Of a DNA stretch of 64,000 nt, positions 1 to 64,000 are shown one piece after another. How positions within the stretch are numbered: position 1 is the stretch's first letter; the number at the start of each line of letters is the position of its first letter. The notes beneath the pieces are model-generated. The model was given only the letters and a program-made list of their open reading frames with translations. It was not told the DNA's origin and did no database searches. The position numbers and the translations under genes were made by a program. The stretch lies in the IMG/VR virus record IMGVR_UViG_3300042890_006166, positions 1 to 64,000 of that record; one strand, written 5' to 3'. Source of the stretch: a virus.

Positions 1-3000
1 GGTTCTTCTGGATCAAGTGGATCTTCAGGTTCTTCAGGAACATCTGGATCTTCTGGATCTTCTGGTTCTTCCGGAACCTCTGGATCTTCAGGTTCTTCTG
101 GATCAAGTGGATCATCGGGTTCTTCGGGAACATCAGGTTCTTCTGGGTCTAGCGGATCTTCTGGATCGTCGGGTTCATCCGGAACATCAGGTTCTTCGGG
201 TTCTAGTGGGACATCGGGTTCTTCTGGAACATCCGGTTCATCTGGATCAAGCGGATCATCTGGTTCTTCGGGAACATCCGGATCTTCAGGTTCTTCTGGA
301 TCAAGTGGATCTTCAGGTTCTTCAGGAACATCTGGATCTTCTGGATCTTCTGGTTCTTCCGGAACCTCTGGATCTTCAGGTTCTTCTGGATCAAGTGGAT
401 CATCGGGTTCTTCGGGAACATCAGGTTCTTCTGGGTCTAGCGGATCTTCTGGATCTTCCGGTTCTTCGGGATCTAGCGGATCTTCCGGATCCTCCGGTTC
501 ATCTGGATCTAGTGGATCTTCTGGTACAAGCGGGTCATCGGGTTCTTCTGGATCATCCGGTTCATCTGGATCTAGTGGATCCTCTGGTACATCCGGCTCT
601 TCTGGTTCAAGTGGATCCTCTGGGTCTTCTGGTACATCTGGATCAAGTGGATCTTCTGGATCATCTGGTTCTTCTGGAACATCTGGATCCTCTGGATCTT
701 CCGGTTCCTCTGGATCCTCCGGTTCATCTGGATCTAGTGGATCCTCTGGTACATCCGGCTCTTCTGGTTCAAGTGGATCCTCTGGGTCTTCTGGTACATC
801 TGGATCAAGTGGATCAAGTGGATCTTCTGGATCATCTGGTTCTTCTGGAACATCTGGATCTTCCGGTTCCTCTGGATCCTCCGGTTCATCTGGATCTAGT
901 GGATCTTCTGGTACATCCGGTTCATCTGGATCTAGTGGATCCTCAGGTACATCAGGTTCTTCTGGTTCGAGTGGATCCTCTGGATCTTCTGGTACATCTG
1001 GGTCTTCTGGATCAAGTGGATCTTCAGGTTCTTCTGGTACATCTGGATCTTCCGGTTCTTCTGGATCAAGCGGATCTTCTGGTTCTTCTGGTACATCTGG
1101 GTCTTCTGGATCAAGTGGATCTTCAGGTTCTTCAGGAACATCCGGATCTTCTGGTTCTTCTGGATCCAGTGGATCTTCTGGATCTTCGGGTTCTTCTGGA
1201 TCATCAGGTTCATCCGGAACATCGGGTTCTTCAGGTTCTAGCGGGTCATCAGGTTCTTCTGGAACATCTGGTTCATCTGGATCAAGCGGATCATCAGGTT
1301 CTTCCGGAACATCCGGATCTTCAGGTTCTTCAGGATCTAGCGGATCTTCTGGATCGTCTGGTTCTTCCGGAACATCGGGTTCTTCAGGTTCAAGCGGGTC
1401 GTCAGGTTCTTCTGGAACATCCGGGTCGTCAGGTTCTTCTGGATCTAGTGGATCATCAGGATCATCAGGATCTTCTGGTTCTTCTGGAACATCAGGATCT
1501 TCTGGTTCTTCTGGATCAAGTGGATCTTCAGGATCATCTGGTTCTTCTGGTTCTTCCGGAACCTCTGGTTCATCTGGATCCTCTGGTTCTAGTGGATCCT
1601 CTGGATCTTCAGGAACTTCTGGTTCTTCTGGATCCAGTGGATCTTCTGGTTCTTCAGGAACCTCTGGTTCATCTGGATCCTCTGGTTCTAGTGGATCATC
1701 GGGATCCTCTGGATCTTCAGGAACTTCTGGATCCAGTGGATCTTCTGGGTCATCAGGATCTTCTGGAACATCTGGTTCATCAGGATCTTCTGGATCTAGT
1801 GGATCCTCAGGATCATCCGGGTCTTCTGGAACATCTGGTTCTTCAGGATCATCTGGATCCAGCGGATCATCCGGGTCTTCTGGAACATCTGGTTCATCAG
1901 GATCATCTGGATCCAGCGGATCATCCGGGTCTTCTGGAACATCTGGTTCATCAGGATCTTCTGGATCTAGCGGATCTTCAGGATCATCAGGGTCTTCTGG
2001 AACATCTGGTTCTTCAGGATCATCTGGATCCAGCGGATCCTCCGGGTCTTCTGGAACATCTGGTTCATCAGGATCTTCTGGATCATCCGGTTCATCTGGA
2101 TCTAGTGGATCCTCTGGTACATCCGGCTCTTCTGGTTCGAGTGGATCCTCTGGTTCTTCTGGTTCTTCTGGATCATCAGGTTCATCCGGAACATCGGGTT
2201 CTTCAGGTTCTAGCGGGTCATCAGGTTCTTCTGGAACATCTGGTTCATCTGGATCAAGCGGATCATCAGGTTCTTCCGGAACATCCGGATCTTCAGGTTC
2301 TTCAGGGTCTAGCGGATCTTCTGGATCGTCTGGTTCTTCCGGAACATCGGGTTCTTCAGGTTCAAGCGGGTCGTCAGGTTCTTCTGGAACATCAGGTTCT
2401 TCAGGTTCTTCTGGATCTAGTGGATCATCAGGATCTTCTGGTTCTTCTGGAACCAGAGGAACTTCTGGTTCTTCTGGATCAAGTGGATCTTCAGGTTCTT
2501 CTGGATCCTCCGGTTCGTCTGGATCTTCTGGTTCTTCAGGAACCTCTGGTTCTTCAGGAACCTCTGGTTCATCTGGATCCTCTGGTTCTAGTGGATCCTC
2601 GGGATCCTCTGGTTCTTCAGGATCATCTGGATCCAGCGGATCATCCGGGTCTTCTGGAACATCTGGTTCTTCAGGATCTTCTGGATCTAGTGGATCCTCA
2701 GGATCATCCGGGTCTTCTGGAACATCTGGTTCTTCAGGATCATCTGGATCCAGCGGATCATCCGGGTCTTCTGGAACATCTGGTTCATCAGGATCTTCTG
2801 GATCTAGCGGATCTTCAGGATCATCCGGGTCTTCTGGAACATCTGGCTCTTCAGGATCATCTGGATCCAGCGGATCCTCCGGGTCTTCTGGAACATCTGG
2901 TTCATCAGGATCTTCTGGATCTAGCGGATCTTCTGGTTCGAGTGGATCTTCAGGATCTTCCGGAACGTCCGGTTCTTCTGGATCATCCGGTTCATCTGGA

Positions 3001-3420
3001 TCTAGTGGATCCTCTGGTACATCCGGCTCTTCTGGTTCAAGTGGATCATCCGGATCTTCTGGAACATCGGGATCTTCTGGTTCAAGTGGGTCATCGGGTT
3101 CTTCTGGATCATCCGGTTCATCTGGATCTAGTGGATCATCTGGTACATCCGGATCTTCCGGATCGTCTGGTTCTTCTGGAACATCAGGTTCTTCTGGAAC
3201 CAGAGGAACTTCTGGTTCTTCTGGATCAAGTGGATCTTCAGGATCATCTGGTTCTTCTGGAACATCAGGTTCTTCTGGATCAAGTGGATCGTCTGGATCT
3301 TCAGGTTCTTCTGGATCCTCCGGTTCATCTGGATCTAGTGGATCTTCTGGTACATCCGGTTCTTCTGGTACATCGGGATCTTCTGGAACCAGGGGAACTT
3401 CTGGTACATCTGGAACATCA
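1..3420 (+). repeat. Collagen-like GSS/GTS triplet-coding repeat array
   Basis: 380 consecutive Gly-X-Y codon triplets. Serine is written with all six of its codons and Gly mostly with GGA/GGT, so the array is regular as protein but diversified as DNA. Longer blocks recur: for example the opening block of the window is seen again near 295-440, and a block near 1190-1400 recurs near 2160-2370. This indicates duplication by recombination. Confidence 0.9.
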
Positions 3421-4020
3421 GTTTCTGTTTCGGGAACAACAAACACTGTAGTTAAATTCACAAGTTCAACAACAATAGGGAACTCCTCTATAACTGACAA
3501 TGGAACTGTTATTTCTTTGGGAAGTATCCCTGTTGCGATAGATTCAACTGGTAATACTGTCAAGATAAATGGAGCAGAACTTCAGACTAACGGCGGTAGT
3601 ATCAATATGAAAGCTGGAGGAAATATTGATGGAGATGGAACAAACATTTTGGACAACTTCGACATAATAAACGCAAATCAAAAGAATTTTGATATTCTTC
3701 ATCCTTCTAAAAAGGAACCATGGAGATTGAGATATTCGGTTTTGGAAGGTCCAGAAGTTGGTGTGTTTGTTAGGGGGCGTCTCCAAAATTGCAAAGAAAT
3801 CCTTTTACCTTATTATTGGGCGGATCTAATTCATTCTGATTCAATATCCGTAATTCTAACCCCTATAGGAAAGCCTTGTCTTTACTTCGTAGAAGAAATT
3901 CTAGATAACAAAATTTTAATTGGCGGCAATTGTGAAGAAATAAATCTTTTTTACACCGTTTTTGCCGAGAGAAAGGATGTTGAGCGTTTGGTAGTTGAAT
4001 ATATACAAAGTAATAAGTAA
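1..4020 (+). CDS. Collagen-like tail fibre/adhesin, 5' truncated
   Basis: The frame starting at base 1 is open from the window edge to the stop at 4018-4020, so the N-terminus is missing. About 1140 residues are Gly-X-Y triplets (mostly GSS and GTS, a few GTR). They are followed by a short beta-rich linker and a C-terminal domain of about 110 residues with an HPSKKEPWRLRYSVLEGPE segment and an AERKDVERLVVEY ending. That domain resembles the C-terminal tail-fibre module I recall from cyanophage and other T4-like phage fibres. The Gly-every-third pattern predicts a collagen-like trimer, although proline is essentially absent. The stop is 2 nt before the next fibre gene, so the two are probably co-transcribed. 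Other frames also stay open here, but only because of the repeat. Role as a fibre or adhesin is an inference from composition and domain. Confidence 0.8.
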   Translation, partial: GSSGSSGSSGSSGTSGSSGSSGSSGTSGSSGSSGSSGSSGSSGTSGSSGSSGSSGSSGSSGTSGSSGSSGTSGSSGTSGSSGSSGSSGSSGTSGSSGSSGSSGSSGSSGTSGSSGSSGSSGTSGSSGSSGSSGSSGSSGTSGSSGSSGSSGSSGSSGSSGSSGSSGSSGSSGSSGTSGSSGSSGSSGSSGSSGSSGTSGSSGSSGSSGSSGTSGSSGSSGSSGSSGTSGSSGSSGSSGSSGSSGSSGSSGTSGSSGSSGSSGSSGTSGSSGSSGSSGSSGSSGTSGSSGSSGSSGSSGSSGSSGTSGSSGSSGSSGTSGSSGSSGSSGSSGTSGSSGSSGSSGSSGTSGSSGSSGSSGSSGSSGTSGSSGSSGSSGSSGTSGSSGSSGSSGSSGSSGSSGSSGSSGTSGSSGSSGSSGSSGTSGSSGSSGSSGSSGTSGSSGSSGSSGSSGSSGSSGTSGSSGSSGSSGSSGTSGSSGSSGSSGSSGSSGSSGSSGTSGSSGSSGSSGSSGSSGSSGSSGTSGSSGSSGSSGSSGSSGTSGSSGSSGSSGSSGTSGSSGSSGSSGSSGSSGSSGTSGSSGSSGSSGSSGTSGSSGSSGSSGSSGSSGSSGTSGSSGSSGSSGSSGSSGTSGSSGSSGSSGSSGSSGTSGSSGSSGSSGSSGSSGSSGTSGSSGSSGSSGSSGSSGTSGSSGSSGSSGSSGSSGSSGTSGSSGSSGSSGSSGSSGSSGSSGTSGSSGSSGSSGSSGTSGSSGSSGSSGSSGTSGSSGSSGSSGSSGSSGSSGTSGSSGSSGSSGSSGTSGSSGSSGSSGSSGSSGSSGTRGTSGSSGSSGSSGSSGSSGSSGSSGSSGTSGSSGTSGSSGSSGSSGSSGSSGSSGSSGSSGSSGSSGTSGSSGSSGSSGSSGSSGSSGTSGSSGSSGSSGSSGSSGTSGSSGSSGSSGSSGSSGSSGTSGSSGSSGSSGSSGSSGTSGSSGSSGSSGSSGSSGSSGSSGTSGSSGSSGSSGSSGSSGTSGSSGSSGSSGSSGTSGSSGSSGSSGSSGSSGSSGSSGSSGTSGSSGSSGSSGTSGSSGTRGTSGSSGSSGSSGSSGSSGTSGSSGSSGSSGSSGSSGSSGSSGSSGSSGTSGSSGTSGSSGTRGTSGTSGTSVSVSGTTNTVVKFTSSTTIGNSSITDNGTVISLGSIPVAIDSTGNTVKINGAELQTNGGSINMKAGGNIDGDGTNILDNFDIINANQKNFDILHPSKKEPWRLRYSVLEGPEVGVFVRGRLQNCKEILLPYYWADLIHSDSISVILTPIGKPCLYFVEEILDNKILIGGNCEEINLFYTVFAERKDVERLVVEYIQSNK

Positions 4021-4022
4021 TC

Positions 4023-7000
4023 ATGCCAACCGGACCTTTTGGAACTTCAGGAAAAAACATACAGATTGAACCTAGGCAAGGTACTCTTAAATTCTTTGGT
4101 GCCGGGGGTACTGCTGAAAATCAGCCAATAACTTTTCAGGTGTTGGACAATGGTTCAATTAGAATATATCCTTCTGGACAGAGCGATTCAATTTTTATTC
4201 AGGCAACAGGGGCAACAGCTGGAAATGTACTTATTAACGATGCTTCTTTTGTAAAAGGGAGTGGTTTAATTCTTCCTATTTTTAATGACATAAATTCTGT
4301 ACCTAATCCAGCAGTGGGGATGATAATTTTTAATTCCTCGGATGGACAAATTTATAGATATACCGGTTCCGGATGGCAAGTTTCTGCCGGAACTTCCGGT
4401 ACATCCGGATCAAGTGGTTCTTCTGGATCATCTGGTTCTTCTGGAACTTCGGGATCATCCGGATCGAGTGGATCTTCAGGATCCTCTGGCTCTTCTGGAA
4501 CTAGAGGAACATCTGGATCTAGTGGATCTTCAGGATCCTCTGGTTCTTCTGGTACATCCGGATCTTCTGGATCATCCGGTTCAAGTGGATCCTCGGGATC
4601 CTCTGGCTCTTCTGGATCTTCTGGAACTTCAGGTTCATCTGGTTCAAGTGGATCTTCAGGATCCTCTGGTTCTTCTGGATCATCTGGTTCTTCTGGATCT
4701 TCGGGTTCTTCTGGATCTTCGGGTTCTTCTGGAACTTCTGGTTCATCTGGATCTAGTGGATCTTCTGGTACATCAGGTTCTTCTGGATCGAGTGGATCTT
4801 CTGGATCGTCTGGTTCTTCTGGATCGAGTGGAACTTCTGGATCATCTGGTTCTTCTGGAACTTCTGGTTCATCTGGATCTAGTGGTTCTTCTGGATCATC
4901 TGGTTCTTCTGGGTCGAGTGGATCTTCTGGATCATCTGGTTCTTCTGGAACATCTGGTTCATCTGGATCGAGCGGATCTTCGGGGTCTTCTGGATCTAGT
5001 GGATCTTCGGGATCATCAGGTTCTTCTGGAACTTCGGGTTCATCGGGATCTTCTGGATCTAGCGGATCTTCAGGTTCATCCGGATCTAGCGGATCCTCTG
5101 GTTCTTCTGGTTCATCTGGTTCGAGTGGATCCTCGGGATCTAGCGGATCTTCTGGTTCATCTGGATCTTCAGGTACTTCTGGACTATCTGGTGTAAATGG
5201 TACATCTGGAACTAGTGGATCCTCGGGATCTAATGGTACTTCTGGACTATCTGGTGTAAATGGTACATCAGGAACTAGTGGCTCATCGGGATCTTCTGGT
5301 TCTTCTGGTTCGAGTGGATCCTCGGGATCGTCTGGCTCTTCTGGAACATCTGGTTCTTCAGGATCCTCCGGATCTAGCGGATCATCGGGTTCTTCCGGTA
5401 CAAGAGGAACGTCTGGTTCATCGGGATCTTCTGGTTCTTCTGGTTCGAGTGGTTCTTCTGGATCTAGCGGATCATCTGGATCTAGCGGAACATCTGGATC
5501 TTCTGGTTCGAGTGGATCTTCAGGATCATCTGGATCTTCTGGAACGTCTGGTTCTTCGGGCTCCAGTGGATCTTCGGGGTCATCAGGTTCTTCTGGAACA
5601 TCCGGTTCGTCAGGATCATCTGGTTCTTCTGGTTCATCGGGATCCTCTGGATCTAGCGGATCTTCTGGTTCTTCTGGAACCTCTGGTTCATCTGGATCAA
5701 GTGGATCCTCAGGTTCTTCTGGTTCTTCCGGAACCTCAGGCTCTTCTGGTACTATGGGAACATCTGGTTCGTCAGGATCATCTGGTTCTTCGGGATCTTC
5801 TGGTTCGAGTGGATCATCAGGATCCTCAGGATCTTCTGGAACATCAGGTTCATCTGGATCTAGCGGATCCTCTGGGTCTTCCGGAACTTCAGGCTCTTCT
5901 GGTACTAGGGGAACCTCAGGTTCATCAGGATCCTCTGGATCTAGTGGGTCATCTGGTTCAAGTGGATCCTCGGGATCGTCTGGTTCTTCTGGAACTTCAG
6001 GTTCATCTGGATCCTCTGGATCTAGCGGATCATCTGGATCTTCTGGAACATCTGGTTCATCAGGATCATCTGGTTCTTCGGGATCTTCTGGTTCTAGTGG
6101 ATCCTCGGGATCTTCTGGAACATCAGGTTCATCTGGATCTAGCGGATCTTCTGGATCTTCTGGAACATCAGGTTCATCTGGATCCTCTGGATCTAGCGGA
6201 TCATCTGGCTCTTCTGGAACATCTGGTTCATCAGGATCATCTGGTTCTTCGGGATCTTCTGGTTCAAGTGGATCCTCAGGATCTTCTGGAACATCAGGTT
6301 CATCTGGATCCTCTGGATCTAGCGGATCCTCTGGCTCTTCTGGAACATCTGGTTCATCAGGATCTAGTGGATCCTCTGGTTCTTCCGGAACTTCAGGCTC
6401 TTCTGGTTCTTCGGGATCTTCTGGTTCGAGTGGATCCTCAGGATCATCAGGATCTTCTGGAACATCTGGTTCATCTGGATCTAGTGGATCCTCTGGTTCT
6501 TCCGGAACTTCAGGCTCTTCTGGTACTAGGGGAACCTCAGGTTCATCAGGATCCTCTGGATCTAGTGGGTCATCTGGTTCAAGTGGATCCTCAGGATCGT
6601 CTGGTTCTTCTGGAACTTCAGGATCATCAGGATCTTCTGGAACATCAGGTTCATCTGGATCTAGTGGATCTTCTGGATCGTCTGGTACTAGAGGAACTTC
6701 TGGTTCATCTGGATCTAGCGGATCGTCTGGATCTTCTGGAACATCAGGTTCATCTGGATCTAGTGGATCTTCTGGATCGTCTGGCTCTTCTGGTTCAAGC
6801 GGATCTTCTGGGTCATCAGGTTCTTCTGGAACATCTGGTTCATCTGGATCTAGCGGATCTTCTGGATCTTCTGGTTCATCTGGATCTAGCGGATCTTCCG
6901 GATCATCTGGAACTTCTGGTTCATCTGGATCCTCTGGATCTAGCGGATCTTCTGGCTCTTCTGGTTCGAGTGGATCTTCAGGATCATCAGGATCTTCTGG

Positions 7001-10000
7001 AACATCAGGTTCATCTGGATCTAGTGGATCTTCTGGGTCATCAGGTTCTTCTGGAACATCTGGTTCATCTGGATCTAGCGGATCGTCTGGATCTTCTGGA
7101 ACATCAGGTTCATCTGGATCTAGTGGATCTTCTGGAACATCAGGTTCATCTGGATCTAGTGGATCTTCTGGATCGTCTGGTTCTTCTGGAACTTCAGGTT
7201 CATCTGGATCCTCTGGATCTAGCGGATCTTCAGGATCATCAGGATCTTCTGGAACATCTGGTTCATCTGGATCTAGCGGATCTTCTGGCTCTTCTGGTTC
7301 GAGTGGATCTTCAGGATCATCAGGATCTTCTGGAACATCAGGTTCATCTGGATCTAGCGGATCTTCCGGATCATCTGGAACTTCTGGTTCATCAGGATCC
7401 TCTGGATCTAGCGGATCGTCTGGATCTTCTGGAACATCAGGTTCATCTGGATCTAGTGGATCTTCTGGATCGTCTGGCTCTTCTGGTTCAAGCGGATCTT
7501 CTGGGTCATCAGGTTCTTCTGGAACATCTGGTTCATCTGGATCTAGCGGATCTTCTGGATCGTCTGGTACTAGAGGAACTTCTGGTTCATCTGGATCAAG
7601 TGGATCGTCTGGATCTTCTGGTTCGAGCGGATCTTCAGGATCATCAGGATCTTCTGGAACATCAGGTTCATCTGGATCTAGCGGATCTTCTGGATCGTCT
7701 GGTTCATCTGGATCTAGCGGATCTTCCGGATCATCTGGAACTTCTGGTTCATCAGGATCCTCTGGATCTAGCGGATCTTCAGGATCATCAGGATCTTCTG
7801 GAACATCTGGTTCATCTGGATCTAGCGGATCTTCTGGCTCTTCTGGTTCGAGTGGATCTTCAGGATCATCAGGATCTTCTGGAACATCAGGTTCATCTGG
7901 ATCTAGTGGATCTTCTGGATCGTCTGGTACTAGAGGGACTTCTGGTTCATCTGGATCTAGCGGATCTTCCGGATCATCTGGAACTTCTGGTTCATCAGGA
8001 TCCTCTGGATCTAGCGGATCTTCTGGCTCTTCTGGTTCGAGTGGATCTTCAGGATCATCAGGATCATCTGGAACTTCTGGTTCATCAGGTTCATCTGGAT
8101 CTAGTGGATCTTCTGGATCGTCTGGTTCTTCTGGAACTTCAGGTTCATCTGGATCCTCTGGATCTAGCGGATCTTCAGGATCATCAGGATCTTCTGGAAC
8201 ATCTGGTTCATCTGGATCTAGCGGATCTTCTGGATCGTCAGGTTCATCTGGATCTAGCGGATCTTCCGGATCATCCGGATCTTCTGGAACATCAGGTTCA
8301 TCTGGATCTAGTGGATCTTCTGGTTCTTCTGGTACTAGAGGAACTTCTGGTTCATCAGGATCTAGTGGATCTTCTGGTTCGAGTGGATCTTCAGGATCAT
8401 CAGGATCTTCTGGAACATCAGGTTCATCTGGATCTAGCGGATCGTCTGGATCTTCTGGAACATCAGGTTCATCTGGATCTAGTGGATCTTCTGGATCGTC
8501 AGGTTCATCTGGATCTAGCGGATCTTCCGGATCATCTGGATCTTCTGGAACATCAGGTTCATCTGGATCTAGCGGATCTTCTGGGTCATCAGGTTCTTCC
8601 GGAACATCTGGTTCATCTGGATCTAGTGGATCTTCTGGATCTTCTGGTTCGAGTGGATCTTCAGGATCATCAGGATCTTCTGGAACATCAGGTTCATCTG
8701 GATCTAGTGGATCTTCTGGGTCATCAGGTTCTTCTGGAACATCTGGTTCGTCAGGATCTTCTGGAACATCTGGTTCATCTGGATCTAGCGGATCTTCTGG
8801 TTCTTCTGGTTCTTCCGGAACCTCAGGCTCTTCTGGTACTAGAGGAACATCTGGTTCGTCAGGATCATCCGGTTCTTCAGGATCTTCTGGTTCAAGTGGA
8901 TCCTCAGGATCATCCGGATCTTCTGGAACCTCTGGTTCATCGGGATCTTCTGGATCTAGCGGATCTTCTGGTTCTTCTGGTTCGAGTGGATCTTCAGGAT
9001 CATCTGGATCTTCTGGAACGTCTGGTTCTTCGGGATCTAGTGGATCTTCAGGATCATCCGGATCTTCTGGAACCTCTGGTTCATCAGGATCCTCTGGATC
9101 TAGCGGATCTTCTGGTTCTTCTGGTTCGAGTGGATCTTCTGGGTCATCAGGTTCTTCTGGAACTTCTGGTTCATCGGGATCCAGTGGATCTTCTGGGTCA
9201 TCAGGTTCTTCTGGAACGTCTGGTTCGTCAGGATCTTCTGGTTCTTCTGGTTCGAGTGGATCTTCGGGATCTAGTGGATCTTCAGGATCATCTGGATCTT
9301 CTGGAACGTCTGGTTCTTCGGGATCTAGTGGATCTTCAGGATCATCCGGATCTTCTGGAACCTCTGGTTCATCAGGATCCTCTGGATCTAGCGGATCTTC
9401 AGGATCATCCGGATCTTCTGGAACTTCTGGTTTTGCCACTTTATCTGGTTCTACTGATAATGGTGTATTAACTTTAAACGGTTCTTCACCCAACGTTACA
9501 GTAGAATCTGATTTAACTTACACTTCTCCTACTTTATCTTTTACAGGTACTGGCTCACCAACTACAGGTGCATCACAAATTTATTTAAATGGAGTTACAT
9601 CTAATAGGATTGATTTCAATACTAATGGAGCTGGTCCACCAGCATTCACAACAAGGAGTGCTGGTACTAAAGTTGTTCTTTATCCCAGTGTAGGTGCTGC
9701 TTCCGTAGACATTGGTATGGGATATATGGCTGACGGTGGTGTTCCTAGTATGTGGTATTCAATTATAGGATCAGCGGCTAATGGCGCTTACTATTGGTAT
9801 GCTGGTACAACACAAATAATGGCCTTAGTAAATTTAGCTGCTGGTACTAGAAGATTAGATTTGACTGCAGGTACAGTTACTAATCCATCGATCTCAGCAG
9901 GTTTAAATAGTGCTGATACAAACACTGGAATTTACTTTCCAGCAGCAGATACAATCGGATTCGTGGAAGGTGGAGTAGAGGTCATGAGGATCCATGACAC

Positions 10001-12560
10001 CGGTAGAATAACAATCGGTGGCACGACTGCTCCAACATTTACTTTAGAAGTTTTAAGCTCAGATATGGCTGTAAACTCTGTTAGAGTTGGAAGGGGAGCG
10101 GGTTCTATTGCAACGAACGTAGTTTTAGGACCTACCGCTCTCAATGCCAACACTACGGGTGCTAATAACGTAGCTATAGGATCTTCTGCTTTAGACGTCA
10201 ATACTACAGGTGTACAAAATATAGCAATCGGAAGTGATTCTTTGGGAGCAAACCTTATCAACAGTAATAACGTGGCTGTAGGCTTTAACTCCTTACTTTT
10301 AAACACAGCCGACAACAACGTAGCAATTGGCTCCAGAGCCTTAGACGCCAATACAACTGGAACACCTAATGTGGCCATAGGAACTGATGCTCTAGGTGCT
10401 AATGCTACAGGTACGAATAATGTGGCTTTAGGACATAACGCCTTGTTGCTAAACACTACCAACAATAATGTGGCTGTTGGATCCAGAGCCTTAGACGCCA
10501 ATACAACTGGAACACCTAATGTGGCCATAGGAACTGATGCTTTAGGTGCTAATGCTACAGGTACGAATAATGTGGCTTTAGGACATAACGCCTTGTTGCT
10601 AAACACTACCAACAATAATGTGGCCATAGGTTCATTAGCACTAGACGCAAACACTACAGGTACTCCAAACGTGGCCGTTGGTACTAACGCTTTGGGTGTC
10701 AACAACACAGGTGCTAACAACGTAGCAGTTGGACATCAGACCTTGGATGCCAACACAACAGGAGTCCGAAATGTGGCAGTTGGTAACGAGGCTTTAGGAG
10801 CTGTTGCCACTGGAACTGATAACACAGCATTCGGCCACAACGCCTTGTTGCTAAACACTACCAACAATAATGTGGCCATAGGTTCATTAGCACTAGACGC
10901 AAACACAACAGGTACTCCAAACGTGGCAGTAGGTACTAACGCATTGGGTCTCAACAACACAGGTGCCAACAACGTAGCAGTTGGACATCAGACCTTGGAT
11001 GCCAACACAACAGGAGTCCGAAATGTGGCAGTTGGTAACGAGGCTTTAGGAGCTGTTGCTACAGGAGTAGATAACACAGCATTCGGTCACAACGCCTTGT
11101 TGCTCAACACTGTCAGCAACAACGTGGCCATAGGTTCATTAGCACTAGACGCAAACACAACAGGTACTCCAAACGTGGCTGTAGGAACTAACGCATTGGG
11201 TCTCAACACCACAGGTGCCAACAACGTAGCTGTTGGGCATCAGACCTTGGATGCCAACACAACAGGAGTTCAAAATGTTGCGATAGGAAACGATGCTTTG
11301 GGAGCAAACGCTACCAACAGCAACAACGTGGCTGTAGGACATAATGCCTTGCTGCTCAACACGGCTGACAACAACGTAGCTGTTGGTTCTAGAGCCTTAG
11401 ATTCCAATACAACTGGAACACCTAACGTAGCCATAGGTACATTAGCCTTAGAAGCCAACACCACTGGTGCCAACAACGTAGCAGTTGGACACTCGGCATT
11501 GGATGTCAACACAACAGGAATTCAAAATGTTGCTGTTGGAAACGATGCTTTGGGAGCAAACGCTACCAACAGCAACAACGTGGCTGTAGGACATAATGCC
11601 TTGCTGCTCAACACGGCTGACAACAACGTAGCTGTTGGTTCTAGAGCCTTAGATTCCAATACAACTGGAACACCTAACCTAGCCGTGGGATTTAACGCAT
11701 TGGGTGTCAACACCACTGGTGCCAACAACGTAGCGGTTGGATATCAGGCCTTGGATGATAACACAACAGGAATTCAAAATGTTGCGATAGGAAACGATGC
11801 TTTGGGAGCAAATGTTGTGAATAGTAACAACGTTGCAATAGGACACAATGCTTTGTTGCTCAGCACTGCTGATAATAACGTAGCAGTAGGTTCACAAGCA
11901 CTAGACTCAAACACAACTGGTGATAATAATCTTGCTGCTGGTTCTGCTTCTTTAAGTTCAAACACAACCGGAAATCAAAACACGGCGGTTGGATCTGAAT
12001 CATTAAAAAATGTGACAGTTGGAGCTAGAAATGTTGCTGCTGGTTATCAAGCAGGATCTCAGCTAATAAATGGAACAGGAAACGTTATCATCGGTCGAGG
12101 TGCAGAAGGAAGTGCAACAAATGCGGTAAATCAAATTGTAATTGGTGATCTTGCAGGAGGTATAGCAGATGATACCGCTTTTATTGGTGGTACTAACGGA
12201 GCTTATAATGGACAAAATGATCCAAGTTGGCAAGTAAACTCCGATATAAGATTGAAAAAAAATATTATTGACAATTCACAAGGTTTGTCAATTATTAACT
12301 CCATAAGAGTTCGTAATTTCGAATATAGAAAAGAGGATGAAATTATCGAAATTCCAAAAAACAGAGCCATTAAAAAACCAGGAATTCAGATTGGTGTAAT
12401 AGCACAGGAGTTTCAATTAATTATTCCAGAAGCAGTTTCAGAAACATCCGATGGTGTTTTATCTGTCAATTCGAGCAGAGTAACTTGGCATTTAGTTAAT
12501 GCTATTCAAGAGCTGACCTCTAGAATTGAAACTTTAGAGAAATCTCTCCCTAAAGATTAG
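4023..12560 (+). CDS. Giant tail fibre: collagen-like stalk, YadA-type head repeats, S74 chaperone
   Basis: 2845 residues. Residues 1-122 form a non-repetitive N-terminal domain, probably the virion attachment end. Residues 123-1803 are Gly-X-Y triplets (GSS, GTS, with rare GTR, GTM, GLS, GVN, GSN). Then comes a beta-rich domain beginning FATLSGST. Residues about 2032-2695 are tandem NVAIGxxAL-type repeats like the heads of trimeric autotransporter adhesins. From about residue 2741 (DIRLKKNI) to the end is a peptidase S74-type intramolecular chaperone, a domain that in other phage fibres trimerises the chain and then cleaves itself off; the Lys-rich LKKNI segment and the C-terminal helix (ELTSRIETLEK) fit. 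The product is likely a homotrimeric receptor-binding fibre. Start ATG at 4023 follows the previous stop by 2 nt. Confidence in fibre identity is high; receptor unknown. Confidence 0.88.
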   Translation: MPTGPFGTSGKNIQIEPRQGTLKFFGAGGTAENQPITFQVLDNGSIRIYPSGQSDSIFIQATGATAGNVLINDASFVKGSGLILPIFNDINSVPNPAVGMIIFNSSDGQIYRYTGSGWQVSAGTSGTSGSSGSSGSSGSSGTSGSSGSSGSSGSSGSSGTRGTSGSSGSSGSSGSSGTSGSSGSSGSSGSSGSSGSSGSSGTSGSSGSSGSSGSSGSSGSSGSSGSSGSSGSSGSSGTSGSSGSSGSSGTSGSSGSSGSSGSSGSSGSSGTSGSSGSSGTSGSSGSSGSSGSSGSSGSSGSSGSSGSSGTSGSSGSSGSSGSSGSSGSSGSSGSSGTSGSSGSSGSSGSSGSSGSSGSSGSSGSSGSSGSSGSSGSSGSSGSSGTSGLSGVNGTSGTSGSSGSNGTSGLSGVNGTSGTSGSSGSSGSSGSSGSSGSSGSSGTSGSSGSSGSSGSSGSSGTRGTSGSSGSSGSSGSSGSSGSSGSSGSSGTSGSSGSSGSSGSSGSSGTSGSSGSSGSSGSSGSSGTSGSSGSSGSSGSSGSSGSSGSSGSSGTSGSSGSSGSSGSSGSSGTSGSSGTMGTSGSSGSSGSSGSSGSSGSSGSSGSSGTSGSSGSSGSSGSSGTSGSSGTRGTSGSSGSSGSSGSSGSSGSSGSSGSSGTSGSSGSSGSSGSSGSSGTSGSSGSSGSSGSSGSSGSSGSSGTSGSSGSSGSSGSSGTSGSSGSSGSSGSSGSSGTSGSSGSSGSSGSSGSSGSSGSSGTSGSSGSSGSSGSSGSSGTSGSSGSSGSSGSSGTSGSSGSSGSSGSSGSSGSSGSSGTSGSSGSSGSSGSSGTSGSSGTRGTSGSSGSSGSSGSSGSSGSSGSSGSSGTSGSSGSSGTSGSSGSSGSSGSSGTRGTSGSSGSSGSSGSSGTSGSSGSSGSSGSSGSSGSSGSSGSSGSSGTSGSSGSSGSSGSSGSSGSSGSSGSSGTSGSSGSSGSSGSSGSSGSSGSSGSSGSSGTSGSSGSSGSSGSSGSSGTSGSSGSSGSSGSSGTSGSSGSSGSSGTSGSSGSSGSSGSSGSSGTSGSSGSSGSSGSSGSSGSSGTSGSSGSSGSSGSSGSSGSSGSSGSSGTSGSSGSSGSSGSSGTSGSSGSSGSSGSSGSSGTSGSSGSSGSSGSSGSSGSSGSSGSSGSSGTSGSSGSSGSSGSSGTRGTSGSSGSSGSSGSSGSSGSSGSSGSSGTSGSSGSSGSSGSSGSSGSSGSSGSSGTSGSSGSSGSSGSSGSSGSSGTSGSSGSSGSSGSSGSSGSSGSSGSSGTSGSSGSSGSSGSSGTRGTSGSSGSSGSSGSSGTSGSSGSSGSSGSSGSSGSSGSSGSSGSSGTSGSSGSSGSSGSSGSSGSSGTSGSSGSSGSSGSSGSSGSSGTSGSSGSSGSSGSSGSSGSSGSSGSSGSSGTSGSSGSSGSSGSSGTRGTSGSSGSSGSSGSSGSSGSSGSSGTSGSSGSSGSSGSSGTSGSSGSSGSSGSSGSSGSSGSSGSSGSSGTSGSSGSSGSSGSSGSSGTSGSSGSSGSSGSSGSSGSSGSSGSSGTSGSSGSSGSSGSSGSSGTSGSSGSSGTSGSSGSSGSSGSSGSSGTSGSSGTRGTSGSSGSSGSSGSSGSSGSSGSSGSSGTSGSSGSSGSSGSSGSSGSSGSSGSSGSSGTSGSSGSSGSSGSSGSSGTSGSSGSSGSSGSSGSSGSSGSSGSSGSSGTSGSSGSSGSSGSSGSSGTSGSSGSSGSSGSSGSSGSSGSSGSSGSSGTSGSSGSSGSSGSSGSSGTSGSSGSSGSSGSSGSSGSSGTSGFATLSGSTDNGVLTLNGSSPNVTVESDLTYTSPTLSFTGTGSPTTGASQIYLNGVTSNRIDFNTNGAGPPAFTTRSAGTKVVLYPSVGAASVDIGMGYMADGGVPSMWYSIIGSAANGAYYWYAGTTQIMALVNLAAGTRRLDLTAGTVTNPSISAGLNSADTNTGIYFPAADTIGFVEGGVEVMRIHDTGRITIGGTTAPTFTLEVLSSDMAVNSVRVGRGAGSIATNVVLGPTALNANTTGANNVAIGSSALDVNTTGVQNIAIGSDSLGANLINSNNVAVGFNSLLLNTADNNVAIGSRALDANTTGTPNVAIGTDALGANATGTNNVALGHNALLLNTTNNNVAVGSRALDANTTGTPNVAIGTDALGANATGTNNVALGHNALLLNTTNNNVAIGSLALDANTTGTPNVAVGTNALGVNNTGANNVAVGHQTLDANTTGVRNVAVGNEALGAVATGTDNTAFGHNALLLNTTNNNVAIGSLALDANTTGTPNVAVGTNALGLNNTGANNVAVGHQTLDANTTGVRNVAVGNEALGAVATGVDNTAFGHNALLLNTVSNNVAIGSLALDANTTGTPNVAVGTNALGLNTTGANNVAVGHQTLDANTTGVQNVAIGNDALGANATNSNNVAVGHNALLLNTADNNVAVGSRALDSNTTGTPNVAIGTLALEANTTGANNVAVGHSALDVNTTGIQNVAVGNDALGANATNSNNVAVGHNALLLNTADNNVAVGSRALDSNTTGTPNLAVGFNALGVNTTGANNVAVGYQALDDNTTGIQNVAIGNDALGANVVNSNNVAIGHNALLLSTADNNVAVGSQALDSNTTGDNNLAAGSASLSSNTTGNQNTAVGSESLKNVTVGARNVAAGYQAGSQLINGTGNVIIGRGAEGSATNAVNQIVIGDLAGGIADDTAFIGGTNGAYNGQNDPSWQVNSDIRLKKNIIDNSQGLSIINSIRVRNFEYRKEDEIIEIPKNRAIKKPGIQIGVIAQEFQLIIPEAVSETSDGVLSVNSSRVTWHLVNAIQELTSRIETLEKSLPKD
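4389..9431 (+). repeat. Collagen-like GSS/GTS triplet-coding repeat array
   Basis: 1681 codons of almost perfect Gly-X-Y periodicity inside the giant fibre gene. Interruptions of composition (not of phase) are GLSGVNGTSG, twice near 5185-5270, and GTRG/GTMG steps spaced through the array. Roughly two of every three residues are Ser or Thr. The antisense strand and a second + frame are also open over thousands of bases because the codon pattern excludes stops. Confidence 0.92.
10116..12107 (+). repeat. YadA-head-type repeats with DNA-level tandem copies
   Basis: The protein repeat unit is about 14-15 residues (NVAIGSxALxxNTTG...). At DNA level, larger blocks are nearly identical. A segment starting near 10337 recurs near 10489. 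A block of about 250 bp beginning near 10611 recurs near 10863 and again near 11115. A block near 11274 recurs near 11522. This points to recent unequal recombination in the adhesin head. Confidence 0.85.
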
Positions 12561-12578
12561 AGGAATTAACCTATTTAA

Positions 12579-13232
12579 ATGTCTCAAAAAAAAATTATGA
12601 TTGGAACTCCGTGCTATGATGGAAAGGTTACCGCCCAATTTGCAGTTTCATTATTCTCAGCAATTAAAGAGGCATCTTTAAAAAAAATTGATTTAATCCC
12701 AATTTTTCTTTCCTATGATGCATTGGTACAAAGAGCCAGAAACGACCTTGTTAAATTAGCGGTTCAACATCAGGTAGAAAGTATAATTTTCATAGATCAT
12801 GATTTGGAATTTAACCCCCGATGGGTTGTTGAATTGGCAGAGAGCCCACTTGATGTTATTGGCGGAACATATCCAAAAAAAACAGATTCAAAGGAGATTT
12901 ATCCTATATCCGCCAATAATTTATCAGTCAATGAACATGGATTGATGCAGGTTGAAGGAATTGGTACTGGTTTCTTGAAACTGTCAAGAAAGGCCCTACT
13001 AACTTTATGGGAGAAAAGTTCAATCTATTGGAACGAAGGAGCCCAAAATCGAATGGTTTTTGATATTGGTATTGTTGAAGGAAACTTGATGAGTGAAGAT
13101 AGAATGATGTGTAAAAAATTAACAGATCTAGGTTTTAAAATTTGGTTAAATCCTTCTATGTGCTGTAAACACATCGGTGTTAAAATCTACGAAGGAAATT
13201 TTTTGGATTATTTATCAAGATTAAAAAAATAA
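12579..13232 (+). CDS. GT-A (family 2-like) glycosyltransferase
   Basis: 217 residues. The N-terminus (IMIGTPCYDGKVTAQF) and the acidic D73-H74-D75 motif in FIDHDLEFNP are what a GT-A fold glycosyltransferase uses to bind a nucleotide sugar and metal. A later GIGTGFLKLSRKAL segment and a C-terminal KHIGVKIYEG fit the small phage/bacterial family of this type. It begins 18 nt after the giant fibre gene and is probably in the same transcript. It may glycosylate the fibre or a host surface glycan; the acceptor cannot be told from sequence. Confidence 0.75.
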   Translation: MSQKKIMIGTPCYDGKVTAQFAVSLFSAIKEASLKKIDLIPIFLSYDALVQRARNDLVKLAVQHQVESIIFIDHDLEFNPRWVVELAESPLDVIGGTYPKKTDSKEIYPISANNLSVNEHGLMQVEGIGTGFLKLSRKALLTLWEKSSIYWNEGAQNRMVFDIGIVEGNLMSEDRMMCKKLTDLGFKIWLNPSMCCKHIGVKIYEGNFLDYLSRLKK

Positions 13233-13256
13233 TTTATTTATGGGTTAATTTCCAAA

Positions 13257-13264
13257 GATATATA
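13257..13264 (+). promoter_or_regulatory. GATATATA late-promoter-like octamer
   Basis: Exact GATATATA, followed by TAAAAA, with 19 nt to the ATG at 13284. It is one of ten exact copies placed just upstream of genes in this window. T4 late promoters use TATAAATA at -10, read by gp55, and a gp55-like gene is present here. Confidence 0.55.
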
Positions 13265-13283
13265 TAAAAATTAATAGAAATCT

Positions 13284-13592
13284 ATGGCCATTCAGATTAC
13301 AGGTTTATTCAAAAATCCAACCTCGCAATTAATCCACGAGTCTCCTCTTTTGAAGATCGTAGCCCATTTGTCTTTCCAAGGAAATTTGCACGTTGATCTT
13401 CATGTTGTCTCTGAAGATGGAATTCACAGAGATACTGTAGTTTTTTCAAACGTAGATCGCAGCAAGTTGAATTATGATATTTCAATTTCGGATTCTTATA
13501 ACAGCCTCATTCAGGCAATAGAAACTTTTGTTATTCCAGAACTACAATCCGCAAATTCGATTAATTCACAAGCAACATTTTCTCGCACATGA
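13284..13592 (+). CDS. Hypothetical protein, 102 aa
   Basis: I do not recognise it. The sequence is mixed alpha/beta, starting MAIQITGLFKNPTSQLIHESP and containing HVDLHVVSEDG, with no signal peptide or membrane segment. It sits behind a GATATATA motif and its last 4 bases (ATGA) overlap the next start, so it is translationally coupled to that gene. The late-type promoter suggests a virion or assembly role, which is inference. Confidence 0.7.
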   Translation: MAIQITGLFKNPTSQLIHESPLLKIVAHLSFQGNLHVDLHVVSEDGIHRDTVVFSNVDRSKLNYDISISDSYNSLIQAIETFVIPELQSANSINSQATFSRT

Positions 13593-13870
13593 ATAATATA
13601 GAAGAAACAGGAAAAGAAGAATATTCAGATATGATACAGCCAGAAGAATTAAAGAAAATTCAGGAATTCAGGAAATCTGGTGATATGTTCTTGGTTGAAT
13701 TCGGTTCTCTTAAGATGGAAGAAATTAATCTCCAAGAAAGGAAAAAAGAGACTGAAAGAAAATTTTTGAAATTTAAAGAGGAAGAAAAAAATTTTATGTC
13801 TCTCATGGAATATAAATATGGGAACGTCAGTTTAGACCTAGAAACTGGTATTTTAACTCCTATAAATTAA
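13589..13870 (+). CDS. Small coiled-coil protein, paralogue of the gene at 15090
   Basis: 93 residues, rich in Glu and Lys, with a helical middle. It shares the layout PEELxxIQxxR at the start of the core and KYGxxxLDxxxGxxT at the end with the product of 15090-15389, so the two are paralogues. It overlaps the upstream gene by ATGA and ends tail-to-tail (4 nt overlap) with the reverse-strand glycosyltransferase. Function unknown; T4-type fibre chaperones are short coiled-coil proteins too, but no specific match is claimed. Confidence 0.7.
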   Translation: MNNIEETGKEEYSDMIQPEELKKIQEFRKSGDMFLVEFGSLKMEEINLQERKKETERKFLKFKEEEKNFMSLMEYKYGNVSLDLETGILTPIN

Positions 13871-15024
13871 CGAGATTTTAGAAGTTCATTGTAGACTTCT
13901 GTCATTTTTTCTCCAGCATTTTTCCATGTAAAGATCTCACAGGTTTTTCTACCTTCTATTTTTAATTTCAACTTTTCTTCTTCTTTCAATTTCAATAAAT
14001 TTTCAAGGGATTTTTCAATTCCTTCTGGAGTTGGTTCTACCAACATTGAATTTCTTTCGTTTACAAAATCACCCAAACCATCTAAACGAGATGAAATCAA
14101 TATGGCACCGGAAGCAAAAGCTTCTAAAGCTACAATGCCAAATGGTTCATGAACGCTGGGCATGATTACTGCTTCTACAGAGTGCATGAGTTCAATTTTT
14201 TTCTGTCCATATAAAGGACCACAGAAAAATAAATTCTTTTTTTTCGAATCTAATTTAGCTTGAAGCAGATTTACACATTCTAAATCTCCTCCCTCAGATG
14301 ATCCAGCCACAATTAAATTAATCCCATCCGGAATATTTGCATTCATCAAATGATCAAACCCTTTCATTTTGGCAAATCTTCCGATGTATAGAACATTTAT
14401 ACCATTGTCCAAAGGTATTGAAACTTGGCTCTTAGGTATCCAAGAATCTAAATTGATTCCATTTGGAATAATTCTGATTTTCGAACGAAATTCTGGATAT
14501 ACGTCTTTGTAAAAACTTCCGACACCAACAATAATATCTGCACAATTTAACATCCCCGTTTCCAAACCCTCCAAAGTTTTTTGTGTGGTTAATCCATCGA
14601 AATTTTTGTCATCAAAAACAATTTTTAAATTTTTTTGGATTTGACCTCTTATACTTAAGCTCAAAGACATCACCAAAGGAACCCCATAATAAATGGCCAG
14701 ATGGTTAGCTACCAAGTAGCATGGCCAATCGTAGGCGTGAATCAAATCAGGTCGTTGAAATTTTAAAGAAGCTGTGAAATAATTAATTTGGTGTGCCAGA
14801 TTATAAATTAGAGGATTTCCTGGTTCTTTTGGGTCTGGTAAAAATGACGGGTAAATTTGTTTAGTATTAGGAAATGAAAATTGTGGGGTAAGGTGTGGAT
14901 AACAAACAGTGAATACCTCAAAATTCTCTTGTAAATAAGGATGTATATGTGTGTATTGAATTCCTAGTCCTCCCATAGGTTTTTCAAGCCTATCTGGGAC
15001 CAAACTTAAAATTTTAGGTTTCAT
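13867..15024 (-). CDS. GT-B (GT4-type) glycosyltransferase
   Basis: 385 residues, and the only convincing minus-strand gene here. The N-terminal domain has the glycine-rich acceptor loop KPMGGLGIQYTHI. The C-terminal domain has VLYIGRFAKMKGFDHLM and the GT4 signature HEPFGIVALEAFASG, with the E-x7-E pair that binds the sugar nucleotide. The enzyme would transfer a sugar from a nucleotide donor. It lies between the paralogous coiled-coil genes and points against the operon, so it needs its own promoter: on its strand a TATAAT lies about 27 nt before the ATG. It is likely an inserted cassette. Substrate unknown. Confidence 0.85.
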   Translation of the reverse strand: MKPKILSLVPDRLEKPMGGLGIQYTHIHPYLQENFEVFTVCYPHLTPQFSFPNTKQIYPSFLPDPKEPGNPLIYNLAHQINYFTASLKFQRPDLIHAYDWPCYLVANHLAIYYGVPLVMSLSLSIRGQIQKNLKIVFDDKNFDGLTTQKTLEGLETGMLNCADIIVGVGSFYKDVYPEFRSKIRIIPNGINLDSWIPKSQVSIPLDNGINVLYIGRFAKMKGFDHLMNANIPDGINLIVAGSSEGGDLECVNLLQAKLDSKKKNLFFCGPLYGQKKIELMHSVEAVIMPSVHEPFGIVALEAFASGAILISSRLDGLGDFVNERNSMLVEPTPEGIEKSLENLLKLKEEEKLKLKIEGRKTCEIFTWKNAGEKMTEVYNELLKSR

Positions 15025-15089
15025 TCTTGAATTTCAGATTGTACAGGAAAATTATAAAAAATTCCAAAGGATAGGATTGGAATATTTTG

Positions 15090-15389
15090 ATGAAACAGGA
15101 GTACAAAAAAATAAAAATGGAAAATCAAATTAAACTTACCCCTGAAGAATTGGATAGGATTCAAAATTTAAGGGAGGCAGCTCGAAATAACATTCAGCAG
15201 ATAGGTCAACTCAATGCCCAAAAATTCTTTCTTGAAAGAGAGGTAACCACGGTCGGTGAACAAATTCAAAACCTTTACCAAGAAACACTACAATTAAACG
15301 AAAACGAAAAACAGCTCGTGGATGAAATTGTCGCAAAATATGGTGAAGGAAAGTTAGATTTTAATTCTGGAGTTTATACAGTTTCTTAA
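15090..15389 (+). CDS. Small coiled-coil protein, paralogue of the gene at 13589
   Basis: About 99 residues with a helical core and the PEELDRIQNLR start and KYGEGKLDFNSGVYT end shared with the 13589 gene. The start is ambiguous. ATG at 15090 has GGA-containing sequence 8-13 nt upstream. ATG at 15117, preceded by AGGAG, would remove nine residues and keep the whole conserved core. Function unknown. Its position just upstream of an adhesin gene might suggest an assembly role. Confidence 0.7.
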   Translation: MKQEYKKIKMENQIKLTPEELDRIQNLREAARNNIQQIGQLNAQKFFLEREVTTVGEQIQNLYQETLQLNENEKQLVDEIVAKYGEGKLDFNSGVYTVS

Positions 15390-15420
15390 ATTGCAAATGA
15401 CAATTAGATCTTGATTGGTG

Positions 15421-15428
15421 GATATATA
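15421..15428 (+). promoter_or_regulatory. GATATATA late-promoter-like octamer
   Basis: Exact octamer, but only 5 nt before the ATG at 15434. A transcript starting about 10 nt downstream would lack a leader, so either the mRNA is leaderless or this copy is not used in the normal way. Confidence 0.4.
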
Positions 15429-15433
15429 AAATA

Positions 15434-16675
15434 ATGTCAATTTCCAGACCGTTTGCATATAACACAGGATCTCCTATAGCAGGTACCGAACAGATTGGCA
15501 ATCTGGCTATTGGATTTCCTACAGAAGGGTTCTCTTCTACTGGACTTGCTTGGTGGAATGGTCCTGACGAGCAGCTGGGTTATGTAGTTGCACAATCTGT
15601 TCCAGACAACAGTCAACCAACTCCGATAGAAGGAGTATTTGCCTCTGTTGGCTTTTTCAGATCCTCTGAATTAACAGAGTCTTCTTTCGTTGATTTGGCA
15701 AACACCTTAGCTGCAGGAGCGGATTCTTGGGCACCCAATCAAGGAGCACAGGCCAAAATTTGGTTGAACAATAATGGTTACTGGACATCATTTGAAGGGT
15801 CAATTGCACCCTCGAATACACCAACACCAAGCATGACTCCAACTTTAACCCCTACACCTACTGTTACGTCAACTTCAACCCCAACCCCAACACCAACAAA
15901 TACACCAACAATTCCAAGCCAAGATATAAATCAAACAGGTTTGGTTCTTTATACCAATATGTCCAATAGTTCAAGTTATCCAGGAACAGGAACAAGTGTA
16001 TTTGATTTATCACCAAATGGGTATACAGGAACAATAATTAACTCTGAAAATGTTTCTTATGTTGGTGGATCAACAAAATCATTACAATTTAATAACGCCA
16101 TATCATCTTCGCCATACATCGATTGGGGTCTTGGAGCTTCTTTAGTACGTAGTGCGAGTGAAATAACAGTTTGTGTATTCTTAAGACAAATAAGTATTCC
16201 ACACGGAAACACTGGTTTCAGATGGTCAGCACTTATTAATTTGGATTTTTGTTCGGGTGCGAACAGGAAGTTTAGTTTTTATATGTATAATACTTCAAAT
16301 AATGTAAACGTTGCACCAAATATTGCTCTTGATTTTTTTGATGGTGTTGGTGGTGGTGTTGGTTTTACATTAACATCAGCAAACTGGATTAATCAAGACC
16401 TTTATATTGTTGCAAGTTGTAAATCGGGTACAAATAATGCCAAAGCATATATCAATGGTGTTCTACAATCACCAACAAAGAATGGTTTGGTTGTTAATCC
16501 GACACCAAGTGGTGCTAATAGTAATTTAATGACGGGTAGAGGCCCCGGTTCTTGTTTTGATGGTTATATTGGTGAAAGTAATTTGTATTCAATACACATT
16601 TACGATAGAACTCTGACTGACGCCGAAGTATTATCAAACTATAATATTCTGAAAACACAATTCAATATAGCATAA
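15434..16675 (+). CDS. Virion adhesin with LamG/ConA-like C-terminal domain
   Basis: 413 residues in three parts. Residues 1-125 form a globular N-terminal domain (ISRPFAYNTGSPIAGTEQIG; ends NNNGYWTSFEG). Residues about 126-165 are a Thr/Pro linker of TPTPT type. From about residue 166 there is a laminin-G/concanavalin-like jelly roll (GLVLYTN, a W-I-N-Q-D-L-Y-I-V-A strand, and a C-terminal GYIGESNLYSIHIYDRTLTDAEV), a fold that usually binds sugars. No signal peptide is seen, as expected for a virion protein. Probably a secondary adhesin or decoration fibre; the linker is a possible O-glycosylation target of the neighbouring transferases (inference). Confidence 0.75.
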   Translation: MSISRPFAYNTGSPIAGTEQIGNLAIGFPTEGFSSTGLAWWNGPDEQLGYVVAQSVPDNSQPTPIEGVFASVGFFRSSELTESSFVDLANTLAAGADSWAPNQGAQAKIWLNNNGYWTSFEGSIAPSNTPTPSMTPTLTPTPTVTSTSTPTPTPTNTPTIPSQDINQTGLVLYTNMSNSSSYPGTGTSVFDLSPNGYTGTIINSENVSYVGGSTKSLQFNNAISSSPYIDWGLGASLVRSASEITVCVFLRQISIPHGNTGFRWSALINLDFCSGANRKFSFYMYNTSNNVNVAPNIALDFFDGVGGGVGFTLTSANWINQDLYIVASCKSGTNNAKAYINGVLQSPTKNGLVVNPTPSGANSNLMTGRGPGSCFDGYIGESNLYSIHIYDRTLTDAEVLSNYNILKTQFNIA

Positions 16676-16679
16676 AACA

Positions 16680-16853
16680 ATGATCACATACAAATTTGAA
16701 ATAGGGGATAGAGTAAAAACATTAGGTGACGTTCCTTTGTATGGTACTATTGTTGAAATATATCCAAGAGACAATTTTACAATTTATAGAATTAATCTTG
16801 ATAATTACAATTTGCATATAGCTGAAAATGAAAATAACATAGAATTGGAGTAA
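16680..16853 (+). CDS. Small SH3-barrel-like protein, 57 aa
   Basis: ATG at 16680, 4 nt after the adhesin stop, gives a 57-residue protein starting MITYKFEIGDRVKTLGDVP. The pattern FEIGDRVKTLG...YGTIVEIYP resembles small KOW/SH3-like barrels in which a G-D-x-V turn precedes alternating strands. No other domain fits in this length. The gene is supported by its tight spacing and sensible amino-acid composition; function is unknown. Confidence 0.55.
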   Translation: MITYKFEIGDRVKTLGDVPLYGTIVEIYPRDNFTIYRINLDNYNLHIAENENNIELE

Positions 16854-16926
16854 AAACTAAAAAGTTTGAAACAATAAAAATGTTTATTTATTAATTCATA
16901 ATAACAGAATTCTAATTAAAAATTAA

Positions 16927-17988
16927 ATGTTAGATCCTTCCTTTTCTCTTAGAAAATTAAAATACAATTTAACTCAAACTTTATACGACGTAGAACAATC
17001 TATTTCAGAAATTTCAGGTAACAAACCCAGGATCCTTTTCGTTGCTCCTCATCTCTCCACCGGAGGGATGCCTCAGTACCTTTATAAATGTATTGAGTGC
17101 CTGTTGCCTTTTTCCGAAATATTCTGTGTTGAATATAACAATCTTTCCGATCAATTCACAGTTCAGAGAGAAAGAATTCAAAACCTTTTGGGAGAAAATT
17201 ACTTCAGATTGGACTCGGAAGACAAGAGTGAATTCCTAGAAATTATTCATCGGGTGTGTCCTGACGTTATTCATTTTCAAGATTTTGTGGAATTTTTCCT
17301 TGGTAACGAGATGTGTGAGAAAATTTATGTTCCAAATAGACCCTGGTTTATCTTTGAGACCTGCCATTCTTCAAACAACAAACCATCTGATAAATTTTGG
17401 TGTCCAGATAAAATCGTGATGGTCAACAAATGGATGTTAAAAGTTTTCGAAAATTCTGGTTTTAATTTGGACTTGTTGGAATATCCAATTGAAAATTTCG
17501 AAAGTATTGGGAAAGAAAAAGCTATAAATTTATTGGGTTTAGACCCTGACAAAAAACATGTTATCAACGTTGGTCTTTTCACACAAGGAAAAAACCAAGG
17601 AGAATTAATTGAATTCGCCAGAGAGATGACACATCTTCCGATAGAGTTTCATTTCGTGGGAAATCTCGCCTGTAACTTTCAGGAATACTGGGAGCCAATC
17701 CTTCAAAATGTGCCAGAAAATTGTAGAGTTTGGGGGGAAAGATCCGATACTGATTTATTTTTTCAAGCTGCTGATTTGTTTGTTTTCAATTCAGTCTGGG
17801 AGTTGAATCCCATTGTAATAAAAGAATCTTTATCATGGAAACTCCCTATCATGATGAGAAGATTGCCTTCGTATATGGATGATTATGATAACAATCCTCT
17901 AGTTCATTATTTTTCCTCAGATGTTGAAAAATCAGGAAAAGCTTACAACACTCGTCTCATTCAAGAAATTTTAGGTTTTAATTCATGA
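16927..17988 (+). CDS. GT-B (GT4-like) glycosyltransferase
   Basis: 353 residues. RILFVAPHLSTGGMPQYLYKC is the N-terminal Rossmann strand and glycine loop of GT-B enzymes. HVINVGLFTQGKNQGELIE opens the C-terminal domain, and DLFVFNSVWELNPIVIKESLSW carries an E-x7-E-like pair (E...IVIKE). Stop and next start overlap as ATGA, so it is coupled to the heptosyltransferase-like gene and the two may act on the same acceptor. Donor and acceptor unknown. Confidence 0.8.
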   Translation: MLDPSFSLRKLKYNLTQTLYDVEQSISEISGNKPRILFVAPHLSTGGMPQYLYKCIECLLPFSEIFCVEYNNLSDQFTVQRERIQNLLGENYFRLDSEDKSEFLEIIHRVCPDVIHFQDFVEFFLGNEMCEKIYVPNRPWFIFETCHSSNNKPSDKFWCPDKIVMVNKWMLKVFENSGFNLDLLEYPIENFESIGKEKAINLLGLDPDKKHVINVGLFTQGKNQGELIEFAREMTHLPIEFHFVGNLACNFQEYWEPILQNVPENCRVWGERSDTDLFFQAADLFVFNSVWELNPIVIKESLSWKLPIMMRRLPSYMDDYDNNPLVHYFSSDVEKSGKAYNTRLIQEILGFNS

Positions 17989-19166
17989 AAAATAAAGGTA
18001 TAGATGTTTATAAAAATGTGGTAAAAGACCTTAGGTGTAGGGTCAAAGACACTTTTGATTTCAAATTTAGTTTTGATTATGGCCCCAAAGTTGATATGGT
18101 TGGAAATAATCCAAAAACTAAAAGAACCATAAAATACAAAGATCTAAACACCAATCATTATGTTTTCGAGACAGAAACCAGTCCTGGATTATTTACGTCG
18201 GTTTTCAGAAGATGGTTTACCCCATGGCGAGTAGAGGTTTACGAAGGAACCAAAGAAATCTGGAGTTTTGACTTTGAGTCTTCTCTTCACAAACAGAAAA
18301 TTTTGGTTTCTATTGATTCCTCTTCATTAGGAGATACTTTGGCCTGGGTTCCGGTGGTAGAGGCTTTACGGAATAAATATCAGGCAGATGTTATTGTTAC
18401 TACCTTTTGGAATTCTTTACTAACGCAATTTTTTCCACAACTTAAATTTTTCCCACCCGGATACAGGGATCATTCCGCTAAGGCAGTTTTTGGTGTTGGC
18501 TGGTACGAAGAGGAAGATAGAAATTGTCATCGCAGAGATCCTAGATCTATTTCTTTACAACAGGTGGCAGGAGATATCCTGGGGATAGATGTTAAAACTG
18601 ATTTACTTCCTCCACAACTTCCTAATTGGTTGTATAGCTTGCCTCCAAGAGAATCCGGAAAATATGTTTGTTTGGCTACAGAGTCTACAGCCAATGCCAA
18701 ACACTGGCACTACGAAAAGGGATGGCAGACAATAGTGGATTACCTTCGAATACTTGGTTATGAAGTTCGGGTCATTCACAAACAAAACAACACTTTAGAG
18801 AGTGTGGTAGATAAAACCGGGGACCGAGATATTTTACAAAGAATGGCCGATATCTATCAAGCAGATTTTTTTATCGGCATTGGTTCTGGACTTTCCTGGC
18901 TAGCGTGGTTTTTGCAAAAACCAGTGGTTATGATTTCTGGGTTTTCCGATCCATCCTGTGAATTTTCGAGAATGAATTATAGGGTTATCAATAGAAATGT
19001 GTGTCACGGGTGTTTCAACGACGTAAAATATAAGTTTGATCGTGGAGATTGGAACTGGTGTCCTAGATTGAAAAATACAGAAAGAATGTTTGAGTGTACC
19101 ACAAAGCTGAGTCCACAACTTGTGATTGAACAAATTAATTTACTTATACAAGAGCAAGGTTTGTAG
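17985..19166 (+). CDS. Autotransporter-heptosyltransferase (BAHT/TibC)-type glycosyltransferase
   Basis: 393 residues. An N-terminal beta-rich part (1-100) precedes a GT9-like GT-B core opening KILVSIDSSSLGDTLAW (from about residue 105), which matches the catalytic loop of the BAHT family (AAH, TibC). Near the C-terminus are C340-x2-C343, C359 and C371 (NVCHGC...WNWC...FEC), the layout of the iron-binding finger of TibC. That family moves heptose from ADP-heptose to serines of repetitive autotransporter adhesins. Here the gene lies about 5 kb from a fibre with Ser-rich repeats and YadA-type repeats, and the genome also has a heptose-7-phosphate kinase (45321). Family assignment is fairly firm; acceptor and sugar are inferred. 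Confidence 0.82.
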   Translation: MKNKGIDVYKNVVKDLRCRVKDTFDFKFSFDYGPKVDMVGNNPKTKRTIKYKDLNTNHYVFETETSPGLFTSVFRRWFTPWRVEVYEGTKEIWSFDFESSLHKQKILVSIDSSSLGDTLAWVPVVEALRNKYQADVIVTTFWNSLLTQFFPQLKFFPPGYRDHSAKAVFGVGWYEEEDRNCHRRDPRSISLQQVAGDILGIDVKTDLLPPQLPNWLYSLPPRESGKYVCLATESTANAKHWHYEKGWQTIVDYLRILGYEVRVIHKQNNTLESVVDKTGDRDILQRMADIYQADFFIGIGSGLSWLAWFLQKPVVMISGFSDPSCEFSRMNYRVINRNVCHGCFNDVKYKFDRGDWNWCPRLKNTERMFECTTKLSPQLVIEQINLLIQEQGL

Positions 19167-19193
19167 AATCTGTTGACTCTGCTTCCCGTGGTG

Positions 19194-19201
19194 GATATAT
19201 A
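19194..19201 (+). promoter_or_regulatory. GATATATA late-promoter-like octamer
   Basis: Exact octamer 32 nt before the ATG at 19234. A TTGACT lies 17 nt upstream of the TATATA core, so a sigma70-type reading is also possible at this single site; the other copies lack it. Confidence 0.55.
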
Positions 19202-19233
19202 CACAAAAGCAATTTTTTTGTTTATATCTCATC

Positions 19234-21783
19234 ATGTCAGCCATTCCCCCCAATAAAGCAATTTTTACAGGACTTCCTGTGTATAACGGGAATGGTAATC
19301 AAAGGGATCTGACCGATCCCAGATATCAGTACCAGGACAATTTATCGAACACCGAAAAGGTACAAGAAACATCTACTGATAATTTATATGGAACAACTGG
19401 AGCTGCTTTAGCCCGAGGAATTCAGATAGGATGTAACGGATATCACACTGTTTTAGCTTCCAATGGAACTTATTATTACGCTCCTTGTGAATCACAGGAG
19501 TGGTTGATAGAAAGATTAACTCAGTTAGACTCTGCTCTAAATTTTACATACATTGGAAATTATAGAGTTCTAACTTACGATCAACCTTTTAGATATGCGA
19601 GTTCTTTCGATGGATGGACTATAGATGCAGCCTTTGCCCTGGAGGGTTATCCAGTAGATCTGAATACTGTTTCTAGTGCTTCGATTACAAACGGAATCGC
19701 TGTTGATTTTAGATATTCGGTGGATGGAGAAACCTGGTCTCTATGGACTAATGTTGGCTTCGCCACGACAGGAATTCAAAATTCTAATTCATCTGGAGAA
19801 AAAGCTCAAATTTTTTCAATACCTCTCGATCCGAATAAACCATTTTATCCAGAGTTCAGATTTACATCTGTTATTATCAACCAAGATGGCTCAATAGCAT
19901 GGGAATCGGAAGAACCTATAAATCCAAATGTTGTCATAGTTTCATTTGATCTTTCTTTGACATATAATACCGACGTGGCTACAGGACCAGATAATTTAGT
20001 CATACGTAATCCAGTTCCACAATGTTCCCCTGAACAATCCAATCGGCCTGTAGTTTTCAACGAATGTGGACCATTTACTTTCAACCCTTACAATATAAAC
20101 AAGGCAATTAACCTTTACAAAGATTTGAGTTTAATTGTTAATAAAATGTTTGGTTTTGAAACCAATTATTATTCTGTACAACCTCAATCCAGATCAAAGG
20201 ACGTTGTTCTCAAAGAGTGGACTTTGTATGATGTGGTAGAGGAAAGATGCGTTAAGGTGATGGTACCTCAAAACCAATTTCCGGACAACAAACCCAACTA
20301 TGATCCGTTTGGGATATCTTTCGAAGAGCCATTCGAGATTCACATCGACAAGGTGTACTTCGAAAGTTTATTTGGTCGAGGATCACAGCCACGTAAAAGA
20401 GATATTCTTTATTTTCCTTTAACCAACAGAATTTATGAAATAAATTCCACCTATCTTTTTCGTGATTTCATGTATTCACCAATTTATTTTAAAATAGAAT
20501 TGAAAAAATACAATCCAAAATCTAACACTTACTTTAGGGATCCAGCCTACAAAGAAGAATTGGATGGGATTGCTTTGAATTCCCAGAAATTATTTGGAGC
20601 TGAAACAGAGGCACAAGAGGAACTTATTACCAAACCACAACAGTACGTCACGACCACGAACGATCGCGGTACCGATCCCACCCGATCGTACGTGTACGAA
20701 AAACTACCGATTGTAAATTATGATTTAAATAACAACTGGACAATTGTGTTCAACAATTACTACGATTTATATGATGCTTTCCAATCCAATCCAGAATTTG
20801 TATACGAGCCAAACAAATATCGGAACGGTGTTAGATATCTTACCACACCTAAGCTCGAGGTAGATGGAGAAATAGCTTTCACGTGTTGGTTTTCTATCAA
20901 AAATTATGTTAATGAAAATTCGCTGACCAAAAAACCTTATCCCCCCATCCCCATGGCACAGGAGACGGTAACTCCCACCAGAATTGTCTACAACACCACC
21001 CCCTATAAACATGGTCTTTCCCCGTGGCTTGGTTACGAAGGAAATCCAGATGGATATGTAGCAGTCAAATCTGATTTAAACCACTCTGGAGGATTTCAAG
21101 TGGCTTCTGTGATTGATGAATTTAAATTTTCTGTTGTTAATCCCAACAAGCCGTTTTCTTTAGATCCTCCGGCACTTAAAATGCAAAAAGCACAGGCTAG
21201 AAATCTAATTGCCGGGGATTATCTGGACCCTAACGAAGGACCACAAGGACTCAGAGTAGATCTTATCTATTCAGGATCTCAAGAGCCCAACAACACCAAC
21301 TTTCTACAAGAAGGAAGCATACAAATCAATATTAATAATTTTGTCTTTAATTCCAAACTTCAGTTTGTTCCTGAGATTGGTGAATGGTATGCCCTGGTGG
21401 TAAATATTTCGAATAAATATCGTCAGCTGGGAGTCAATATGTGGAAGATGAGTTATGATGTTAATAACCCACAAGAACAATCCTCGAATCTTGTTCCGGT
21501 CCATCAAGATTTTAGAACTTTGTCACAGGAATATACTTTCGATTTGCCCAAAGATATTGTTACAGATCCAGCCAACCCCTTGTATGGAACAGACAACAAT
21601 GCTTATAGGATATATACTTCGCCAGTTTTGCTTTCCAACATCAGAATTTTCAAATCGATGATAGACATTAACAAACAATCGATTGTCCTGAATCAGAACG
21701 TTGTAAGGGATGCTCAGCTCGCCCATATTATCGACAATGCCAAACCAACTTTGGCAATTCCTAAAATCCCTAGAAAGGGTTAA
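19234..21783 (+). CDS. Large virion structural protein (neck/baseplate region)
   Basis: 849 residues, no signal peptide or membrane segment, beta-rich. The N-terminal part contains GIQIGCNGYHTVLASNGTYYY. Residues about 540-740 look like a LamG/ConA-like sandwich (KLEVDGEIAFTCWFSIKNYV ... GEWYALVVNISNKYRQLGVN). It lies directly before the terminase genes behind a late-promoter motif, where T4 relatives carry neck and tail-completion genes, so it is probably a virion component. I cannot tie it to a specific T4 gene product. Confidence 0.6.
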   Translation: MSAIPPNKAIFTGLPVYNGNGNQRDLTDPRYQYQDNLSNTEKVQETSTDNLYGTTGAALARGIQIGCNGYHTVLASNGTYYYAPCESQEWLIERLTQLDSALNFTYIGNYRVLTYDQPFRYASSFDGWTIDAAFALEGYPVDLNTVSSASITNGIAVDFRYSVDGETWSLWTNVGFATTGIQNSNSSGEKAQIFSIPLDPNKPFYPEFRFTSVIINQDGSIAWESEEPINPNVVIVSFDLSLTYNTDVATGPDNLVIRNPVPQCSPEQSNRPVVFNECGPFTFNPYNINKAINLYKDLSLIVNKMFGFETNYYSVQPQSRSKDVVLKEWTLYDVVEERCVKVMVPQNQFPDNKPNYDPFGISFEEPFEIHIDKVYFESLFGRGSQPRKRDILYFPLTNRIYEINSTYLFRDFMYSPIYFKIELKKYNPKSNTYFRDPAYKEELDGIALNSQKLFGAETEAQEELITKPQQYVTTTNDRGTDPTRSYVYEKLPIVNYDLNNNWTIVFNNYYDLYDAFQSNPEFVYEPNKYRNGVRYLTTPKLEVDGEIAFTCWFSIKNYVNENSLTKKPYPPIPMAQETVTPTRIVYNTTPYKHGLSPWLGYEGNPDGYVAVKSDLNHSGGFQVASVIDEFKFSVVNPNKPFSLDPPALKMQKAQARNLIAGDYLDPNEGPQGLRVDLIYSGSQEPNNTNFLQEGSIQININNFVFNSKLQFVPEIGEWYALVVNISNKYRQLGVNMWKMSYDVNNPQEQSSNLVPVHQDFRTLSQEYTFDLPKDIVTDPANPLYGTDNNAYRIYTSPVLLSNIRIFKSMIDINKQSIVLNQNVVRDAQLAHIIDNAKPTLAIPKIPRKG

Positions 21784-21794
21784 AAACCATTTTT

Positions 21795-22580
21795 ATGCCA
21801 AGACGTAAACCAAAACCAGAGAAGGTTGTCCAGGAGAGAATCAAGGCAAATTTAGATTCCATCCTGATGGAAGAAAATTTGGAGATTGAATCTTTAACCA
21901 CTGACAATCTTCCGAGAATGAAAACAACGGAGATCATGGATTTTCAGGCTCAAATTCAGTCTACCGGTACAGATTCCAGAGATCTTTTAGAATCTTTGGC
22001 CAAATTCTACGTGGACCAAAATTTAATCGATGAATCCGAATTTCTTGAATATAAGAAGAAAATAGATGCAATGAACGTTGGATCTATGATGCTCCAGATA
22101 AAAACTGCACAGCACGCCATAACCAAGCTCGTAGAAGAAATTGATTTGGGAAGTGCTTCTGCTCGAATGTTTGAGGTTCTTGCACAATTGCAAGCCCAGA
22201 TTATGCAAATGTCAAAGGATCATCAGACATATCTAGAAAAAACTGAAGCCAGTTACAAAAACTTGAGAAAAGAATTGGAGATGAAGGCTTCTTCTGGATC
22301 TGTTCCCATGAAGCAAAATCAAGAATCTGATACCTCTTTTTCACCAAGCTCTTCGCCTTCTAGCCAAGGAACGAACTCCGCACTTAAGGTGAGAGGAACC
22401 AAAAGTTTAATGGAAGGACTGAGGGACATTTTGGGAGCTGAAATCCAAGACGTAAAAGTCGAGGAAGTGAATGAAAATGCGGTTGTTAATGCCAGACAAA
22501 AAGCAAGTCAAGATGCTTCCAAAAACATAAGTATCGAGAGCGAAGGTACTTTTGAAATAGACGACGATTTATTCCTATGA
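21795..22580 (+). CDS. terS: Small terminase subunit (gp16-like)
   Basis: 261 residues. The call rests mainly on position: it overlaps the large terminase by ATGA. The content agrees, with a central helical coiled-coil region (about 85-175: AQHAITKLVEEIDLGSASARMFEVLAQLQAQIM) of the type that forms terminase small-subunit rings. This is followed by a Ser-rich linker and a C-terminal segment that could contact the large subunit. It would recognise DNA and regulate packaging. T4 gp16 is shorter (164 aa). Confidence 0.65.
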   Translation: MPRRKPKPEKVVQERIKANLDSILMEENLEIESLTTDNLPRMKTTEIMDFQAQIQSTGTDSRDLLESLAKFYVDQNLIDESEFLEYKKKIDAMNVGSMMLQIKTAQHAITKLVEEIDLGSASARMFEVLAQLQAQIMQMSKDHQTYLEKTEASYKNLRKELEMKASSGSVPMKQNQESDTSFSPSSSPSSQGTNSALKVRGTKSLMEGLRDILGAEIQDVKVEEVNENAVVNARQKASQDASKNISIESEGTFEIDDDLFL

Positions 22581-24376
22581 GCAAACAAGAAGATAATTAT
22601 TTAGATTCCAATTATTGGTCCACAAAAAGGGTTGATGACCTTATGAGGAAGGTTGAGGAGGAAGGTTTGGATTACAAATCAGTCGAAAACCCTTTTCATG
22701 ACGGGGATCCATCTCTAAAAAGGTCTAATTTGCTTTGGGAATATACACCAGAGGAATTGCAAGAAATGCAAAAATGTGCCTTGGACGTGGTACACTTTGC
22801 AAAGTACTGTCAGGTAATGACCGATGAGGGGCTTCAATACATTCAATTAAGAGATTATCAAGAATCTGTATTGAGGGAATATCAGAATAATAGATTCAAT
22901 GTTTTTCTTGCACCGCGTCAAGTGGGTAAATCCATCACATCTTCTATCATTTTAGTGTGGTATCTACTTTTCAATCACGATAAAAATGCGATGATTTTGG
23001 CTAACGTTGGATCCACTGCGGAAGAATTGATGGATAAAATCAAAGCAATCGTGAAAGGTTTGCCCTGGTTCTTAAAGCCGGGGATGATTGTTAATAACGT
23101 TATGTCCATGAAATTCGATAATGGGTGTAGGGCGATAGCTAAGACCACCACGAAAACAACGGCAATTGGTTTTACAATTCACTTTTTGTACATGGATGAG
23201 TTTGCTCATATTCATCCCAATTTTATCGAGTCTTTCTTTCGTTCTTCCTATCCTACAGTTTCATCTTCAAAGGTGTCAAGAATTATTATCACTTCTACAC
23301 CTAACGGCATGAATAAATTTTATGAGATTTATCAAGGCGCTCTCACTGGGGAAAATTCGTTCAATCCTGTTCGGGTGGACTGGTGGCAGGTTCCGGGCAG
23401 GGATGAAGAATGGAAAAGACAAGAAATTGCCAACCTAGGTAGTGAGGAACTTTTCAATCAGGAATACGGCAATCAATTTCTCAGTTCAACCTCTTTGTTG
23501 TTAGGATCAAATGAGCTAAAAAAAATCAAATCAAACGAATCTGAATATGTGTGGAGGGAGATAGATGTTTTGAGCGATTTGGGTGTTGTTTACGAGAATT
23601 TCAGATGGCACCCAAAATTTTCTTTAGATTCAGCATCTTTAGAGGATAAAAATTTTGTTTTTTCTGTGGATCTTGCTGGGGGTGGAAGAGGCGATTTTAC
23701 GGTCATAAATATTTTTAGAGTTGTTCCTTTACCCAAAAAATTAATCGAAACTATCGATGACTATAAGGACGAAGCGGACTTTTTTGGTTTACTTCAGGTT
23801 GGAGTTTTTAGAGATAATGGAATTCAAATCGAGGACATCAAAAAAATGTTGGAGGCTTTAATTTTAAATATATTCAACAAAGAAAGATTAACTATCATTT
23901 TAGAGATGAATTTCAGGGGAGAACTTCTATTGGACAAATTGATTTCAAACGACGAGATTTCTTTGGATATGTTTTTACACACCAAACATACAGAGTCTGC
24001 AAGAACTGCAAAACCTGGCATCAAGTACAACGAGAAGAACAAAATGAAATATTGTGAAATGTTAAGATCTTTATTTAGACAAAACCGGGTTATTGTGAAC
24101 GAAAAAGCATGGACTATTCCTGAACTTTTTTCTTTTGGCTTAAACAGCAGCGGAACCTATTCTTCACAATCTGGACACGACGATGTTGCCATGACATTAG
24201 TTAGTTTATCTTCTCTTTTTGAAACAACTGCTTTTTATGACCTAATAGGTGACCTGTACGATCGAATGGATGAAGGGTATAGAAAATTAATAGAATCTAA
24301 ATTAGACGACAAAGAAAACGACGGGAAAACAAAGGAAGGAAGCTTTTATAATTCTTTTAGTAAGCTAATGTCATAA
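22577..24376 (+). CDS. terL: Terminase large subunit (gp17-like)
   Basis: 599 residues, close to T4 gp17 in length. ATPase domain: Walker A APRQVGKS at 112-119, Walker B FLYMDEFA at 203-210 with Asp207-Glu208, coupling motif STPNG at 240-244. Nuclease domain: VDLAGGG near 364 supplies the first catalytic Asp, LEMN near 443 a second acidic residue, and GHDD near the C-terminus the third. It drives headful DNA packaging through the portal and cuts the concatemer. It is translationally coupled to the preceding small subunit. Confidence 0.96.
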   Translation: MSKQEDNYLDSNYWSTKRVDDLMRKVEEEGLDYKSVENPFHDGDPSLKRSNLLWEYTPEELQEMQKCALDVVHFAKYCQVMTDEGLQYIQLRDYQESVLREYQNNRFNVFLAPRQVGKSITSSIILVWYLLFNHDKNAMILANVGSTAEELMDKIKAIVKGLPWFLKPGMIVNNVMSMKFDNGCRAIAKTTTKTTAIGFTIHFLYMDEFAHIHPNFIESFFRSSYPTVSSSKVSRIIITSTPNGMNKFYEIYQGALTGENSFNPVRVDWWQVPGRDEEWKRQEIANLGSEELFNQEYGNQFLSSTSLLLGSNELKKIKSNESEYVWREIDVLSDLGVVYENFRWHPKFSLDSASLEDKNFVFSVDLAGGGRGDFTVINIFRVVPLPKKLIETIDDYKDEADFFGLLQVGVFRDNGIQIEDIKKMLEALILNIFNKERLTIILEMNFRGELLLDKLISNDEISLDMFLHTKHTESARTAKPGIKYNEKNKMKYCEMLRSLFRQNRVIVNEKAWTIPELFSFGLNSSGTYSSQSGHDDVAMTLVSLSSLFETTAFYDLIGDLYDRMDEGYRKLIESKLDDKENDGKTKEGSFYNSFSKLMS

Positions 24377-24436
24377 CACGTTAGAGATATATAATTTAGA
24401 ACTCTAGTAATATCCACATTTGTGGTAATCCATTTT

Positions 24437-24444
24437 GATATATA
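24437..24444 (+). promoter_or_regulatory. GATATATA late-promoter-like octamer
   Basis: Exact octamer 28 nt before the sheath ATG at 24473. A second exact copy sits at 24386-24393 in the same gap, and a small palindrome, CCACATTTGTGG, lies between them at 24414-24425. Tandem promoters would suit a highly expressed sheath gene. Confidence 0.6.
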
Positions 24445-24472
24445 CTAGGGAAAAAATATCTTCAAAACGATA

Positions 24473-27400
24473 ATGGCTAAGAAAATCAAACTCGATTTAT
24501 CACAATTCAAAGCTTCTGGCGTTTATACGTTGGAATTTAATGCTTCTGAAAACATCATCCTAACCTCACAAACAATTCGTTTGGTTGTTGGGTTTTCGAA
24601 TAAAGGCCCCTTTAATGCTCCGGTTTATATACCAGATGTCACCACGGCAATTGCAATCTTCGGGGACATTGATAAAAACCTAGAATCACAAGGTTGCTTT
24701 TTTCAGAGATCGATTTTAACTTGTCTTTCTACGGGACCGGTTTTTGCTTTGAATTTGCTGAGATTAAATAACGATGAAACTTCATCAACTGCAGACAAAG
24801 TAGACTATTTCGGTTTTTCAGTTGCTACTGATGAGCCTAATGGGGTTTTAACTTCTCGTTTGTACTCCTCTTTTTACAACAAAGAAAGATTCTGGTTTGC
24901 AGACGTTGATTATTTTCTTGCTACTATGTCGGTTGTAGACCAAGGTAGAATTTTCAATTTAGTGAATCTTGGACAACAGTCTATGTCTGTTATTGTTAGA
25001 AAATCTACGGATGCTACTCCTCCCCTCCAAGGATATGACATTTTTGCCATCGATTGGTATGGAGCAAACAATGTACCTAGTTACGTACATCCTTATGATT
25101 ATATTTCCGATTGGTTTATTGATGTTATAGCTGTCTCTGGGGATTGGACAAATTATCAGGCCTTGTCTGAAGATCCAGAATGGTCTGCCTTTTTTACACC
25201 CAATGGTTTTATAAAAAGTCAAATCAACAATTTTCTTAGTCAACAAAATGTCAACATTATTACCCAGGTAACAGGATGTCTGATTGTTGATTTTGTAGAT
25301 CTTAATGGTAACAATCAATTCATCCAAACACTAGTTAATAACAACACCCCTTCTACTGGACTATTTTGTGCCGTTGATGCCGAGGGTTTGGAGTACCTTT
25401 GTCAAAATAGGTTCAAAGTAGATTTGGTTGGTAACTTCTTGATTGACGAACTCACTGGAGATAGAGACCTTCAGGATCCTACCTTGAATTTTTTGAGTTA
25501 TGACCAACAGTTGATTCAAGATTATCTTTACACCCAAAATTCAATCGGAATAACTGGTGGAGGAGTTACTGGAGGAACAGCAGGTGTTGCCTACATTCCA
25601 TTGAACGTTGGAACATTATTTAACCTAGGTGGACCAACTGGACCTACTGCTGGAGTACCAGCATCCTCTCTAGAACCTTACGACCCAAGTTTAACATTTG
25701 GTGGTCTTCATTATCTTCGTACCAATTCCGGTGTTACTGGTGGTGCAGTTGTAAATGTTTATATTACTAACGGCGGCACTGGTTACACAAGTGCACCAAC
25801 GATCTCTTTCTCGGGAGTAGGAACGGGGGCTGCTGCCATTGCGATCATATCAGGGAACGAGGTATCTAGCATTACTTTAACAGCTAGTGGATCTGGCTAT
25901 ACATCCGCTCCGACTGTAACCTTCTCGGGGGGTGGGGGAACGGGAGCGGCAGCTTCTGCAGATATCTTAACTGAACCTTCTTTAACCTCAGCAGAAAAAT
26001 TAAGATTGAAAGATTTTGTTACCCCCACTCCTTCATACACTCCGTTTATTCTTGGCACAGTTACAATTCCTGCAGGAGCTACCGGAAATGTTATTAATCA
26101 ATTTACAACCGGGGACTTGGTCAAACTTAAAATAACAGGTGTCAGGGAAATTGCAGGTAATTTAACCATAACTTTCACACATCCACTGGATACTCCAGTT
26201 TATGCTTCTCAAGGAATTCAGGTGAGTCCTACTTCCTTTACAATGGGAACAACCTCTGGAATAGTTTCTGAATTTTATCAACAGTTTGGTGCATCTGATT
26301 ATCTTGACATCGTAAATGTTGCTTCTATCACAGGAGGTACAGCTTCAAACGCTTTAACCGGACAAATCTCAACTAGATTGTATCAAAACATTTTGTACTC
26401 TGAAATAGGAGGCCCAACAGGTTCACAAGCAGATCAGATCGAAGATGGTGATACTGTTTGGCTAGACGCAGCAGGAACGAACATCCTTTATCTAGATACT
26501 CAAACAACAGTTGACAGAGATCAATTCAATGTCTCTTATGTTAGATCTTTCAATAATATTGCCAGACAGAGTCCAGACAATCTTGTTAATTACCCCAATT
26601 TTGGAACTGTATATGCTTCAGATAATATTGGATTTACTGTTGGTTCTTCTCAAACCGACATAGTATCAAGTGTAGCATCTATCAATCAATTCCTAGATGT
26701 ATTAACCAAAATAGATACTACAAGCTTTACGTTCGTTCCGGATCAGATTAACAATAAAATAATTTCAGTTGGAGACTATTTGGTTTCTACTGACTTAGAA
26801 TTGTGTGAAACGGTAGGAGCTAACAGACAATCGAGGTTGACTAAAGTAACCGCCGTAGCACAAACCACTACTTCAGGAGTTGTTAGAGTTGTCTGTGCTA
26901 GACCCATCTTATTTTATTCTGGATCTCCAGTACAGGTTCAGAAGTTCAAGTCAATACCCCAATTTACTAGATCTTTCGATTTCATTTATTTGAGTGGTTA
27001 CACCATGAGGGATGCTCAAAGACCTAATGGAACTGATGCGAGAGTTGATGAGATTTTGAACGTTCTTTATGATACAAATCTGGCTGCAACTTTGGCAACC
27101 AAAGACGTTATTTCCTTCCGTTATATCGTAGATACTTTCAGTGGAACAATTCAACCGAATTCGAAGTACCAACTTTCTAAGTTGGCTATGATGAGGCAAA
27201 AGGCTTTGGCATTCATTAATGCTCCTTCTATGGCACAGTTTAGAGCTAGCACAGACCCAAGATTTACTAACGCTCCAACAGCAGTAGATCCATTTCCTCC
27301 ACTAGAAGCTCAATATATTGCTGAAGGTGGAAACCTATCTCTGAACCCTTCTTATACATTTAGTCTTCCAACCCAAGATCTAGGGGCTTCATTTGCTGGT

Positions 27401-28036
27401 TATTTCACACCATATATAACCATCAGAGAAAATAATAGAAACACAAATGTTCCACCAGCTGCTTATGTCTCCAACAATTTTGTAAGAAAATTCGCAAATG
27501 GAGAACCTTACAACATTATCGCAGGTCAAAAAAGAGGTACGATCTCTGGAGGTAACATTGTAGGAGTAGAATATGACTTTACAGATGAAGATCGTGGATG
27601 GTTGGAACCTTTCGGATTGAATCCGATCATAAAGAAAAGAGGTTTCGGAGTCGTTATTTTCGGTAATCAAACAGCGTATCAAACTGTTAGTTCTGCCTTT
27701 GGTTTACTCCACGTCAGAGATTTGTTAATTAGTCTTGAGAACGACGTTGAAGAAATTCTATCCAACTATCTGTTCGATTTCAACGAGGATTCAATCCGTC
27801 TTGAAATTAAAACTTTGGTTGATACCTATTTGGACGGGGTTCGAGCCGGGGGTGGTATTTATGCTTACCAGGTAATCATGGATGCATCTAATAATCCTCC
27901 TTCTGTTATCGACATGAACATGGGTATTATTGATGTGATTATTGAGCCAGCTCGAGGAATCCAGAAATTCATCAACAGAATCACAGTAACTCGAACCGGT
28001 GGAATTGCATCCGGTGGTTTCATCAACTTTGTATAA
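24473..28036 (+). CDS. gp18: Tail sheath protein (gp18-like) with inserted domains
   Basis: 1187 residues against about 660 in T4. The N-terminus (GVYTLEFNASENI...RLVVGFSNKGPFNAPVYI) and the C-terminal domain (GFGVVIFGNQTAYQT ... HVRDLLISLENDVEEILSNYLFDFNE) match contractile sheath proteins. The extra length sits in the middle: a repeat pair reading NGGTGYTSAPTISFSG and ASGSGYTSAPTVTFSG (about residues 430-495) and further beta-rich sequence up to about 700, likely surface domains on the sheath. The sheath polymerises round the tube and contracts on infection. It lies between terminase and tail tube, as in T4. Confidence 0.93.
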   Translation: MAKKIKLDLSQFKASGVYTLEFNASENIILTSQTIRLVVGFSNKGPFNAPVYIPDVTTAIAIFGDIDKNLESQGCFFQRSILTCLSTGPVFALNLLRLNNDETSSTADKVDYFGFSVATDEPNGVLTSRLYSSFYNKERFWFADVDYFLATMSVVDQGRIFNLVNLGQQSMSVIVRKSTDATPPLQGYDIFAIDWYGANNVPSYVHPYDYISDWFIDVIAVSGDWTNYQALSEDPEWSAFFTPNGFIKSQINNFLSQQNVNIITQVTGCLIVDFVDLNGNNQFIQTLVNNNTPSTGLFCAVDAEGLEYLCQNRFKVDLVGNFLIDELTGDRDLQDPTLNFLSYDQQLIQDYLYTQNSIGITGGGVTGGTAGVAYIPLNVGTLFNLGGPTGPTAGVPASSLEPYDPSLTFGGLHYLRTNSGVTGGAVVNVYITNGGTGYTSAPTISFSGVGTGAAAIAIISGNEVSSITLTASGSGYTSAPTVTFSGGGGTGAAASADILTEPSLTSAEKLRLKDFVTPTPSYTPFILGTVTIPAGATGNVINQFTTGDLVKLKITGVREIAGNLTITFTHPLDTPVYASQGIQVSPTSFTMGTTSGIVSEFYQQFGASDYLDIVNVASITGGTASNALTGQISTRLYQNILYSEIGGPTGSQADQIEDGDTVWLDAAGTNILYLDTQTTVDRDQFNVSYVRSFNNIARQSPDNLVNYPNFGTVYASDNIGFTVGSSQTDIVSSVASINQFLDVLTKIDTTSFTFVPDQINNKIISVGDYLVSTDLELCETVGANRQSRLTKVTAVAQTTTSGVVRVVCARPILFYSGSPVQVQKFKSIPQFTRSFDFIYLSGYTMRDAQRPNGTDARVDEILNVLYDTNLAATLATKDVISFRYIVDTFSGTIQPNSKYQLSKLAMMRQKALAFINAPSMAQFRASTDPRFTNAPTAVDPFPPLEAQYIAEGGNLSLNPSYTFSLPTQDLGASFAGYFTPYITIRENNRNTNVPPAAYVSNNFVRKFANGEPYNIIAGQKRGTISGGNIVGVEYDFTDEDRGWLEPFGLNPIIKKRGFGVVIFGNQTAYQTVSSAFGLLHVRDLLISLENDVEEILSNYLFDFNEDSIRLEIKTLVDTYLDGVRAGGGIYAYQVIMDASNNPPSVIDMNMGIIDVIIEPARGIQKFINRITVTRTGGIASGGFINFV

Positions 28037-28062
28037 CATATTGTGTGAATTTCAAAAGATGA

Positions 28063-28070
28063 GATAAATA
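28063..28070 (+). promoter_or_regulatory. GATAAATA late-promoter-like motif
   Basis: GATAAATA, 18 nt before the tail tube ATG at 28089. It differs by one base from T4 late consensus TATAAATA and by one base from the GATATATA octamer seen elsewhere here. Confidence 0.45.
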
Positions 28071-28088
28071 AAAAAAGAAAAACAATTA

Positions 28089-28643
28089 ATGGCCGGTTTA
28101 CCACACTACCAAAATTCATTGTATTCGATCAACAAATACGAGCCAGTTTATCTCAACCAATTTGAGGTAACTGTGATTCCCCCAGCAGCTGTTCTGGGTG
28201 GTCAAATTTTGTTACAACAGGTCGTAAACGTCAACGGCATGGACGTTGATAAAAATCCATCTTTTGTGTTTCAGAAATACAAGTTTTCCAAAAGAAACTA
28301 TGCGGGTGGTAAGCCAGATAAAACAAGTTTGGATTTGAGCGTGAAATTTACTGTGAATTTAAATGACGACAATTCTATGTACACGTTTAAAACTCTTAGA
28401 CAATGGACTGATTTAATTTACAATCCATTGACTGGAGCTATGGGAATTAAAACGGATTATACTGGCACGATCATTATTTCTATTTTCAATAAAAACGGAG
28501 ACGTTTTCAGGAGAATTACGTGTCGCGACTGTTTTCCTATGAAAGCTATTGACCCGATGGAGTTAGATTATATCAACGGAACTACCCTGTATGAAATCAC
28601 CATGACATGGGCGGTTGATTATTGGGATGATCTTTTCACCTAA
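28089..28643 (+). CDS. gp19: Tail tube protein, copy 1 (gp19-like)
   Basis: 184 residues; T4 gp19 has 163. It starts MAGLPHYQNSLYSINKYEPV, then LNQFEVTVIPP, and has the conserved core LRQWTDLIYNPLTGAMGIKTDYTG followed by a strand (IIISIFNKNGDVFRRI). These are typical of contractile-tail tube proteins. It is followed after 16 nt by a close paralogue sharing all of these segments. Tube hexamers stack inside the sheath. Confidence 0.9.
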   Translation: MAGLPHYQNSLYSINKYEPVYLNQFEVTVIPPAAVLGGQILLQQVVNVNGMDVDKNPSFVFQKYKFSKRNYAGGKPDKTSLDLSVKFTVNLNDDNSMYTFKTLRQWTDLIYNPLTGAMGIKTDYTGTIIISIFNKNGDVFRRITCRDCFPMKAIDPMELDYINGTTLYEITMTWAVDYWDDLFT

Positions 28644-28659
28644 AAATTAAAAAAACTAG

Positions 28660-29241
28660 ATGGCAGGTTTACCTCATTTTAATAATTCTCTAGCAGCTCG
28701 AAATAATTTCGAGCCTGTTTTCCTTAATCAATTCGAAGTTCTGGTTACCCCTCCTGCAGGAGTGACTCTGGGTAATGTCAGGTTCAATGGAGAATCTATT
28801 ATGACACAACAGGTCAAAAGCGTAACTGGATCTCTGGCAGTTGACATCCAACCTGCAGCTCCAGTAACTCAGTATTATAAATTTGCAGAAAGAAGATATG
28901 CAGGCGGCGAACCTTCCACTTCAGACGTTCAATTTTCAATTGCTTTCGAGGTGAATTTGAACGAAAACAATTCCATGACCATATTTAAAATTATGAGACA
29001 ATGGTCAGATTTGATTTACAATCCTTTAACCGGTGCCATGGGATTAAAGAGAGACTATACTGGTCAAATTGTTGTTTCAATTTTCAACAAACAAGGAGAT
29101 GTATTCAGAAGATTAACTTTGAACAATTGTTTTTTGGTTGAACCACTAACAACTATGGCATTGAGTTATGATTCAGGGGATGCCCTTTACATACTTGATA
29201 CCACGTGGAAATCTGATTACTGGCAGGATCAATTCCTATAA
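28660..29241 (+). CDS. gp19: Tail tube protein, copy 2 (gp19-like)
   Basis: 193 residues, clearly homologous to copy 1 (MAGLPHFNNSLAARNNFEPV, LNQFEVLVTPP, MRQWSDLIYNPLTGAMGLKRDYTG, GDVFRRL). It has a slightly longer loop in the first third (TLGNVRFNGESIMTQQVKSV). Two tube paralogues may build different parts of the tube, or one may be the terminal tube/initiator protein; the sequence does not decide. Confidence 0.88.
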   Translation: MAGLPHFNNSLAARNNFEPVFLNQFEVLVTPPAGVTLGNVRFNGESIMTQQVKSVTGSLAVDIQPAAPVTQYYKFAERRYAGGEPSTSDVQFSIAFEVNLNENNSMTIFKIMRQWSDLIYNPLTGAMGLKRDYTGQIVVSIFNKQGDVFRRLTLNNCFLVEPLTTMALSYDSGDALYILDTTWKSDYWQDQFL

Positions 29242-29264
29242 TTTTTACTTTTTTTTCTGTCATA

Positions 29265-29272
29265 CATATATA
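29265..29272 (+). promoter_or_regulatory. CATATATA, one-base variant of the late-promoter octamer
   Basis: CATATATA lies 35 nt before the ATG at 29308, in the only gap between the tube genes and the baseplate protein. It differs from the recurring octamer in the first base only. Confidence 0.4.
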
Positions 29273-29307
29273 AGGAACACATTTATATGTGACCTAATTT
29301 AATTTAT

Positions 29308-30402
29308 ATGGACCCAAAAAATTTATCACCCGAAAAAATTTTACAAGAAAAAGAAAAACTTGGTGGGATTTCTTTTGATGATGACATATCCGTACTAAAC
29401 CCAATAAATCCTTTAGAGGTGAGGGCTGAGAAAGAAGCCAATGCTTTATTCCAACAGGCACAAGAAAAAACACCGGTTTTATCAGAGACAAGACTGGCTC
29501 AACAAATTAAATCCGAGCCTGCCCCTACAACAAGCTTTGAAAATTCTCAACCAAAAGATTTTGGCCCCTCTGACTTGGGGTGGAAAAATTTACCGCCTTC
29601 ACTTCTTCCTTCCGGTGGCTTGTTTTACCCTGATGGTGTTCAAATTGCTATACGACCCGCAGAGGTAAAAGAAATTAGACACTTTTCCACCATCGACGAA
29701 ACAGATATGTTGGACATAGATGCCAAATTAAATTTGATTTTAGAAAGATGTTGTGTGATAAAGTTTCCACAGCATGGAGTTGTATCCTACAAAGAAATCA
29801 AACAGGAGGATCGGTTTTTTATTATCATGACCATAAGGGATTTGACATTCGTCAGAGGTGAAAATATGATTATTCTCAAACCTAAAACTACATGCCAAAC
29901 TGGGGATTGTCCATTCCAAAATGGTATTGAGTTAAGAACTGGGGTTTTGTCCAAATACGTCATTGATGAGAAATTAATGTCCTACTATTCTAAATCCGAG
30001 CGAAAATTCGTTTTAAATATCACAAAGTTATCTCGAACTGTAAAATTGACGGTTCCATCTATTGGAGTAATCGATGCAATTTCTACTTATGTTCGAAATA
30101 GAATTAGGCAAGGAAAGGATGTTGATGAAAGTTTTATTAAAATAGCTCCGCATCTATACGAAGATTGGAGGAGTTTGAATGAAAATAAATTGGCTGAGCT
30201 TGAAGAAACGTCAAACAACTGGTCCAAGGAGGAATTTTCTATTTTATTTCAGGTAACAGACTTGTTGAAGATAGGAACAAAATTGGAGGTTAATTTACCT
30301 TGTTCTAAATGCGGTGCTCAGGAGGTCACCGCACCAATTTCCTTTCCCGACGGGATCAGATCTCTTTTCCTTATTTCAGATATCTTTGGAGAACTACTTT
30401 GA
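29308..30402 (+). CDS. gp26-like baseplate hub/assembly protein
   Basis: 364 residues. After a polar N-terminal region (1-90) comes NLPPSLLPSGGLFYPDGVQIAIRP, then a segment with LNLILERCCV and RFFIIMTIRDLTFVRGENM. It ends with a CSKCG pair. This order (D..N.IL..C, then IRdLT, then C-x2-C) is how I recall the T4-type baseplate (gp26) family. A second Cys pair is in TCQTGDC. It probably acts in baseplate hub assembly. The stop is embedded in CTT TGA, with an overlapping +1-frame extension (see 30401-30574). Confidence 0.6.
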   Translation: MDPKNLSPEKILQEKEKLGGISFDDDISVLNPINPLEVRAEKEANALFQQAQEKTPVLSETRLAQQIKSEPAPTTSFENSQPKDFGPSDLGWKNLPPSLLPSGGLFYPDGVQIAIRPAEVKEIRHFSTIDETDMLDIDAKLNLILERCCVIKFPQHGVVSYKEIKQEDRFFIIMTIRDLTFVRGENMIILKPKTTCQTGDCPFQNGIELRTGVLSKYVIDEKLMSYYSKSERKFVLNITKLSRTVKLTVPSIGVIDAISTYVRNRIRQGKDVDESFIKIAPHLYEDWRSLNENKLAELEETSNNWSKEEFSILFQVTDLLKIGTKLEVNLPCSKCGAQEVTAPISFPDGIRSLFLISDIFGELL

Positions 30403-30574
30403 TTTGAAATTCCGTCTTTGGAACGAACACAAATTAGATCCTGAGTGGATAGAAAAAATTCCATATTACGAGTACCAAATTTGGCTAGATAAGCTCAACA
30501 AGGTGGTAGAAAAACAAAATAAAGAAAATCAGGAAGAGTCAGGCCAATCAGAAGTCTTTAATTTCTCGAAATAA
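30401..30574 (+). CDS. +1-frame extension of the gp26-like gene (probable programmed frameshift)
   Basis: Reading CTT TGA T with a +1 slip continues as Asp-Leu-Lys-Phe-Arg for 57 residues to the TAA at 30572-30574 (product about 421 aa). The extension (FRLWNEHKLDPEWIEKIPYY...) has normal protein composition and no ATG of its own. The only candidates are a GTG at 30314 and a TTG at 30386, neither with a ribosome-binding site. A GGAG at 30388-30391 sits 5 nt before CTT. The CTT TGA with an upstream Shine-Dalgarno-like element is the layout of the bacterial RF2 +1 frameshift. Alternatively it is a separate small gene from the TTG. Confidence 0.55.
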   Translation, partial: DLKFRLWNEHKLDPEWIEKIPYYEYQIWLDKLNKVVEKQNKENQEESGQSEVFNFSK

Positions 30575-30594
30575 TTTCTGGCCAATTAAATTAG

Positions 30595-30602
30595 AATATA
30601 TA
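30595..30602 (+). promoter_or_regulatory. AATATATA, one-base variant of the late-promoter octamer
   Basis: AATATATA, followed by AAGG, lies 4 nt before the ATG at 30607. AAGG may instead act as the ribosome-binding site; the short spacing makes a promoter role doubtful. Confidence 0.25.
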
Positions 30603-30606
30603 AAGG

Positions 30607-32085
30607 ATGTCTCAAGAATCTCAAGTACTTAAAGAACTTTCCATGTTGTCTACCAACATGGATTTACTTGTACGAGAGCTCAGAGAGCAAAACAAGAAAA
30701 CTGCCGAAAATACAGAGCAACTTAAAAAGATAACAGGAGAGAAAGATAAAAAACCAACTCCAGCAGACACACCTCAAGAAACACAGTCAGTTCAAAATGA
30801 GAAATTTTTCAAAAATCTAACCCAATCTTTTGCCAAAGAGATATTAGAAAACACTAAAGGTCTAACCCAAAATCTTACAAAACAAATTACTGGAGACCTT
30901 AGCGGAATCGCTAAAAATTCGTTCAAAACGAAAGAAACTAAAGAAAATACCACGGAAAAACCAGCTGGCCAAACTTTAGAGTCAATTGCAAAGTCTATAT
31001 TCTCAAAAATTCCAAAATTTGCAGAGGGCGGAGATGTGAAAAAAGAAGGGGTAGCGCTCGTCGGTGAAAAAGGACCGGAACTAGTTCAACTTAAGAAAAA
31101 TCAAAAAGTCATTTCCAATGATGAAGGAATATTTCAAATGGAATTGGAAGGCATGAAAAAGAGCAAGGAACGTCAGGCAGCATTGGAAACCCGATCACTA
31201 AACCAAACCTCCGGAGCTTCTGAAATAGTTACAGGAACGCCAAAACTTGCAGAATCTGTAAAGAATTCATTTGGTGTCGAAGTCCCAAAATCCGCGATTG
31301 AGAAAAAAAGAAAAAGTCTTTTAGATGGAGACCCGGATTACTATGCGAAATACCCGGAAGATCTTCAGGAGGATCTCGATAATTTTATAAAAAATTATCG
31401 GAAAGAAATAACAAAAGAAGAAGTTGCAAAAAGGATTGCTTCTACTGAGGCACTCCAGGATAAAGTACAGCTTTTGTCCAAAACAGATCCGATTGAAGAA
31501 CCCTCTAAGAAAGGGAAAAGAAAAAAAGAGGGAGAAAGCAAAAACGAAAAGGAAAAAAAAGAATCCTCTGTTATTTCTCCAACCAAGCCTAAACTTTTAG
31601 AATCTCTGAAGTCTAAAGGTAAAGACATTGGTTCTAAACTGAAGGAAGGAATAAGCTCAAAAGTGGATAATTTCAAACAGGGTGTCAAACAAACTTTAAG
31701 CGGAAAAGTATCACCAGATGAAATTCAAACAATGGGATCTTTATCGAATGAAATGCAAAAATTGGCTTCTGACATGAAAGCTTCACAGGTTAAAAAAGAA
31801 ACACCTGTTCTAAATAAGCCTGGGTTTAAAAAAACAACATCTACATCCGACGAACCTATATCACAAATGCAAAGCCAATCAATTCCGGCTAAGGGGGAAA
31901 TTGAATATAAATCGGCTGAAAAAAAACCAATGGAAAATTCTAAGGAATCCAAAAAAGACGAAACAATAAGTTCTAAAGACATTAAAGAAATCAAAGGACT
32001 TCTTGCAGGAATTTATAAATCTTTATCTGGACCACTTCGAATTGCCAATGATATGCCATTTAGGCCCGGTTCAAATGTTATTTAA
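30607..32085 (+). CDS. Tape-measure/tail-hub-like protein
   Basis: 492 residues, Lys/Glu/Ser-rich and largely helical. It carries FAEGGDVKKEGVALVGEKGP then ELVQLKKNQKV at about 137-170, the A-x-G-G-x-V...LVGExGPELV motif typical of tail tape-measure proteins. The N-terminus is a coiled coil (LSTNMDLLVRELREQNKKT). A short hydrophobic stretch near the C-terminus is IKGLLAGIYKSL. It follows the gp26-like gene, where tail-length and hub genes lie in many phages. At 492 residues it is short for the only tape measure of a long tail, so it could be a hub or accessory component. Confidence 0.55.
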   Translation: MSQESQVLKELSMLSTNMDLLVRELREQNKKTAENTEQLKKITGEKDKKPTPADTPQETQSVQNEKFFKNLTQSFAKEILENTKGLTQNLTKQITGDLSGIAKNSFKTKETKENTTEKPAGQTLESIAKSIFSKIPKFAEGGDVKKEGVALVGEKGPELVQLKKNQKVISNDEGIFQMELEGMKKSKERQAALETRSLNQTSGASEIVTGTPKLAESVKNSFGVEVPKSAIEKKRKSLLDGDPDYYAKYPEDLQEDLDNFIKNYRKEITKEEVAKRIASTEALQDKVQLLSKTDPIEEPSKKGKRKKEGESKNEKEKKESSVISPTKPKLLESLKSKGKDIGSKLKEGISSKVDNFKQGVKQTLSGKVSPDEIQTMGSLSNEMQKLASDMKASQVKKETPVLNKPGFKKTTSTSDEPISQMQSQSIPAKGEIEYKSAEKKPMENSKESKKDETISSKDIKEIKGLLAGIYKSLSGPLRIANDMPFRPGSNVI

Positions 32086-32109
32086 AAAAAATTCCTTTTT
32101 AATTTTTTT
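32084..32109 (+). terminator. Possible weak A/T-only terminator
   Basis: A-run plus TT (32084-32093) can pair with AATTTTTTT (32101-32109) round a 7-nt loop and ends in a T-run. It has no G-C pairs in the stem, so it is weak, but it marks the border between tail genes and the dCMP deaminase block. Confidence 0.25.
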
Positions 32110-32156
32110 CCAACATCATTAAAGGGTATATTTGAACTCTTCAAACCAGTTTCCTT

Positions 32157-32735
32157 ATGAGCACACAGAAATTTAAATTCAAAGAAGTACCTACATCCGA
32201 TTTCTTCAAAGATTTGACTATATATGAAGAATTTTCATGGGTGGCAAATCCTAAATCAGAAAATGTTTTTGTTTTCAGTGAAATTGAAAATTTAAAAGAC
32301 GAAACCTTTTATAAGCCAAAAGATATTAAAACTGACCCAGTCTATTTGTCTATGGCTGAAATCTGGGCACAAAATTCATATTGCAGAAGAATGAAGGTAG
32401 GAAGCCTGATTGTCAAAGATAAATCCATAATAGCCGATGGATATAATGGTTCACCTACTGGATTTCCTAATGAATGTGAAGATGAGGATTTTGTCACTTT
32501 AAACTATGTTCTACATGCCGAAGCAAATGCAATCACCAAACTTGCCAAGAGTACACAAAGTTCCGAGGGATCAACTATGTATGTAACAGTTTCTCCTTGT
32601 TTTGAATGTTCTAAGTTGATTATTCAGTCAGGGATTAAAAGAATAGTTTTTGGCAAGGTCTATAGAAAACCAGAGCCTCTGTCTTTCTTATTAGAGGCAG
32701 GTATTGAAATTATAAAATTGGGAAAAAAAATCTAG
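32157..32735 (+). CDS. dCMP deaminase
   Basis: 192 residues. The zinc/catalytic motifs of the cytidine/deoxycytidylate deaminase family are intact: H120-A-E122 (LHAEANA) and P147-C148-x2-C151 (SPCFEC). CRRMKVGSLIVKDKSIIADGYN and GYNGSPTGFPNECE are typical of dCMP deaminases. It converts dCMP to dUMP, feeding dTMP synthesis as in T4. An N-terminal extension of about 70 residues precedes the domain. It starts a block with a sigma factor 11 nt downstream. Confidence 0.92.
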   Translation: MSTQKFKFKEVPTSDFFKDLTIYEEFSWVANPKSENVFVFSEIENLKDETFYKPKDIKTDPVYLSMAEIWAQNSYCRRMKVGSLIVKDKSIIADGYNGSPTGFPNECEDEDFVTLNYVLHAEANAITKLAKSTQSSEGSTMYVTVSPCFECSKLIIQSGIKRIVFGKVYRKPEPLSFLLEAGIEIIKLGKKI

Positions 32736-32746
32736 AGAATTAAAAA

Positions 32747-33364
32747 ATGGCAAAGGAGAAAAACATTCAAGTATTAGCAGAAAATTTTATACATGGTAAA
32801 GATGACACGTCTTTTAAATTTTTATTTGAAAGGCTTAAACCCGGAGTCTTAAACCACTGTTTCACTATCCTCAACGACATGGAATTAGCAGAGGATGCTT
32901 TTTTAAATTCCATGGCCAAGGTCTGGCAAAAAATAGACCAATATGATTCAGAAAAAGGAAATTTTTCCACCTGGTGCTACAACATAGCTAAAAATGAATC
33001 TTTGCTTTTACAAAAAAGTAGGAAAAGACTTATAACAAAAACCACAGAAGAAATCGAATTAGATTCAACTAAAATGGATTCAGACTCTGTGGTTTATTCG
33101 GTGGAAGAAGATCCCATTTGGAGTTTTTTAGCAGGTGGATCAGATATTGATGAAGTTTATGAGCAGGTTGTAGATGAAATTAGGGACCTTCCTGAACTTT
33201 ATCGAGACATCATGATTGACCGAGAGATCTATGGTATGAAGTACAAAGACATAGCCGACAAGTATGGAATTAAGAAGAGATCTATTGCTACGAGAATCAG
33301 AAGGGCCAGAACAAAAATTCGAAAGAAAATTGAGACCTTGACAAAAAAAAATTCTAAGAAATGA
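32747..33364 (+). CDS. RNA polymerase sigma factor, ECF/sigma70-like
   Basis: 205 residues. Region 2 is at about 42-95 (MELAEDAFLNSMAKVWQKID then KGNFSTWCYNIAKNES). Region 4 helix-turn-helix is near 145-195 (LPELYRDIMIDREIYGMKYK then DIADKYGIKKRSIATRIRRA). It would redirect host RNA polymerase, probably to middle or late phage promoters. It is distinct from the gp55-like factor at 40600, so this phage has at least two sigma-type proteins. Its stop overlaps the next start by ATGA. Confidence 0.85.
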   Translation: MAKEKNIQVLAENFIHGKDDTSFKFLFERLKPGVLNHCFTILNDMELAEDAFLNSMAKVWQKIDQYDSEKGNFSTWCYNIAKNESLLLQKSRKRLITKTTEEIELDSTKMDSDSVVYSVEEDPIWSFLAGGSDIDEVYEQVVDEIRDLPELYRDIMIDREIYGMKYKDIADKYGIKKRSIATRIRRARTKIRKKIETLTKKNSKK

Positions 33365-33843
33365 TTGACTTTCTAGGCAGAATAATAGTTACCCTTAGAT
33401 TATGGGGTGTCCTAAAGGACTTGAAATTATATTCAGACTACCTTACAGTTATAAAAAAAGAATCACTAAGTTCTCCTCAATGGAGCAAATTAAGATTAAG
33501 AAAAGATTGGTTCGGTAGAATTTATACCGTCGTGAATCTTCCTCCTGAAGTTACACAATCTAGGGATTTTCCTGATGATGCAAGACCAGCTTTTGTCTTT
33601 GAAGAAATCAGGCCCATCAACGAATATCTAACCCGTTTGAATTTGCACGAATTGATCGCACCTTTTCTCAAACCACTAAAAGAAACTAGGGGTGATTCAT
33701 TTTTAGTTGTTTATTATTTTGTCTATCGGGAATTAAGTTGGATTTGGTTGCTCAGATTCTGTTTAGAAATGGTAGCTCTTAGTTATGTTGTTAGGTATTG
33801 GGAACAGATTATGCAATTCATAAATTCGTTTATATCGTGGTAA
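33361..33843 (+). CDS. Hypothetical protein with C-terminal membrane helix
   Basis: 160 residues, not recognised. An N-terminal amphipathic part (MIDFLGRIIVTLRLWGVLKD) and a middle with WFGRIYTVVNLPPEV precede a hydrophobic C-terminal stretch (IWLLRFCLEMVALSYVVRYW) that could span or lie in the membrane. It overlaps the sigma gene by ATGA. It may be a small membrane-associated or virion protein; no function can be assigned. Confidence 0.65.
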   Translation: MIDFLGRIIVTLRLWGVLKDLKLYSDYLTVIKKESLSSPQWSKLRLRKDWFGRIYTVVNLPPEVTQSRDFPDDARPAFVFEEIRPINEYLTRLNLHELIAPFLKPLKETRGDSFLVVYYFVYRELSWIWLLRFCLEMVALSYVVRYWEQIMQFINSFISW

Positions 33844-34637
33844 ATTGGGATGAAGTAATAGCTGATTACCAAAAAAAATTGGATTTTTTTAAAGATCCAT
33901 ATTTTATTTTCGAAGAAAATAGTCATTCTTATTCTTACCAGGGGATAACATACGATTCGGTTACAACCTTCCTTCGGAAATTTAAAATTCCTTTTGATCG
34001 AAATTATTGGATCAAAAGAAAAGCTGCAGAGGCGGGAGTAGACCCTTCTGTGATAGAAAACGATTGGACCCAGAAAGCTGTTACCGCTGCTTCATTAGGG
34101 ACACGTGTTCATAAATGGATAGAGGACTTTTGGTCTGGAGAAAATCCAGAGATGCCAGAGAAAGAGGAAGACATCCAAAGGGTAAATTCTTTCTTGAATT
34201 TATACGAATCCCGTTTGAAAAAATTAAAGCCACTAAAATCAGAGTTAAAGATTTTTTCTAAAAAATGGAAATTAGCTGGAACTATTGACCAACCATTTTT
34301 GATGTGGGACGAAAAACAAAGTAAAATCCTTTTTCTTGTTGGTGACTGGAAAACCAATAAAGATTTTAAAGACGACGGCCATCCTAAAGGCAGATATAAG
34401 AAATTACTTCATCCTTTTGCCGATCTCTATGAAAACTCGCACAACGAATATTCAATTCAAATCAGTTTATATCGTTTGATTTTAGAGGAAGAACTGGGAA
34501 TAGATACACATGGTGGTTTTTTGGTTCACCTAGGACCAGAAGGAACATCCAAAATTTACCCAGTAAAAGACCTAAGAGAAAGACTAAAAATTTATCTACA
34601 ACAAAATCGCGAAGATTTTGATGTTTTTAAAGTCTAA
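33837..34637 (+). CDS. PD-(D/E)XK nuclease, RecB/Cas4-like
   Basis: About 266 residues from the GTG at 33837, which overlaps the upstream stop. A longer reading from TTG 33798 would need a 46-nt overlap. It carries the four hallmarks of RecB-type nucleases in order: SLGTRVHKWIEDF (His motif), GTIDQPF (first Asp), VGDWKTNK (D-x-K), and SIQISLYRLILEEEL (Q-x3-Y). It probably acts as an exo/endonuclease in recombination, host-DNA breakdown or DNA processing. The helicase domains of RecB are absent. Confidence 0.8.
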   Translation: MVNWDEVIADYQKKLDFFKDPYFIFEENSHSYSYQGITYDSVTTFLRKFKIPFDRNYWIKRKAAEAGVDPSVIENDWTQKAVTAASLGTRVHKWIEDFWSGENPEMPEKEEDIQRVNSFLNLYESRLKKLKPLKSELKIFSKKWKLAGTIDQPFLMWDEKQSKILFLVGDWKTNKDFKDDGHPKGRYKKLLHPFADLYENSHNEYSIQISLYRLILEEELGIDTHGGFLVHLGPEGTSKIYPVKDLRERLKIYLQQNREDFDVFKV

Positions 34638-34684
34638 ATTTTTGAAACAAAAATTTTATTCTCTGTAAAAATATTAAAAAAATC

Positions 34685-35209
34685 ATGGCAAAAACAACAA
34701 CGGGAAAAAAAACCTCTTCTAAATCACCTCTTATTATCGAAGAAGTAAAAGGGGATGAAATAGATCAAATTGTAGATCATCTGGATCAAGACAGAATCCA
34801 AGCGTGTGAAAAAAGACTACAAGAAGCTAAAGAAAGCTTGGGTCAAAAAGTATATGCAGTCAAATTCGAAAAGAAAGAAGACGTTGAAAACTTCTTCAAT
34901 TTCGTAGAAAACGAAGCTGAATGGAGAGAAAAAGAAGCTTTGGGAGTTATTGAAATCTGTAGAATTATTGATACAATCAAAAAAGATGGTATCAAACAAA
35001 ATACCATTTTTATGCAGGCTCTTCCCCTGGAAGCTAGTCATTATTTTCTTTCTAAGACATCAGGTAAAGGATTGAAGGAAGCTAAAAAATTTATTTCTAT
35101 CTTGAAGCCTTTTGGCTTAGCATTAGAAATGGCAAAACAAGACTCGGCTAAAATTGGGGAGCTAGAAAAAGAATTGGCAGCAGCCCAACAAGGTTTGGAG
35201 CTTGCCTAA
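34685..35209 (+). CDS. Hypothetical helical protein, 174 aa
   Basis: It starts MAKTTTGKKTSSKSPLIIEE, a basic N-terminal tail. The middle is helical (VENFFNFVENEAEWREKEAL) and the C-terminal helix (KIGELEKELAAAQQGLEL) could coil. It is not recognised. A strong intrinsic terminator follows 22 nt after the stop, making it the last gene of its transcript. Confidence 0.65.
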   Translation: MAKTTTGKKTSSKSPLIIEEVKGDEIDQIVDHLDQDRIQACEKRLQEAKESLGQKVYAVKFEKKEDVENFFNFVENEAEWREKEALGVIEICRIIDTIKKDGIKQNTIFMQALPLEASHYFLSKTSGKGLKEAKKFISILKPFGLALEMAKQDSAKIGELEKELAAAQQGLELA

Positions 35210-35231
35210 CATTTTCTAAGTTAAACACACT

Positions 35232-35264
35232 AAAAGATTTTGGGAAACCAAAATCTTTTTTTTT
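35232..35264 (+). terminator. Rho-independent terminator
   Basis: AAAAGATTTTGG (35232-35243), loop GAAA, CCAAAATCTTTT (35248-35259), then more Ts: a 12-bp stem with a GAAA tetraloop and a U-tract. It closes the dCMP deaminase-sigma-nuclease transcript; a GATATATA motif follows at 35338. Confidence 0.9.
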
Positions 35265-35337
35265 GTCATAATTTTTAGAAATTTGTCTTTATCACATCTC
35301 CGTTTCGAAATCGTACGAAGAACAAATTATGGTTGGA

Positions 35338-35345
35338 GATATATA
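35338..35345 (+). promoter_or_regulatory. GATATATA late-promoter-like octamer
   Basis: Exact octamer, 19 nt before the ATG at 35365 and 73 nt after a strong terminator. The terminator-motif-gene order is good evidence that the octamer starts transcription. Confidence 0.65.
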
Positions 35346-35364
35346 CTAAAATAAACTTAATCTC

Positions 35365-35643
35365 ATGTTACAAAAAATCAAAACAAATTTCGAAGTTATT
35401 CTTCTGTGTTTATTTCTAGGACTTTTTATGAAACAGTGTGGAATGGGCAGAGATCTAGAAAGAATAAAAAAGGAAAATTCCAAAATTTCGGTGAAGATGG
35501 ATTCTCTTGTCACTAAAAAAGACCTGATTATAGAGGGTTTAAAAGCAGAAAAAAGAATGATCCAATCGACAGATAGAAAAATGATTGATGTCACACGACA
35601 GTCTGTTCTTGATCAAGAAATTGAAAATTTAGAATCCAAATGA
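35365..35643 (+). CDS. Small membrane-anchored coiled-coil protein
   Basis: 92 residues. An N-terminal hydrophobic segment (FEVILLCLFLGLFM, about 9-22) is followed by a charged helix to the C-terminus. A Cys after the hydrophobic stretch (MKQCG) could be a lipidation site, but the flanking residues are a poor lipobox. N-in membrane anchor plus coiled coil is the shape of i-spanins (Rz-like), so a lysis role is possible, but no neighbour proves it. It overlaps the next membrane protein gene by ATGA. Confidence 0.65.
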   Translation: MLQKIKTNFEVILLCLFLGLFMKQCGMGRDLERIKKENSKISVKMDSLVTKKDLIIEGLKAEKRMIQSTDRKMIDVTRQSVLDQEIENLESK

Positions 35644-36422
35644 ACAAGAATTTACATTGGTTTATAATTTCCACATTTGTCTCTTTGTATTTGGTAGTTA
35701 GTATCATTTCTACTATTCACGTAATTGATTTTTTTAAACTTTCAAATCCAGATTGGCTAGCCATTTTCCTCGCCATTTCGTTTGAGATAGGAGCAGCTGC
35801 TTCTTTGGCGTCTTTGATAGTTCTGAAAAAAATGAACAAGACTTTGGTGTGGCTTTTATTTTTTGTTTTAACTGCTATGCAAGGCATGGGAAATACATAT
35901 TATGCCTTCATTAATCTTGAAAATTTCGAAGCTTGGAGCCAACTTTTTGGACTGGAAGAAGAAGAACTAATTTATCAAAAAAGAATACTTAGTATTATTT
36001 CTGGAGCAATTCTTCCTTTGGTATCATTAGGATTTATTAAATCTCTTGTGGATTATATTAAACCAGAAGAATCTGTGAAATCTGAAGAAATTAAACCAGA
36101 GATAGCAAAAGAAGAAAACAACGAACGTCCTGAAGATCAAATGAATGTTGAACCAGAAGAAAATAAAAAAACTACCGAGGACACAATTATTGACGGGGGT
36201 TTGCCAACTCCGGAAGTGCAGCCACAACAAGATCCTGAAGTTTTCCTGACATCTACTGAATTAATTTCAAATCAAGAAATTCCGGAGAATGTCGTTGAAG
36301 AATTTAAAGAATCGAGCGTAGAATTGGGAAAAGTTGAAACTGTCGAAATGCTAAATTCTAATGCAAACAAACAAAGAATCATAGACCGACCTTCACCACA
36401 GGTTGATCCAACTAGATTATAA
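35640..36422 (+). CDS. Four-helix integral membrane protein with acidic tail
   Basis: 260 residues. Hydrophobic segments lie at about 6-30, 39-62, 69-90 and 116-140, followed by a 120-residue Glu/Pro-rich soluble tail. Not recognised. Coupling by ATGA to the small membrane-anchored protein upstream suggests they work together, for example in the host envelope. The long charged tail is unlike a standard holin. Confidence 0.7.
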   Translation: MNKNLHWFIISTFVSLYLVVSIISTIHVIDFFKLSNPDWLAIFLAISFEIGAAASLASLIVLKKMNKTLVWLLFFVLTAMQGMGNTYYAFINLENFEAWSQLFGLEEEELIYQKRILSIISGAILPLVSLGFIKSLVDYIKPEESVKSEEIKPEIAKEENNERPEDQMNVEPEENKKTTEDTIIDGGLPTPEVQPQQDPEVFLTSTELISNQEIPENVVEEFKESSVELGKVETVEMLNSNANKQRIIDRPSPQVDPTRL

Positions 36423-36424
36423 AA

Positions 36425-37102
36425 ATGTTTAACGAAAGCAATTCTATAACAGGCGGAGATTTAGATATCTATGGCGGTAGCTCTTCAGCAGTTACCGGGG
36501 GAACTTATTTTGGTGAAGGATCCTCCCAAGTAGGATTAGATCCTGGTCCTTCTGCCAATTTTGATACTAGGTACACTCTGATTGCTTTAAATCCAGGAGG
36601 TTTAGAAAGGGTCAATCTGACATTTTCGAACTTCAACGATCCAAAAAATATTAGGTTTTACAATACCTCAATGAATGTTGCTTGGCAGGATGTTACCGAA
36701 CAAAAATTAGATTTGGTTGATTTTTTCTATCCTGTTCGAGATTTCTCTGGATACCAACAACAGACCTTTGTAATAGCTCCTTATACATCGGTTAATCTAG
36801 ATCAAGGAGATTTCGACACTACTTTAGGAGAAATCGGTTTGTTTATGGCAAGAGCACAATTTTATGCAGATGCAACACCAGACCAAAGAATGCTTTATTG
36901 GGAATATAAAGGTTCTAGATACATCATGGCAGATTTTATGATGCTAACTGGACAGGTAAAAAATGGCCAAATTTGGAAGGGATGGCAAACCAGCAATGAT
37001 GTTTCTTCTGAAGTTGGTTATACTGGAGCAGCTACTGGAGGTTTTGTTTTTTCAAATCCAACCGAGTATAATGTAAAATTAACGGTTTTAACCGCAAGCT
37101 AA
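36425..37102 (+). CDS. Putative virion protein, paralogue of the next gene
   Basis: 225 residues, with a Gly/Ser-rich start (SITGGDLDIYGGSSSAVTGG). The C-terminal half shares a pattern with the product of 37104-37646: LYWEYKGSRYIMADFMMLTG, then GW, then GGFVFSNP, ending VKLTVLTAS. It is beta-rich with no membrane segment. Probably a small structural or decoration protein, judging from the late-type context; no known family is recognised. Confidence 0.6.
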   Translation: MFNESNSITGGDLDIYGGSSSAVTGGTYFGEGSSQVGLDPGPSANFDTRYTLIALNPGGLERVNLTFSNFNDPKNIRFYNTSMNVAWQDVTEQKLDLVDFFYPVRDFSGYQQQTFVIAPYTSVNLDQGDFDTTLGEIGLFMARAQFYADATPDQRMLYWEYKGSRYIMADFMMLTGQVKNGQIWKGWQTSNDVSSEVGYTGAATGGFVFSNPTEYNVKLTVLTAS

Positions 37103-37103
37103 A

Positions 37104-37646
37104 ATGGCAACCAGACCTATCCTTTGTCCTCCTATTCCACCTAACGGTTGGGTTTTCTTTAAAAATCAATTTGTGTTGGAAGAAGATTTTAACTACACAA
37201 CCTTTTTTAACTTTAAAGATTTAGCGTTTGTTGTTCAAGATTATTCTAGATTGATGATCACACTGAAAAGAACTAAATCTATTAAGCTAAGTCAAACCGA
37301 CATTGGAACGGAGGGTTTTGTACGTTGGATAGCAGTTAAGGTTCAATACCCTGCTCCAAAAAATCCGATATTGTTTGCTTCGCAAACCCCAATTATTCCA
37401 GGAGTTCCTACACCTAAGAACGGAACTCCACAAATCCAAAAATACATTCACTGGAGTTATCAAGGTAAAACTTACAACCTAGGGGAACTTATGGTACTAA
37501 GTGGTAACCCTCTTGGATCTACTGATTCTGATGTAACTGGGTGGAATTTAAGCGAATATGATTTACTTTATTCGGGTGGCGGAATCACTTTTACCAACCC
37601 TCATCCCGACTTCGATGTGAAACTACAAGTTCTGGTAGCTAAATAA
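37104..37646 (+). CDS. Putative virion protein, paralogue of the previous gene
   Basis: 180 residues. IHWSYQGKTYNLGELMVLSG, a following GW, GGGITFTNP and the ending VKLQVLVAK align with the preceding gene product, indicating a tandem duplication with divergence at the N-terminus (here Pro-rich: RPILCPPIPPNGW). One base separates it from the previous stop. Function unknown. Confidence 0.6.
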   Translation: MATRPILCPPIPPNGWVFFKNQFVLEEDFNYTTFFNFKDLAFVVQDYSRLMITLKRTKSIKLSQTDIGTEGFVRWIAVKVQYPAPKNPILFASQTPIIPGVPTPKNGTPQIQKYIHWSYQGKTYNLGELMVLSGNPLGSTDSDVTGWNLSEYDLLYSGGGITFTNPHPDFDVKLQVLVAK

Positions 37647-37650
37647 AAAA

Positions 37651-37674
37651 ATTCAGAAAACGAAAGTTCTGAAT
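37651..37674 (+). other. Hairpin immediately before a late-promoter motif
   Basis: ATTCAGAA (37651-37658) pairs with TTCTGAAT (37667-37674). No U-tract follows on the + strand, so it is not a classic terminator in that direction. It may still stop or process the upstream mRNA, since the next base starts GATATATA. Confidence 0.45.
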
Positions 37675-37682
37675 GATATATA
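37675..37682 (+). promoter_or_regulatory. GATATATA late-promoter-like octamer
   Basis: Exact octamer, 24 nt before the ATG at 37707, directly abutting the hairpin at 37651-37674. Confidence 0.6.
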
Positions 37683-37706
37683 GTACGTAAAAAAATTCAA
37701 AAGAAA

Positions 37707-40373
37707 ATGGATTTACTGAATAAACTCAAAACCCTAAGAAATACAACTACTTCTCCAGAAGTTAAAGCTATCTGTGAATCAAACATTCAAAAGATAGAAA
37801 AAGGAGACCCTAATATCAATTCCGATTCGATCATGGAGTCCATCCAAAATTTCGAACGTGTTGATACACCATCGCAAGATCCCTTTCAACTTATGAGAGA
37901 ACAGGAATTGACTAGATCCAAAAACGCCGCAAATAGATTGATGGAATCATGGGGTGGTGTTGGGAATGGTCTATCCAAAAACTCAGGAAGCTATGTAGAG
38001 AGTGAAAAAGAACAAACATCAAAAGTGGACTATACTAGCTTGAATGAGAATTTGTCTGCTCTTGCTTCGCAGGACAAAGGTGTAGAAGCTTTTATGAAGT
38101 CAGAAGAAGTAAATAATCTGGGTGTTTTTGAAGGAATTAATACAATTCGGAATTCTGGTATTTTCGAACATCCTTCCATCAAAATTATTTGTGAAAAATA
38201 TTATCATTTGCTGAAAAGCAAAAATATGCCAGAATTCCTGGTAGCAGAAGGATTTCTTCAAGAAATGAAAAATTTTGATTGGGATGAAAGAGTACAAGAA
38301 ATAACAGAATCATTAAGCGAAAAGCTAACGGATCTCAGACCTGAAATCGAAGTTTCTAAAGCTTTGTATACCATTTCAAGTAATGCAGGTTCTGATTTTT
38401 ATTCTCCTGTAACCGAATCCCTGAACAAGTGGCTGGTGTCTGAAAATAAATCAATATCTCTTCTAACAAAAGATATTTCAAGATGGCAATTTAATCCTAT
38501 TGTTAGAAACTTGTTGAACAATCTTTCCCTGATGGAACAAGATTCTTCCAAGCTAAATATTCCGATCCATGCTGGTAATTCTTCAGTCCGTAGAGTTTTC
38601 TCTCCTGTTCTTGTAGAAGGAGGTAAAACCATTTTCACCATTGGGTCAAATGTTTTTGAAGGATCAAGCCAAGGATTGAAGAAACTAAATCGTGGGCAGG
38701 TAGCTGTTCTCCCAAAAAATTTCATTTCAGTTTTAGAATCTTTTTATGCTCCATATGTAAAGGTCGATGAGAATGGTTTAAATGTTTTTGTTGGTAAACA
38801 CAAATTTTCTTTAATTGAAGAAGGAGAAAGCGTATCAATTCTATTCAACGGAAAATCAATGAAATTCCAAGATAAAGTGAACCTTTCAAAGGCAATTGGA
38901 TTAGAAATTTCCGGATCTTTGGGTATGAACGAAAACAAAATTGTTTATGACATTTTGAATTTGTATGAGAACTTCCTTTCGATTGTTGAACTTGATTTTG
39001 CAAAAAGAATTGAATCCAAAGTTTATGAAGGTGCTTCAGTAAACCTCATTAAATGGGAAAATAAAATATTCCTTAACAGAATTAACGAATCTATGTCAGA
39101 TAATTCTGTTTTTGAAGTTAATGGAACACAGGCAACAAACATGGTAAGAGAATTCTTGAAATATGATATTTCAGAGGGTTTAACTGAATTTTTGGATGGT
39201 GAATCTAGAATCAAATCTATCATGCTAAACGACAGAAAGAGGTTGATGGAAAATATTACAGTTCTAGAAGGACAGCTTCAAAAAGTTGAATCGCAAATGG
39301 GTTTAAATCCTTTGTTTGCAAATTCACCTGAACTTCAAAGGGCTCAGAATTTATTGGAAAGAGAACTTTCCTCTTTGCGCAAAAAGTGGTCAGCAGTGAA
39401 CACAGAGCTTCAAAAAATTGAAAATGAACCTTTGTCTTTTGAGGAAGTGTACGAGGATGATAAATTTAACGTCGGAGAATATGTTAAGGTTTTGGAATCT
39501 GGAAACACAGGTAAAATTATTTCTATTGATTCTACATCCGGTTCTTATACGGTATTGATGGACAACGGTAGGACCGGAGATTTTAAAATCGATGAAATTA
39601 TCAATCTGGACGATGCATTATCCACTGCAGGTGATGAAAATGAAGTCGAGGCAGAAACACAAGAGGAATTGAAAGAAGCTTCTCAGCAATTGGCTACAGC
39701 TCCCGGTAAATCTGCAAAGGAAAAGAAAGATGCAACTCCAGGCAACACGATGAGAAAAAATACAGAAGCTGCACCTAAAGGAAAAGACAATAACAAAGGT
39801 GGACAAAAAGATGTAGAGAATTTGAAAGATGCTAATTTAGAGGAGGCACCAGAAGGAAAAGAAACACACACCAAATACAAGGCAACTAAAGGTGCTGGGT
39901 ATAATTTGTCGGAAGACACACGTTTCAGCAAATCTGATGTTAAACTTATGAAGCTTTCAGAAACTCCTGGTTCTGAAGAAGGCGATGCAGATTATGAAGT
40001 CAAGGGAATTCGATACAAATCTAAAAACCCTCAGGTCATGAAAACAGATCCTAATTTTGCTTCTGCTCCAGGAAGTGAAAAAGGGAAAGAGCTCCACTAC
40101 AAAGTAGATGATGAGATGGGTTATAATGTGGATGAAAAAACAGAGCTCGAAAAAACAAATCAAAATTTGGCAGTTGCCCCAGGTAAATCCGAAGGAGATG
40201 CTGGATATGGGGTAAAAACTATCAAGGGTAAAGCACATAGTCCACAGGTAATGAAAACTGATCCAAATTTCGCGGTAGCTCCCTCTAAGGGCTCCGAGGG
40301 AAGGATAGGTTATAAGTCCAATCCTGAAATGGGTTACAATATCGACGAAAGCGAGGAGTCAAAAAAAAACTAA
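37707..40373 (+). CDS. Large probable head/virion protein with C-terminal repeats
   Basis: 888 residues. Residues 1-600 are mainly helical and unrecognised. Residues about 590-635 read FNVGEYVKVLESGNTGKIIS and look like a KOW/SH3-type barrel. From about 650 there are imperfect units of about 30 residues marked by [FL]A[TSV]APGxxxG and MGYN[IV]DE. LME (78-80) and SLNE (111-114) are candidate prohead-protease sites of the L-x-E type, so it may be a processed head protein. The gene ends in a run of A codons with a stop right after AAAAAAC, and the repeats resume in the -1 frame (see next entry). Function unknown. Confidence 0.65.
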   Translation: MDLLNKLKTLRNTTTSPEVKAICESNIQKIEKGDPNINSDSIMESIQNFERVDTPSQDPFQLMREQELTRSKNAANRLMESWGGVGNGLSKNSGSYVESEKEQTSKVDYTSLNENLSALASQDKGVEAFMKSEEVNNLGVFEGINTIRNSGIFEHPSIKIICEKYYHLLKSKNMPEFLVAEGFLQEMKNFDWDERVQEITESLSEKLTDLRPEIEVSKALYTISSNAGSDFYSPVTESLNKWLVSENKSISLLTKDISRWQFNPIVRNLLNNLSLMEQDSSKLNIPIHAGNSSVRRVFSPVLVEGGKTIFTIGSNVFEGSSQGLKKLNRGQVAVLPKNFISVLESFYAPYVKVDENGLNVFVGKHKFSLIEEGESVSILFNGKSMKFQDKVNLSKAIGLEISGSLGMNENKIVYDILNLYENFLSIVELDFAKRIESKVYEGASVNLIKWENKIFLNRINESMSDNSVFEVNGTQATNMVREFLKYDISEGLTEFLDGESRIKSIMLNDRKRLMENITVLEGQLQKVESQMGLNPLFANSPELQRAQNLLERELSSLRKKWSAVNTELQKIENEPLSFEEVYEDDKFNVGEYVKVLESGNTGKIISIDSTSGSYTVLMDNGRTGDFKIDEIINLDDALSTAGDENEVEAETQEELKEASQQLATAPGKSAKEKKDATPGNTMRKNTEAAPKGKDNNKGGQKDVENLKDANLEEAPEGKETHTKYKATKGAGYNLSEDTRFSKSDVKLMKLSETPGSEEGDADYEVKGIRYKSKNPQVMKTDPNFASAPGSEKGKELHYKVDDEMGYNVDEKTELEKTNQNLAVAPGKSEGDAGYGVKTIKGKAHSPQVMKTDPNFAVAPSKGSEGRIGYKSNPEMGYNIDESEESKKN

Positions 40374-40540
40374 AAAAAATCCTCAGTAGGGTATGGGCTT
40401 TTGCACCATCTAGTCCAGATCAGGACAAAAAACCCGAACCTTTTGTAGATGATTATAAAAAGGGTATGAGTTTTGCACCATCTGGAAAATCTGAAGATAG
40501 TGAATTTACAGATGATTCGGCTGAGGAAAATAAGTTTTAA
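40370..40540 (+). CDS. -1-frame extension of the 888-residue protein (probable frameshift)
   Basis: At 40364-40370 the sequence A AAA AAC is a canonical -1 slippery heptamer, followed directly by TAA in the original frame. AGGAG at 40354-40358 could act as the upstream Shine-Dalgarno-like stimulator. A -1 slip reads on for 56 codons to TAA at 40538-40540. The extra residues include two more repeat marks, WAFAPSSPDQD and MSFAPSGKSED, matching FASAPGSEKG and FAVAPSKGSEG upstream, so this stretch was once, or still is, part of the protein. A homopolymer sequencing error would give the same picture. Confidence 0.55.
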   Translation, partial: LKKILSRVWAFAPSSPDQDKKPEPFVDDYKKGMSFAPSGKSEDSEFTDDSAEENKF

Positions 40541-40599
40541 ATGAAACTAACCTCGAGGATAAAACTAAGATTCTAAGTTAGCAATTTTTTTAACATTTA

Positions 40600-40959
40600 A
40601 TGACAAAAGTTTACGTTACAAACTCCAGTTTAATGGCTGCTATTCTTGAATCTAAGAAAAAAGGCCAACTGACCAACGAGACAATCGAAATGTTCAATTT
40701 AATGATTGCTGGTATTTCCAAGAAAATGGCTTACAAAGATCCAGATGATAAAGCTGATTGTATGGCTTTTGCAATGGAAGATCTTTGTAAGTATTGGAAT
40801 AGGTTCGATCCAACCAAATCAAATAATCCATTTGCTTATTACACACAAATAGCAAAAAATGGATTTGCAAAAGGGTGGAAAAAAATTCACCCCCCTAAAT
40901 CCCCTAAAACCATTCCATTTTCTTATATTACAGGAGAAGACAATTCCTATAATATTTAG
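40600..40959 (+). CDS. gp55: Late transcription sigma factor (gp55-like)
   Basis: 119 residues; T4 gp55 has 185. The start KVYVTNSSLMAAILESKKKG, the middle MIAGISKKMAY and the core WNRFDPTKSNNPFAYYTQIA with FAKGWKKI follow the order of T4 gp55 (YVNNKELLQAI, IAEGLSKRF, NFDETKYKNPHAYITQA, RIKKE). This core is the region-2 part that contacts the late -10 element. The C-terminal clamp-binding tail is short or missing, so contact with the sliding clamp may differ. It is the natural candidate to read the GATATATA octamers. No convincing promoter motif precedes it. Confidence 0.75.
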   Translation: MTKVYVTNSSLMAAILESKKKGQLTNETIEMFNLMIAGISKKMAYKDPDDKADCMAFAMEDLCKYWNRFDPTKSNNPFAYYTQIAKNGFAKGWKKIHPPKSPKTIPFSYITGEDNSYNI

Positions 40960-41445
40960 ATGACTGATATTAAGAAAATAAAGCCCAACGGTAGCTACAA
41001 ATCTGGTTTGTATGTACCGGTCAATCCAGACAAATACGTTGGAGATATACACAACATAATTTGTAGATCAAGCTGGGAATTCAGATTTTGCAAATATTGT
41101 GATAATAACGATAAAATTTTAAAGTGGAGTTCAGAACCAGCCGCTATACCATATTATAATCCTTTGGACAAAAAAGATCACAAGTACAATGTTGATTTTT
41201 ATTTGAAAGCCCTTCAAGACGATGGTAATGAACAGGAATGGTTGGTAGAGGTGAAACCTGAAAAGCAACACGAAAAGCCAGTATATGAAGGAACTTACAC
41301 CGTAGATAAACTGAAATCATACAATCACAAAATGCAAATTTGGATTACAAACCAAGCCAAATTCAAAGCTGCTAAACATTGGGCTGAAAGTAGAGGAATG
41401 AAATTTGGGGTTGTAAACGAGAAATTCTTATTTCAAAGTAAATGA
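40960..41445 (+). CDS. gp4: Head completion protein (gp4-like nuclease fold)
   Basis: 161 residues, close to T4 gp4. GLYVPVNPDKYVGDIHNIIC then RSSWEFRFCKYCDNND, WSSEPAAIPYYNPLDKKDHK, VDFYLK and WLVEVKPEKQ match the T4 head-completion family. The spaced E/D/E-x-K residues (WEF, VDFY, VEVKP) form a TnsA/PD-(D/E)XK-like nuclease site. It would finish filled heads before tail joining. The start abuts the gp55-like stop, and its last 4 bases overlap the next start (ATGA). Confidence 0.88.
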   Translation: MTDIKKIKPNGSYKSGLYVPVNPDKYVGDIHNIICRSSWEFRFCKYCDNNDKILKWSSEPAAIPYYNPLDKKDHKYNVDFYLKALQDDGNEQEWLVEVKPEKQHEKPVYEGTYTVDKLKSYNHKMQIWITNQAKFKAAKHWAESRGMKFGVVNEKFLFQSK

Positions 41446-42044
41446 TCGACTTTCAGGATCAGGCCAGAAAATTAAGAAGTGAATTTCCTTCTTTAACTAA
41501 ACTTAATTCATTGATAAACGAGGAATTTTTGGAAAAATATGGGCCAAGCTCGAATCACTCTGGAGAGAAATTCACTTCTTTTAAAAGCGGAAAAATTTAT
41601 TTTGCGTTACACACAACAAAAACAAATCCAGGAGAAAAAAATCCCTTCGTAAATAGATATCCGTGCTTTCTTTTTTTATCAGAAGAAAGAATTGGTACAG
41701 GGATGATTTGCAAAGTAATGGATCTTACAATTATTCCAAATGATAAACGGGCAGAAATTTTAACTAGACTAACTTCTACTTTTTCAGAAATACTTCAAGA
41801 AAATATGAGAAATATTTTGGGATCTCAAATGCCTTTGAATCTTAAGGGAGAAAATTTACAAAAAATATTCAAAGGAACTGGATACGAGTTTGCAATTTTT
41901 GGGTTTCACAAGGAAAATTTACGTGACGTGAAAATTGTAGATTATGAAGACTGGGTAAAAATTCCTTATTTCAATAACGCCTCAATAGAGGGTCTCTCTT
42001 TGGATAAGATATATAGGGAATATAAATCGAAAATAAAAACTTGA
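41442..42044 (+). CDS. Conserved-looking phage protein, unassigned
   Basis: 200 residues. FKSGKIYFALHTTKTNPGEK followed by NRYPCFLFLSE and LTIIPNDKRAEILTRL recalls a pattern in T4-like structural or head-end proteins (a strand naming a hydrophobic value, then a Y-P-x-F-L-F strand), but I cannot name the family with confidence. It lies between gp4 and the portals, so a head or neck role is likely. ATGA overlap with gp4. Confidence 0.6.
   Translation: MIDFQDQARKLRSEFPSLTKLNSLINEEFLEKYGPSSNHSGEKFTSFKSGKIYFALHTTKTNPGEKNPFVNRYPCFLFLSEERIGTGMICKVMDLTIIPNDKRAEILTRLTSTFSEILQENMRNILGSQMPLNLKGENLQKIFKGTGYEFAIFGFHKENLRDVKIVDYEDWVKIPYFNNASIEGLSLDKIYREYKSKIKT
42008..42015 (+). promoter_or_regulatory. GATATATA inside the 3' end of the preceding gene
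   Basis: Exact octamer within the last codons of the 41442 gene, 59 nt before the first portal ATG. TATAAAAATA at 42052-42061 is a second A/T-rich candidate closer to the start. Either could drive the portal genes. Confidence 0.35.
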
Positions 42045-42074
42045 TTTTGTCTATAAAAATAAATTTCTGGCTTC

Positions 42075-43700
42075 ATGGCAGGATTTAACGAGAATCCAAA
42101 TACCAATCCCATATTCCAAAGAATAAGGGAATCCATCAAAAATCTGAGTAATTTCGGATTGCGGTATGGTGACATGGTGGTTAAAAATTCCCAAGCCATT
42201 GGTGCTACTGAAGCAGAATTTTTAAAGAAGGGACCTATAGAAGATGAAACAACTTTTTTCTCCTTAGGAAGACAAGATACGACAACCAGACAATACATTT
42301 CCTATTTTGATAAAGACTATGCAGGAAAAAGAGATTACTTGAGAAAATTTTCTTTAAACCCGGAAATTGAATATATTCTGGATACTGTTTGCGACGAGTC
42401 TATTTCTTATGATGGTTATAACTTTTTCGCTTATCCAGCATTCCTTAATATAACCGGGCTTAAACAAGATGTAATAGATAAAATTGATTCAACGTACAAA
42501 AAATTGTACGACATGTTTGGATTCAATGATGATATTTCTGCCTGGCAGTACTTCAGGCAGCTTTTGGTTGATGGTTTTGTAGCTTTCGAAATTGTGTATG
42601 ATGACAAAGGAAAAAATATTATCGGATTTAAAGAATTGGATGCTACCACGTTAATGCCCTCTGTAGAAAAGCAGAAAGATGGAACATTCTTGAATGTTTG
42701 GTATCAATATCCTAAGGACGAAAGAAAAAGAAGAATGCTGTATGATTCTCAGATCATTTATCTTTCTTACGCAAAGGGTAATTCTGTTTCAAGGGTAAGT
42801 TATACTGAAAGGTTAATTCGTCCATATAATGTTCTGAGGATCATAGAATACACTCGTGTTATTTGGTCTGTGATGAATGCATCTTTCCGTCTTAAAATGA
42901 CAGTTCCGGTAGGCTCCAGATCACAACAAAAGGCTATGCAAACACTCGGAGAGTTAATGTCTATCTATAAAGAAGATATTCAATTCAACGACGAAAGCGG
43001 TGAACTTTCAGTAAACGGACAACCAAAAATTCAGTTCTACAAAAATTATCTTATGCCCAAAGGTGCTTTGGGTACTCCTAATATTGAACCTTTAAATACT
43101 GCTGGACCAAATTTGAATGATCCAGCTCCTTTGGCTTACTTTTTTGACAAGTTGGTTCAAGAATCTAAAATACCATTTTCTAGATTTCAAGGGCCTGATG
43201 GCGGATCAACAGGTAAATATGCCAATGCAGCAGAAGGATTAGACAAAGAAGAAATTAGATTTTCGAAGTTCATTATGAGATTGAGATCTGTTTTTCAAGA
43301 TATTCTCATAAAACCTCTATGGATTCAATTGTGTCGTGATTTTCCCCAATTGGAGAAGGATTATATGTTCAGAAGTCAGCTTGGTTTAACTTTTGTTTCA
43401 GATAATCCGTTTCGTGTTAACCAGGAGATAGAAACGATGAGCAAAAGAAAAGAATCCATCGACTCTATGTACCAATTAGTGGATGAAGAAGGTCAACCTT
43501 TCTTTTCTTTAGGATTTTTGATTGAAAATTTTCTTGGAATGACCGAGGATGATATCAAGGCTAATGAAGAAGCGAAAGAGAAGGCAAAAAAGAAAAAAGA
43601 AAAAAATTCACCTGAGGGAGAAGGGGGAGAAGAAGGCGGTGCTCCTCCTGAAGGGCCAGAACCAGGAGCAGCCCCGCCTGAAACAGAAACACCAACATAA
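42075..43700 (+). CDS. gp20: Portal protein, copy 1 (gp20-like)
   Basis: 541 residues; T4 gp20 has 524. It has the T4 portal features: RKFSLNPEIEYILDTVCDES (the D-x-x-x-x-E pattern near the N-terminus), WQYFRQLLVDGFVAFEIVYD, LSYAKGNSVSRVSYTERLIR, the wing/stem sequence RVIWSVMNASFRLKMTVPVG, and FIMRLRSVFQDILIKPLWIQ at the C-terminal side. It ends in a Lys then Gly/Pro/Glu tail. Twelve subunits would form the DNA-packaging vertex. A full-length paralogue follows after 2 nt. Confidence 0.93.
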   Translation: MAGFNENPNTNPIFQRIRESIKNLSNFGLRYGDMVVKNSQAIGATEAEFLKKGPIEDETTFFSLGRQDTTTRQYISYFDKDYAGKRDYLRKFSLNPEIEYILDTVCDESISYDGYNFFAYPAFLNITGLKQDVIDKIDSTYKKLYDMFGFNDDISAWQYFRQLLVDGFVAFEIVYDDKGKNIIGFKELDATTLMPSVEKQKDGTFLNVWYQYPKDERKRRMLYDSQIIYLSYAKGNSVSRVSYTERLIRPYNVLRIIEYTRVIWSVMNASFRLKMTVPVGSRSQQKAMQTLGELMSIYKEDIQFNDESGELSVNGQPKIQFYKNYLMPKGALGTPNIEPLNTAGPNLNDPAPLAYFFDKLVQESKIPFSRFQGPDGGSTGKYANAAEGLDKEEIRFSKFIMRLRSVFQDILIKPLWIQLCRDFPQLEKDYMFRSQLGLTFVSDNPFRVNQEIETMSKRKESIDSMYQLVDEEGQPFFSLGFLIENFLGMTEDDIKANEEAKEKAKKKKEKNSPEGEGGEEGGAPPEGPEPGAAPPETETPT

Positions 43701-43702
43701 TT

Positions 43703-45310
43703 ATGGCAGGATTTAACGACGATAACAGCCAACAGCGTTCTTTCTTAGGAAATTTGTATCGAAATCTGTCCAGAATTGGAAGGTTTGGAATGCAGTATGA
43801 GGATATGGTCATCAGAAATTCGCAGGCTATAGGAGCAACTGAATCTACTTTTTTCAATAATCAAGGAACAGGATTTACTGAGAATGATGCTTTCTTTTGG
43901 ACATTGGGTTATCAAGACACCAGAGTAAGAAAATACATCGCTTATTTCGACAAGGACTATTTAGGCAAAAGAGAGTTTCTACGAAAATTTGCATTAAATG
44001 GAGAAATTGATTTTATCCTAGATACCCTTTCGGACGATGCCATAAATTATGACGATAAAAATTTCTTTGGATATCCTTCGTTATTGAATGTAGATCTAAA
44101 GCCCGAGGTGCGAGCTAAGGTGGAAGAAAATTTCAGAACTTTATACATGCTTTTTGGTTTTCAACAAAGCATTTTGGCCTGGCAATATTTCCGTCAATTT
44201 TTGATTGATGGGTTTTTGGCTTTTGAAATTGTTTACTCTACAGACGGCAAGAAAATTGTTGGATTTAAAGAATTAGATGCTACTTCTTTACAACCAGCCA
44301 CAGAACAACAACCTAACAAAGAATTTCAACAAATTTGGATTCAATATCCAGGTGATCCTAGAATGACCCGAAAATTAAAGGCAGAGCAAGTAATTTATCT
44401 TTCCTATGCCAAGGGTAACTCAGTTTCTAGAGTAAGTTATACGGAAAGACTTATTAGATCGTATAACATTTTAAGGGTGATGGAGAACACAAGAGTTATT
44501 TGGAATGTGATGAACGCTTCATACCGTTTGAAATTTGTTATTCCAGTTGGAACACAATCAGGACAAAAAGCAATGCAAACACTGGGACAATTAATGTCTC
44601 AGTATAAAGAAGAAATTCAAATCAACGATACTTCCGGGGAATTAACCGTAAATGGAGCTCCCAAAGTTCAGTTTTACAAAAATTATTTATTCCCTGAAAA
44701 AGACGGAGAATCTCCGGACATCAACACATTAAATCCTGCTGGACCCGATTTCAACGTCATGGAAAACGTTGTGTACTTTTACAACAAGCTGAAGTTAGAC
44801 TCCAAAATTCCATATGCTAGATTTGCTTCGAGGAGTGGTCCTGTGACTTACCAGATTTCTATCGATCAGTTAGAAAGAGATGAAATTAGATATGAAAAAT
44901 TCGTTACCCGTTTGAGGTCTGTTTTTCAAGAACTTTTGGTAAAACCTTTATACATACAAACCTGTTTGGATTTTCCGGCTTTGTCTGAAGACCGGTCTTT
45001 CAAAGTTAATTTGGGGTTGGATTTTGTGAAAGAAAATGTTTTTGAGCAATTGATTGTACTTTCTAATTATACAAAAAGAACAGCTTTTATTACCGCCTTG
45101 GGTGATATGAAACAGAAGATTGGGGAAGAAGAAGTTCCTTATTTCGATAAGGAATGGCTTATCAAAAGATGGCTAGGTCTGAGCATGGACGAATATCGTT
45201 CCAATCAAAAGTACAAAGATGATGAAAAAAAACAGGCAGACAAGGATAAAAAGGACAAGGGAGAAGAAGGAGGAGGTGGAGAAGGGGGAGCACCGGATTT
45301 TACGCTTTAA
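43703..45310 (+). CDS. gp20: Portal protein, copy 2 (gp20-like)
   Basis: 535 residues, homologous to copy 1 over its whole length. It starts MAGFNDDNSQQ as copy 1 starts MAGFNENPN, both have NSQAIGATE near residue 40-50, and the block AKGNSVSRVSYTERLIR with R-V-I-W-x-V-M-N-A-S-x-R-L-K is almost identical. They differ most in the segment after SRFQGPDGG (copy 1) versus ARFASRSGP (copy 2). Both look intact, so neither is an obvious pseudogene. A mixed or two-stage portal is possible. Confidence 0.92.
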   Translation: MAGFNDDNSQQRSFLGNLYRNLSRIGRFGMQYEDMVIRNSQAIGATESTFFNNQGTGFTENDAFFWTLGYQDTRVRKYIAYFDKDYLGKREFLRKFALNGEIDFILDTLSDDAINYDDKNFFGYPSLLNVDLKPEVRAKVEENFRTLYMLFGFQQSILAWQYFRQFLIDGFLAFEIVYSTDGKKIVGFKELDATSLQPATEQQPNKEFQQIWIQYPGDPRMTRKLKAEQVIYLSYAKGNSVSRVSYTERLIRSYNILRVMENTRVIWNVMNASYRLKFVIPVGTQSGQKAMQTLGQLMSQYKEEIQINDTSGELTVNGAPKVQFYKNYLFPEKDGESPDINTLNPAGPDFNVMENVVYFYNKLKLDSKIPYARFASRSGPVTYQISIDQLERDEIRYEKFVTRLRSVFQELLVKPLYIQTCLDFPALSEDRSFKVNLGLDFVKENVFEQLIVLSNYTKRTAFITALGDMKQKIGEEEVPYFDKEWLIKRWLGLSMDEYRSNQKYKDDEKKQADKDKKDKGEEGGGGEGGAPDFTL

Positions 45311-45320
45311 ATTTAACTGA

Positions 45321-46319
45321 ATGAATTTTAGGGAATTATTTTTATCTAAAAAAATATTGGTTGTTGGTGATTCTATTTTGGACCACTATGTTTATGGAAA
45401 GGTTCATAGAATATCCCCGGAAGCACCAGTTCCAGTTGTTCTGAAAAGCAAAGAGCAATTTTTTCTAGGTGGAGCAGCAAATGTCGCTCAGAATATTACA
45501 GCCTTCGGAGCCAAGTGCACTTTATTGACTTTGGTAGGAGATGACGAAGATGGAAAAATGTTGTTGAAAAAATGTAACGAAAAAAATATAGATCCGATTT
45601 TCGTCCACGAGCAAGATAGACCAACAACGAAAAAAACCAGGATTATAGGAAATAAACATCAAATTGTCAGAATCGACGTTGAACAAACACATGATTTATC
45701 ATATGATTCTAGTTTGAGAATCATTGAGGAATTTGAAAAACAAGTTCAATTGCATGACGGTGTGATTTTTCAAGATTACGGAAAGGGATTATTTACAGAT
45801 TTCATATTAACTTCTTTGATTGAAATATCAAAGAAATACTCGAAAGAAATTTTGGTAGATCCTAAGGAACCTGATCTTGGTAGATATCAAGGAACAGATC
45901 TTATCAAGCCAAATTTGAATGAGTTCAAGGCTATGGTGAATATTAAACCTGAACAAGATTTAGAAATTAGTCAGATCGTAAATTATGCTCAACTGGTGAT
46001 GGAAGAATTCGACTATAAATATTTCCTAATTACTTTATCAGAAAAAGGAATGTTGTTGGTGGGGAGACACTTTTCTCATCATGTGCCTGGTATAAATGTA
46101 GATGTTTCAGATGTTTCTGGAGCGGGGGACACGGTTAGTTCAGTTTTCAGCTTAGGGTTTTTTTCTTGCACATACGATTTTGTATCCAAGTCGAATTTGA
46201 TCCGAATAGCAGAACTGGCTAATCTGGCAGGATCTTTAGTGTGTAGACATTCTGGAGCAGTCCCAGTTGACCCTGGAGAATTAGAAGAATTATTCGAAAA
46301 AAATCCAATTTTTTCCTGA
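45321..46319 (+). CDS. hldA: D-glycero-beta-D-manno-heptose-7-phosphate kinase (HldE N-domain/HldA type)
   Basis: 332 residues, a PfkB/ribokinase-fold kinase matching the first domain of HldE (RfaE). Evidence: VGDSILDHYVYGKVHRISPE, FFLGGAANVAQNI (about 47-59), LVDPKEPDLGRYQGTDLIKP, and the catalytic loop DVSGAGDTVSSVF with GAGD at 267-270. The adenylyltransferase domain of HldE is absent, so this is the kinase alone. It would make heptose-1,7-bisphosphate, a step towards ADP-heptose, the donor of BAHT/TibC-type transferases such as the product of 17985-19166. It is placed 10 nt after the second portal gene. Confidence 0.88.
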   Translation: MNFRELFLSKKILVVGDSILDHYVYGKVHRISPEAPVPVVLKSKEQFFLGGAANVAQNITAFGAKCTLLTLVGDDEDGKMLLKKCNEKNIDPIFVHEQDRPTTKKTRIIGNKHQIVRIDVEQTHDLSYDSSLRIIEEFEKQVQLHDGVIFQDYGKGLFTDFILTSLIEISKKYSKEILVDPKEPDLGRYQGTDLIKPNLNEFKAMVNIKPEQDLEISQIVNYAQLVMEEFDYKYFLITLSEKGMLLVGRHFSHHVPGINVDVSDVSGAGDTVSSVFSLGFFSCTYDFVSKSNLIRIAELANLAGSLVCRHSGAVPVDPGELEELFEKNPIFS

Positions 46320-46360
46320 TTTAATTTTTTTTTTGCAGGGTTTAGTTCTACATTTACATC

Positions 46361-47698
46361 ATGATAAACGAACTAAAAATCCTATCGACACTCGAATCTT
46401 TAACTGGAAACGGGTCACAAAAAGAGAAGCAAAGATTGCTCTCAGAGAACCTTACCGAGGTGATGTCATACCTTTTGGACGTGTGTTTCAATCCCTTTGT
46501 AACGACCAAGTTACACAAGCTTGATTTACACCCAACCCCTATCGGGGAATTCCCTGGTTTCGATGTTTTCAAGTCCCTAATGGAAAGTTTAAAATCAGCT
46601 CCGGCTGCCAACGACAACCTTAGAGGTCAAGCCACATCACTCATCAATTCCCGTATTTCGGAGGATCCAATCGAAGACAAACAACTTCGGGAAATTCTAA
46701 TGAAAATCCTCACCAAAAGAATGAATATAGGTATAGGAGCCAAATTGGTCAACAAAGCAATTGGTAGAGAACTTATACCAGATCCCTCTGTGATGCTAGC
46801 TTGTGACGATCAGAAAGAAATTGCCAGCTGGGGAAAGATCTACTGTGAAGAAAAATACGACGGTGTTAGAGTAATTGCTGTAGGGGACAGAGAAAAAGGA
46901 TTCCAATTTTACACCCGAGCCTTCAACGAGTTGGATAAAAGTAGACTTTATTACATAGAGCGAGATTTAATCAATATTCTCCACAATGCTAACATCGTAG
47001 GAGAAGTATTTTTTGATGGTGAACTAACCGACATCAACAGAAAGTCAGTGTCAGGAAAGGTAACTCAAATTCTGAAGGGCACAGCACCACAAGATATTGA
47101 CAAGGAATTTATATTCAATGTGTTCGATTTAGAAAAGGCTTCAGTACTAAAAATTGGACACGGTACTACGCCTTTCATACAAAGAAGAAAAGAATTGGAA
47201 TTCTTAACTGCCTTTTTGTCTCTGAATTCTCAGGTTAAACTTGCCAGACAGTGGGTGGTAGATTCCATGGAAGAAACCCAAAATATTTATGGACTAATTA
47301 TTTCCTTGGGTGGAGAGGGTGTTATTCTTAAACCAGGTCACCACGTATATGAGTGTAAACGTAGTAAAAGTTGGGTCAAATTGAAGCAAGTTCAAGATTG
47401 TGATCTGGAAATCACCGGATGGTATCCCGGAGAAGGTAAAAGGGAAGGATTCATCGGGGGTTTCATTTGTACCGATGCCTCTAGAACTTTGGATGTGAAG
47501 ATAGGATCTGGATTTACTGATGTCGATTTGAAAACTCTCAGTTCCAATCCAGATCAATGGATTGGCCGGGTGGCAGCTGTTCAATTCAACGAGCCTATTA
47601 CAGACAAATTCGGCAATCGGAGCCTGTTTCTTCCCCGTTTTATCGAAGTTAGAACCGATAAAAATCAGGCTGACGACATGACTTCTTTTTTCAAGTAA
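46361..47698 (+). CDS. lig: ATP-dependent DNA ligase (gp30-like)
   Basis: 445 residues. The adenylation motif is CEEKYDGVR with Lys165. GEVFFDGEL (motif III), GGEGVILKPG (motif IV) and WVKLKQV (motif V) follow in order, and a C-terminal OB-fold contains GFIGGFICTDASRTLDVKIG. It seals nicks in phage DNA replication and repair. An N-terminal helical DNA-binding part of about 140 residues matches T4-type ligases. It heads the replication gene block running to RNase H. Confidence 0.95.
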   Translation: MINELKILSTLESLTGNGSQKEKQRLLSENLTEVMSYLLDVCFNPFVTTKLHKLDLHPTPIGEFPGFDVFKSLMESLKSAPAANDNLRGQATSLINSRISEDPIEDKQLREILMKILTKRMNIGIGAKLVNKAIGRELIPDPSVMLACDDQKEIASWGKIYCEEKYDGVRVIAVGDREKGFQFYTRAFNELDKSRLYYIERDLINILHNANIVGEVFFDGELTDINRKSVSGKVTQILKGTAPQDIDKEFIFNVFDLEKASVLKIGHGTTPFIQRRKELEFLTAFLSLNSQVKLARQWVVDSMEETQNIYGLIISLGGEGVILKPGHHVYECKRSKSWVKLKQVQDCDLEITGWYPGEGKREGFIGGFICTDASRTLDVKIGSGFTDVDLKTLSSNPDQWIGRVAAVQFNEPITDKFGNRSLFLPRFIEVRTDKNQADDMTSFFK

Positions 47699-47743
47699 GG
47701 GGAAACCTTTATTCGAATTTTCATAAAATTTAAAAGAGGAATT

Positions 47744-48694
47744 ATGGTTAATCAATTACTGACTGAAAAGCTTAGGCCCCGGGAACTGAAACATATGATT
47801 TTGCCGGATCGAATCCGAAATTTATTTGACGGCAAACCATTGGCACAGAACGTTTTGTTGGCTGGATCACCTGGCTGTGGTAAAACAACTTTGGCTAAAA
47901 TTTTAGCCGCCAATTCTCCACATCTTTTCATCAACGTTTCAGACGAAAGTTCGGTAGATGTGATTCGAACTAAAATCAACGATTTCTGTTCTACTCTAAG
48001 TATCATGGATGGAAAATCTGCTTTAAAGGTGGTTATTCTAGACGAGTTCGATGGAGCATCGGATCAATTCTACAAAGCCCTTCGTGGAACTATCGAAAAA
48101 TTTGCTAAGAATGCCAGATTTGTAGCCACGTGTAATTGGATAGCCAAAGTACCAGAGGCTATCCAATCCCGATTTGAAGTGATCAATTTTGATCCAGTAA
48201 ATTCCGAAGAAGAACAGGAATTGAAAGCAGAGTGGAGAAAAAGGATTGGATTGATTTTAGAAAAACTTTCTATCTCTATTGACTCTGATGCTTTAGATGC
48301 TTTCGAAAGAGATTTTTTTCCCGATTTAAGATCTGCTTTAAATAAAATTCAAGCTTGGTCGATAGAAGGACTACAAACCATCGATGCCAAAAAAGTAAAA
48401 GATTCTTCCTATTCACACGAAGAACTTTACCGTTTAATTTGTGATGGCAAAAACCCAATTGAAAATTATCAGTTCATTGTGTCACAATATTCTGGTAAAG
48501 TTGATTCTGTCATGTTAGCCTTGGGTGATGAATTTGTTGGTTGGGTCCAGCACCATCGTCCAGAACTGGCTAAAATAATTCCGGCGGTTATCGTTATGGT
48601 AGCCGAACACCAAGCACAACGAATGTTGGTTATTGATCCCATAGTTTCTTTGCTGGCCTTGGTGTTTAAAATACAAAAACAAATTCAAGCTTAA
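47744..48694 (+). CDS. gp44: Clamp loader ATPase subunit (gp44-like)
   Basis: 316 residues; T4 gp44 has 319. AAA+ motifs: Walker A GSPGCGKTT at 41-49, Walker B VVILDEFDGAS, sensor 1 TCNW and the arginine finger region SRFEVINF. It opens with LTEKLRPRELKHMILP, as in T4. It loads the sliding clamp for the phage polymerase. GAGG 7 nt upstream of the ATG (AGAGGAATTATGG) is one of the clearer ribosome-binding sites here. The expected partner gp62 was not identified; the next small gene shares its junction. Confidence 0.93.
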   Translation: MVNQLLTEKLRPRELKHMILPDRIRNLFDGKPLAQNVLLAGSPGCGKTTLAKILAANSPHLFINVSDESSVDVIRTKINDFCSTLSIMDGKSALKVVILDEFDGASDQFYKALRGTIEKFAKNARFVATCNWIAKVPEAIQSRFEVINFDPVNSEEEQELKAEWRKRIGLILEKLSISIDSDALDAFERDFFPDLRSALNKIQAWSIEGLQTIDAKKVKDSSYSHEELYRLICDGKNPIENYQFIVSQYSGKVDSVMLALGDEFVGWVQHHRPELAKIIPAVIVMVAEHQAQRMLVIDPIVSLLALVFKIQKQIQA

Positions 48695-49005
48695 TGGAAC
48701 TTCTACCTGACGAAATCAAAAAGAATACCTTTATTTATCGACTTCTTAAAAGGGGTGAAAAGGCGATGCTGTACGAGCAATTCTGTTCAGATTCAGAAAA
48801 GGTAATTGCCTGGGAGGTATTTAAAAGAAAAATAGACCAACCAAAAGAGGTTTTTGGAGTACAGTTAGGAGAAAGAGAAATTTTTCCTGGTAACGAAGAT
48901 TTCGGCAAGTGGGCTTGGGCACCTTCCACTTATACCAAAGCAGAATTCATTTTCAACCAGTTGGAACAAGGTTTAAATCACAGAGGTTACGAAGATGGAG
49001 AATAA
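48694..49005 (+). CDS. Hypothetical protein, 103 aa
   Basis: It overlaps the gp44 stop by one base (TAATG), so it is translationally coupled. It starts MELLPDEIKKNTFIYRLLKR, with a central WEVFKRKIDQPKEVFG and WAWAPSTYTKAEFIFNQLE. By position it could replace the clamp-loader partner gp62, but it is much shorter and I see no gp62 motif. Function unknown. Confidence 0.65.
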   Translation: MELLPDEIKKNTFIYRLLKRGEKAMLYEQFCSDSEKVIAWEVFKRKIDQPKEVFGVQLGEREIFPGNEDFGKWAWAPSTYTKAEFIFNQLEQGLNHRGYEDGE

Positions 49006-49624
49006 TAATTCGGGTCCTAAAATCCACTTAGATTTTAATCCAAACCGATCCGATGAGTGGTTGTATGCCTCGAGTTTATTTTACACCAAAAAAATAAAAA
49101 GGTTAATCCTGTGTGGAAAGGGCGGAGCAGGAAAAGACCACCTTCGACAACTTTTGGAAGAGAAAGGTTTCAAGTACTGTGTTTCTCACACCACCCGACC
49201 CCGACGGACAAACGAAAAAGAAGGAAAAGACTATTTCTTCGTTGAAAATTTGGAGCATTTTGAAATCCTTAAAGGAATGTTCGAAAGGAAAGAATTTTAC
49301 GAGGTGAACCTTTTTGCTGGATGGATTTATGGAACTTCAATTCAAGAATTCAATTCCAGCAATTTAATGATTCTAACTCCTTCTGGTATTGCTAATCTTA
49401 AACCAGATGATAGAAAAGAGTCTTTCATTATTTTCTTAGATATAGATTCAAAAACTAGGAAATCTAGGTTGTCTGTAAGAAAGGATGCCGATTCTGTTGA
49501 TAGAAGATTACGAACGGACGAAGAAGATTTTTCGAATTTTTCGGACTTTGATTTTAAAATAACCGATCCTAATTTTGTTGTAGGTTCAGAAATTTGGTTT
49601 GATTTAAAGTATTACAATGATTAA
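48995..49624 (+). CDS. Guanylate kinase-like nucleoside monophosphate kinase
   Basis: 209 residues. P-loop GKGGAGKD at 41-48; SHTTRPRRTNEKEGKDYFFV (64-83) is the GMP-binding segment of guanylate kinases (S-x-T-T-R-x-x-R...G-x-D-Y-x-F). The ARKD-type lid is represented by RLSVRKDADSVDRRLRTDEE. It likely phosphorylates dGMP/GMP for phage DNA synthesis. An Asp replaces the usual Ser/Thr at the end of the P-loop (GKD), as in some T4-like monophosphate kinases. It overlaps both neighbours (11 and 8 nt). Confidence 0.82.
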   Translation: MENNNSGPKIHLDFNPNRSDEWLYASSLFYTKKIKRLILCGKGGAGKDHLRQLLEEKGFKYCVSHTTRPRRTNEKEGKDYFFVENLEHFEILKGMFERKEFYEVNLFAGWIYGTSIQEFNSSNLMILTPSGIANLKPDDRKESFIIFLDIDSKTRKSRLSVRKDADSVDRRLRTDEEDFSNFSDFDFKITDPNFVVGSEIWFDLKYYND

Positions 49625-50750
49625 CATTCTTATAGACGGAAATTACATTTTCCACAAGACTTTTGGAATCTTCGGAGGTTATGGATCAAAAGACCCAGGA
49701 GAGGTTCTAAAAACTAAAAACGATCAGGCTATGTTTATCCGAAAGATAGCCACGGATCTTTGTGCTGCTTTAAGAGAATTGCCCACGGGAGGAAGACTAG
49801 TTTTCACAGCAGATTCCAGAAGTTGGAGAAAAGACGTTGAAATTGAAGGTGGAGGTTACAAGTCTAAAAGGGTTAAAGACGAAACCGTAGATTGGTCTAT
49901 CTTTTTCAATTTGCTTGATTCTTTTGGTAGACAACTGGAAAAAATGGGATTTATTTATTCTCGGGCGGACGGCGCCGAGGGAGATGATCTTTTGTATTTC
50001 TGGGCAGACTATTTTACAACTAAAGGTCAAAATTGTATTATTGTTTCCGGAGATAAAGATCTTCACCAACTTGCCCGTTGGAAGGGGGAGAATTGGACCA
50101 TAGTGTGGTCCAATAATTCCAAAAATAATGTTGTTTCTTCCCCCGTAGACTGGAAGAAAAATTGGCTAGAACAACAGGAACAAGTTTCAATTTTTGAAAT
50201 GTCTGAAGCGATTCAACCAGATAAAAGTAAACTTAAAAAATGGATTGAAAACCTTGTTCTGAATGAAATCACTCCTCGTGATTTTATTTTTGTTAAAATG
50301 CTAATTGGAGACGATGGAGACGATGTTCCTGGGGTGTGGAACTTCGAGGCCACACCTGGTAAGATCTCCAGAATGACACCCAAAAGGGCAGAGCAACTTT
50401 TGGAATCCCTTCAGCATTCAAAATGGGCTAAATCTTCTTTCCAGGATCTGCTAATTGATGATGAATTTTTAGATTGGTCAGCAGGTTACATTTTAAGATT
50501 GACTAAAGATGTTGACTCAAAAGAAAACAGACAGAAAGCTTCTCAAAATTTGCTTCGAAACTATAAACTCATGTGGTTGGATAAAATGGTTATGCCAGAA
50601 TGGGTAATATCAAATGTCGTAGCCGAAATTAAGCGTGGTATAAATTTGGATCGAAGATCTATCACGTTAGATAGAATTAAAATTTTAGAAGGGACCGAAT
50701 GGGTTACTGCTACATCCATTCCTAAAATGTACAACCCATTTCCTGATTAA
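49617..50750 (+). CDS. rnh: FEN-family 5'-3' exonuclease / RNase H (T4 Rnh-like)
   Basis: 377 residues. MINILIDGNYIFHKTFGIFG begins with the first metal Asp. FTADSRSWRKDVEIEGGGYK is the second site, RADGAEGDDLLYFWA carries the E-x-D-D cluster and VSGDKDLHQLA the next Asp pair; DDGDDVPGV is the helix-hairpin-helix region. All expected acidic residues are present. It removes RNA primers from lagging strands, working with the ligase four genes upstream. T4 Rnh is 305 aa; the extra length is at the C-terminus. Confidence 0.9.
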   Translation: MINILIDGNYIFHKTFGIFGGYGSKDPGEVLKTKNDQAMFIRKIATDLCAALRELPTGGRLVFTADSRSWRKDVEIEGGGYKSKRVKDETVDWSIFFNLLDSFGRQLEKMGFIYSRADGAEGDDLLYFWADYFTTKGQNCIIVSGDKDLHQLARWKGENWTIVWSNNSKNNVVSSPVDWKKNWLEQQEQVSIFEMSEAIQPDKSKLKKWIENLVLNEITPRDFIFVKMLIGDDGDDVPGVWNFEATPGKISRMTPKRAEQLLESLQHSKWAKSSFQDLLIDDEFLDWSAGYILRLTKDVDSKENRQKASQNLLRNYKLMWLDKMVMPEWVISNVVAEIKRGINLDRRSITLDRIKILEGTEWVTATSIPKMYNPFPD

Positions 50751-50752
50751 TT

Positions 50753-51187
50753 ATGGAATTGTTCGATGTCGTTAAAGCTATTTTTGGACCTTCCAAAATC
50801 TGGGAATCTGTCGGAAAGGCAGATAAGGTCAGAAATTTCTTTATGATTAACCGTTTTATGGCCATTCAATTTCCTAACCAAGCCCACGAATTTAACAACA
50901 CAAAGATTGTTCCTGAACAGGTTTTGAACTGGTGGCACTCTGTCCTTTCACTTAAGTTTGGTAAAGCACCAAAGTGGATATACACCACAACTTCTAAAAA
51001 GGACCAAAAAAAATCTGACCAAAAGTCACAAAATTTTCAGGAAGTAGAAGATTTCATAAGATACCGATATGAACTCAGTAAAAGAGAGCTTCAAGAATTG
51101 AAACAATTTTTTCCTACTGAATATCATGATTGGATGAAATCACTTTCCCAGCAGATGGGGAAGGAAAATCAGAAAAAGGATATATAA
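50753..51187 (+). CDS. Hypothetical protein, 144 aa
   Basis: It starts 2 nt after the RNase H stop. Aromatic-rich: VRNFFMINRFMAIQFPNQAH, VLNWWHSVLSLKFGKAPKWI, then a Lys-rich stretch and a C-terminal helix. No recognised motif. Its place at the end of the replication block suggests a replication accessory role (for example helicase loading or a late co-activator), but nothing in the sequence proves it. Its last codons contain the GATATATA of the next promoter. Confidence 0.65.
   Translation: MELFDVVKAIFGPSKIWESVGKADKVRNFFMINRFMAIQFPNQAHEFNNTKIVPEQVLNWWHSVLSLKFGKAPKWIYTTTSKKDQKKSDQKSQNFQEVEDFIRYRYELSKRELQELKQFFPTEYHDWMKSLSQQMGKENQKKDI
51179..51186 (+). promoter_or_regulatory. GATATATA late-promoter-like octamer
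   Basis: Exact octamer overlapping the last codons of the 50753 gene (GAT ATA TAA), 24 nt before the ATG at 51211. Confidence 0.55.
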
Positions 51188-51210
51188 GATAGAAAATAAT
51201 TTTTCAAGCC

Positions 51211-51747
51211 ATGGAGAAAGGTATTCAAAAAATTGTCGACAAGCTAGTTCAAAGTTTGGACTGGGATTCTATCCTTTTGATTCACCAGGCATTTAAGCAT
51301 GGAACAGGTCAGGGGAGCGAGGTTATCCCGGGTTTGAAAAGAAAAAATTACGACCAAAATTTAGGAATTAAAGACCTAAAACACGAGCTCAAAACTATTT
51401 TGAAGTATGTGGTAGAAAACGACTATCAGTCTTTCACCTATGGTAATTGGATTGTTACTTGGTACAATCAACAGTGGAACGATGAAACTGTTATTGAAAC
51501 CTTAAGTCAGGAAGACGAAGAATTTGAATTGGAAATAGAAATGCCTAACACTAAGCTAGAGGTAATTTATGCTCCTCAAAGGATTTGTATAACAATGAAT
51601 ACTGGTGAAAGTTCAGGTCAATCAGCACCCTCTGATATAAACACACTCAAGATCATGTTGGAAAATGCTCTTTCAGAGGAAAACTACGAGATGGCACAAA
51701 AGATTCAAGACATTCTTAAAATGTCCCAAAAACCAGAGGAGATTTAA
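51211..51747 (+). CDS. Hypothetical protein with UVR-like C-terminal helix pair
   Basis: 178 residues. The C-terminal segment INTLKIMLENALSEENYEMA, then QKIQDIL, fits the UVR motif (L-x5-A-x3-E-x-Y-E-x-A-x-x-x-R/Q-D-x-I/L) found in UvrB, UvrC and other proteins. The N-terminal half (MEKGIQKIVDKLVQSLDWDS; YGNWIVTWYNQQW) is unrecognised. The motif is a protein-interaction helical hairpin and does not by itself mean a repair function. Confidence 0.6.
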   Translation: MEKGIQKIVDKLVQSLDWDSILLIHQAFKHGTGQGSEVIPGLKRKNYDQNLGIKDLKHELKTILKYVVENDYQSFTYGNWIVTWYNQQWNDETVIETLSQEDEEFELEIEMPNTKLEVIYAPQRICITMNTGESSGQSAPSDINTLKIMLENALSEENYEMAQKIQDILKMSQKPEEI

Positions 51748-51755
51748 GATACATA
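51748..51755 (+). promoter_or_regulatory. GATACATA, one-base variant of the late-promoter octamer
   Basis: GATACATA, followed by TAAAA, lies immediately after the preceding stop and 16 nt before the TTG start at 51772. Confidence 0.4.
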
Positions 51756-51771
51756 TAAAAAAAGTTGTCTC

Positions 51772-52254
51772 TTGAAGTACATTCTCACCCTAAATGAATT
51801 TTTTGACACTGGAGTTTTTGGCGACACCTATGGATACGGCGGAGCCAACGGTATTTTCAAGGTTCAATATAAGCCATACAAGGATCTTTCTGTTAGTGTA
51901 GGACCAGACCCAAGAGTTCCTAGAAACATTCCTGGTTCTAAATTTCAAGTGGGTGATATTGTCATAGGAGTACCCATAAATGGTGATAAGAAGGTGGCGG
52001 GCATGGTTGTTAAAAATGTATTGGCCCCAGATCACAAATCATATCGTTTTTTTGTTCAGATTCACACCAAAGGTAAAAAGGATCAAAAAGTTCTAGAACT
52101 AAAGCCTGACACGGTCGAGTTCGTAGACATGGGAGACAAAGGTCACCGTCAAGTTGTATCCCAGTATAAATTCAACGATATGCCAGGTGATGCCTACAAC
52201 TCTAAAACTGTTTACACCAATCCTGGTTTAGGAATTGAAGCAGTCGGAAGTTGA
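51772..52254 (+). CDS. Probable head-internal protein with capsid-targeting N-terminus
   Basis: 160 residues from a TTG start; there is no in-frame ATG before the conserved sequence. MKYILTLNE (L7-N8-E9) closely copies the T4 capsid-targeting layout (MKTYQEFIAE in T4 IPIII), which gp21 cleaves after the Glu. The body has SKFQVGDIVIGVPINGDKKV and HKSYRFFVQIHTKG, suggesting a small beta-barrel. If the leader works as in T4, the protein is loaded into the prohead, trimmed, and injected with the DNA. Activity unknown. It overlaps the next gene by 20 nt. Confidence 0.6.
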   Translation: MKYILTLNEFFDTGVFGDTYGYGGANGIFKVQYKPYKDLSVSVGPDPRVPRNIPGSKFQVGDIVIGVPINGDKKVAGMVVKNVLAPDHKSYRFFVQIHTKGKKDQKVLELKPDTVEFVDMGDKGHRQVVSQYKFNDMPGDAYNSKTVYTNPGLGIEAVGS

Positions 52255-53170
52255 GAAACTTTTATTTGTTCTTCCTGTAAAGCACAGGATGATTTTAAGC
52301 AAAACCCCACACAAATTAGGTTCTATTGCTGGGAGCTTGAATTTTCCAAAGTCTGGAGAAATATCGGCTGCTGAATTTTTAAAATCTATCTCAGAAACAG
52401 TTGAAAAACATGTAAAGAATGGTATAGATGTTACCTGTTTTCAATTATCGGAATCCAATTTAAATTTTCCAGATTTTTCCGATTTGGAAGAGGAACATCC
52501 AGATCTTATTTCACTCGACGAATTGAGCCAACGAATTAGGATTCAGGGTCATCGAATTTTATTTTTTCTATCTTCATATTTTTTCTTGGGATCAAAATTG
52601 CCAGATTCGGTTGAACAAACCCACACGATGATTGGCAAGCTGGCCTCTTTGGTAGAAGGTCTTGGCATATCTGAACCCTGTATTTTACTTCGTGTTGGTA
52701 GTGCCTATGGAAACCGAAAAGAAACTTCCCAAAGATTTTGCCAAGAGATTTCAAAATTTCCAATCACAATCAGGAATATGTTGGCAGTCACGAACGACGA
52801 CAAGCCAAGTTTATTTTCTGTGACCGATTTGTTATCTGGGGTTTTTTATCCGGCAAAAATTCCAATATGTTTTAGATCTCTGGCTCATCAATTTAATTCA
52901 GGGGGTTTGAATTTCAGGGAGGCACTTTTTTTATCATGTTCCACTTGGGAAGCTCCACACAAACCAATTTATTTTCACGGGGAAAGTTCCATGATAGATG
53001 ATAAGGGGATTTCCCTTTCGGCTTCCCCTGCACAACGTTTATCGCACAGAATTCCAACCTTTGGATTAGATGTAGATGTAGTTGTAGAATCACCCGATTC
53101 ATTTAAATCATGTCTTTTATATTTGTCTCAGCATAAATCTTTAATCCCATTAGTAATACCGAAAATTTGA
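52235..53170 (+). CDS. UV damage endonuclease (UvdE)-like TIM-barrel protein, active site altered
   Basis: Up to 311 residues. The start is uncertain: TTG 52235 overlaps the previous gene by 20 nt; ATG 52289 would remove 18 residues. The order VEQTHTMIGKLASLVEGLG, LLRVGSAYGNRKETSQRF, LAVTNDDKPSLFSVTDLL, CSTWEAPHKPIYFHGES and FGLDVDVVVESPDSFKSCLL follows UvdE. Several expected metal ligands seem changed: the VxHxGG-type His is Arg (LLRVG), the Glu of LENDDK is Thr (VTNDDK), and the Asp/His of the FDxHHH strand are missing (CFRSLAHQF). The fold is likely kept while the nuclease activity may be lost. These substitutions are judged from memory of the family. Confidence 0.65.
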   Translation: MKQSEVEKLLFVLPVKHRMILSKTPHKLGSIAGSLNFPKSGEISAAEFLKSISETVEKHVKNGIDVTCFQLSESNLNFPDFSDLEEEHPDLISLDELSQRIRIQGHRILFFLSSYFFLGSKLPDSVEQTHTMIGKLASLVEGLGISEPCILLRVGSAYGNRKETSQRFCQEISKFPITIRNMLAVTNDDKPSLFSVTDLLSGVFYPAKIPICFRSLAHQFNSGGLNFREALFLSCSTWEAPHKPIYFHGESSMIDDKGISLSASPAQRLSHRIPTFGLDVDVVVESPDSFKSCLLYLSQHKSLIPLVIPKI

Positions 53171-53185
53171 TTCAAAATAAAAATT

Positions 53186-53887
53186 ATGATTCCAATTAGT
53201 ACCTTAAAAAATTGTTTGTTCTTTGATGTTGAAACTGCCGGATGGTGCCCAAATCTAGAATGTCTTCGGGAAGAAAATCCAAGATTGGCTAAACTTTGGG
53301 AAAGAAGAGTGAAGTACTACAAATCATATCCTGAATTCCAAAATGCCACAAGTGATGAAATTTATTTGCAGAAAGCGGGTCTTGAGCCAGAATATTCAAG
53401 AATCGTGTGTGTTTCTTTTGGTATGATCAATGAGGATGAGACATTTAAATTTGTTTCCTTTTATGGGGAGGACGAGGAAGACATTTTAATTAAAACCAAA
53501 AAAGTTTTTGTTAACTCCTCGACTAAAAACATGAAATTAGCTGGACACAATATCAAGGGATTCGATGTGCCATGTGTGGGTAAAAGAATGATGTACAATG
53601 GTATTCAACCACCTAGCAATTTGGTGGTCTGGGATAAGAAACCTTGGGAAATTCCCTATTTAGATACCTCAGAAATTTTTGCATTTGGAAGCTGGAGTCA
53701 ACAAAAATACTTGAGTTTAGATTTACTTTCTTGTTCTCTGGGTGTTGAATCCCCAAAAGAAGATATAGATGGATCACAGGTTCATTTCACCTTCTGGGAA
53801 GAAAAAGACATTGAAAAAATTAAGATCTACTGTGAGAAGGACGTTGAAACGGTAATTAAGGTTTTACTCACAGCGAGTAAAATGTAA
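53186..53887 (+). CDS. DEDD-type 3'-5' exonuclease (PolB-exonuclease-like)
   Basis: 233 residues. Exo I: LFFDVETAGW (Asp, Glu). Exo II: LAGHNIKGFDVP (Asp). Exo III: YCEKDVETV (Tyr/Asp). A segment LDTSEIFAFGSWSQQKYLSL recalls the predicted 3'-5' exonuclease family related to the PolB exonuclease domain. No polymerase domain is attached. It probably degrades or proofreads DNA ends. It follows the UvdE-like gene by 15 nt. Confidence 0.85.
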   Translation: MIPISTLKNCLFFDVETAGWCPNLECLREENPRLAKLWERRVKYYKSYPEFQNATSDEIYLQKAGLEPEYSRIVCVSFGMINEDETFKFVSFYGEDEEDILIKTKKVFVNSSTKNMKLAGHNIKGFDVPCVGKRMMYNGIQPPSNLVVWDKKPWEIPYLDTSEIFAFGSWSQQKYLSLDLLSCSLGVESPKEDIDGSQVHFTFWEEKDIEKIKIYCEKDVETVIKVLLTASKM

Positions 53888-53908
53888 ATCTTGTTCGGAA
53901 TTTATTTG

Positions 53909-53916
53909 GATATATA
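53909..53916 (+). promoter_or_regulatory. GATATATA late-promoter-like octamer
   Basis: Exact octamer, 21 nt before the TTG start at 53938. The upstream genes are enzymes and the downstream genes look like head proteins. Confidence 0.6.
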
Positions 53917-53937
53917 GTCCAAATAAATGTCCGGATT

Positions 53938-54708
53938 TTGGGATTTTCTGTTTCAAACTTTGATGAATTTTTAGGTGAAAATGATTTGGGCCGTGCCCAA
54001 TCATCTCCTGTACTTTCTCCAAAAATATGGGATAAATATAAACATCATTCTGGCCAAATTAAATGGGATTTAGATCCCATTGTAAGAAAAAAATTACTTC
54101 GAATATCCGAAACATTCGTCCAAAATGTTGAGGATTCAATTGGTCATAAATGTGAAGTTTCGGATGTTCGTTTAGTAGGTCCCATGTGTGGACCGAAATA
54201 TACTGAGGATTCACCTTTAGAAATTGAGATTGTTTTTGATTTGGATTCGCACAGCGAATCCAAAGGATTGGTGGCAGAAAAAATAAACCACCAGGCTTTT
54301 TTGTGGCATTCAAATCCAGAAACTACTTTAAGGGGACATGAGGTTGAACTTGAGGTTTTAGGCGAAGGGGAATCCCTATCTAAATCTGGTGTTTATTCTT
54401 TGAAAGAATCTAAATGGAAAAAGTTACCCAATTTGGAAGAAAATGAAAATTTCGATCTAGACGAAAAAAGCGCCATCAATGTTTGTTATCTACTAGAAAA
54501 GTTAGAAAGAATCCAAAATTCTGAATTTACAGATCCTAAAGTCGAAAAACAGATTATTAAAAAAGTTCAGGCTAAACTTGGTAAACTAAGAAAAAAAGCT
54601 TTCGATGGAAATTCCAAAACTTTGTTAGAAAGTTCATCTTATCATAAGCTCCTTAAAGGTGGATACATAAAGAGGCTTGTTAAAATCCTAGATCTGAAAC
54701 ATAAATAA
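53938..54708 (+). CDS. Nucleotidyltransferase-fold protein with capsid-targeting-like N-terminus
   Basis: 256 residues from a TTG start. The nearby ATG at 53927 is in another frame and gives only 15 codons. SNFDEFLGEND near the N-terminus has L12-G13-E14, a candidate gp21-type cleavage site after a T4-like targeting sequence. The next 170 residues follow a phage nucleotidyltransferase family (VSDVRLVGPMCGP, SPLEIEIVFDLD, LRGHEVELEVLGEGESLSKS then GVYSLKESKW). The usual G-S and D-x-D catalytic residues read G-P and E-I-E, so activity is doubtful or altered. The C-terminus is helical and basic. Possibly an injected effector (inference). Confidence 0.6.
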   Translation: MGFSVSNFDEFLGENDLGRAQSSPVLSPKIWDKYKHHSGQIKWDLDPIVRKKLLRISETFVQNVEDSIGHKCEVSDVRLVGPMCGPKYTEDSPLEIEIVFDLDSHSESKGLVAEKINHQAFLWHSNPETTLRGHEVELEVLGEGESLSKSGVYSLKESKWKKLPNLEENENFDLDEKSAINVCYLLEKLERIQNSEFTDPKVEKQIIKKVQAKLGKLRKKAFDGNSKTLLESSSYHKLLKGGYIKRLVKILDLKHK

Positions 54709-54717
54709 TAATAAAAT

Positions 54718-57360
54718 ATGATTTTACTTTTTAAAAAAAATTCGACTTTCACTGCAAGTCAAGATCCGGATTCACCCGGATCAGTTTTCCCTATTATTTC
54801 CTTCCCTACTAGCGTAGAGGGAACGCCCACCGATCTTAATGATTTTCAGTGGTGGTCATACACAGATAAATGGCAACAATGGTTGAAAAAAAATCCTAGA
54901 AGTTGGACTGCAGAAGCAGAATCATATTTTGACGTTGGTCAATCTTTGTTAGAAGATTTTGAAGAGGTAGAAGATTTCTATCGTCAATTTTTTGATTTTC
55001 AAAAAAATTCAATAATTAATTCGGGCCGAATTTCTGGATTCGATGAATTTTTAAAAGTTTATGAAGCGGAGGAAAATACAGGAAACTCCAAAGAAAGAGC
55101 CACAAAATTCATGTATGCGGTCGAACAACTACAAAAAAACGGAGTACTAAAGGACACATTGCAACTCGATACATTAAAGGAAGAAGAAGATTATGCAATT
55201 GTTTTTGATCCGTTTGACGAGTCTGGAAGTCCAGTACCAGAAGGAAGACAGGCAATAAAATTCAAGAAAATTAAGGACACCCCAAAATTAGTAATAGGTG
55301 AGATGACCTATTCAATTCCACTGGGGACAGAACCAAAAACAGATGCTAAAGCTTATTTGTTGGACGTTGCTGAATTTACTTCTAAAGTATTAACTGCAGG
55401 TATTGGTTTAGCTGCAGTTGTCGTAGCATCAAAAGTAGCAGGTTCTGTAGCCGCATCTATGTTTTTATGGAAAAAAGCTAAAGGAATTTTTAAGGGGACA
55501 GAAAGGGTTAAATCTATTGCTCAGAAAGGAACTTGGGAATCAATCAAAAATTTTTTTGGTGGTGGTCCTTCGTTAGAAGGTAAAACAGTTAAACTACCAA
55601 ATGGGGTATTTGTAAAAGATGGTGTTCCTTATGTTAAGAGGGGCGGAAAAACCATAAAGCTTGCTGGAGCGGTTGGAAAAAATGCCATGAACAGAGCTAA
55701 AATTAAATTGTCTGGTAAGGTAGCTGGGAAGGGAGCAGCCAAAGCAGGATCTAAACTTCTTGGCAGAGGAGTTACTAAATTTTTAGGACCGATTGGACTT
55801 GGACTTGCTGCAGTGGACATTATTCAATCTTCTTACAATTGGTTTTCAAGTAAACAAGCTCCCAGGTATGGAGAGGTAGATGATTTCGCATCCAAAGTAT
55901 TTGAACCTGGAAAAATTCAAATTGGTAAACCAATCACAGTGTGTTGGACGAATGATGCTGGAGGAGGATGGGCTTCTTATATATTTTCAACTGACACCAG
56001 GACAACCATGGACTTGATTAAAATATTAGAAATCGACGGATTATCTTATTTTATGTTGATTGATGTTCATTCCAAAGAATTAAAAAAATTGGTAACTGAG
56101 AATGAGCTCGTTTTACTAGTTTTTAATGAGAATGATAAATTCGAACATGGGGTTTTAGATAATGATGATCTAGAATTTGAAATGGTTGCTTTACAGAATA
56201 TGGATGATTACAAGATGGCAACTTCTTTTGTAGGATATTGTGATTGGGATGAGATGGAAAAAGCTTATCAAGAAGCTCCAGACAAAACTTATTATGTACC
56301 AGAAGGAGCTCCAGAATCTTATGAATTTAATTTCCAAAACCAAGGTGGGAACAAATTGAATGTTTCCGGAAAACTTTTATCCGAATCTGAGTTGGATAAT
56401 TTGGGGGTCGAAAGATTTTTACCTGACTTTGCTGGGCAAGGTAATTCTGATATGAAAGAGAATAATAATTTCTTGGCGGAAACTTCGAAATTTTTAAATG
56501 AAAAAACATCTACACTCTCTTTTGATGAATTTAATTTCATCTTTGAAGCAACAAATTCTCGAGGTGATAGCGAATCTTCAGAAGATACAGAATCAACAGA
56601 AAAAGAGAAAAATAGTTCGAAAAAATCTAATATCCCTGATGTAGAAGATCTGGAAAAACAATGGATTGAGGATTATGAAAGGTCAGAAAAAATCCAAAAT
56701 CAAAAAGAAAAATCCAATGAAAACCAAGAAAATTCAACTTATTCTAGATTGTCACTCCCAATTTATCAGATAAATACAATAGAATTTGTTGATCCCGAAG
56801 TTAAAGACAGAAAGCCGGAAATTAAATATTTTGTAGTTGGTGATGAAAGTTTAGAAGCTTCCCCTGGTGATCCTATCGTAGTTGAAGTTACATCAAACGA
56901 TCCTGTTTATAATCCTCGTTTTGGACTTGCAACTTACGAAAAGCCTAAAGAAGTGGAAGAACCAGAAGAAGAGGAAGAAATAGCTCCGCTTCAGCCTGGT
57001 CCAGAAGACGGAGAAGATGAAAAAGTGAAGGCATCCCCGAAAGATGTAAGCATAGTTGATAGGAAAAGAAGATTAATCATTAAAGATGACCCGTCTGGGG
57101 AGGCAGGAGAAGACGTGAATGTAGCAGAAGAATTTTTAACTCCAGATCAACGAAAAGAATTAGGAATTGAAAATTGGAAAACCGTTACAAAAGTTACATT
57201 GGTTTATGATAGAGATAAAAAGCCAACCAAGGTGATTTTGAAAAACAAAGAGGCAGGAATTCTAGGAGATAGAGTCAGAAGAATAAAAAGGGGACAAGCA
57301 GGTTTTGACGCCGCTGTAAAATTTGCAGAAGAAATTAAAGATAGAATTTCTTACAAATAA
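54718..57360 (+). CDS. Large probable internal virion protein with hydrophobic segments
   Basis: 880 residues, not recognised. A Trp-rich N-terminal part (DFQWWSYTDKWQQWLKKNPR) precedes a hydrophobic stretch (about 224-250: VLTAGIGLAAVVVASKVAGS), a basic Gly/Ala-rich zone and a second hydrophobic stretch (LGRGVTKFLGPIGLGLAAVD, about 345-365). The second half is acidic and charged, with internal FLNEKTSTLSFDEF. Membrane-like helices inside a large soluble protein, between a targeted internal protein and the prohead genes, recall ejection proteins. It might help DNA or proteins cross the envelope. This is inference. Confidence 0.6.
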   Translation: MILLFKKNSTFTASQDPDSPGSVFPIISFPTSVEGTPTDLNDFQWWSYTDKWQQWLKKNPRSWTAEAESYFDVGQSLLEDFEEVEDFYRQFFDFQKNSIINSGRISGFDEFLKVYEAEENTGNSKERATKFMYAVEQLQKNGVLKDTLQLDTLKEEEDYAIVFDPFDESGSPVPEGRQAIKFKKIKDTPKLVIGEMTYSIPLGTEPKTDAKAYLLDVAEFTSKVLTAGIGLAAVVVASKVAGSVAASMFLWKKAKGIFKGTERVKSIAQKGTWESIKNFFGGGPSLEGKTVKLPNGVFVKDGVPYVKRGGKTIKLAGAVGKNAMNRAKIKLSGKVAGKGAAKAGSKLLGRGVTKFLGPIGLGLAAVDIIQSSYNWFSSKQAPRYGEVDDFASKVFEPGKIQIGKPITVCWTNDAGGGWASYIFSTDTRTTMDLIKILEIDGLSYFMLIDVHSKELKKLVTENELVLLVFNENDKFEHGVLDNDDLEFEMVALQNMDDYKMATSFVGYCDWDEMEKAYQEAPDKTYYVPEGAPESYEFNFQNQGGNKLNVSGKLLSESELDNLGVERFLPDFAGQGNSDMKENNNFLAETSKFLNEKTSTLSFDEFNFIFEATNSRGDSESSEDTESTEKEKNSSKKSNIPDVEDLEKQWIEDYERSEKIQNQKEKSNENQENSTYSRLSLPIYQINTIEFVDPEVKDRKPEIKYFVVGDESLEASPGDPIVVEVTSNDPVYNPRFGLATYEKPKEVEEPEEEEEIAPLQPGPEDGEDEKVKASPKDVSIVDRKRRLIIKDDPSGEAGEDVNVAEEFLTPDQRKELGIENWKTVTKVTLVYDRDKKPTKVILKNKEAGILGDRVRRIKRGQAGFDAAVKFAEEIKDRISYK

Positions 57361-57401
57361 TTAACAAGTGTTAAAAACTCAAAATTTTGTAAAGTTATTT
57401 T

Positions 57402-57409
57402 GATATATA
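57402..57409 (+). promoter_or_regulatory. GATATATA late-promoter-like octamer
   Basis: Exact octamer, 16 nt before the ATG at 57426; the likely promoter of the protease-scaffold-capsid transcript, since none is seen before the capsid gene itself. Confidence 0.6.
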
Positions 57410-57425
57410 AGAGATAAAAAAAAGA

Positions 57426-59459
57426 ATGATGATGGAAGATTTACCTTTTATGAATGAGAATCTGGTGTTTATCTTGGAGAAGCAAGGTCATCACGTTGAG
57501 GCTTCTAAAGACTCAGATGGCTACACTTTAAAAGGTATTGCAGCACAGTTCGGGAAAGAAAACAATAACAACAGAATTTACGAAGAAAGTGAATATCTCC
57601 CACATTTGGATTACCTGAATGATAAGATCAAACAAAAGAGATTGGTTGGAGAGTTGGATCATCCTGAAAAATTTGATGTCTCTTTGAAGAATATCTCTCA
57701 TATCATCGAGGATCTCCAATACGACAAAAGCGGAAGAGTACTTAAAATCACGGTAAAATTGCTTGACACTCCTGCTGGCCAAATAGCCAAGAAATTGGTT
57801 GATGCAGGCATTCCACTTTCTATTTCTTCTCGTGCAGCTGGAAATGTTGGCCCAGATAAGAAAGTTCAAATTAAAAAAATCTTCACTTATGATCTTGTAG
57901 CAGATCCAGGTTTTCAGGATGCTCAATTAGAAAGAGTATACGAAAGCGCTGGTTTTACATTCTCTGATTTTTCGAATCGGAACAAAAATTCAGTTGTTCA
58001 CGATCTAAAATGTCTCAACGAGTCTTTAGGTATCAAAAATGATTCGGGAGTGATGATATATAAGGTTGACGATAATGAAGAATTTAAAAAAATACTCAAA
58101 TCAGACAAAAATAAAAATAACATCATGGAGTCCAGAAAAGAATATGTAACGAGTGAAGAACTCAACAATTATTCCATTTTCTTAAAGAAAAAAATGGATG
58201 AGCTCGAGTCTCAAATCCGCGAGGCTAAGACCACTCAGAATTTGGTAGAAAGCTCAGATTCTTATACAAAACAACTCGAGGAAAGAGTAGATCGTCTAGA
58301 AAAATACTGCGAGTATTTGGCAGAAAATCTGGAAGCATCTATCAAGTATGGCGAATACGTTGCAGAGAATTTGGACAACTCCATTACTTACAGCAAATAT
58401 CTCGCAGAGAATCTTGACAAGAATATCTCCTATTCTAAATACCTCGCAGAGAACGTTGACAAGTCAATTTTGTATTCCGAGTATGTGGCAGAGAACGTGG
58501 ATAAAGGTATTAACTACTCTAAATATCTCGCAGAAAAATTGGATGACACCATTCAATATTCCGAATATCTTGCAGAGAATGTGGATCACACTATTGCCTA
58601 CTCAGAATATCTGGCAGAAAATGTAGACAGAAATATTTCTTATTCTGAATATCTCGCAGAGAAGTTAGATAGAAACATTTCTTATGCTGAATATCTCGCG
58701 GAGAATTTGGACAAAGGTATTGCCTACTCAGAATATCTTGGTGAAAACCTTGATAAAGGTATTGCCTACTCAGAATATATTGGCGAAAAATTAGAACAAG
58801 GAATTTCTTATTCCGAATATTTGGCAGAAAATGTAAACAGAACAATTTCTTATTCTGAATACATAGCCGAAAAATTAAATGGCACGATTTCGTACACCGA
58901 GTCTTTGTCTGAAAGCGTAGGATATCAACCAGTGGTTGAAAAAGACGCACGGAGACAGGCAGAAGTCGCCTCAAGAACTGAATTAGCGGAGTCTGGGTTT
59001 GCAGGAGATTATACAAATCTTGGCAAACAAATTGATTTCCTAATTGAGTCGGTCCAAACCCAAAAGACCGAAAATGATCAAAGAAAGGCTGAAAGCAAAT
59101 GGCAGCCTACTGCTCAAACACAAAAAGCAGAACAAGTTCTCAACGAGAATGCAGACGCCAAACCAACATCTGGCCACAAGTTCATCGACGAGATGCCAAC
59201 AGAGTATGCTCCGATTTGGGAGTCATTGAGCGAAGGACATAAGCAATCAATTATTGCCCAGTCTATTTTCCACAATCTCAATACACCTTATCAGATCAGA
59301 AATTTCTGGTCAACCCGTCAATTTGGACCTAAGCCTCTGGCTATGCAAAAATTGCAAGAGAACGAAAACATATCAGAGTCTTCAAACAGTCAGGCAACCG
59401 CTGCTTACAGCAACGATTATCTGAGCTGGGTGGCTAAGTCACTAGAAGGCAAATTCTAA
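57426..59459 (+). CDS. gp21: Prohead protease-scaffold fusion (gp21-gp22 type)
   Basis: 677 residues. The N-terminal 185 are the T4 gp21-type prohead protease: GIAAQFGKENNNNRIYEES, VGELDHPEKFDVSLKNISHI (His of the active site), PLSISSRAAGNVG (nucleophile Ser) and FTYDLVADPGF. The C-terminal 490 are scaffold-like: helix 220-293, fourteen 14-residue repeats at 294-489, and a terminal domain ending LSWVAKSLEGKF. T4 encodes protease and scaffold (gp22) separately; here one chain has both. It would nucleate the prohead core, then cut capsid and core proteins after L-x-E. ATGs at 57426 and 57429 are both possible. Confidence 0.9.
   Translation: MMMEDLPFMNENLVFILEKQGHHVEASKDSDGYTLKGIAAQFGKENNNNRIYEESEYLPHLDYLNDKIKQKRLVGELDHPEKFDVSLKNISHIIEDLQYDKSGRVLKITVKLLDTPAGQIAKKLVDAGIPLSISSRAAGNVGPDKKVQIKKIFTYDLVADPGFQDAQLERVYESAGFTFSDFSNRNKNSVVHDLKCLNESLGIKNDSGVMIYKVDDNEEFKKILKSDKNKNNIMESRKEYVTSEELNNYSIFLKKKMDELESQIREAKTTQNLVESSDSYTKQLEERVDRLEKYCEYLAENLEASIKYGEYVAENLDNSITYSKYLAENLDKNISYSKYLAENVDKSILYSEYVAENVDKGINYSKYLAEKLDDTIQYSEYLAENVDHTIAYSEYLAENVDRNISYSEYLAEKLDRNISYAEYLAENLDKGIAYSEYLGENLDKGIAYSEYIGEKLEQGISYSEYLAENVNRTISYSEYIAEKLNGTISYTESLSESVGYQPVVEKDARRQAEVASRTELAESGFAGDYTNLGKQIDFLIESVQTQKTENDQRKAESKWQPTAQTQKAEQVLNENADAKPTSGHKFIDEMPTEYAPIWESLSEGHKQSIIAQSIFHNLNTPYQIRNFWSTRQFGPKPLAMQKLQENENISESSNSQATAAYSNDYLSWVAKSLEGKF
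58305..58892 (+). repeat. Fourteen 42-bp repeats encoding YSEYLAENxDxxIx
   Basis: Fourteen consecutive 42-bp units (codons 294-489) of consensus Y-S-E-Y-L-A-E-N-V/L-D-x-x-I-x, with a degenerate fifteenth (YTESLSES). The length is two heptads, with Y, L/V and I spaced for a coiled coil. Twelve units contain [LVI]-A-E, and units 11 and 12 have L-G-E and I-G-E. Codons vary between units, so the protein pattern is under selection. Confidence 0.92.
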
Positions 59460-59484
59460 AAAAACAAAAAAAATCTCTAAAAAA

Positions 59485-61212
59485 ATGAAACTAATTAACG
59501 AAGCTGAGATCTTCGATACCTGGTCGCCTATCATCGAACAGAAAGCTGGTATCACTGATCCTTCTAAAAAAGCGTGGTTGTCTAAATACTGCCACTATCA
59601 CTCCCTCAACGAATCTGCCGGTGCATACCAGTCGTTGAACGTTGTCAACGGCATGGGTCCCGTTGCACCTCCTGTCTTTCCTGGAGCAACACAAGCTACT
59701 TCGGTTGGTGGTTACGGTCCTAACCAAGGATTCTACAGCCAATCTTGGCAAGGTTCTGGCGATAAGTTTCCTTCACTTCTTCCTTTGGCTATTCAGGTAG
59801 CTGCGAAGACTGTAGGTTTCGATATCGTTCCAGTTATTCCTATGTCAGGTCCTTCTGGCGTTTTGTCTTACCTCGACTACGTGTATGCCGGTGGTAAACT
59901 CAGTCCTCAATCCGTAGGTACTACCGCAGCCGATGCTTTGGCCGCTGCTCCTGCAATGATCAAATTGCAAATCACCACCCAGACAGACATGTCTTTACTA
60001 GTAGTAGGACCAGGCACACCAGGTACTACGTATTACATTACTAACGCTACATCAGCAGGTGCTTATATCTCTGCTAGGTTTGTTGGTCTTTCTAGGATTG
60101 ACGGCTTCCCGATCTTCGAAATTATCGGAATTACAGAAGGCGAATCTGTTGCTTCCGTTGTTAATGGGGGTGCAACTAAAGTTGGTACTTCAATCAACGG
60201 AGCTGAAGTTGGTACTACCACATCTACTGCTTCTTTGGTTAAAGCTTTGGAAGATCATATCCAAGGTTTCTCTGGAGCTGGTTTCTATGACGACCAGAAC
60301 TGGCAGGGTCCTTTCGTAGATGGTACGAGGACTTACAATCCAATGCTTAGAGGCGTAGGTGAAGAAAACTACTACAACTTGATGGGTCTTTCGACCTTCA
60401 CGAAGTTCGTAGAAGCTGACACCTTCCAGGTAGCTGCTTCCGTCACTACGGAGCAAATCCAGGACCTTAACAAGCAGTTCGGTATCGACGTCATTTCTAT
60501 GATCGAGAACGCACTGGTTAATGAGGTTTCTCAGGCGATTAACAAGCACATTCTGGCCAGAGCTTTTGCTCTCGGTTGGTCTAACTGTTATGACTTCAAC
60601 ACAGTTGAAGGTCAAAACCTGAACCTGAATTTGGTTCTTGGTGGACTTGCTGGTTCTTACACCATTCCTTCCTATGTTGGAAAAACAGACCAGCCTTTGA
60701 CTATGACTGGTACCGCAGGTCCTGCAAATGGTGGATATGAAAACTTGTCAACTCTACAGAGAAGACTTTTCTCCCGTATCCTTGCAGCCGCTAACGTGGT
60801 AGCAAACAGAGGTAGAAGGGGTCCTGCTAACTTCATCGTCACCAATGCAAACTTGGCTTCGGCGATGCAAGATATCAGCCAATTCACCTTTGCTCCTTTC
60901 ACCAATACCTTGACTCAGAACAACGGTACTTTGTACCCAGTTGGATCTTTGGCCGGTATGACCGTGTATGTGGATCAAAACATGAGGTACAACGACACCA
61001 GAATCCTCGTTGGAAGAAAAGGTGGTGATGATGAGCCAGGTCTCAAATTCATGCCTTACATGATGGCAGAATCGATTCAGACAATCTCTGAAGGTACAAT
61101 GTCACCTAAAATCGCAGTTAAGTCTCGTTACTCTCTAGTAGAAGCTGGTTTCCACCCAGAAACCATGTATCTCTGCTTCAATGTTAACCTGCCTACTGGC
61201 GGTCTGGTTTAA
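59485..61212 (+). CDS. gp23: Major capsid protein (gp23-like)
   Basis: 575 residues; T4 gp23 has 521. It starts MKLINEAEIFDTWSPIIEQK. GFDIVPVIPMSGPSGVLSYL with DYVYAGGKL, and TEQIQDLNKQFGIDVISMIE with NALVNEVSQAINKHIL, match T4-type HK97-fold capsid proteins. The C-terminus has MAESIQTISEGTMSPKIAVK. L41-N42-E43 (SLNESAG) is the best candidate for N-terminal trimming by the fused prohead protease just upstream. Codon use shifts to more C-ending codons than in the neighbours, consistent with very high expression. No GATATATA precedes it, so it probably relies on the 57402 promoter. A strong terminator follows. Confidence 0.95.
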   Translation: MKLINEAEIFDTWSPIIEQKAGITDPSKKAWLSKYCHYHSLNESAGAYQSLNVVNGMGPVAPPVFPGATQATSVGGYGPNQGFYSQSWQGSGDKFPSLLPLAIQVAAKTVGFDIVPVIPMSGPSGVLSYLDYVYAGGKLSPQSVGTTAADALAAAPAMIKLQITTQTDMSLLVVGPGTPGTTYYITNATSAGAYISARFVGLSRIDGFPIFEIIGITEGESVASVVNGGATKVGTSINGAEVGTTTSTASLVKALEDHIQGFSGAGFYDDQNWQGPFVDGTRTYNPMLRGVGEENYYNLMGLSTFTKFVEADTFQVAASVTTEQIQDLNKQFGIDVISMIENALVNEVSQAINKHILARAFALGWSNCYDFNTVEGQNLNLNLVLGGLAGSYTIPSYVGKTDQPLTMTGTAGPANGGYENLSTLQRRLFSRILAAANVVANRGRRGPANFIVTNANLASAMQDISQFTFAPFTNTLTQNNGTLYPVGSLAGMTVYVDQNMRYNDTRILVGRKGGDDEPGLKFMPYMMAESIQTISEGTMSPKIAVKSRYSLVEAGFHPETMYLCFNVNLPTGGLV

Positions 61213-61233
61213 TCCTAACCAGATAACAACAAG

Positions 61234-61261
61234 AACCCCAGGCTTCGGTCTGGGGTTTTTT
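61234..61261 (+). terminator. Rho-independent terminator after the capsid gene
   Basis: AACCCCAG-GC, TTCG loop, GT-CTGGGGTT, then TTTT: a 10-bp GC-rich stem (one G-T wobble) with a stable UUCG tetraloop and U-tract, 22 nt after the capsid stop. It is the strongest terminator in the window. Confidence 0.95.
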
Positions 61262-61275
61262 GTTTGTGAAGAAAA

Positions 61276-61283
61276 GATATATA
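61276..61283 (+). promoter_or_regulatory. GATATATA late-promoter-like octamer
   Basis: Exact octamer 15 nt after the capsid terminator and 21 nt before the ATG at 61305. It restarts transcription for the four helical protein genes. Confidence 0.65.
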
Positions 61284-61304
61284 GATAAAAATAAAACCCA
61301 AGTC

Positions 61305-61886
61305 ATGTCAAAAGTAAAGGATTTTAATTCCTATATAGATTTACAATTTGGCTCAAAATCCAACGATTCTCACCTCAAAGAAGGGTTTATGGATTCTTTA
61401 GCAAATGCAATAGATTCAATAATGCCTTATTCTAAGACCAAAACAATTAATTATATAGTAGATAATATTTTGGAATATGAAAAAGATTTGCTTCAAGCAA
61501 AATATGATTTGAAAAAAACTTTGCGTAATATGGATCTTAAGTTGAAAGGTATTCGTGATAGAACACCAATCAATCAAGATGCAGTCGAATCAATCAAAGA
61601 ACAAATTGAAGCGAAGAAAAATGAATATAAAGCTATGGTTAAATCAAAATCTACAGCAATTGAAAAAGCGAAAGAATTATTAAGAAAAGAGGGAGCGAAA
61701 TCTCCACGTTTAAAAGAAGTTATAAAAGCAAAAATGGCTGAGTTAGAAATTGATTTAGCTGAATTTGAATATGATTTGGCTAAAAAAATTTCTGCAGAAG
61801 CTTCAGAAATTGAAAATCTAAAAGATGCTTTAGATCAGGCAAAGAAAGAAGCACAGGAAATGATAAATAAATTGACTACCCCTTAA
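61305..61886 (+). CDS. Helical head-internal protein candidate, 193 aa
   Basis: The ATG at 61305 is chosen because a longer reading from 61260 would translate the terminator and promoter. The start MSKVKDFNSYIDLQFG leads to H-L24-K25-E26, a candidate L-x-E cleavage site. After it come GFMDSLANAIDSIMPY and a long charged coiled coil (about 60-190) with many Lys/Glu/Ala. No enzyme motif. Leader, promoter and position after the capsid gene suggest a packaged internal protein. It is first of four similar genes. Confidence 0.65.
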   Translation: MSKVKDFNSYIDLQFGSKSNDSHLKEGFMDSLANAIDSIMPYSKTKTINYIVDNILEYEKDLLQAKYDLKKTLRNMDLKLKGIRDRTPINQDAVESIKEQIEAKKNEYKAMVKSKSTAIEKAKELLRKEGAKSPRLKEVIKAKMAELEIDLAEFEYDLAKKISAEASEIENLKDALDQAKKEAQEMINKLTTP

Positions 61887-61900
61887 AATAAACACAAAAT

Positions 61901-62809
61901 ATGGTTTATAATTTTAAACAATGGGACCTTCACAATTCATTGAATGAAGGAAACTCAATGAAAGATATTTTAAATTGGTTTGGAAACTTTTTTGGTGGAA
62001 AAACAAGTAAGATTGATTCATATTTGGAAGACATTATCCAAATAGAAGAAGATTACACAAAAGAATGGGATAAAATTGCTACCGAGATAGATGCTCTTCA
62101 GGTACAAAAGGCCCAAATTACAAACGATCCAGCGGAATCTAGAAAGTTGGATCGTATGATTGATAGGAACGAAAAACTACTTCAGTCTATGTTAGTTAAG
62201 AAAAATTCATCTATTTCTGATATAGAGGAAAAGGTTAGAAAAATTGTGGAAAAAAATTCTAAATTAGTCTCTTATTGGAATTTGAAGAAAAGCAGGGCAG
62301 AAAAAGAAATTGCTGAACGCTTATATGATGTGGCAAAAAAACTTACCAACACAGATCTAGGAGAAGAACTATATGATAAGTACAAAAAGGCTGCTTTGAT
62401 TGCCAAAGAAAAAGATGAGGATTTCAGAAAAAAATATGGCGAGATGAAATTGCCAACCGAAGAATTCGTTAAGTCTTCTTCTGTAAAAATGTCTAAAAAT
62501 TACGGTCCTTCTAAAATTGCCAAATCTACTCTCAATAAAATTTTGGGTTATTCTGGAACTGAATTTGAAAAATACGCACAAGAATTAGGTAAAGAAAACA
62601 CAAAAGATCTAATAAGAGAATTGACACGGGTTAAAAATGAAATGTGTGCTATTAGAGATCTAGATGTGGAAAGATTAGAAGCAGACGCGGCTAAAATTGG
62701 TATGAGCGATGCTCAGCTTAAAAGAGAAATTAGAGACTTGAAAACAAAGCATACCGACAAAATAGGTGACGTCAGAACGAAAATAACAATAGCCAGAAGA
62801 TATGACTAA
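61901..62809 (+). CDS. Helical head-internal protein candidate, 302 aa
   Basis: The leader MVYNFKQWDLHNSLNEG has L14-N15-E16 as candidate cleavage site. A short amphipathic/hydrophobic stretch follows (MKDILNWFGNFFGG), then a long charged coiled coil to the C-terminus. The layout copies the previous gene (leader, small hydrophobic segment, coiled coil), so they may be distant paralogues. It overlaps the next gene by 8 nt. Confidence 0.65.
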   Translation: MVYNFKQWDLHNSLNEGNSMKDILNWFGNFFGGKTSKIDSYLEDIIQIEEDYTKEWDKIATEIDALQVQKAQITNDPAESRKLDRMIDRNEKLLQSMLVKKNSSISDIEEKVRKIVEKNSKLVSYWNLKKSRAEKEIAERLYDVAKKLTNTDLGEELYDKYKKAALIAKEKDEDFRKKYGEMKLPTEEFVKSSSVKMSKNYGPSKIAKSTLNKILGYSGTEFEKYAQELGKENTKDLIRELTRVKNEMCAIRDLDVERLEADAAKIGMSDAQLKREIRDLKTKHTDKIGDVRTKITIARRYD

Positions 62810-63071
62810 AATTATTTTAAATCTTGGGGATTTCCCTTTGAACGAGGATGTTAATTCAGATTTAGTAAATGCTAAGAAGGCGGTGAATGATCAATTGCAA
62901 GCCATTAGGGACGAAATCCAAAATGAAAAGAATCAATCAGAGGTAGCTCAAAAAACTGCCAGTTTAAAAAAACAAGCGACTCTATATGCTGCATTACCTG
63001 CTATGCTGAATAAACTGGCAACATCAATGGAAGCTAAAGAAAAATCTGGAGATAAAACAAACATATACTAA
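62802..63071 (+). CDS. Small helical head-internal protein candidate, 89 aa
   Basis: MTKIILNLGDFPLNEDVNSD has L13-N14-E15 as candidate prohead-protease site. The rest is a helix (KKAVNDQLQAIRDEIQNEKN) and a short apolar helix (LYAALPAMLNKLA). Its size resembles the small internal proteins of T4. Overlaps of 8 nt upstream and a 2-nt gap downstream place it in one operon. Confidence 0.65.
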   Translation: MTKIILNLGDFPLNEDVNSDLVNAKKAVNDQLQAIRDEIQNEKNQSEVAQKTASLKKQATLYAALPAMLNKLATSMEAKEKSGDKTNIY

Positions 63072-63073
63072 AG

Positions 63074-64000
63074 ATGAGAAATTATTTCACTCACAACCCT
63101 GCTGCAAAATCTATTATTACAGATTTTATGAAGCTTAATGAAAATGCCTCGGTGGACAATCTTCTTAAAAGAGCAACAGAGATTTGCTTAGATACATTCA
63201 AAAAAATTGTTTTTGATCTTGCCTCTCAAGAAAATCGCAACCCTGATGTTTTAAGATCCATGTTGTTGGATATTGCATCCGCCAAAACTGTCAAAAGCTT
63301 AGTTGCCAAAATCAAAGATTATGCAGGGGAGTCTGAATTGGCAGATTCTAGATTTTCTAAGGTTAAAAATATGTATATGAATGCCTTAAATTCTATGGGT
63401 GATGCATTGAAAAGATTGGTTGAAATTGATTCTAAATTAGAGGATTCTATTATTGATTCTTACAAAACTTCAGCTAATCGATTAATTTCCTCTTTGGATT
63501 CTATTGCATTAAGTTTTTCAAAAAAGAAAGCGACTAATGAATCTTCAAGTTTTGATTTTAATTCAAATTCTTTGAACGAGTCTCTCGTAGGGTTTAGCGG
63601 TAGAATCGAAAAACTAAGAAAAAAACTTGTTAATTTGATTTCTGATTCCAAAGGAAAGGATGCAAAAAATGGATATGGGAGAGACTGGCAAAGACTGTTT
63701 TCTTCACTGGAACAAAAATTAGAAGCCATTGAAGACTCCAAAGATTTAACTGGCGAGAAAGACAGAAAAACTTTGTCTGAACTAGAAAAACAAACAGATT
63801 CTCTTTCCGAAGAATATTACAATTACAAGATTAGAACTGCAGAGATGAGTATGAAAAAGATCATTGATGACGATGAACTTGTGACAAAATATTCAGATGT
63901 GAATCAAATTATTACCGATGCTTTGGACATTATAGCAAAAGCAAATGGTCAAGAGTTATTGATAGATAAAACTATCAGGGAAGAAATGGATGAGATGGAG
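63074..64000 (+). CDS. Helical head-internal protein candidate, 3' end outside window
   Basis: Open from ATG 63074 to the window edge (309 codons, no stop). MRNYFTHNPAAKSIITDFMK is followed by L21-N22-E23, and a second SLNE near residue 180 precedes SLVGFSGRIEKL. It is otherwise helical and charged, with short apolar helices. It belongs with the three preceding genes by leader type, operon and composition. Function unknown. Confidence 0.65.
   Translation, partial: MRNYFTHNPAAKSIITDFMKLNENASVDNLLKRATEICLDTFKKIVFDLASQENRNPDVLRSMLLDIASAKTVKSLVAKIKDYAGESELADSRFSKVKNMYMNALNSMGDALKRLVEIDSKLEDSIIDSYKTSANRLISSLDSIALSFSKKKATNESSSFDFNSNSLNESLVGFSGRIEKLRKKLVNLISDSKGKDAKNGYGRDWQRLFSSLEQKLEAIEDSKDLTGEKDRKTLSELEKQTDSLSEEYYNYKIRTAEMSMKKIIDDDELVTKYSDVNQIITDALDIIAKANGQELLIDKTIREEMDEME

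Follow-up and report, generated by a model that had tools for sequence, protein, structure and literature searches.

A conserved GT4 and TibC-type glycosyltransferase pair beside Ser/Thr-rich collagen-like fibre genes suggests fibre glycosylation by a phage

The window analysed in the present study comprises 64,000 nucleotides, positions 1 to 64,000 of the 126,669-bp virus record IMGVR_UViG_3300042890_006166. It opens with two fibre ORFs, followed by glycosyltransferase-like genes and, further downstream, a PfkB-type kinase gene (Table 1). The first ORF holds 380 Gly-x-y triplets (312 GSS, 65 GTS and 3 GTR) and then approximately 200 residues of non-collagen sequence; as both contig ends lie inside GSS/GTS-type repeats, it may continue the ORF found at positions 120633-126669 of the record. 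Counting in-frame runs of four or more, the window contains 941 triplets (380 + 561), with a further 576 at the opposite end of the record, which falls short of the over 1900 that the original prediction gave for fibres 1-12560. Its description of very long Ser/Thr-rich Gly-x-y tracts together with YadA-like repeats does fit the fibre ORFs. The GSS/GTS tracts are nearly without proline, and the C-terminus of the 2845-aa fibre appears to resemble an intramolecular chaperone. ORF 15434-16675 is structural-protein-like, with a LamG-like appearance by eye. Three other glycosyltransferases had been proposed next to the fibre genes, of which two are GT4-type by Pfam; the third has no Pfam match at E 0.01 and marginal NCBIfam matches (E 0.007-0.008), and is listed as tentative. 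Relatives of the minus-strand GT4 gene were found in the window's phage clade only, in a scan that returned five loci, too few to serve as a control.

Table 1 Features of the window discussed in the text
Feature	Position	Strand	Remarks
Collagen-like fibre, C-terminal part	1..4020	+	Open at contig end; candidate acceptor
2845-aa fibre, candidate acceptor	4023..12560	+	561 GSS/GTS-type triplets, residues 123-1805; YadA-like NNVAVG repeats
Possible glycosyltransferase (tentative)	12579..13232	+	phrog_1574, function not assigned there; marginal HpsN/HpsE similarity
GT4-type glycosyltransferase	13867..15024	-	Pfam Glycos_transf_1, 70 bits
GT4-type glycosyltransferase, BAHT partner	16927..17988	+	Pfam; overlaps BAHT start by 4 bases
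TibC/Aah-type (BAHT) glycosyltransferase P0001	17985..19166	+	Open 393-aa ORF; TIGR04414, TibC comparison
Asp117 codon of BAHT	18333..18335	+	Equivalent of TibC catalytic base Asp110
BAHT iron-finger segment	19002..19097	+	Cys340/343/359/371 = TibC 339/342/358/370
Stand-alone HldE-N-like (heptose-7-phosphate kinase-like) PfkB kinase	45321..46319	+	332 aa; adjoins portal genes

P0001 is a TIGR04414/BAHT family enzyme with predicted heptosyltransferase activity, in agreement with the BAHT/TibC-type assignment made earlier. It scores 266.7 bits against the NCBIfam model TIGR04414 (hepto_Aah_TibC, cut-off 200) and matches TibC (4RAP) at E 5e-54, with 35% identity over 337 aligned residues. TibC residues D110, T226, K230, R286 and W305 correspond to D117, T235, K239, R286 and W305 of P0001, the roles of donor-site, catalytic and iron-finger residues being those given in the TibC paper (PMC4358343). 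All four iron-finger cysteines are intact, indicating a putative iron site. Across 65 phage BAHT domains, counted after removal of identical domains and of four rows shorter than 250 aa, the catalytic-base Asp is present in 65 and the four cysteines in 64. Residue 300 is Gly in P0001, Pro in TibC and Ser in AAH. The structure nearest to the predicted model (pLDDT 84) is TibC (E 8.5e-32, TM 0.79 over 388 columns), with LPS heptosyltransferases far weaker (E 8e-11 or worse), and predicted strands within residues 24-96 form a TibC-like N-terminal barrel. No PHROGs family matched at E 0.01, and at E 1e-5 P0001 had a match in 4 of 50,697 phage records, a twin pair among them. The canonical target repeat (strand-loop-strand, TIGR04415) had no match in the whole record at E 10, and we therefore assign only the enzyme and not a BAHT-autotransporter system. 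DNA glycosylation is cited as a role of phage glycosyltransferases in PMC10202952 and PMC12619734; that the present enzymes glycosylate phage DNA is nevertheless highly improbable, as the closest fold and sequence are by far those of a protein O-heptosyltransferase.

BAHT is one half of a conserved phage GT4-BAHT module, often fused into a single protein. Homologues of the GT4 partner in other phages occur as N-terminal fusions to BAHT; the model of the partner itself has a GT-B fold and, its quality being modest (pLDDT 70), nothing beyond this is drawn from it. We compared 43 viral loci (59 from the BAHT scan minus 16 near-duplicates picked by eye), among which relatives remain, so that the counts are not independent: the GT4 homologue was fused to BAHT at 13, within 200 bp at 21, within 5 kb at 4 and not found at 5, three of these beginning inside the BAHT ORF. 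The domain order in fused cases is GT4 then BAHT. The isolate Microcystis phage Mel-JY01 encodes a 1227-aa protein with a Glycos_transf_1 and a TibC-type domain, near a GTS/GSS collagen-like reading frame of 202 triplets that is only partly annotated in its record. In a terminase-clade scan, of which the best 80 of 195 matches were kept with near-duplicates included, BAHT was present at 43 of the 48 loci having 6 kb upstream, GT4 and BAHT together at 41, and neither at 5. Among bacterial-genome loci the GT4 partner was seen at 1 of 26, an ORF-based count from pruned lists in which ORFs overlapped by longer ones can be missed.

The pair has the fibre genes on one side and the neck/terminase genes on the other. 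This adjacency could also mark a host-range island whose glycosyltransferases alter the surface of the host, be it LPS, capsule or an adhesin, to block superinfection. Fibre-adjacent glycosyltransferases of pelagimyophages are read as O-chain modifiers in PMC7029224, and the slot from 15087-15389 to 19234 is variable within the clade, being nearly closed in loci L468, L478 and L479 and holding other genes in L460 and L477. We regard such remodelling as unlikely, since the acceptor of TibC-type enzymes is Ser in a protein and P0001 keeps both the N-terminal barrel fold and the iron finger, and since the pair is near-core together with structural genes.

The distribution of collagen-like genes also argues against a host-surface role, as BAHT tracks Ser/Thr-rich more than Pro-type collagen. 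Of the 43 BAHT loci, 26 had collagen-like ORFs within the flanks fetched, counted from similarly pruned ORF lists; 25 of these 26 loci are GSS/GTS-type with a Ser/Thr fraction of at least 0.54, and seven of the ORFs begin 10-47 bp after BAHT. Among all records of at least 30 kb within the 80 listed per pattern (at least 119 and at least 120 stretches found), BAHT occurred in 13/36 Ser/Thr-collagen and 2/28 Pro-collagen records (p 0.008), a comparison in which the Ser/Thr set is richer in very large records and a size effect is possible. Leaving out three records seen before gave 10/33 Ser/Thr-collagen records with BAHT (p 0.028), and a post hoc regrouping by actual composition gave 14/32 versus 1/26 (p 0.0006). 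The association has exceptions in both directions: 23 of the 36 Ser/Thr-collagen records are without BAHT, GSS/GTS collagen is present in L468 and L477 with BAHT absent from the fetched 10 kb, and a Pro-type record (L233/G097, Ser/Thr fraction 0.17) carries BAHT. In L436 and L442-L445, BAHT stands beside GAQ/GAK-rich collagen, with few GSSGTS islands in the three inspected.

The subclade whose nearest collagen is GAQ-rich, in which BAHT is kept, speaks for modification of some other virion protein or region, such as the YadA-like beta-roll, ORF 15434-16675 or another structural protein. The known TibC substrate is a beta-helix (PMC4358343), and the 2845-aa fibre does contain a YadA-like repeat region. 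YadA-like repeats, however, occur at 4 of the 43 BAHT loci against 25 of 43 for GSS/GTS collagen, and were rejected as the main acceptor on this count; together with the lack of TIGR04415 repeats in the record, this makes a different virion target improbable.

Bacterial relatives provide a further comparison. In the BAHT tree, 16 bacterial rows are separated from 62 phage and 6 bacterial-assembly rows with a split support of 100/100. Several of the bacterial genes stand beside large Ser/Thr/Gly/Asn-rich ORFs, probable autotransporters, and on the Methylobacter luteus chromosome a related BAHT lies approximately 40 bp after a gene for a GTA/GTS-repeat protein. A single phage origin of BAHT was unsupported, as the midpoint-rooted tree forces five label changes.

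The kinase scores 120.4 bits against Pfam PF00294 (PfkB, cut-off 25.8) and has the GAGD motif. Among NCBIfam models TIGR02198 (rfaE_dom_I) fits it best, but 311.2 bits is below the cut-off of 345, and it is therefore named HldE-like only; with this qualification, the stand-alone HldE-N-type kinase of the original prediction was recovered. It matches the HldE/HldA structure 4E84 at E 9e-49, sharing the stretch RISPEAPVPVV, and has no adenylyltransferase domain. The kinase is near-core in the window's clade, being found at 27 of 33 portal loci, with five of the six misses ending before its place. The heptosylation logic, which had been described as complete, is not: profile searches of the 126,669-bp record, which may itself be incomplete, gave no match at E 10 for SIS_2/GmhA or TIGR02199/HldC, and scanning with simple motifs, as distinct from family searches, for sites resembling those of GmhB and HldD gave one match, inside the first fibre ORF. 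GmhA was likewise found in none of 48 BAHT records (47 drawn from the BAHT scan, and G010 taken from that for the kinase), and a complete pathway was rejected.

The kinase itself was present in 6 of the 48 BAHT records, all six in the window's clade and one of them (G010) chosen via the kinase scan, and in 3 of 15 further BAHT records, including LR756501, known beforehand to have it. LR756501 represents a third BAHT lineage (kinase match 306 bits), and G061, from a second lineage, has an HldC-type adenylyltransferase above cut-off (201-202 bits); TIGR02199 matches below cut-off (46-96 bits) in G040, G062, G069, G078, G092 and G097 were excluded as HldC. Mel-JY01 has no TIGR02198 or TIGR02199 match, and for its cytidylyltransferase-like gene the NCBIfam models gave no match at E 1e-8. 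A universal pairing of BAHT with the kinase was rejected, given that in the records searched outside the window's clade the two co-occur only in LR756501 and, as weak split matches, in G069 and G097. The kinase may instead be unrelated to BAHT and serve heptose signalling, maintenance of the host envelope or a different sugar, the two genes simply belonging to the core of one clade. It is located 26 kb from BAHT between portal genes and an ORF resembling a DNA ligase by eye, falls below the TIGR02198 cut-off and is absent from most BAHT records outside the clade; furthermore, kinase-like matches occur in 35 phage records, mostly from Synechococcus and Prochlorococcus phages, of which only the twins LR756501 and LR756503 also match P0001. 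Two points speak for a connection, namely that BAHT keeps its Arg286 in the clade with a near-core kinase and that a strong heptose-pathway gene is present in two further BAHT lineages. We consider an unrelated kinase a serious possibility, if somewhat short of an even chance, and one compatible with the fibre part of our preferred explanation.

Arg286 bears on the sugar donor. In TibC this residue contacts adenine and its loss abolished or largely diminished activity (PMC4358343). It is missing in 45 of the 65 phage BAHT domains, so the donor may differ in other phages and it would be unwise to extend the term heptosylation to them; by contrast, 29 of 31 distinct BAHTs from the terminase-clade scan (best 80 of 195) have it. 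Considering heptose genes with curated-strength matches, the association with Arg286 was 3/6 versus 0/14 lineages (p 0.018; p 0.06 and 0.16 under looser definitions), the lineages being hand-grouped from the tree using records of at least 60 kb only, with the main Arg286 lineages as sister groups. A heptose donor is plausible for the window's clade, in which Arg286 is kept and the kinase is near-core.

The position of a conserved GT4-BAHT pair, one member of which is related to an enzyme that decorates bacterial adhesins with heptose, beside huge Ser-rich collagen-like fibres indicates that this phage probably sugar-coats its own fibres. We give a probability of roughly 0.6 to the full reading, in which the phage O-glycosylates fibres rich in Ser/Thr, the sugar in this clade being heptose and the kinase boosting the donor. 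The overlapping GT4 and TibC-type genes would form a virion-fibre glycosylation module, modifying Ser/Thr of the GSS/GTS fibres in the host cytoplasm ahead of assembly. ADP-heptose is the most likely donor for the TibC-type step, the kinase would raise its supply and the host would provide the remaining pathway, while the GT4 enzyme may either prime the residue or extend the sugar. A likely benefit would be a fibre that is stiff, protease-resistant or adsorption-tuned. Own-fibre glycosylation as originally proposed thus gains from the conservation and fusion of the GT4-BAHT pair, the co-occurrence with GSS/GTS collagen and the Methylobacter neighbour, and loses its complete heptose pathway.

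Several known systems resemble parts of this arrangement. P0001 is like TibC (4RAP/4RB4) and AAH in its above-cut-off TIGR04414 score, its fold, five catalytic/donor-site residues and four iron-finger cysteines; it differs in being phage-encoded, in having no TIGR04415 target found, in its pairing or fusion with GT4 and in often lying near collagen-like fibres. The kinase shares PfkB family membership, the GAGD motif and the RISPEAPVPVV stretch with the HldE N-domain and HldA (4E84), whereas it is stand-alone, scores 311 against a curated 345 bits and lacks the adenylyltransferase domain. Mycobacteriophages are likewise reported to place glycans on their own virion proteins (Freeman 2023, cited in PMC12619734), although the targets are the C-termini of capsid and tail-tube subunits, and the passages of PMC12619734 consulted mention neither a TibC-type enzyme nor a collagen-like fibre. 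Mimivirus L230 is a viral collagen glucosyltransferase acting on viral collagen-like proteins, but according to PMC9614988 it glucosylates hydroxylysine, is homologous to animal collagen galactosyltransferase and belongs to a eukaryotic virus, the candidate residues in the present case being Ser/Thr. BclA-type bacterial collagen-like proteins bear sugars as well; these are spore proteins, and the corresponding passages of PMC8968730 do not speak of a TibC-type enzyme. Among the open-licence PMC papers listed, none linked TibC-type enzymes with phages or collagen-like fibres, and the word phage is absent from the TibC paper (PMC4358343).

More tentatively, and with somewhat less confidence than even odds, we suggest that the GSS/GTS collagen-like fibres carried by T4-like and huge phages are acceptors of a new class for enzymes of the TibC type. 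Glycans would be laid down by a GT4-TibC assembly line, in many cases a single polypeptide and in some extended by additional glycosyltransferase or methyltransferase domains, along hundreds of Ser/Thr residues, which would replace proline as the triple-helix stabiliser, and part of the family may have exchanged ADP-heptose for a different nucleotide sugar by losing Arg286, a testable residue for donor choice. If true, many large environmental phages would coat their fibres with sugar by means of an enzyme hitherto associated with bacterial adhesins, and Gly-Ser-Ser tracts that run to more than a thousand residues with almost no proline would have an explained purpose. It would also provide a function for unnamed phage glycosyltransferases, and a simple two-enzyme system to glycosylate collagen-like materials.

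By alignment and predicted structure, the BAHT protein (TIGR04414/TibC-type glycosyltransferase) of the window is a member of the sequence and fold family of TibC, a bacterial O-heptosyltransferase for autotransporter adhesins. It scored 266.7 bits against the curated autotransporter O-heptosyltransferase model (cut-off 200) and 28.6 bits against the LPS heptosyltransferase I model, aligned with TibC at 35% over 337 positions, and gave a predicted model (pLDDT 84) whose nearest solved structure is TibC. TibC residues Asp110, Thr226, Lys230, Arg286, Trp305 and Cys339/342/358/370, with functional roles as described in PMC4358343, are all present in the alignment, while position 300 differs, being Gly here, Pro in TibC and Ser in the related enzyme AAH. 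The catalytic-base Asp, Lys230 and Trp305 show no variation across 65 distinct phage BAHT domains, 64 of which retain the cysteines. A PHROGs search at E 0.01 returned zero families. The enzyme is not assigned to a classical BAHT-autotransporter system, because the target repeat of that system was not found in the record. Two other loci carry a shorter second BAHT-like ORF overlapping and then following the full-length one (L037:5362-6177, L048:4944-5756).

The window covers bases 1-64,000 of a linear viral record of 126,669 bp, which represents a contractile-tailed, T4-like phage with portal, terminase, tail sheath and tail tube genes. The original prediction of over 1900 collagen-like triplets in the window was an overestimate, as the counts for its two fibre ORFs show (see table). 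Both position 1 and position 126669 lie inside GSS/GTS repeats, so the contig break probably falls within a single giant fibre gene that the assembly may have split. Both copies of the tandem portal gene are kept in a second locus, L107.

Features of the phage record (positions in the record)
Feature	Position	Remarks
Gly-x-y fibre ORF	1-4020	380 triplets, nearly all GSS/GTS
Gly-x-y fibre ORF	4023-12560	561 triplets, nearly all GSS/GTS
Small ORF	15087-15389	borders module slot
ORF	15434-16675	
GT4-type ORF	16927-17988	precedes BAHT ORF, four-base overlap
BAHT ORF	17985-19166	
Neck-like gene	19234	borders module slot
Tandem portal gene	42075-43700	phrog_213 portal protein, 199 bits
Tandem portal gene	43703-45310	phrog_213 portal protein, 194 bits
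HldE-like kinase ORF	45321-46319	
Asparagine synthase-like gene	66579-68015 (L002:3579-5015)	glutamine amidotransferase domain, Pfam 127.9 bits
Unannotated 223-aa ORF	69179-69850 (L002:6179-6850)	outside window; zero Pfam or PHROGs matches
Third Gly-x-y fibre ORF	runs off far end of record	outside window; 576 triplets

Of 59 viral loci matched by BAHT, 43 were retained as non-redundant, selected by eye. GT4 and BAHT form a single protein in 13 of these, lie within 200 bp in 21 and within 5 kb in four; a GT4 homologue was not found in the remaining five, three of which start within the BAHT ORF. Domain order in the fusions (GT4, then BAHT) follows gene order in the window. Homologues of the unannotated 223-aa ORF are fused to GT4 in eight loci, including two apparent duplicate pairs (L027/L028 and L030/L033), and some of the nine scanned fusions and neighbours contain FkbM methyltransferase, borderline GT2 or polysaccharide pyruvyl transferase domains. 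A GT4 partner occurred in one of 26 bacterial-genome loci, and the MAG contig carrying it may belong to a phage. One 254-kb contig filed as a Bacteroidetes MAG (L390) may be a misbinned large phage, since the start of a neighbouring ORF resembles, by eye, that of the ORF at 15434-16675.

In the terminase clade the GT4-BAHT module occupies a defined slot, which is almost closed in L468, L478 and L479 and filled by other genes in L460 and L477. The module is thus a cassette, a pattern that fits modification of the virion and fits modification of the host surface less well. A sulfotransferase (Pfam) lies between fibre and module in record G010 (L106:7705-8526), and ORFs resembling a sulfotransferase and a small kinase by eye occupy the slot in L477 (2699-6277), hinting at sulfated glycans.

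Within fetched flanks of up to 10 kb, collagen-like ORFs (at least 12 triplets) accompany 26 of the 43 BAHT loci and are of Ser/Thr type in 25 and of GAQ type in L037. The distance from BAHT to the start of a downstream collagen-like ORF is 10-47 bp in seven loci. Specificity was assessed by scanning viral contigs for DNA patterns of collagen of either the Ser/Thr or the Pro type and seeking TIGR04414 in all records of at least 30 kb among the matches listed. Among these, it was present in 13/36 Ser/Thr-collagen (absent from 23) versus 2/28 Pro-collagen records (Fisher p 0.008), the records being non-independent and very large ones commoner in the Ser/Thr set. Removing three records known beforehand left 10/33 (p 0.028), and a post hoc split of the 58 loci whose tracts could be measured, using their true composition, gave 14/32 versus 1/26 (p 0.0006), the sole low-Ser/Thr record with BAHT among the matches listed being L233/G097. 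Besides the 23 Ser/Thr-collagen records lacking BAHT and L233/G097, counter-examples occur in the window's own clade: the collagen of L468 and L477 is GSS/GTS-type, yet the stretch viewed holds no BAHT, and in L436 and L442-L445 BAHT lies close to tracts rich in GAQ/GAK (for L436, L442 and L444 by inspection of the sequence). A chromosomal phage-type BAHT (311.5 bits) follows a GTA/GTS-repeat protein by ~40 bp on a 4.5-Mb Methylobacter luteus scaffold (L383:4926-7128).

According to PMC4358343, TibC Arg286 touches adenine N1 and is the stated basis of ADP-sugar choice. Arg286 occurs in only 20 of the 65 phage domains; it is retained in 29/31 distinct BAHTs of the terminase-clade scan (best 80 of 195 matches) and in 16 bacterial rows on the opposite side of the tree. 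In the window's clade the HldE-like kinase is likewise near-core, being present in 27/33 portal loci; of the six loci without it, five are too short to reach the kinase site and one (L503) is a real absence there. All 11 kinase records of at least 36 kb, several of them near-duplicates, carry BAHT, and the remaining ten are at most 24 kb. Outside that clade the kinase is rare: it was found in 6/48 BAHT records, all of the window's clade and one picked for its kinase, and in 3/15 further records: LR756501 (306 bits, known beforehand), and G069 and G097 with weak, split hits. An HldC-type adenylyltransferase exceeded its cut-off in one further lineage (G061). Curated-strength heptose-gene hits occurred in 3/6 Arg286 lineages, the main ones being sister groups in the tree, versus 0/14 others (p 0.018; p 0.06 and 0.16 with looser hits). 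Heptose is a likely donor sugar in the window's clade, given the retained Arg286 and near-core kinase there. GmhA was found in 0/48 BAHT records, so the remaining pathway steps would fall to the host.

Virion glycosylation is known in mycobacteriophages (cited in PMC12619734), virus-encoded collagen glycosylation from mimivirus L230 (PMC9614988) and glycosylated collagens from bacteria (PMC8968730). The rfaE-like genes and fibre-adjacent glycosyltransferases of pelagimyophages were interpreted as LPS-directed (PMC7029224). Among the papers listed in a literature search, none linked TibC-type enzymes to phages or collagen-like fibres. Judged from sequence, the module probably represents phage self-glycosylation by a TibC-type enzyme acting on a new acceptor.
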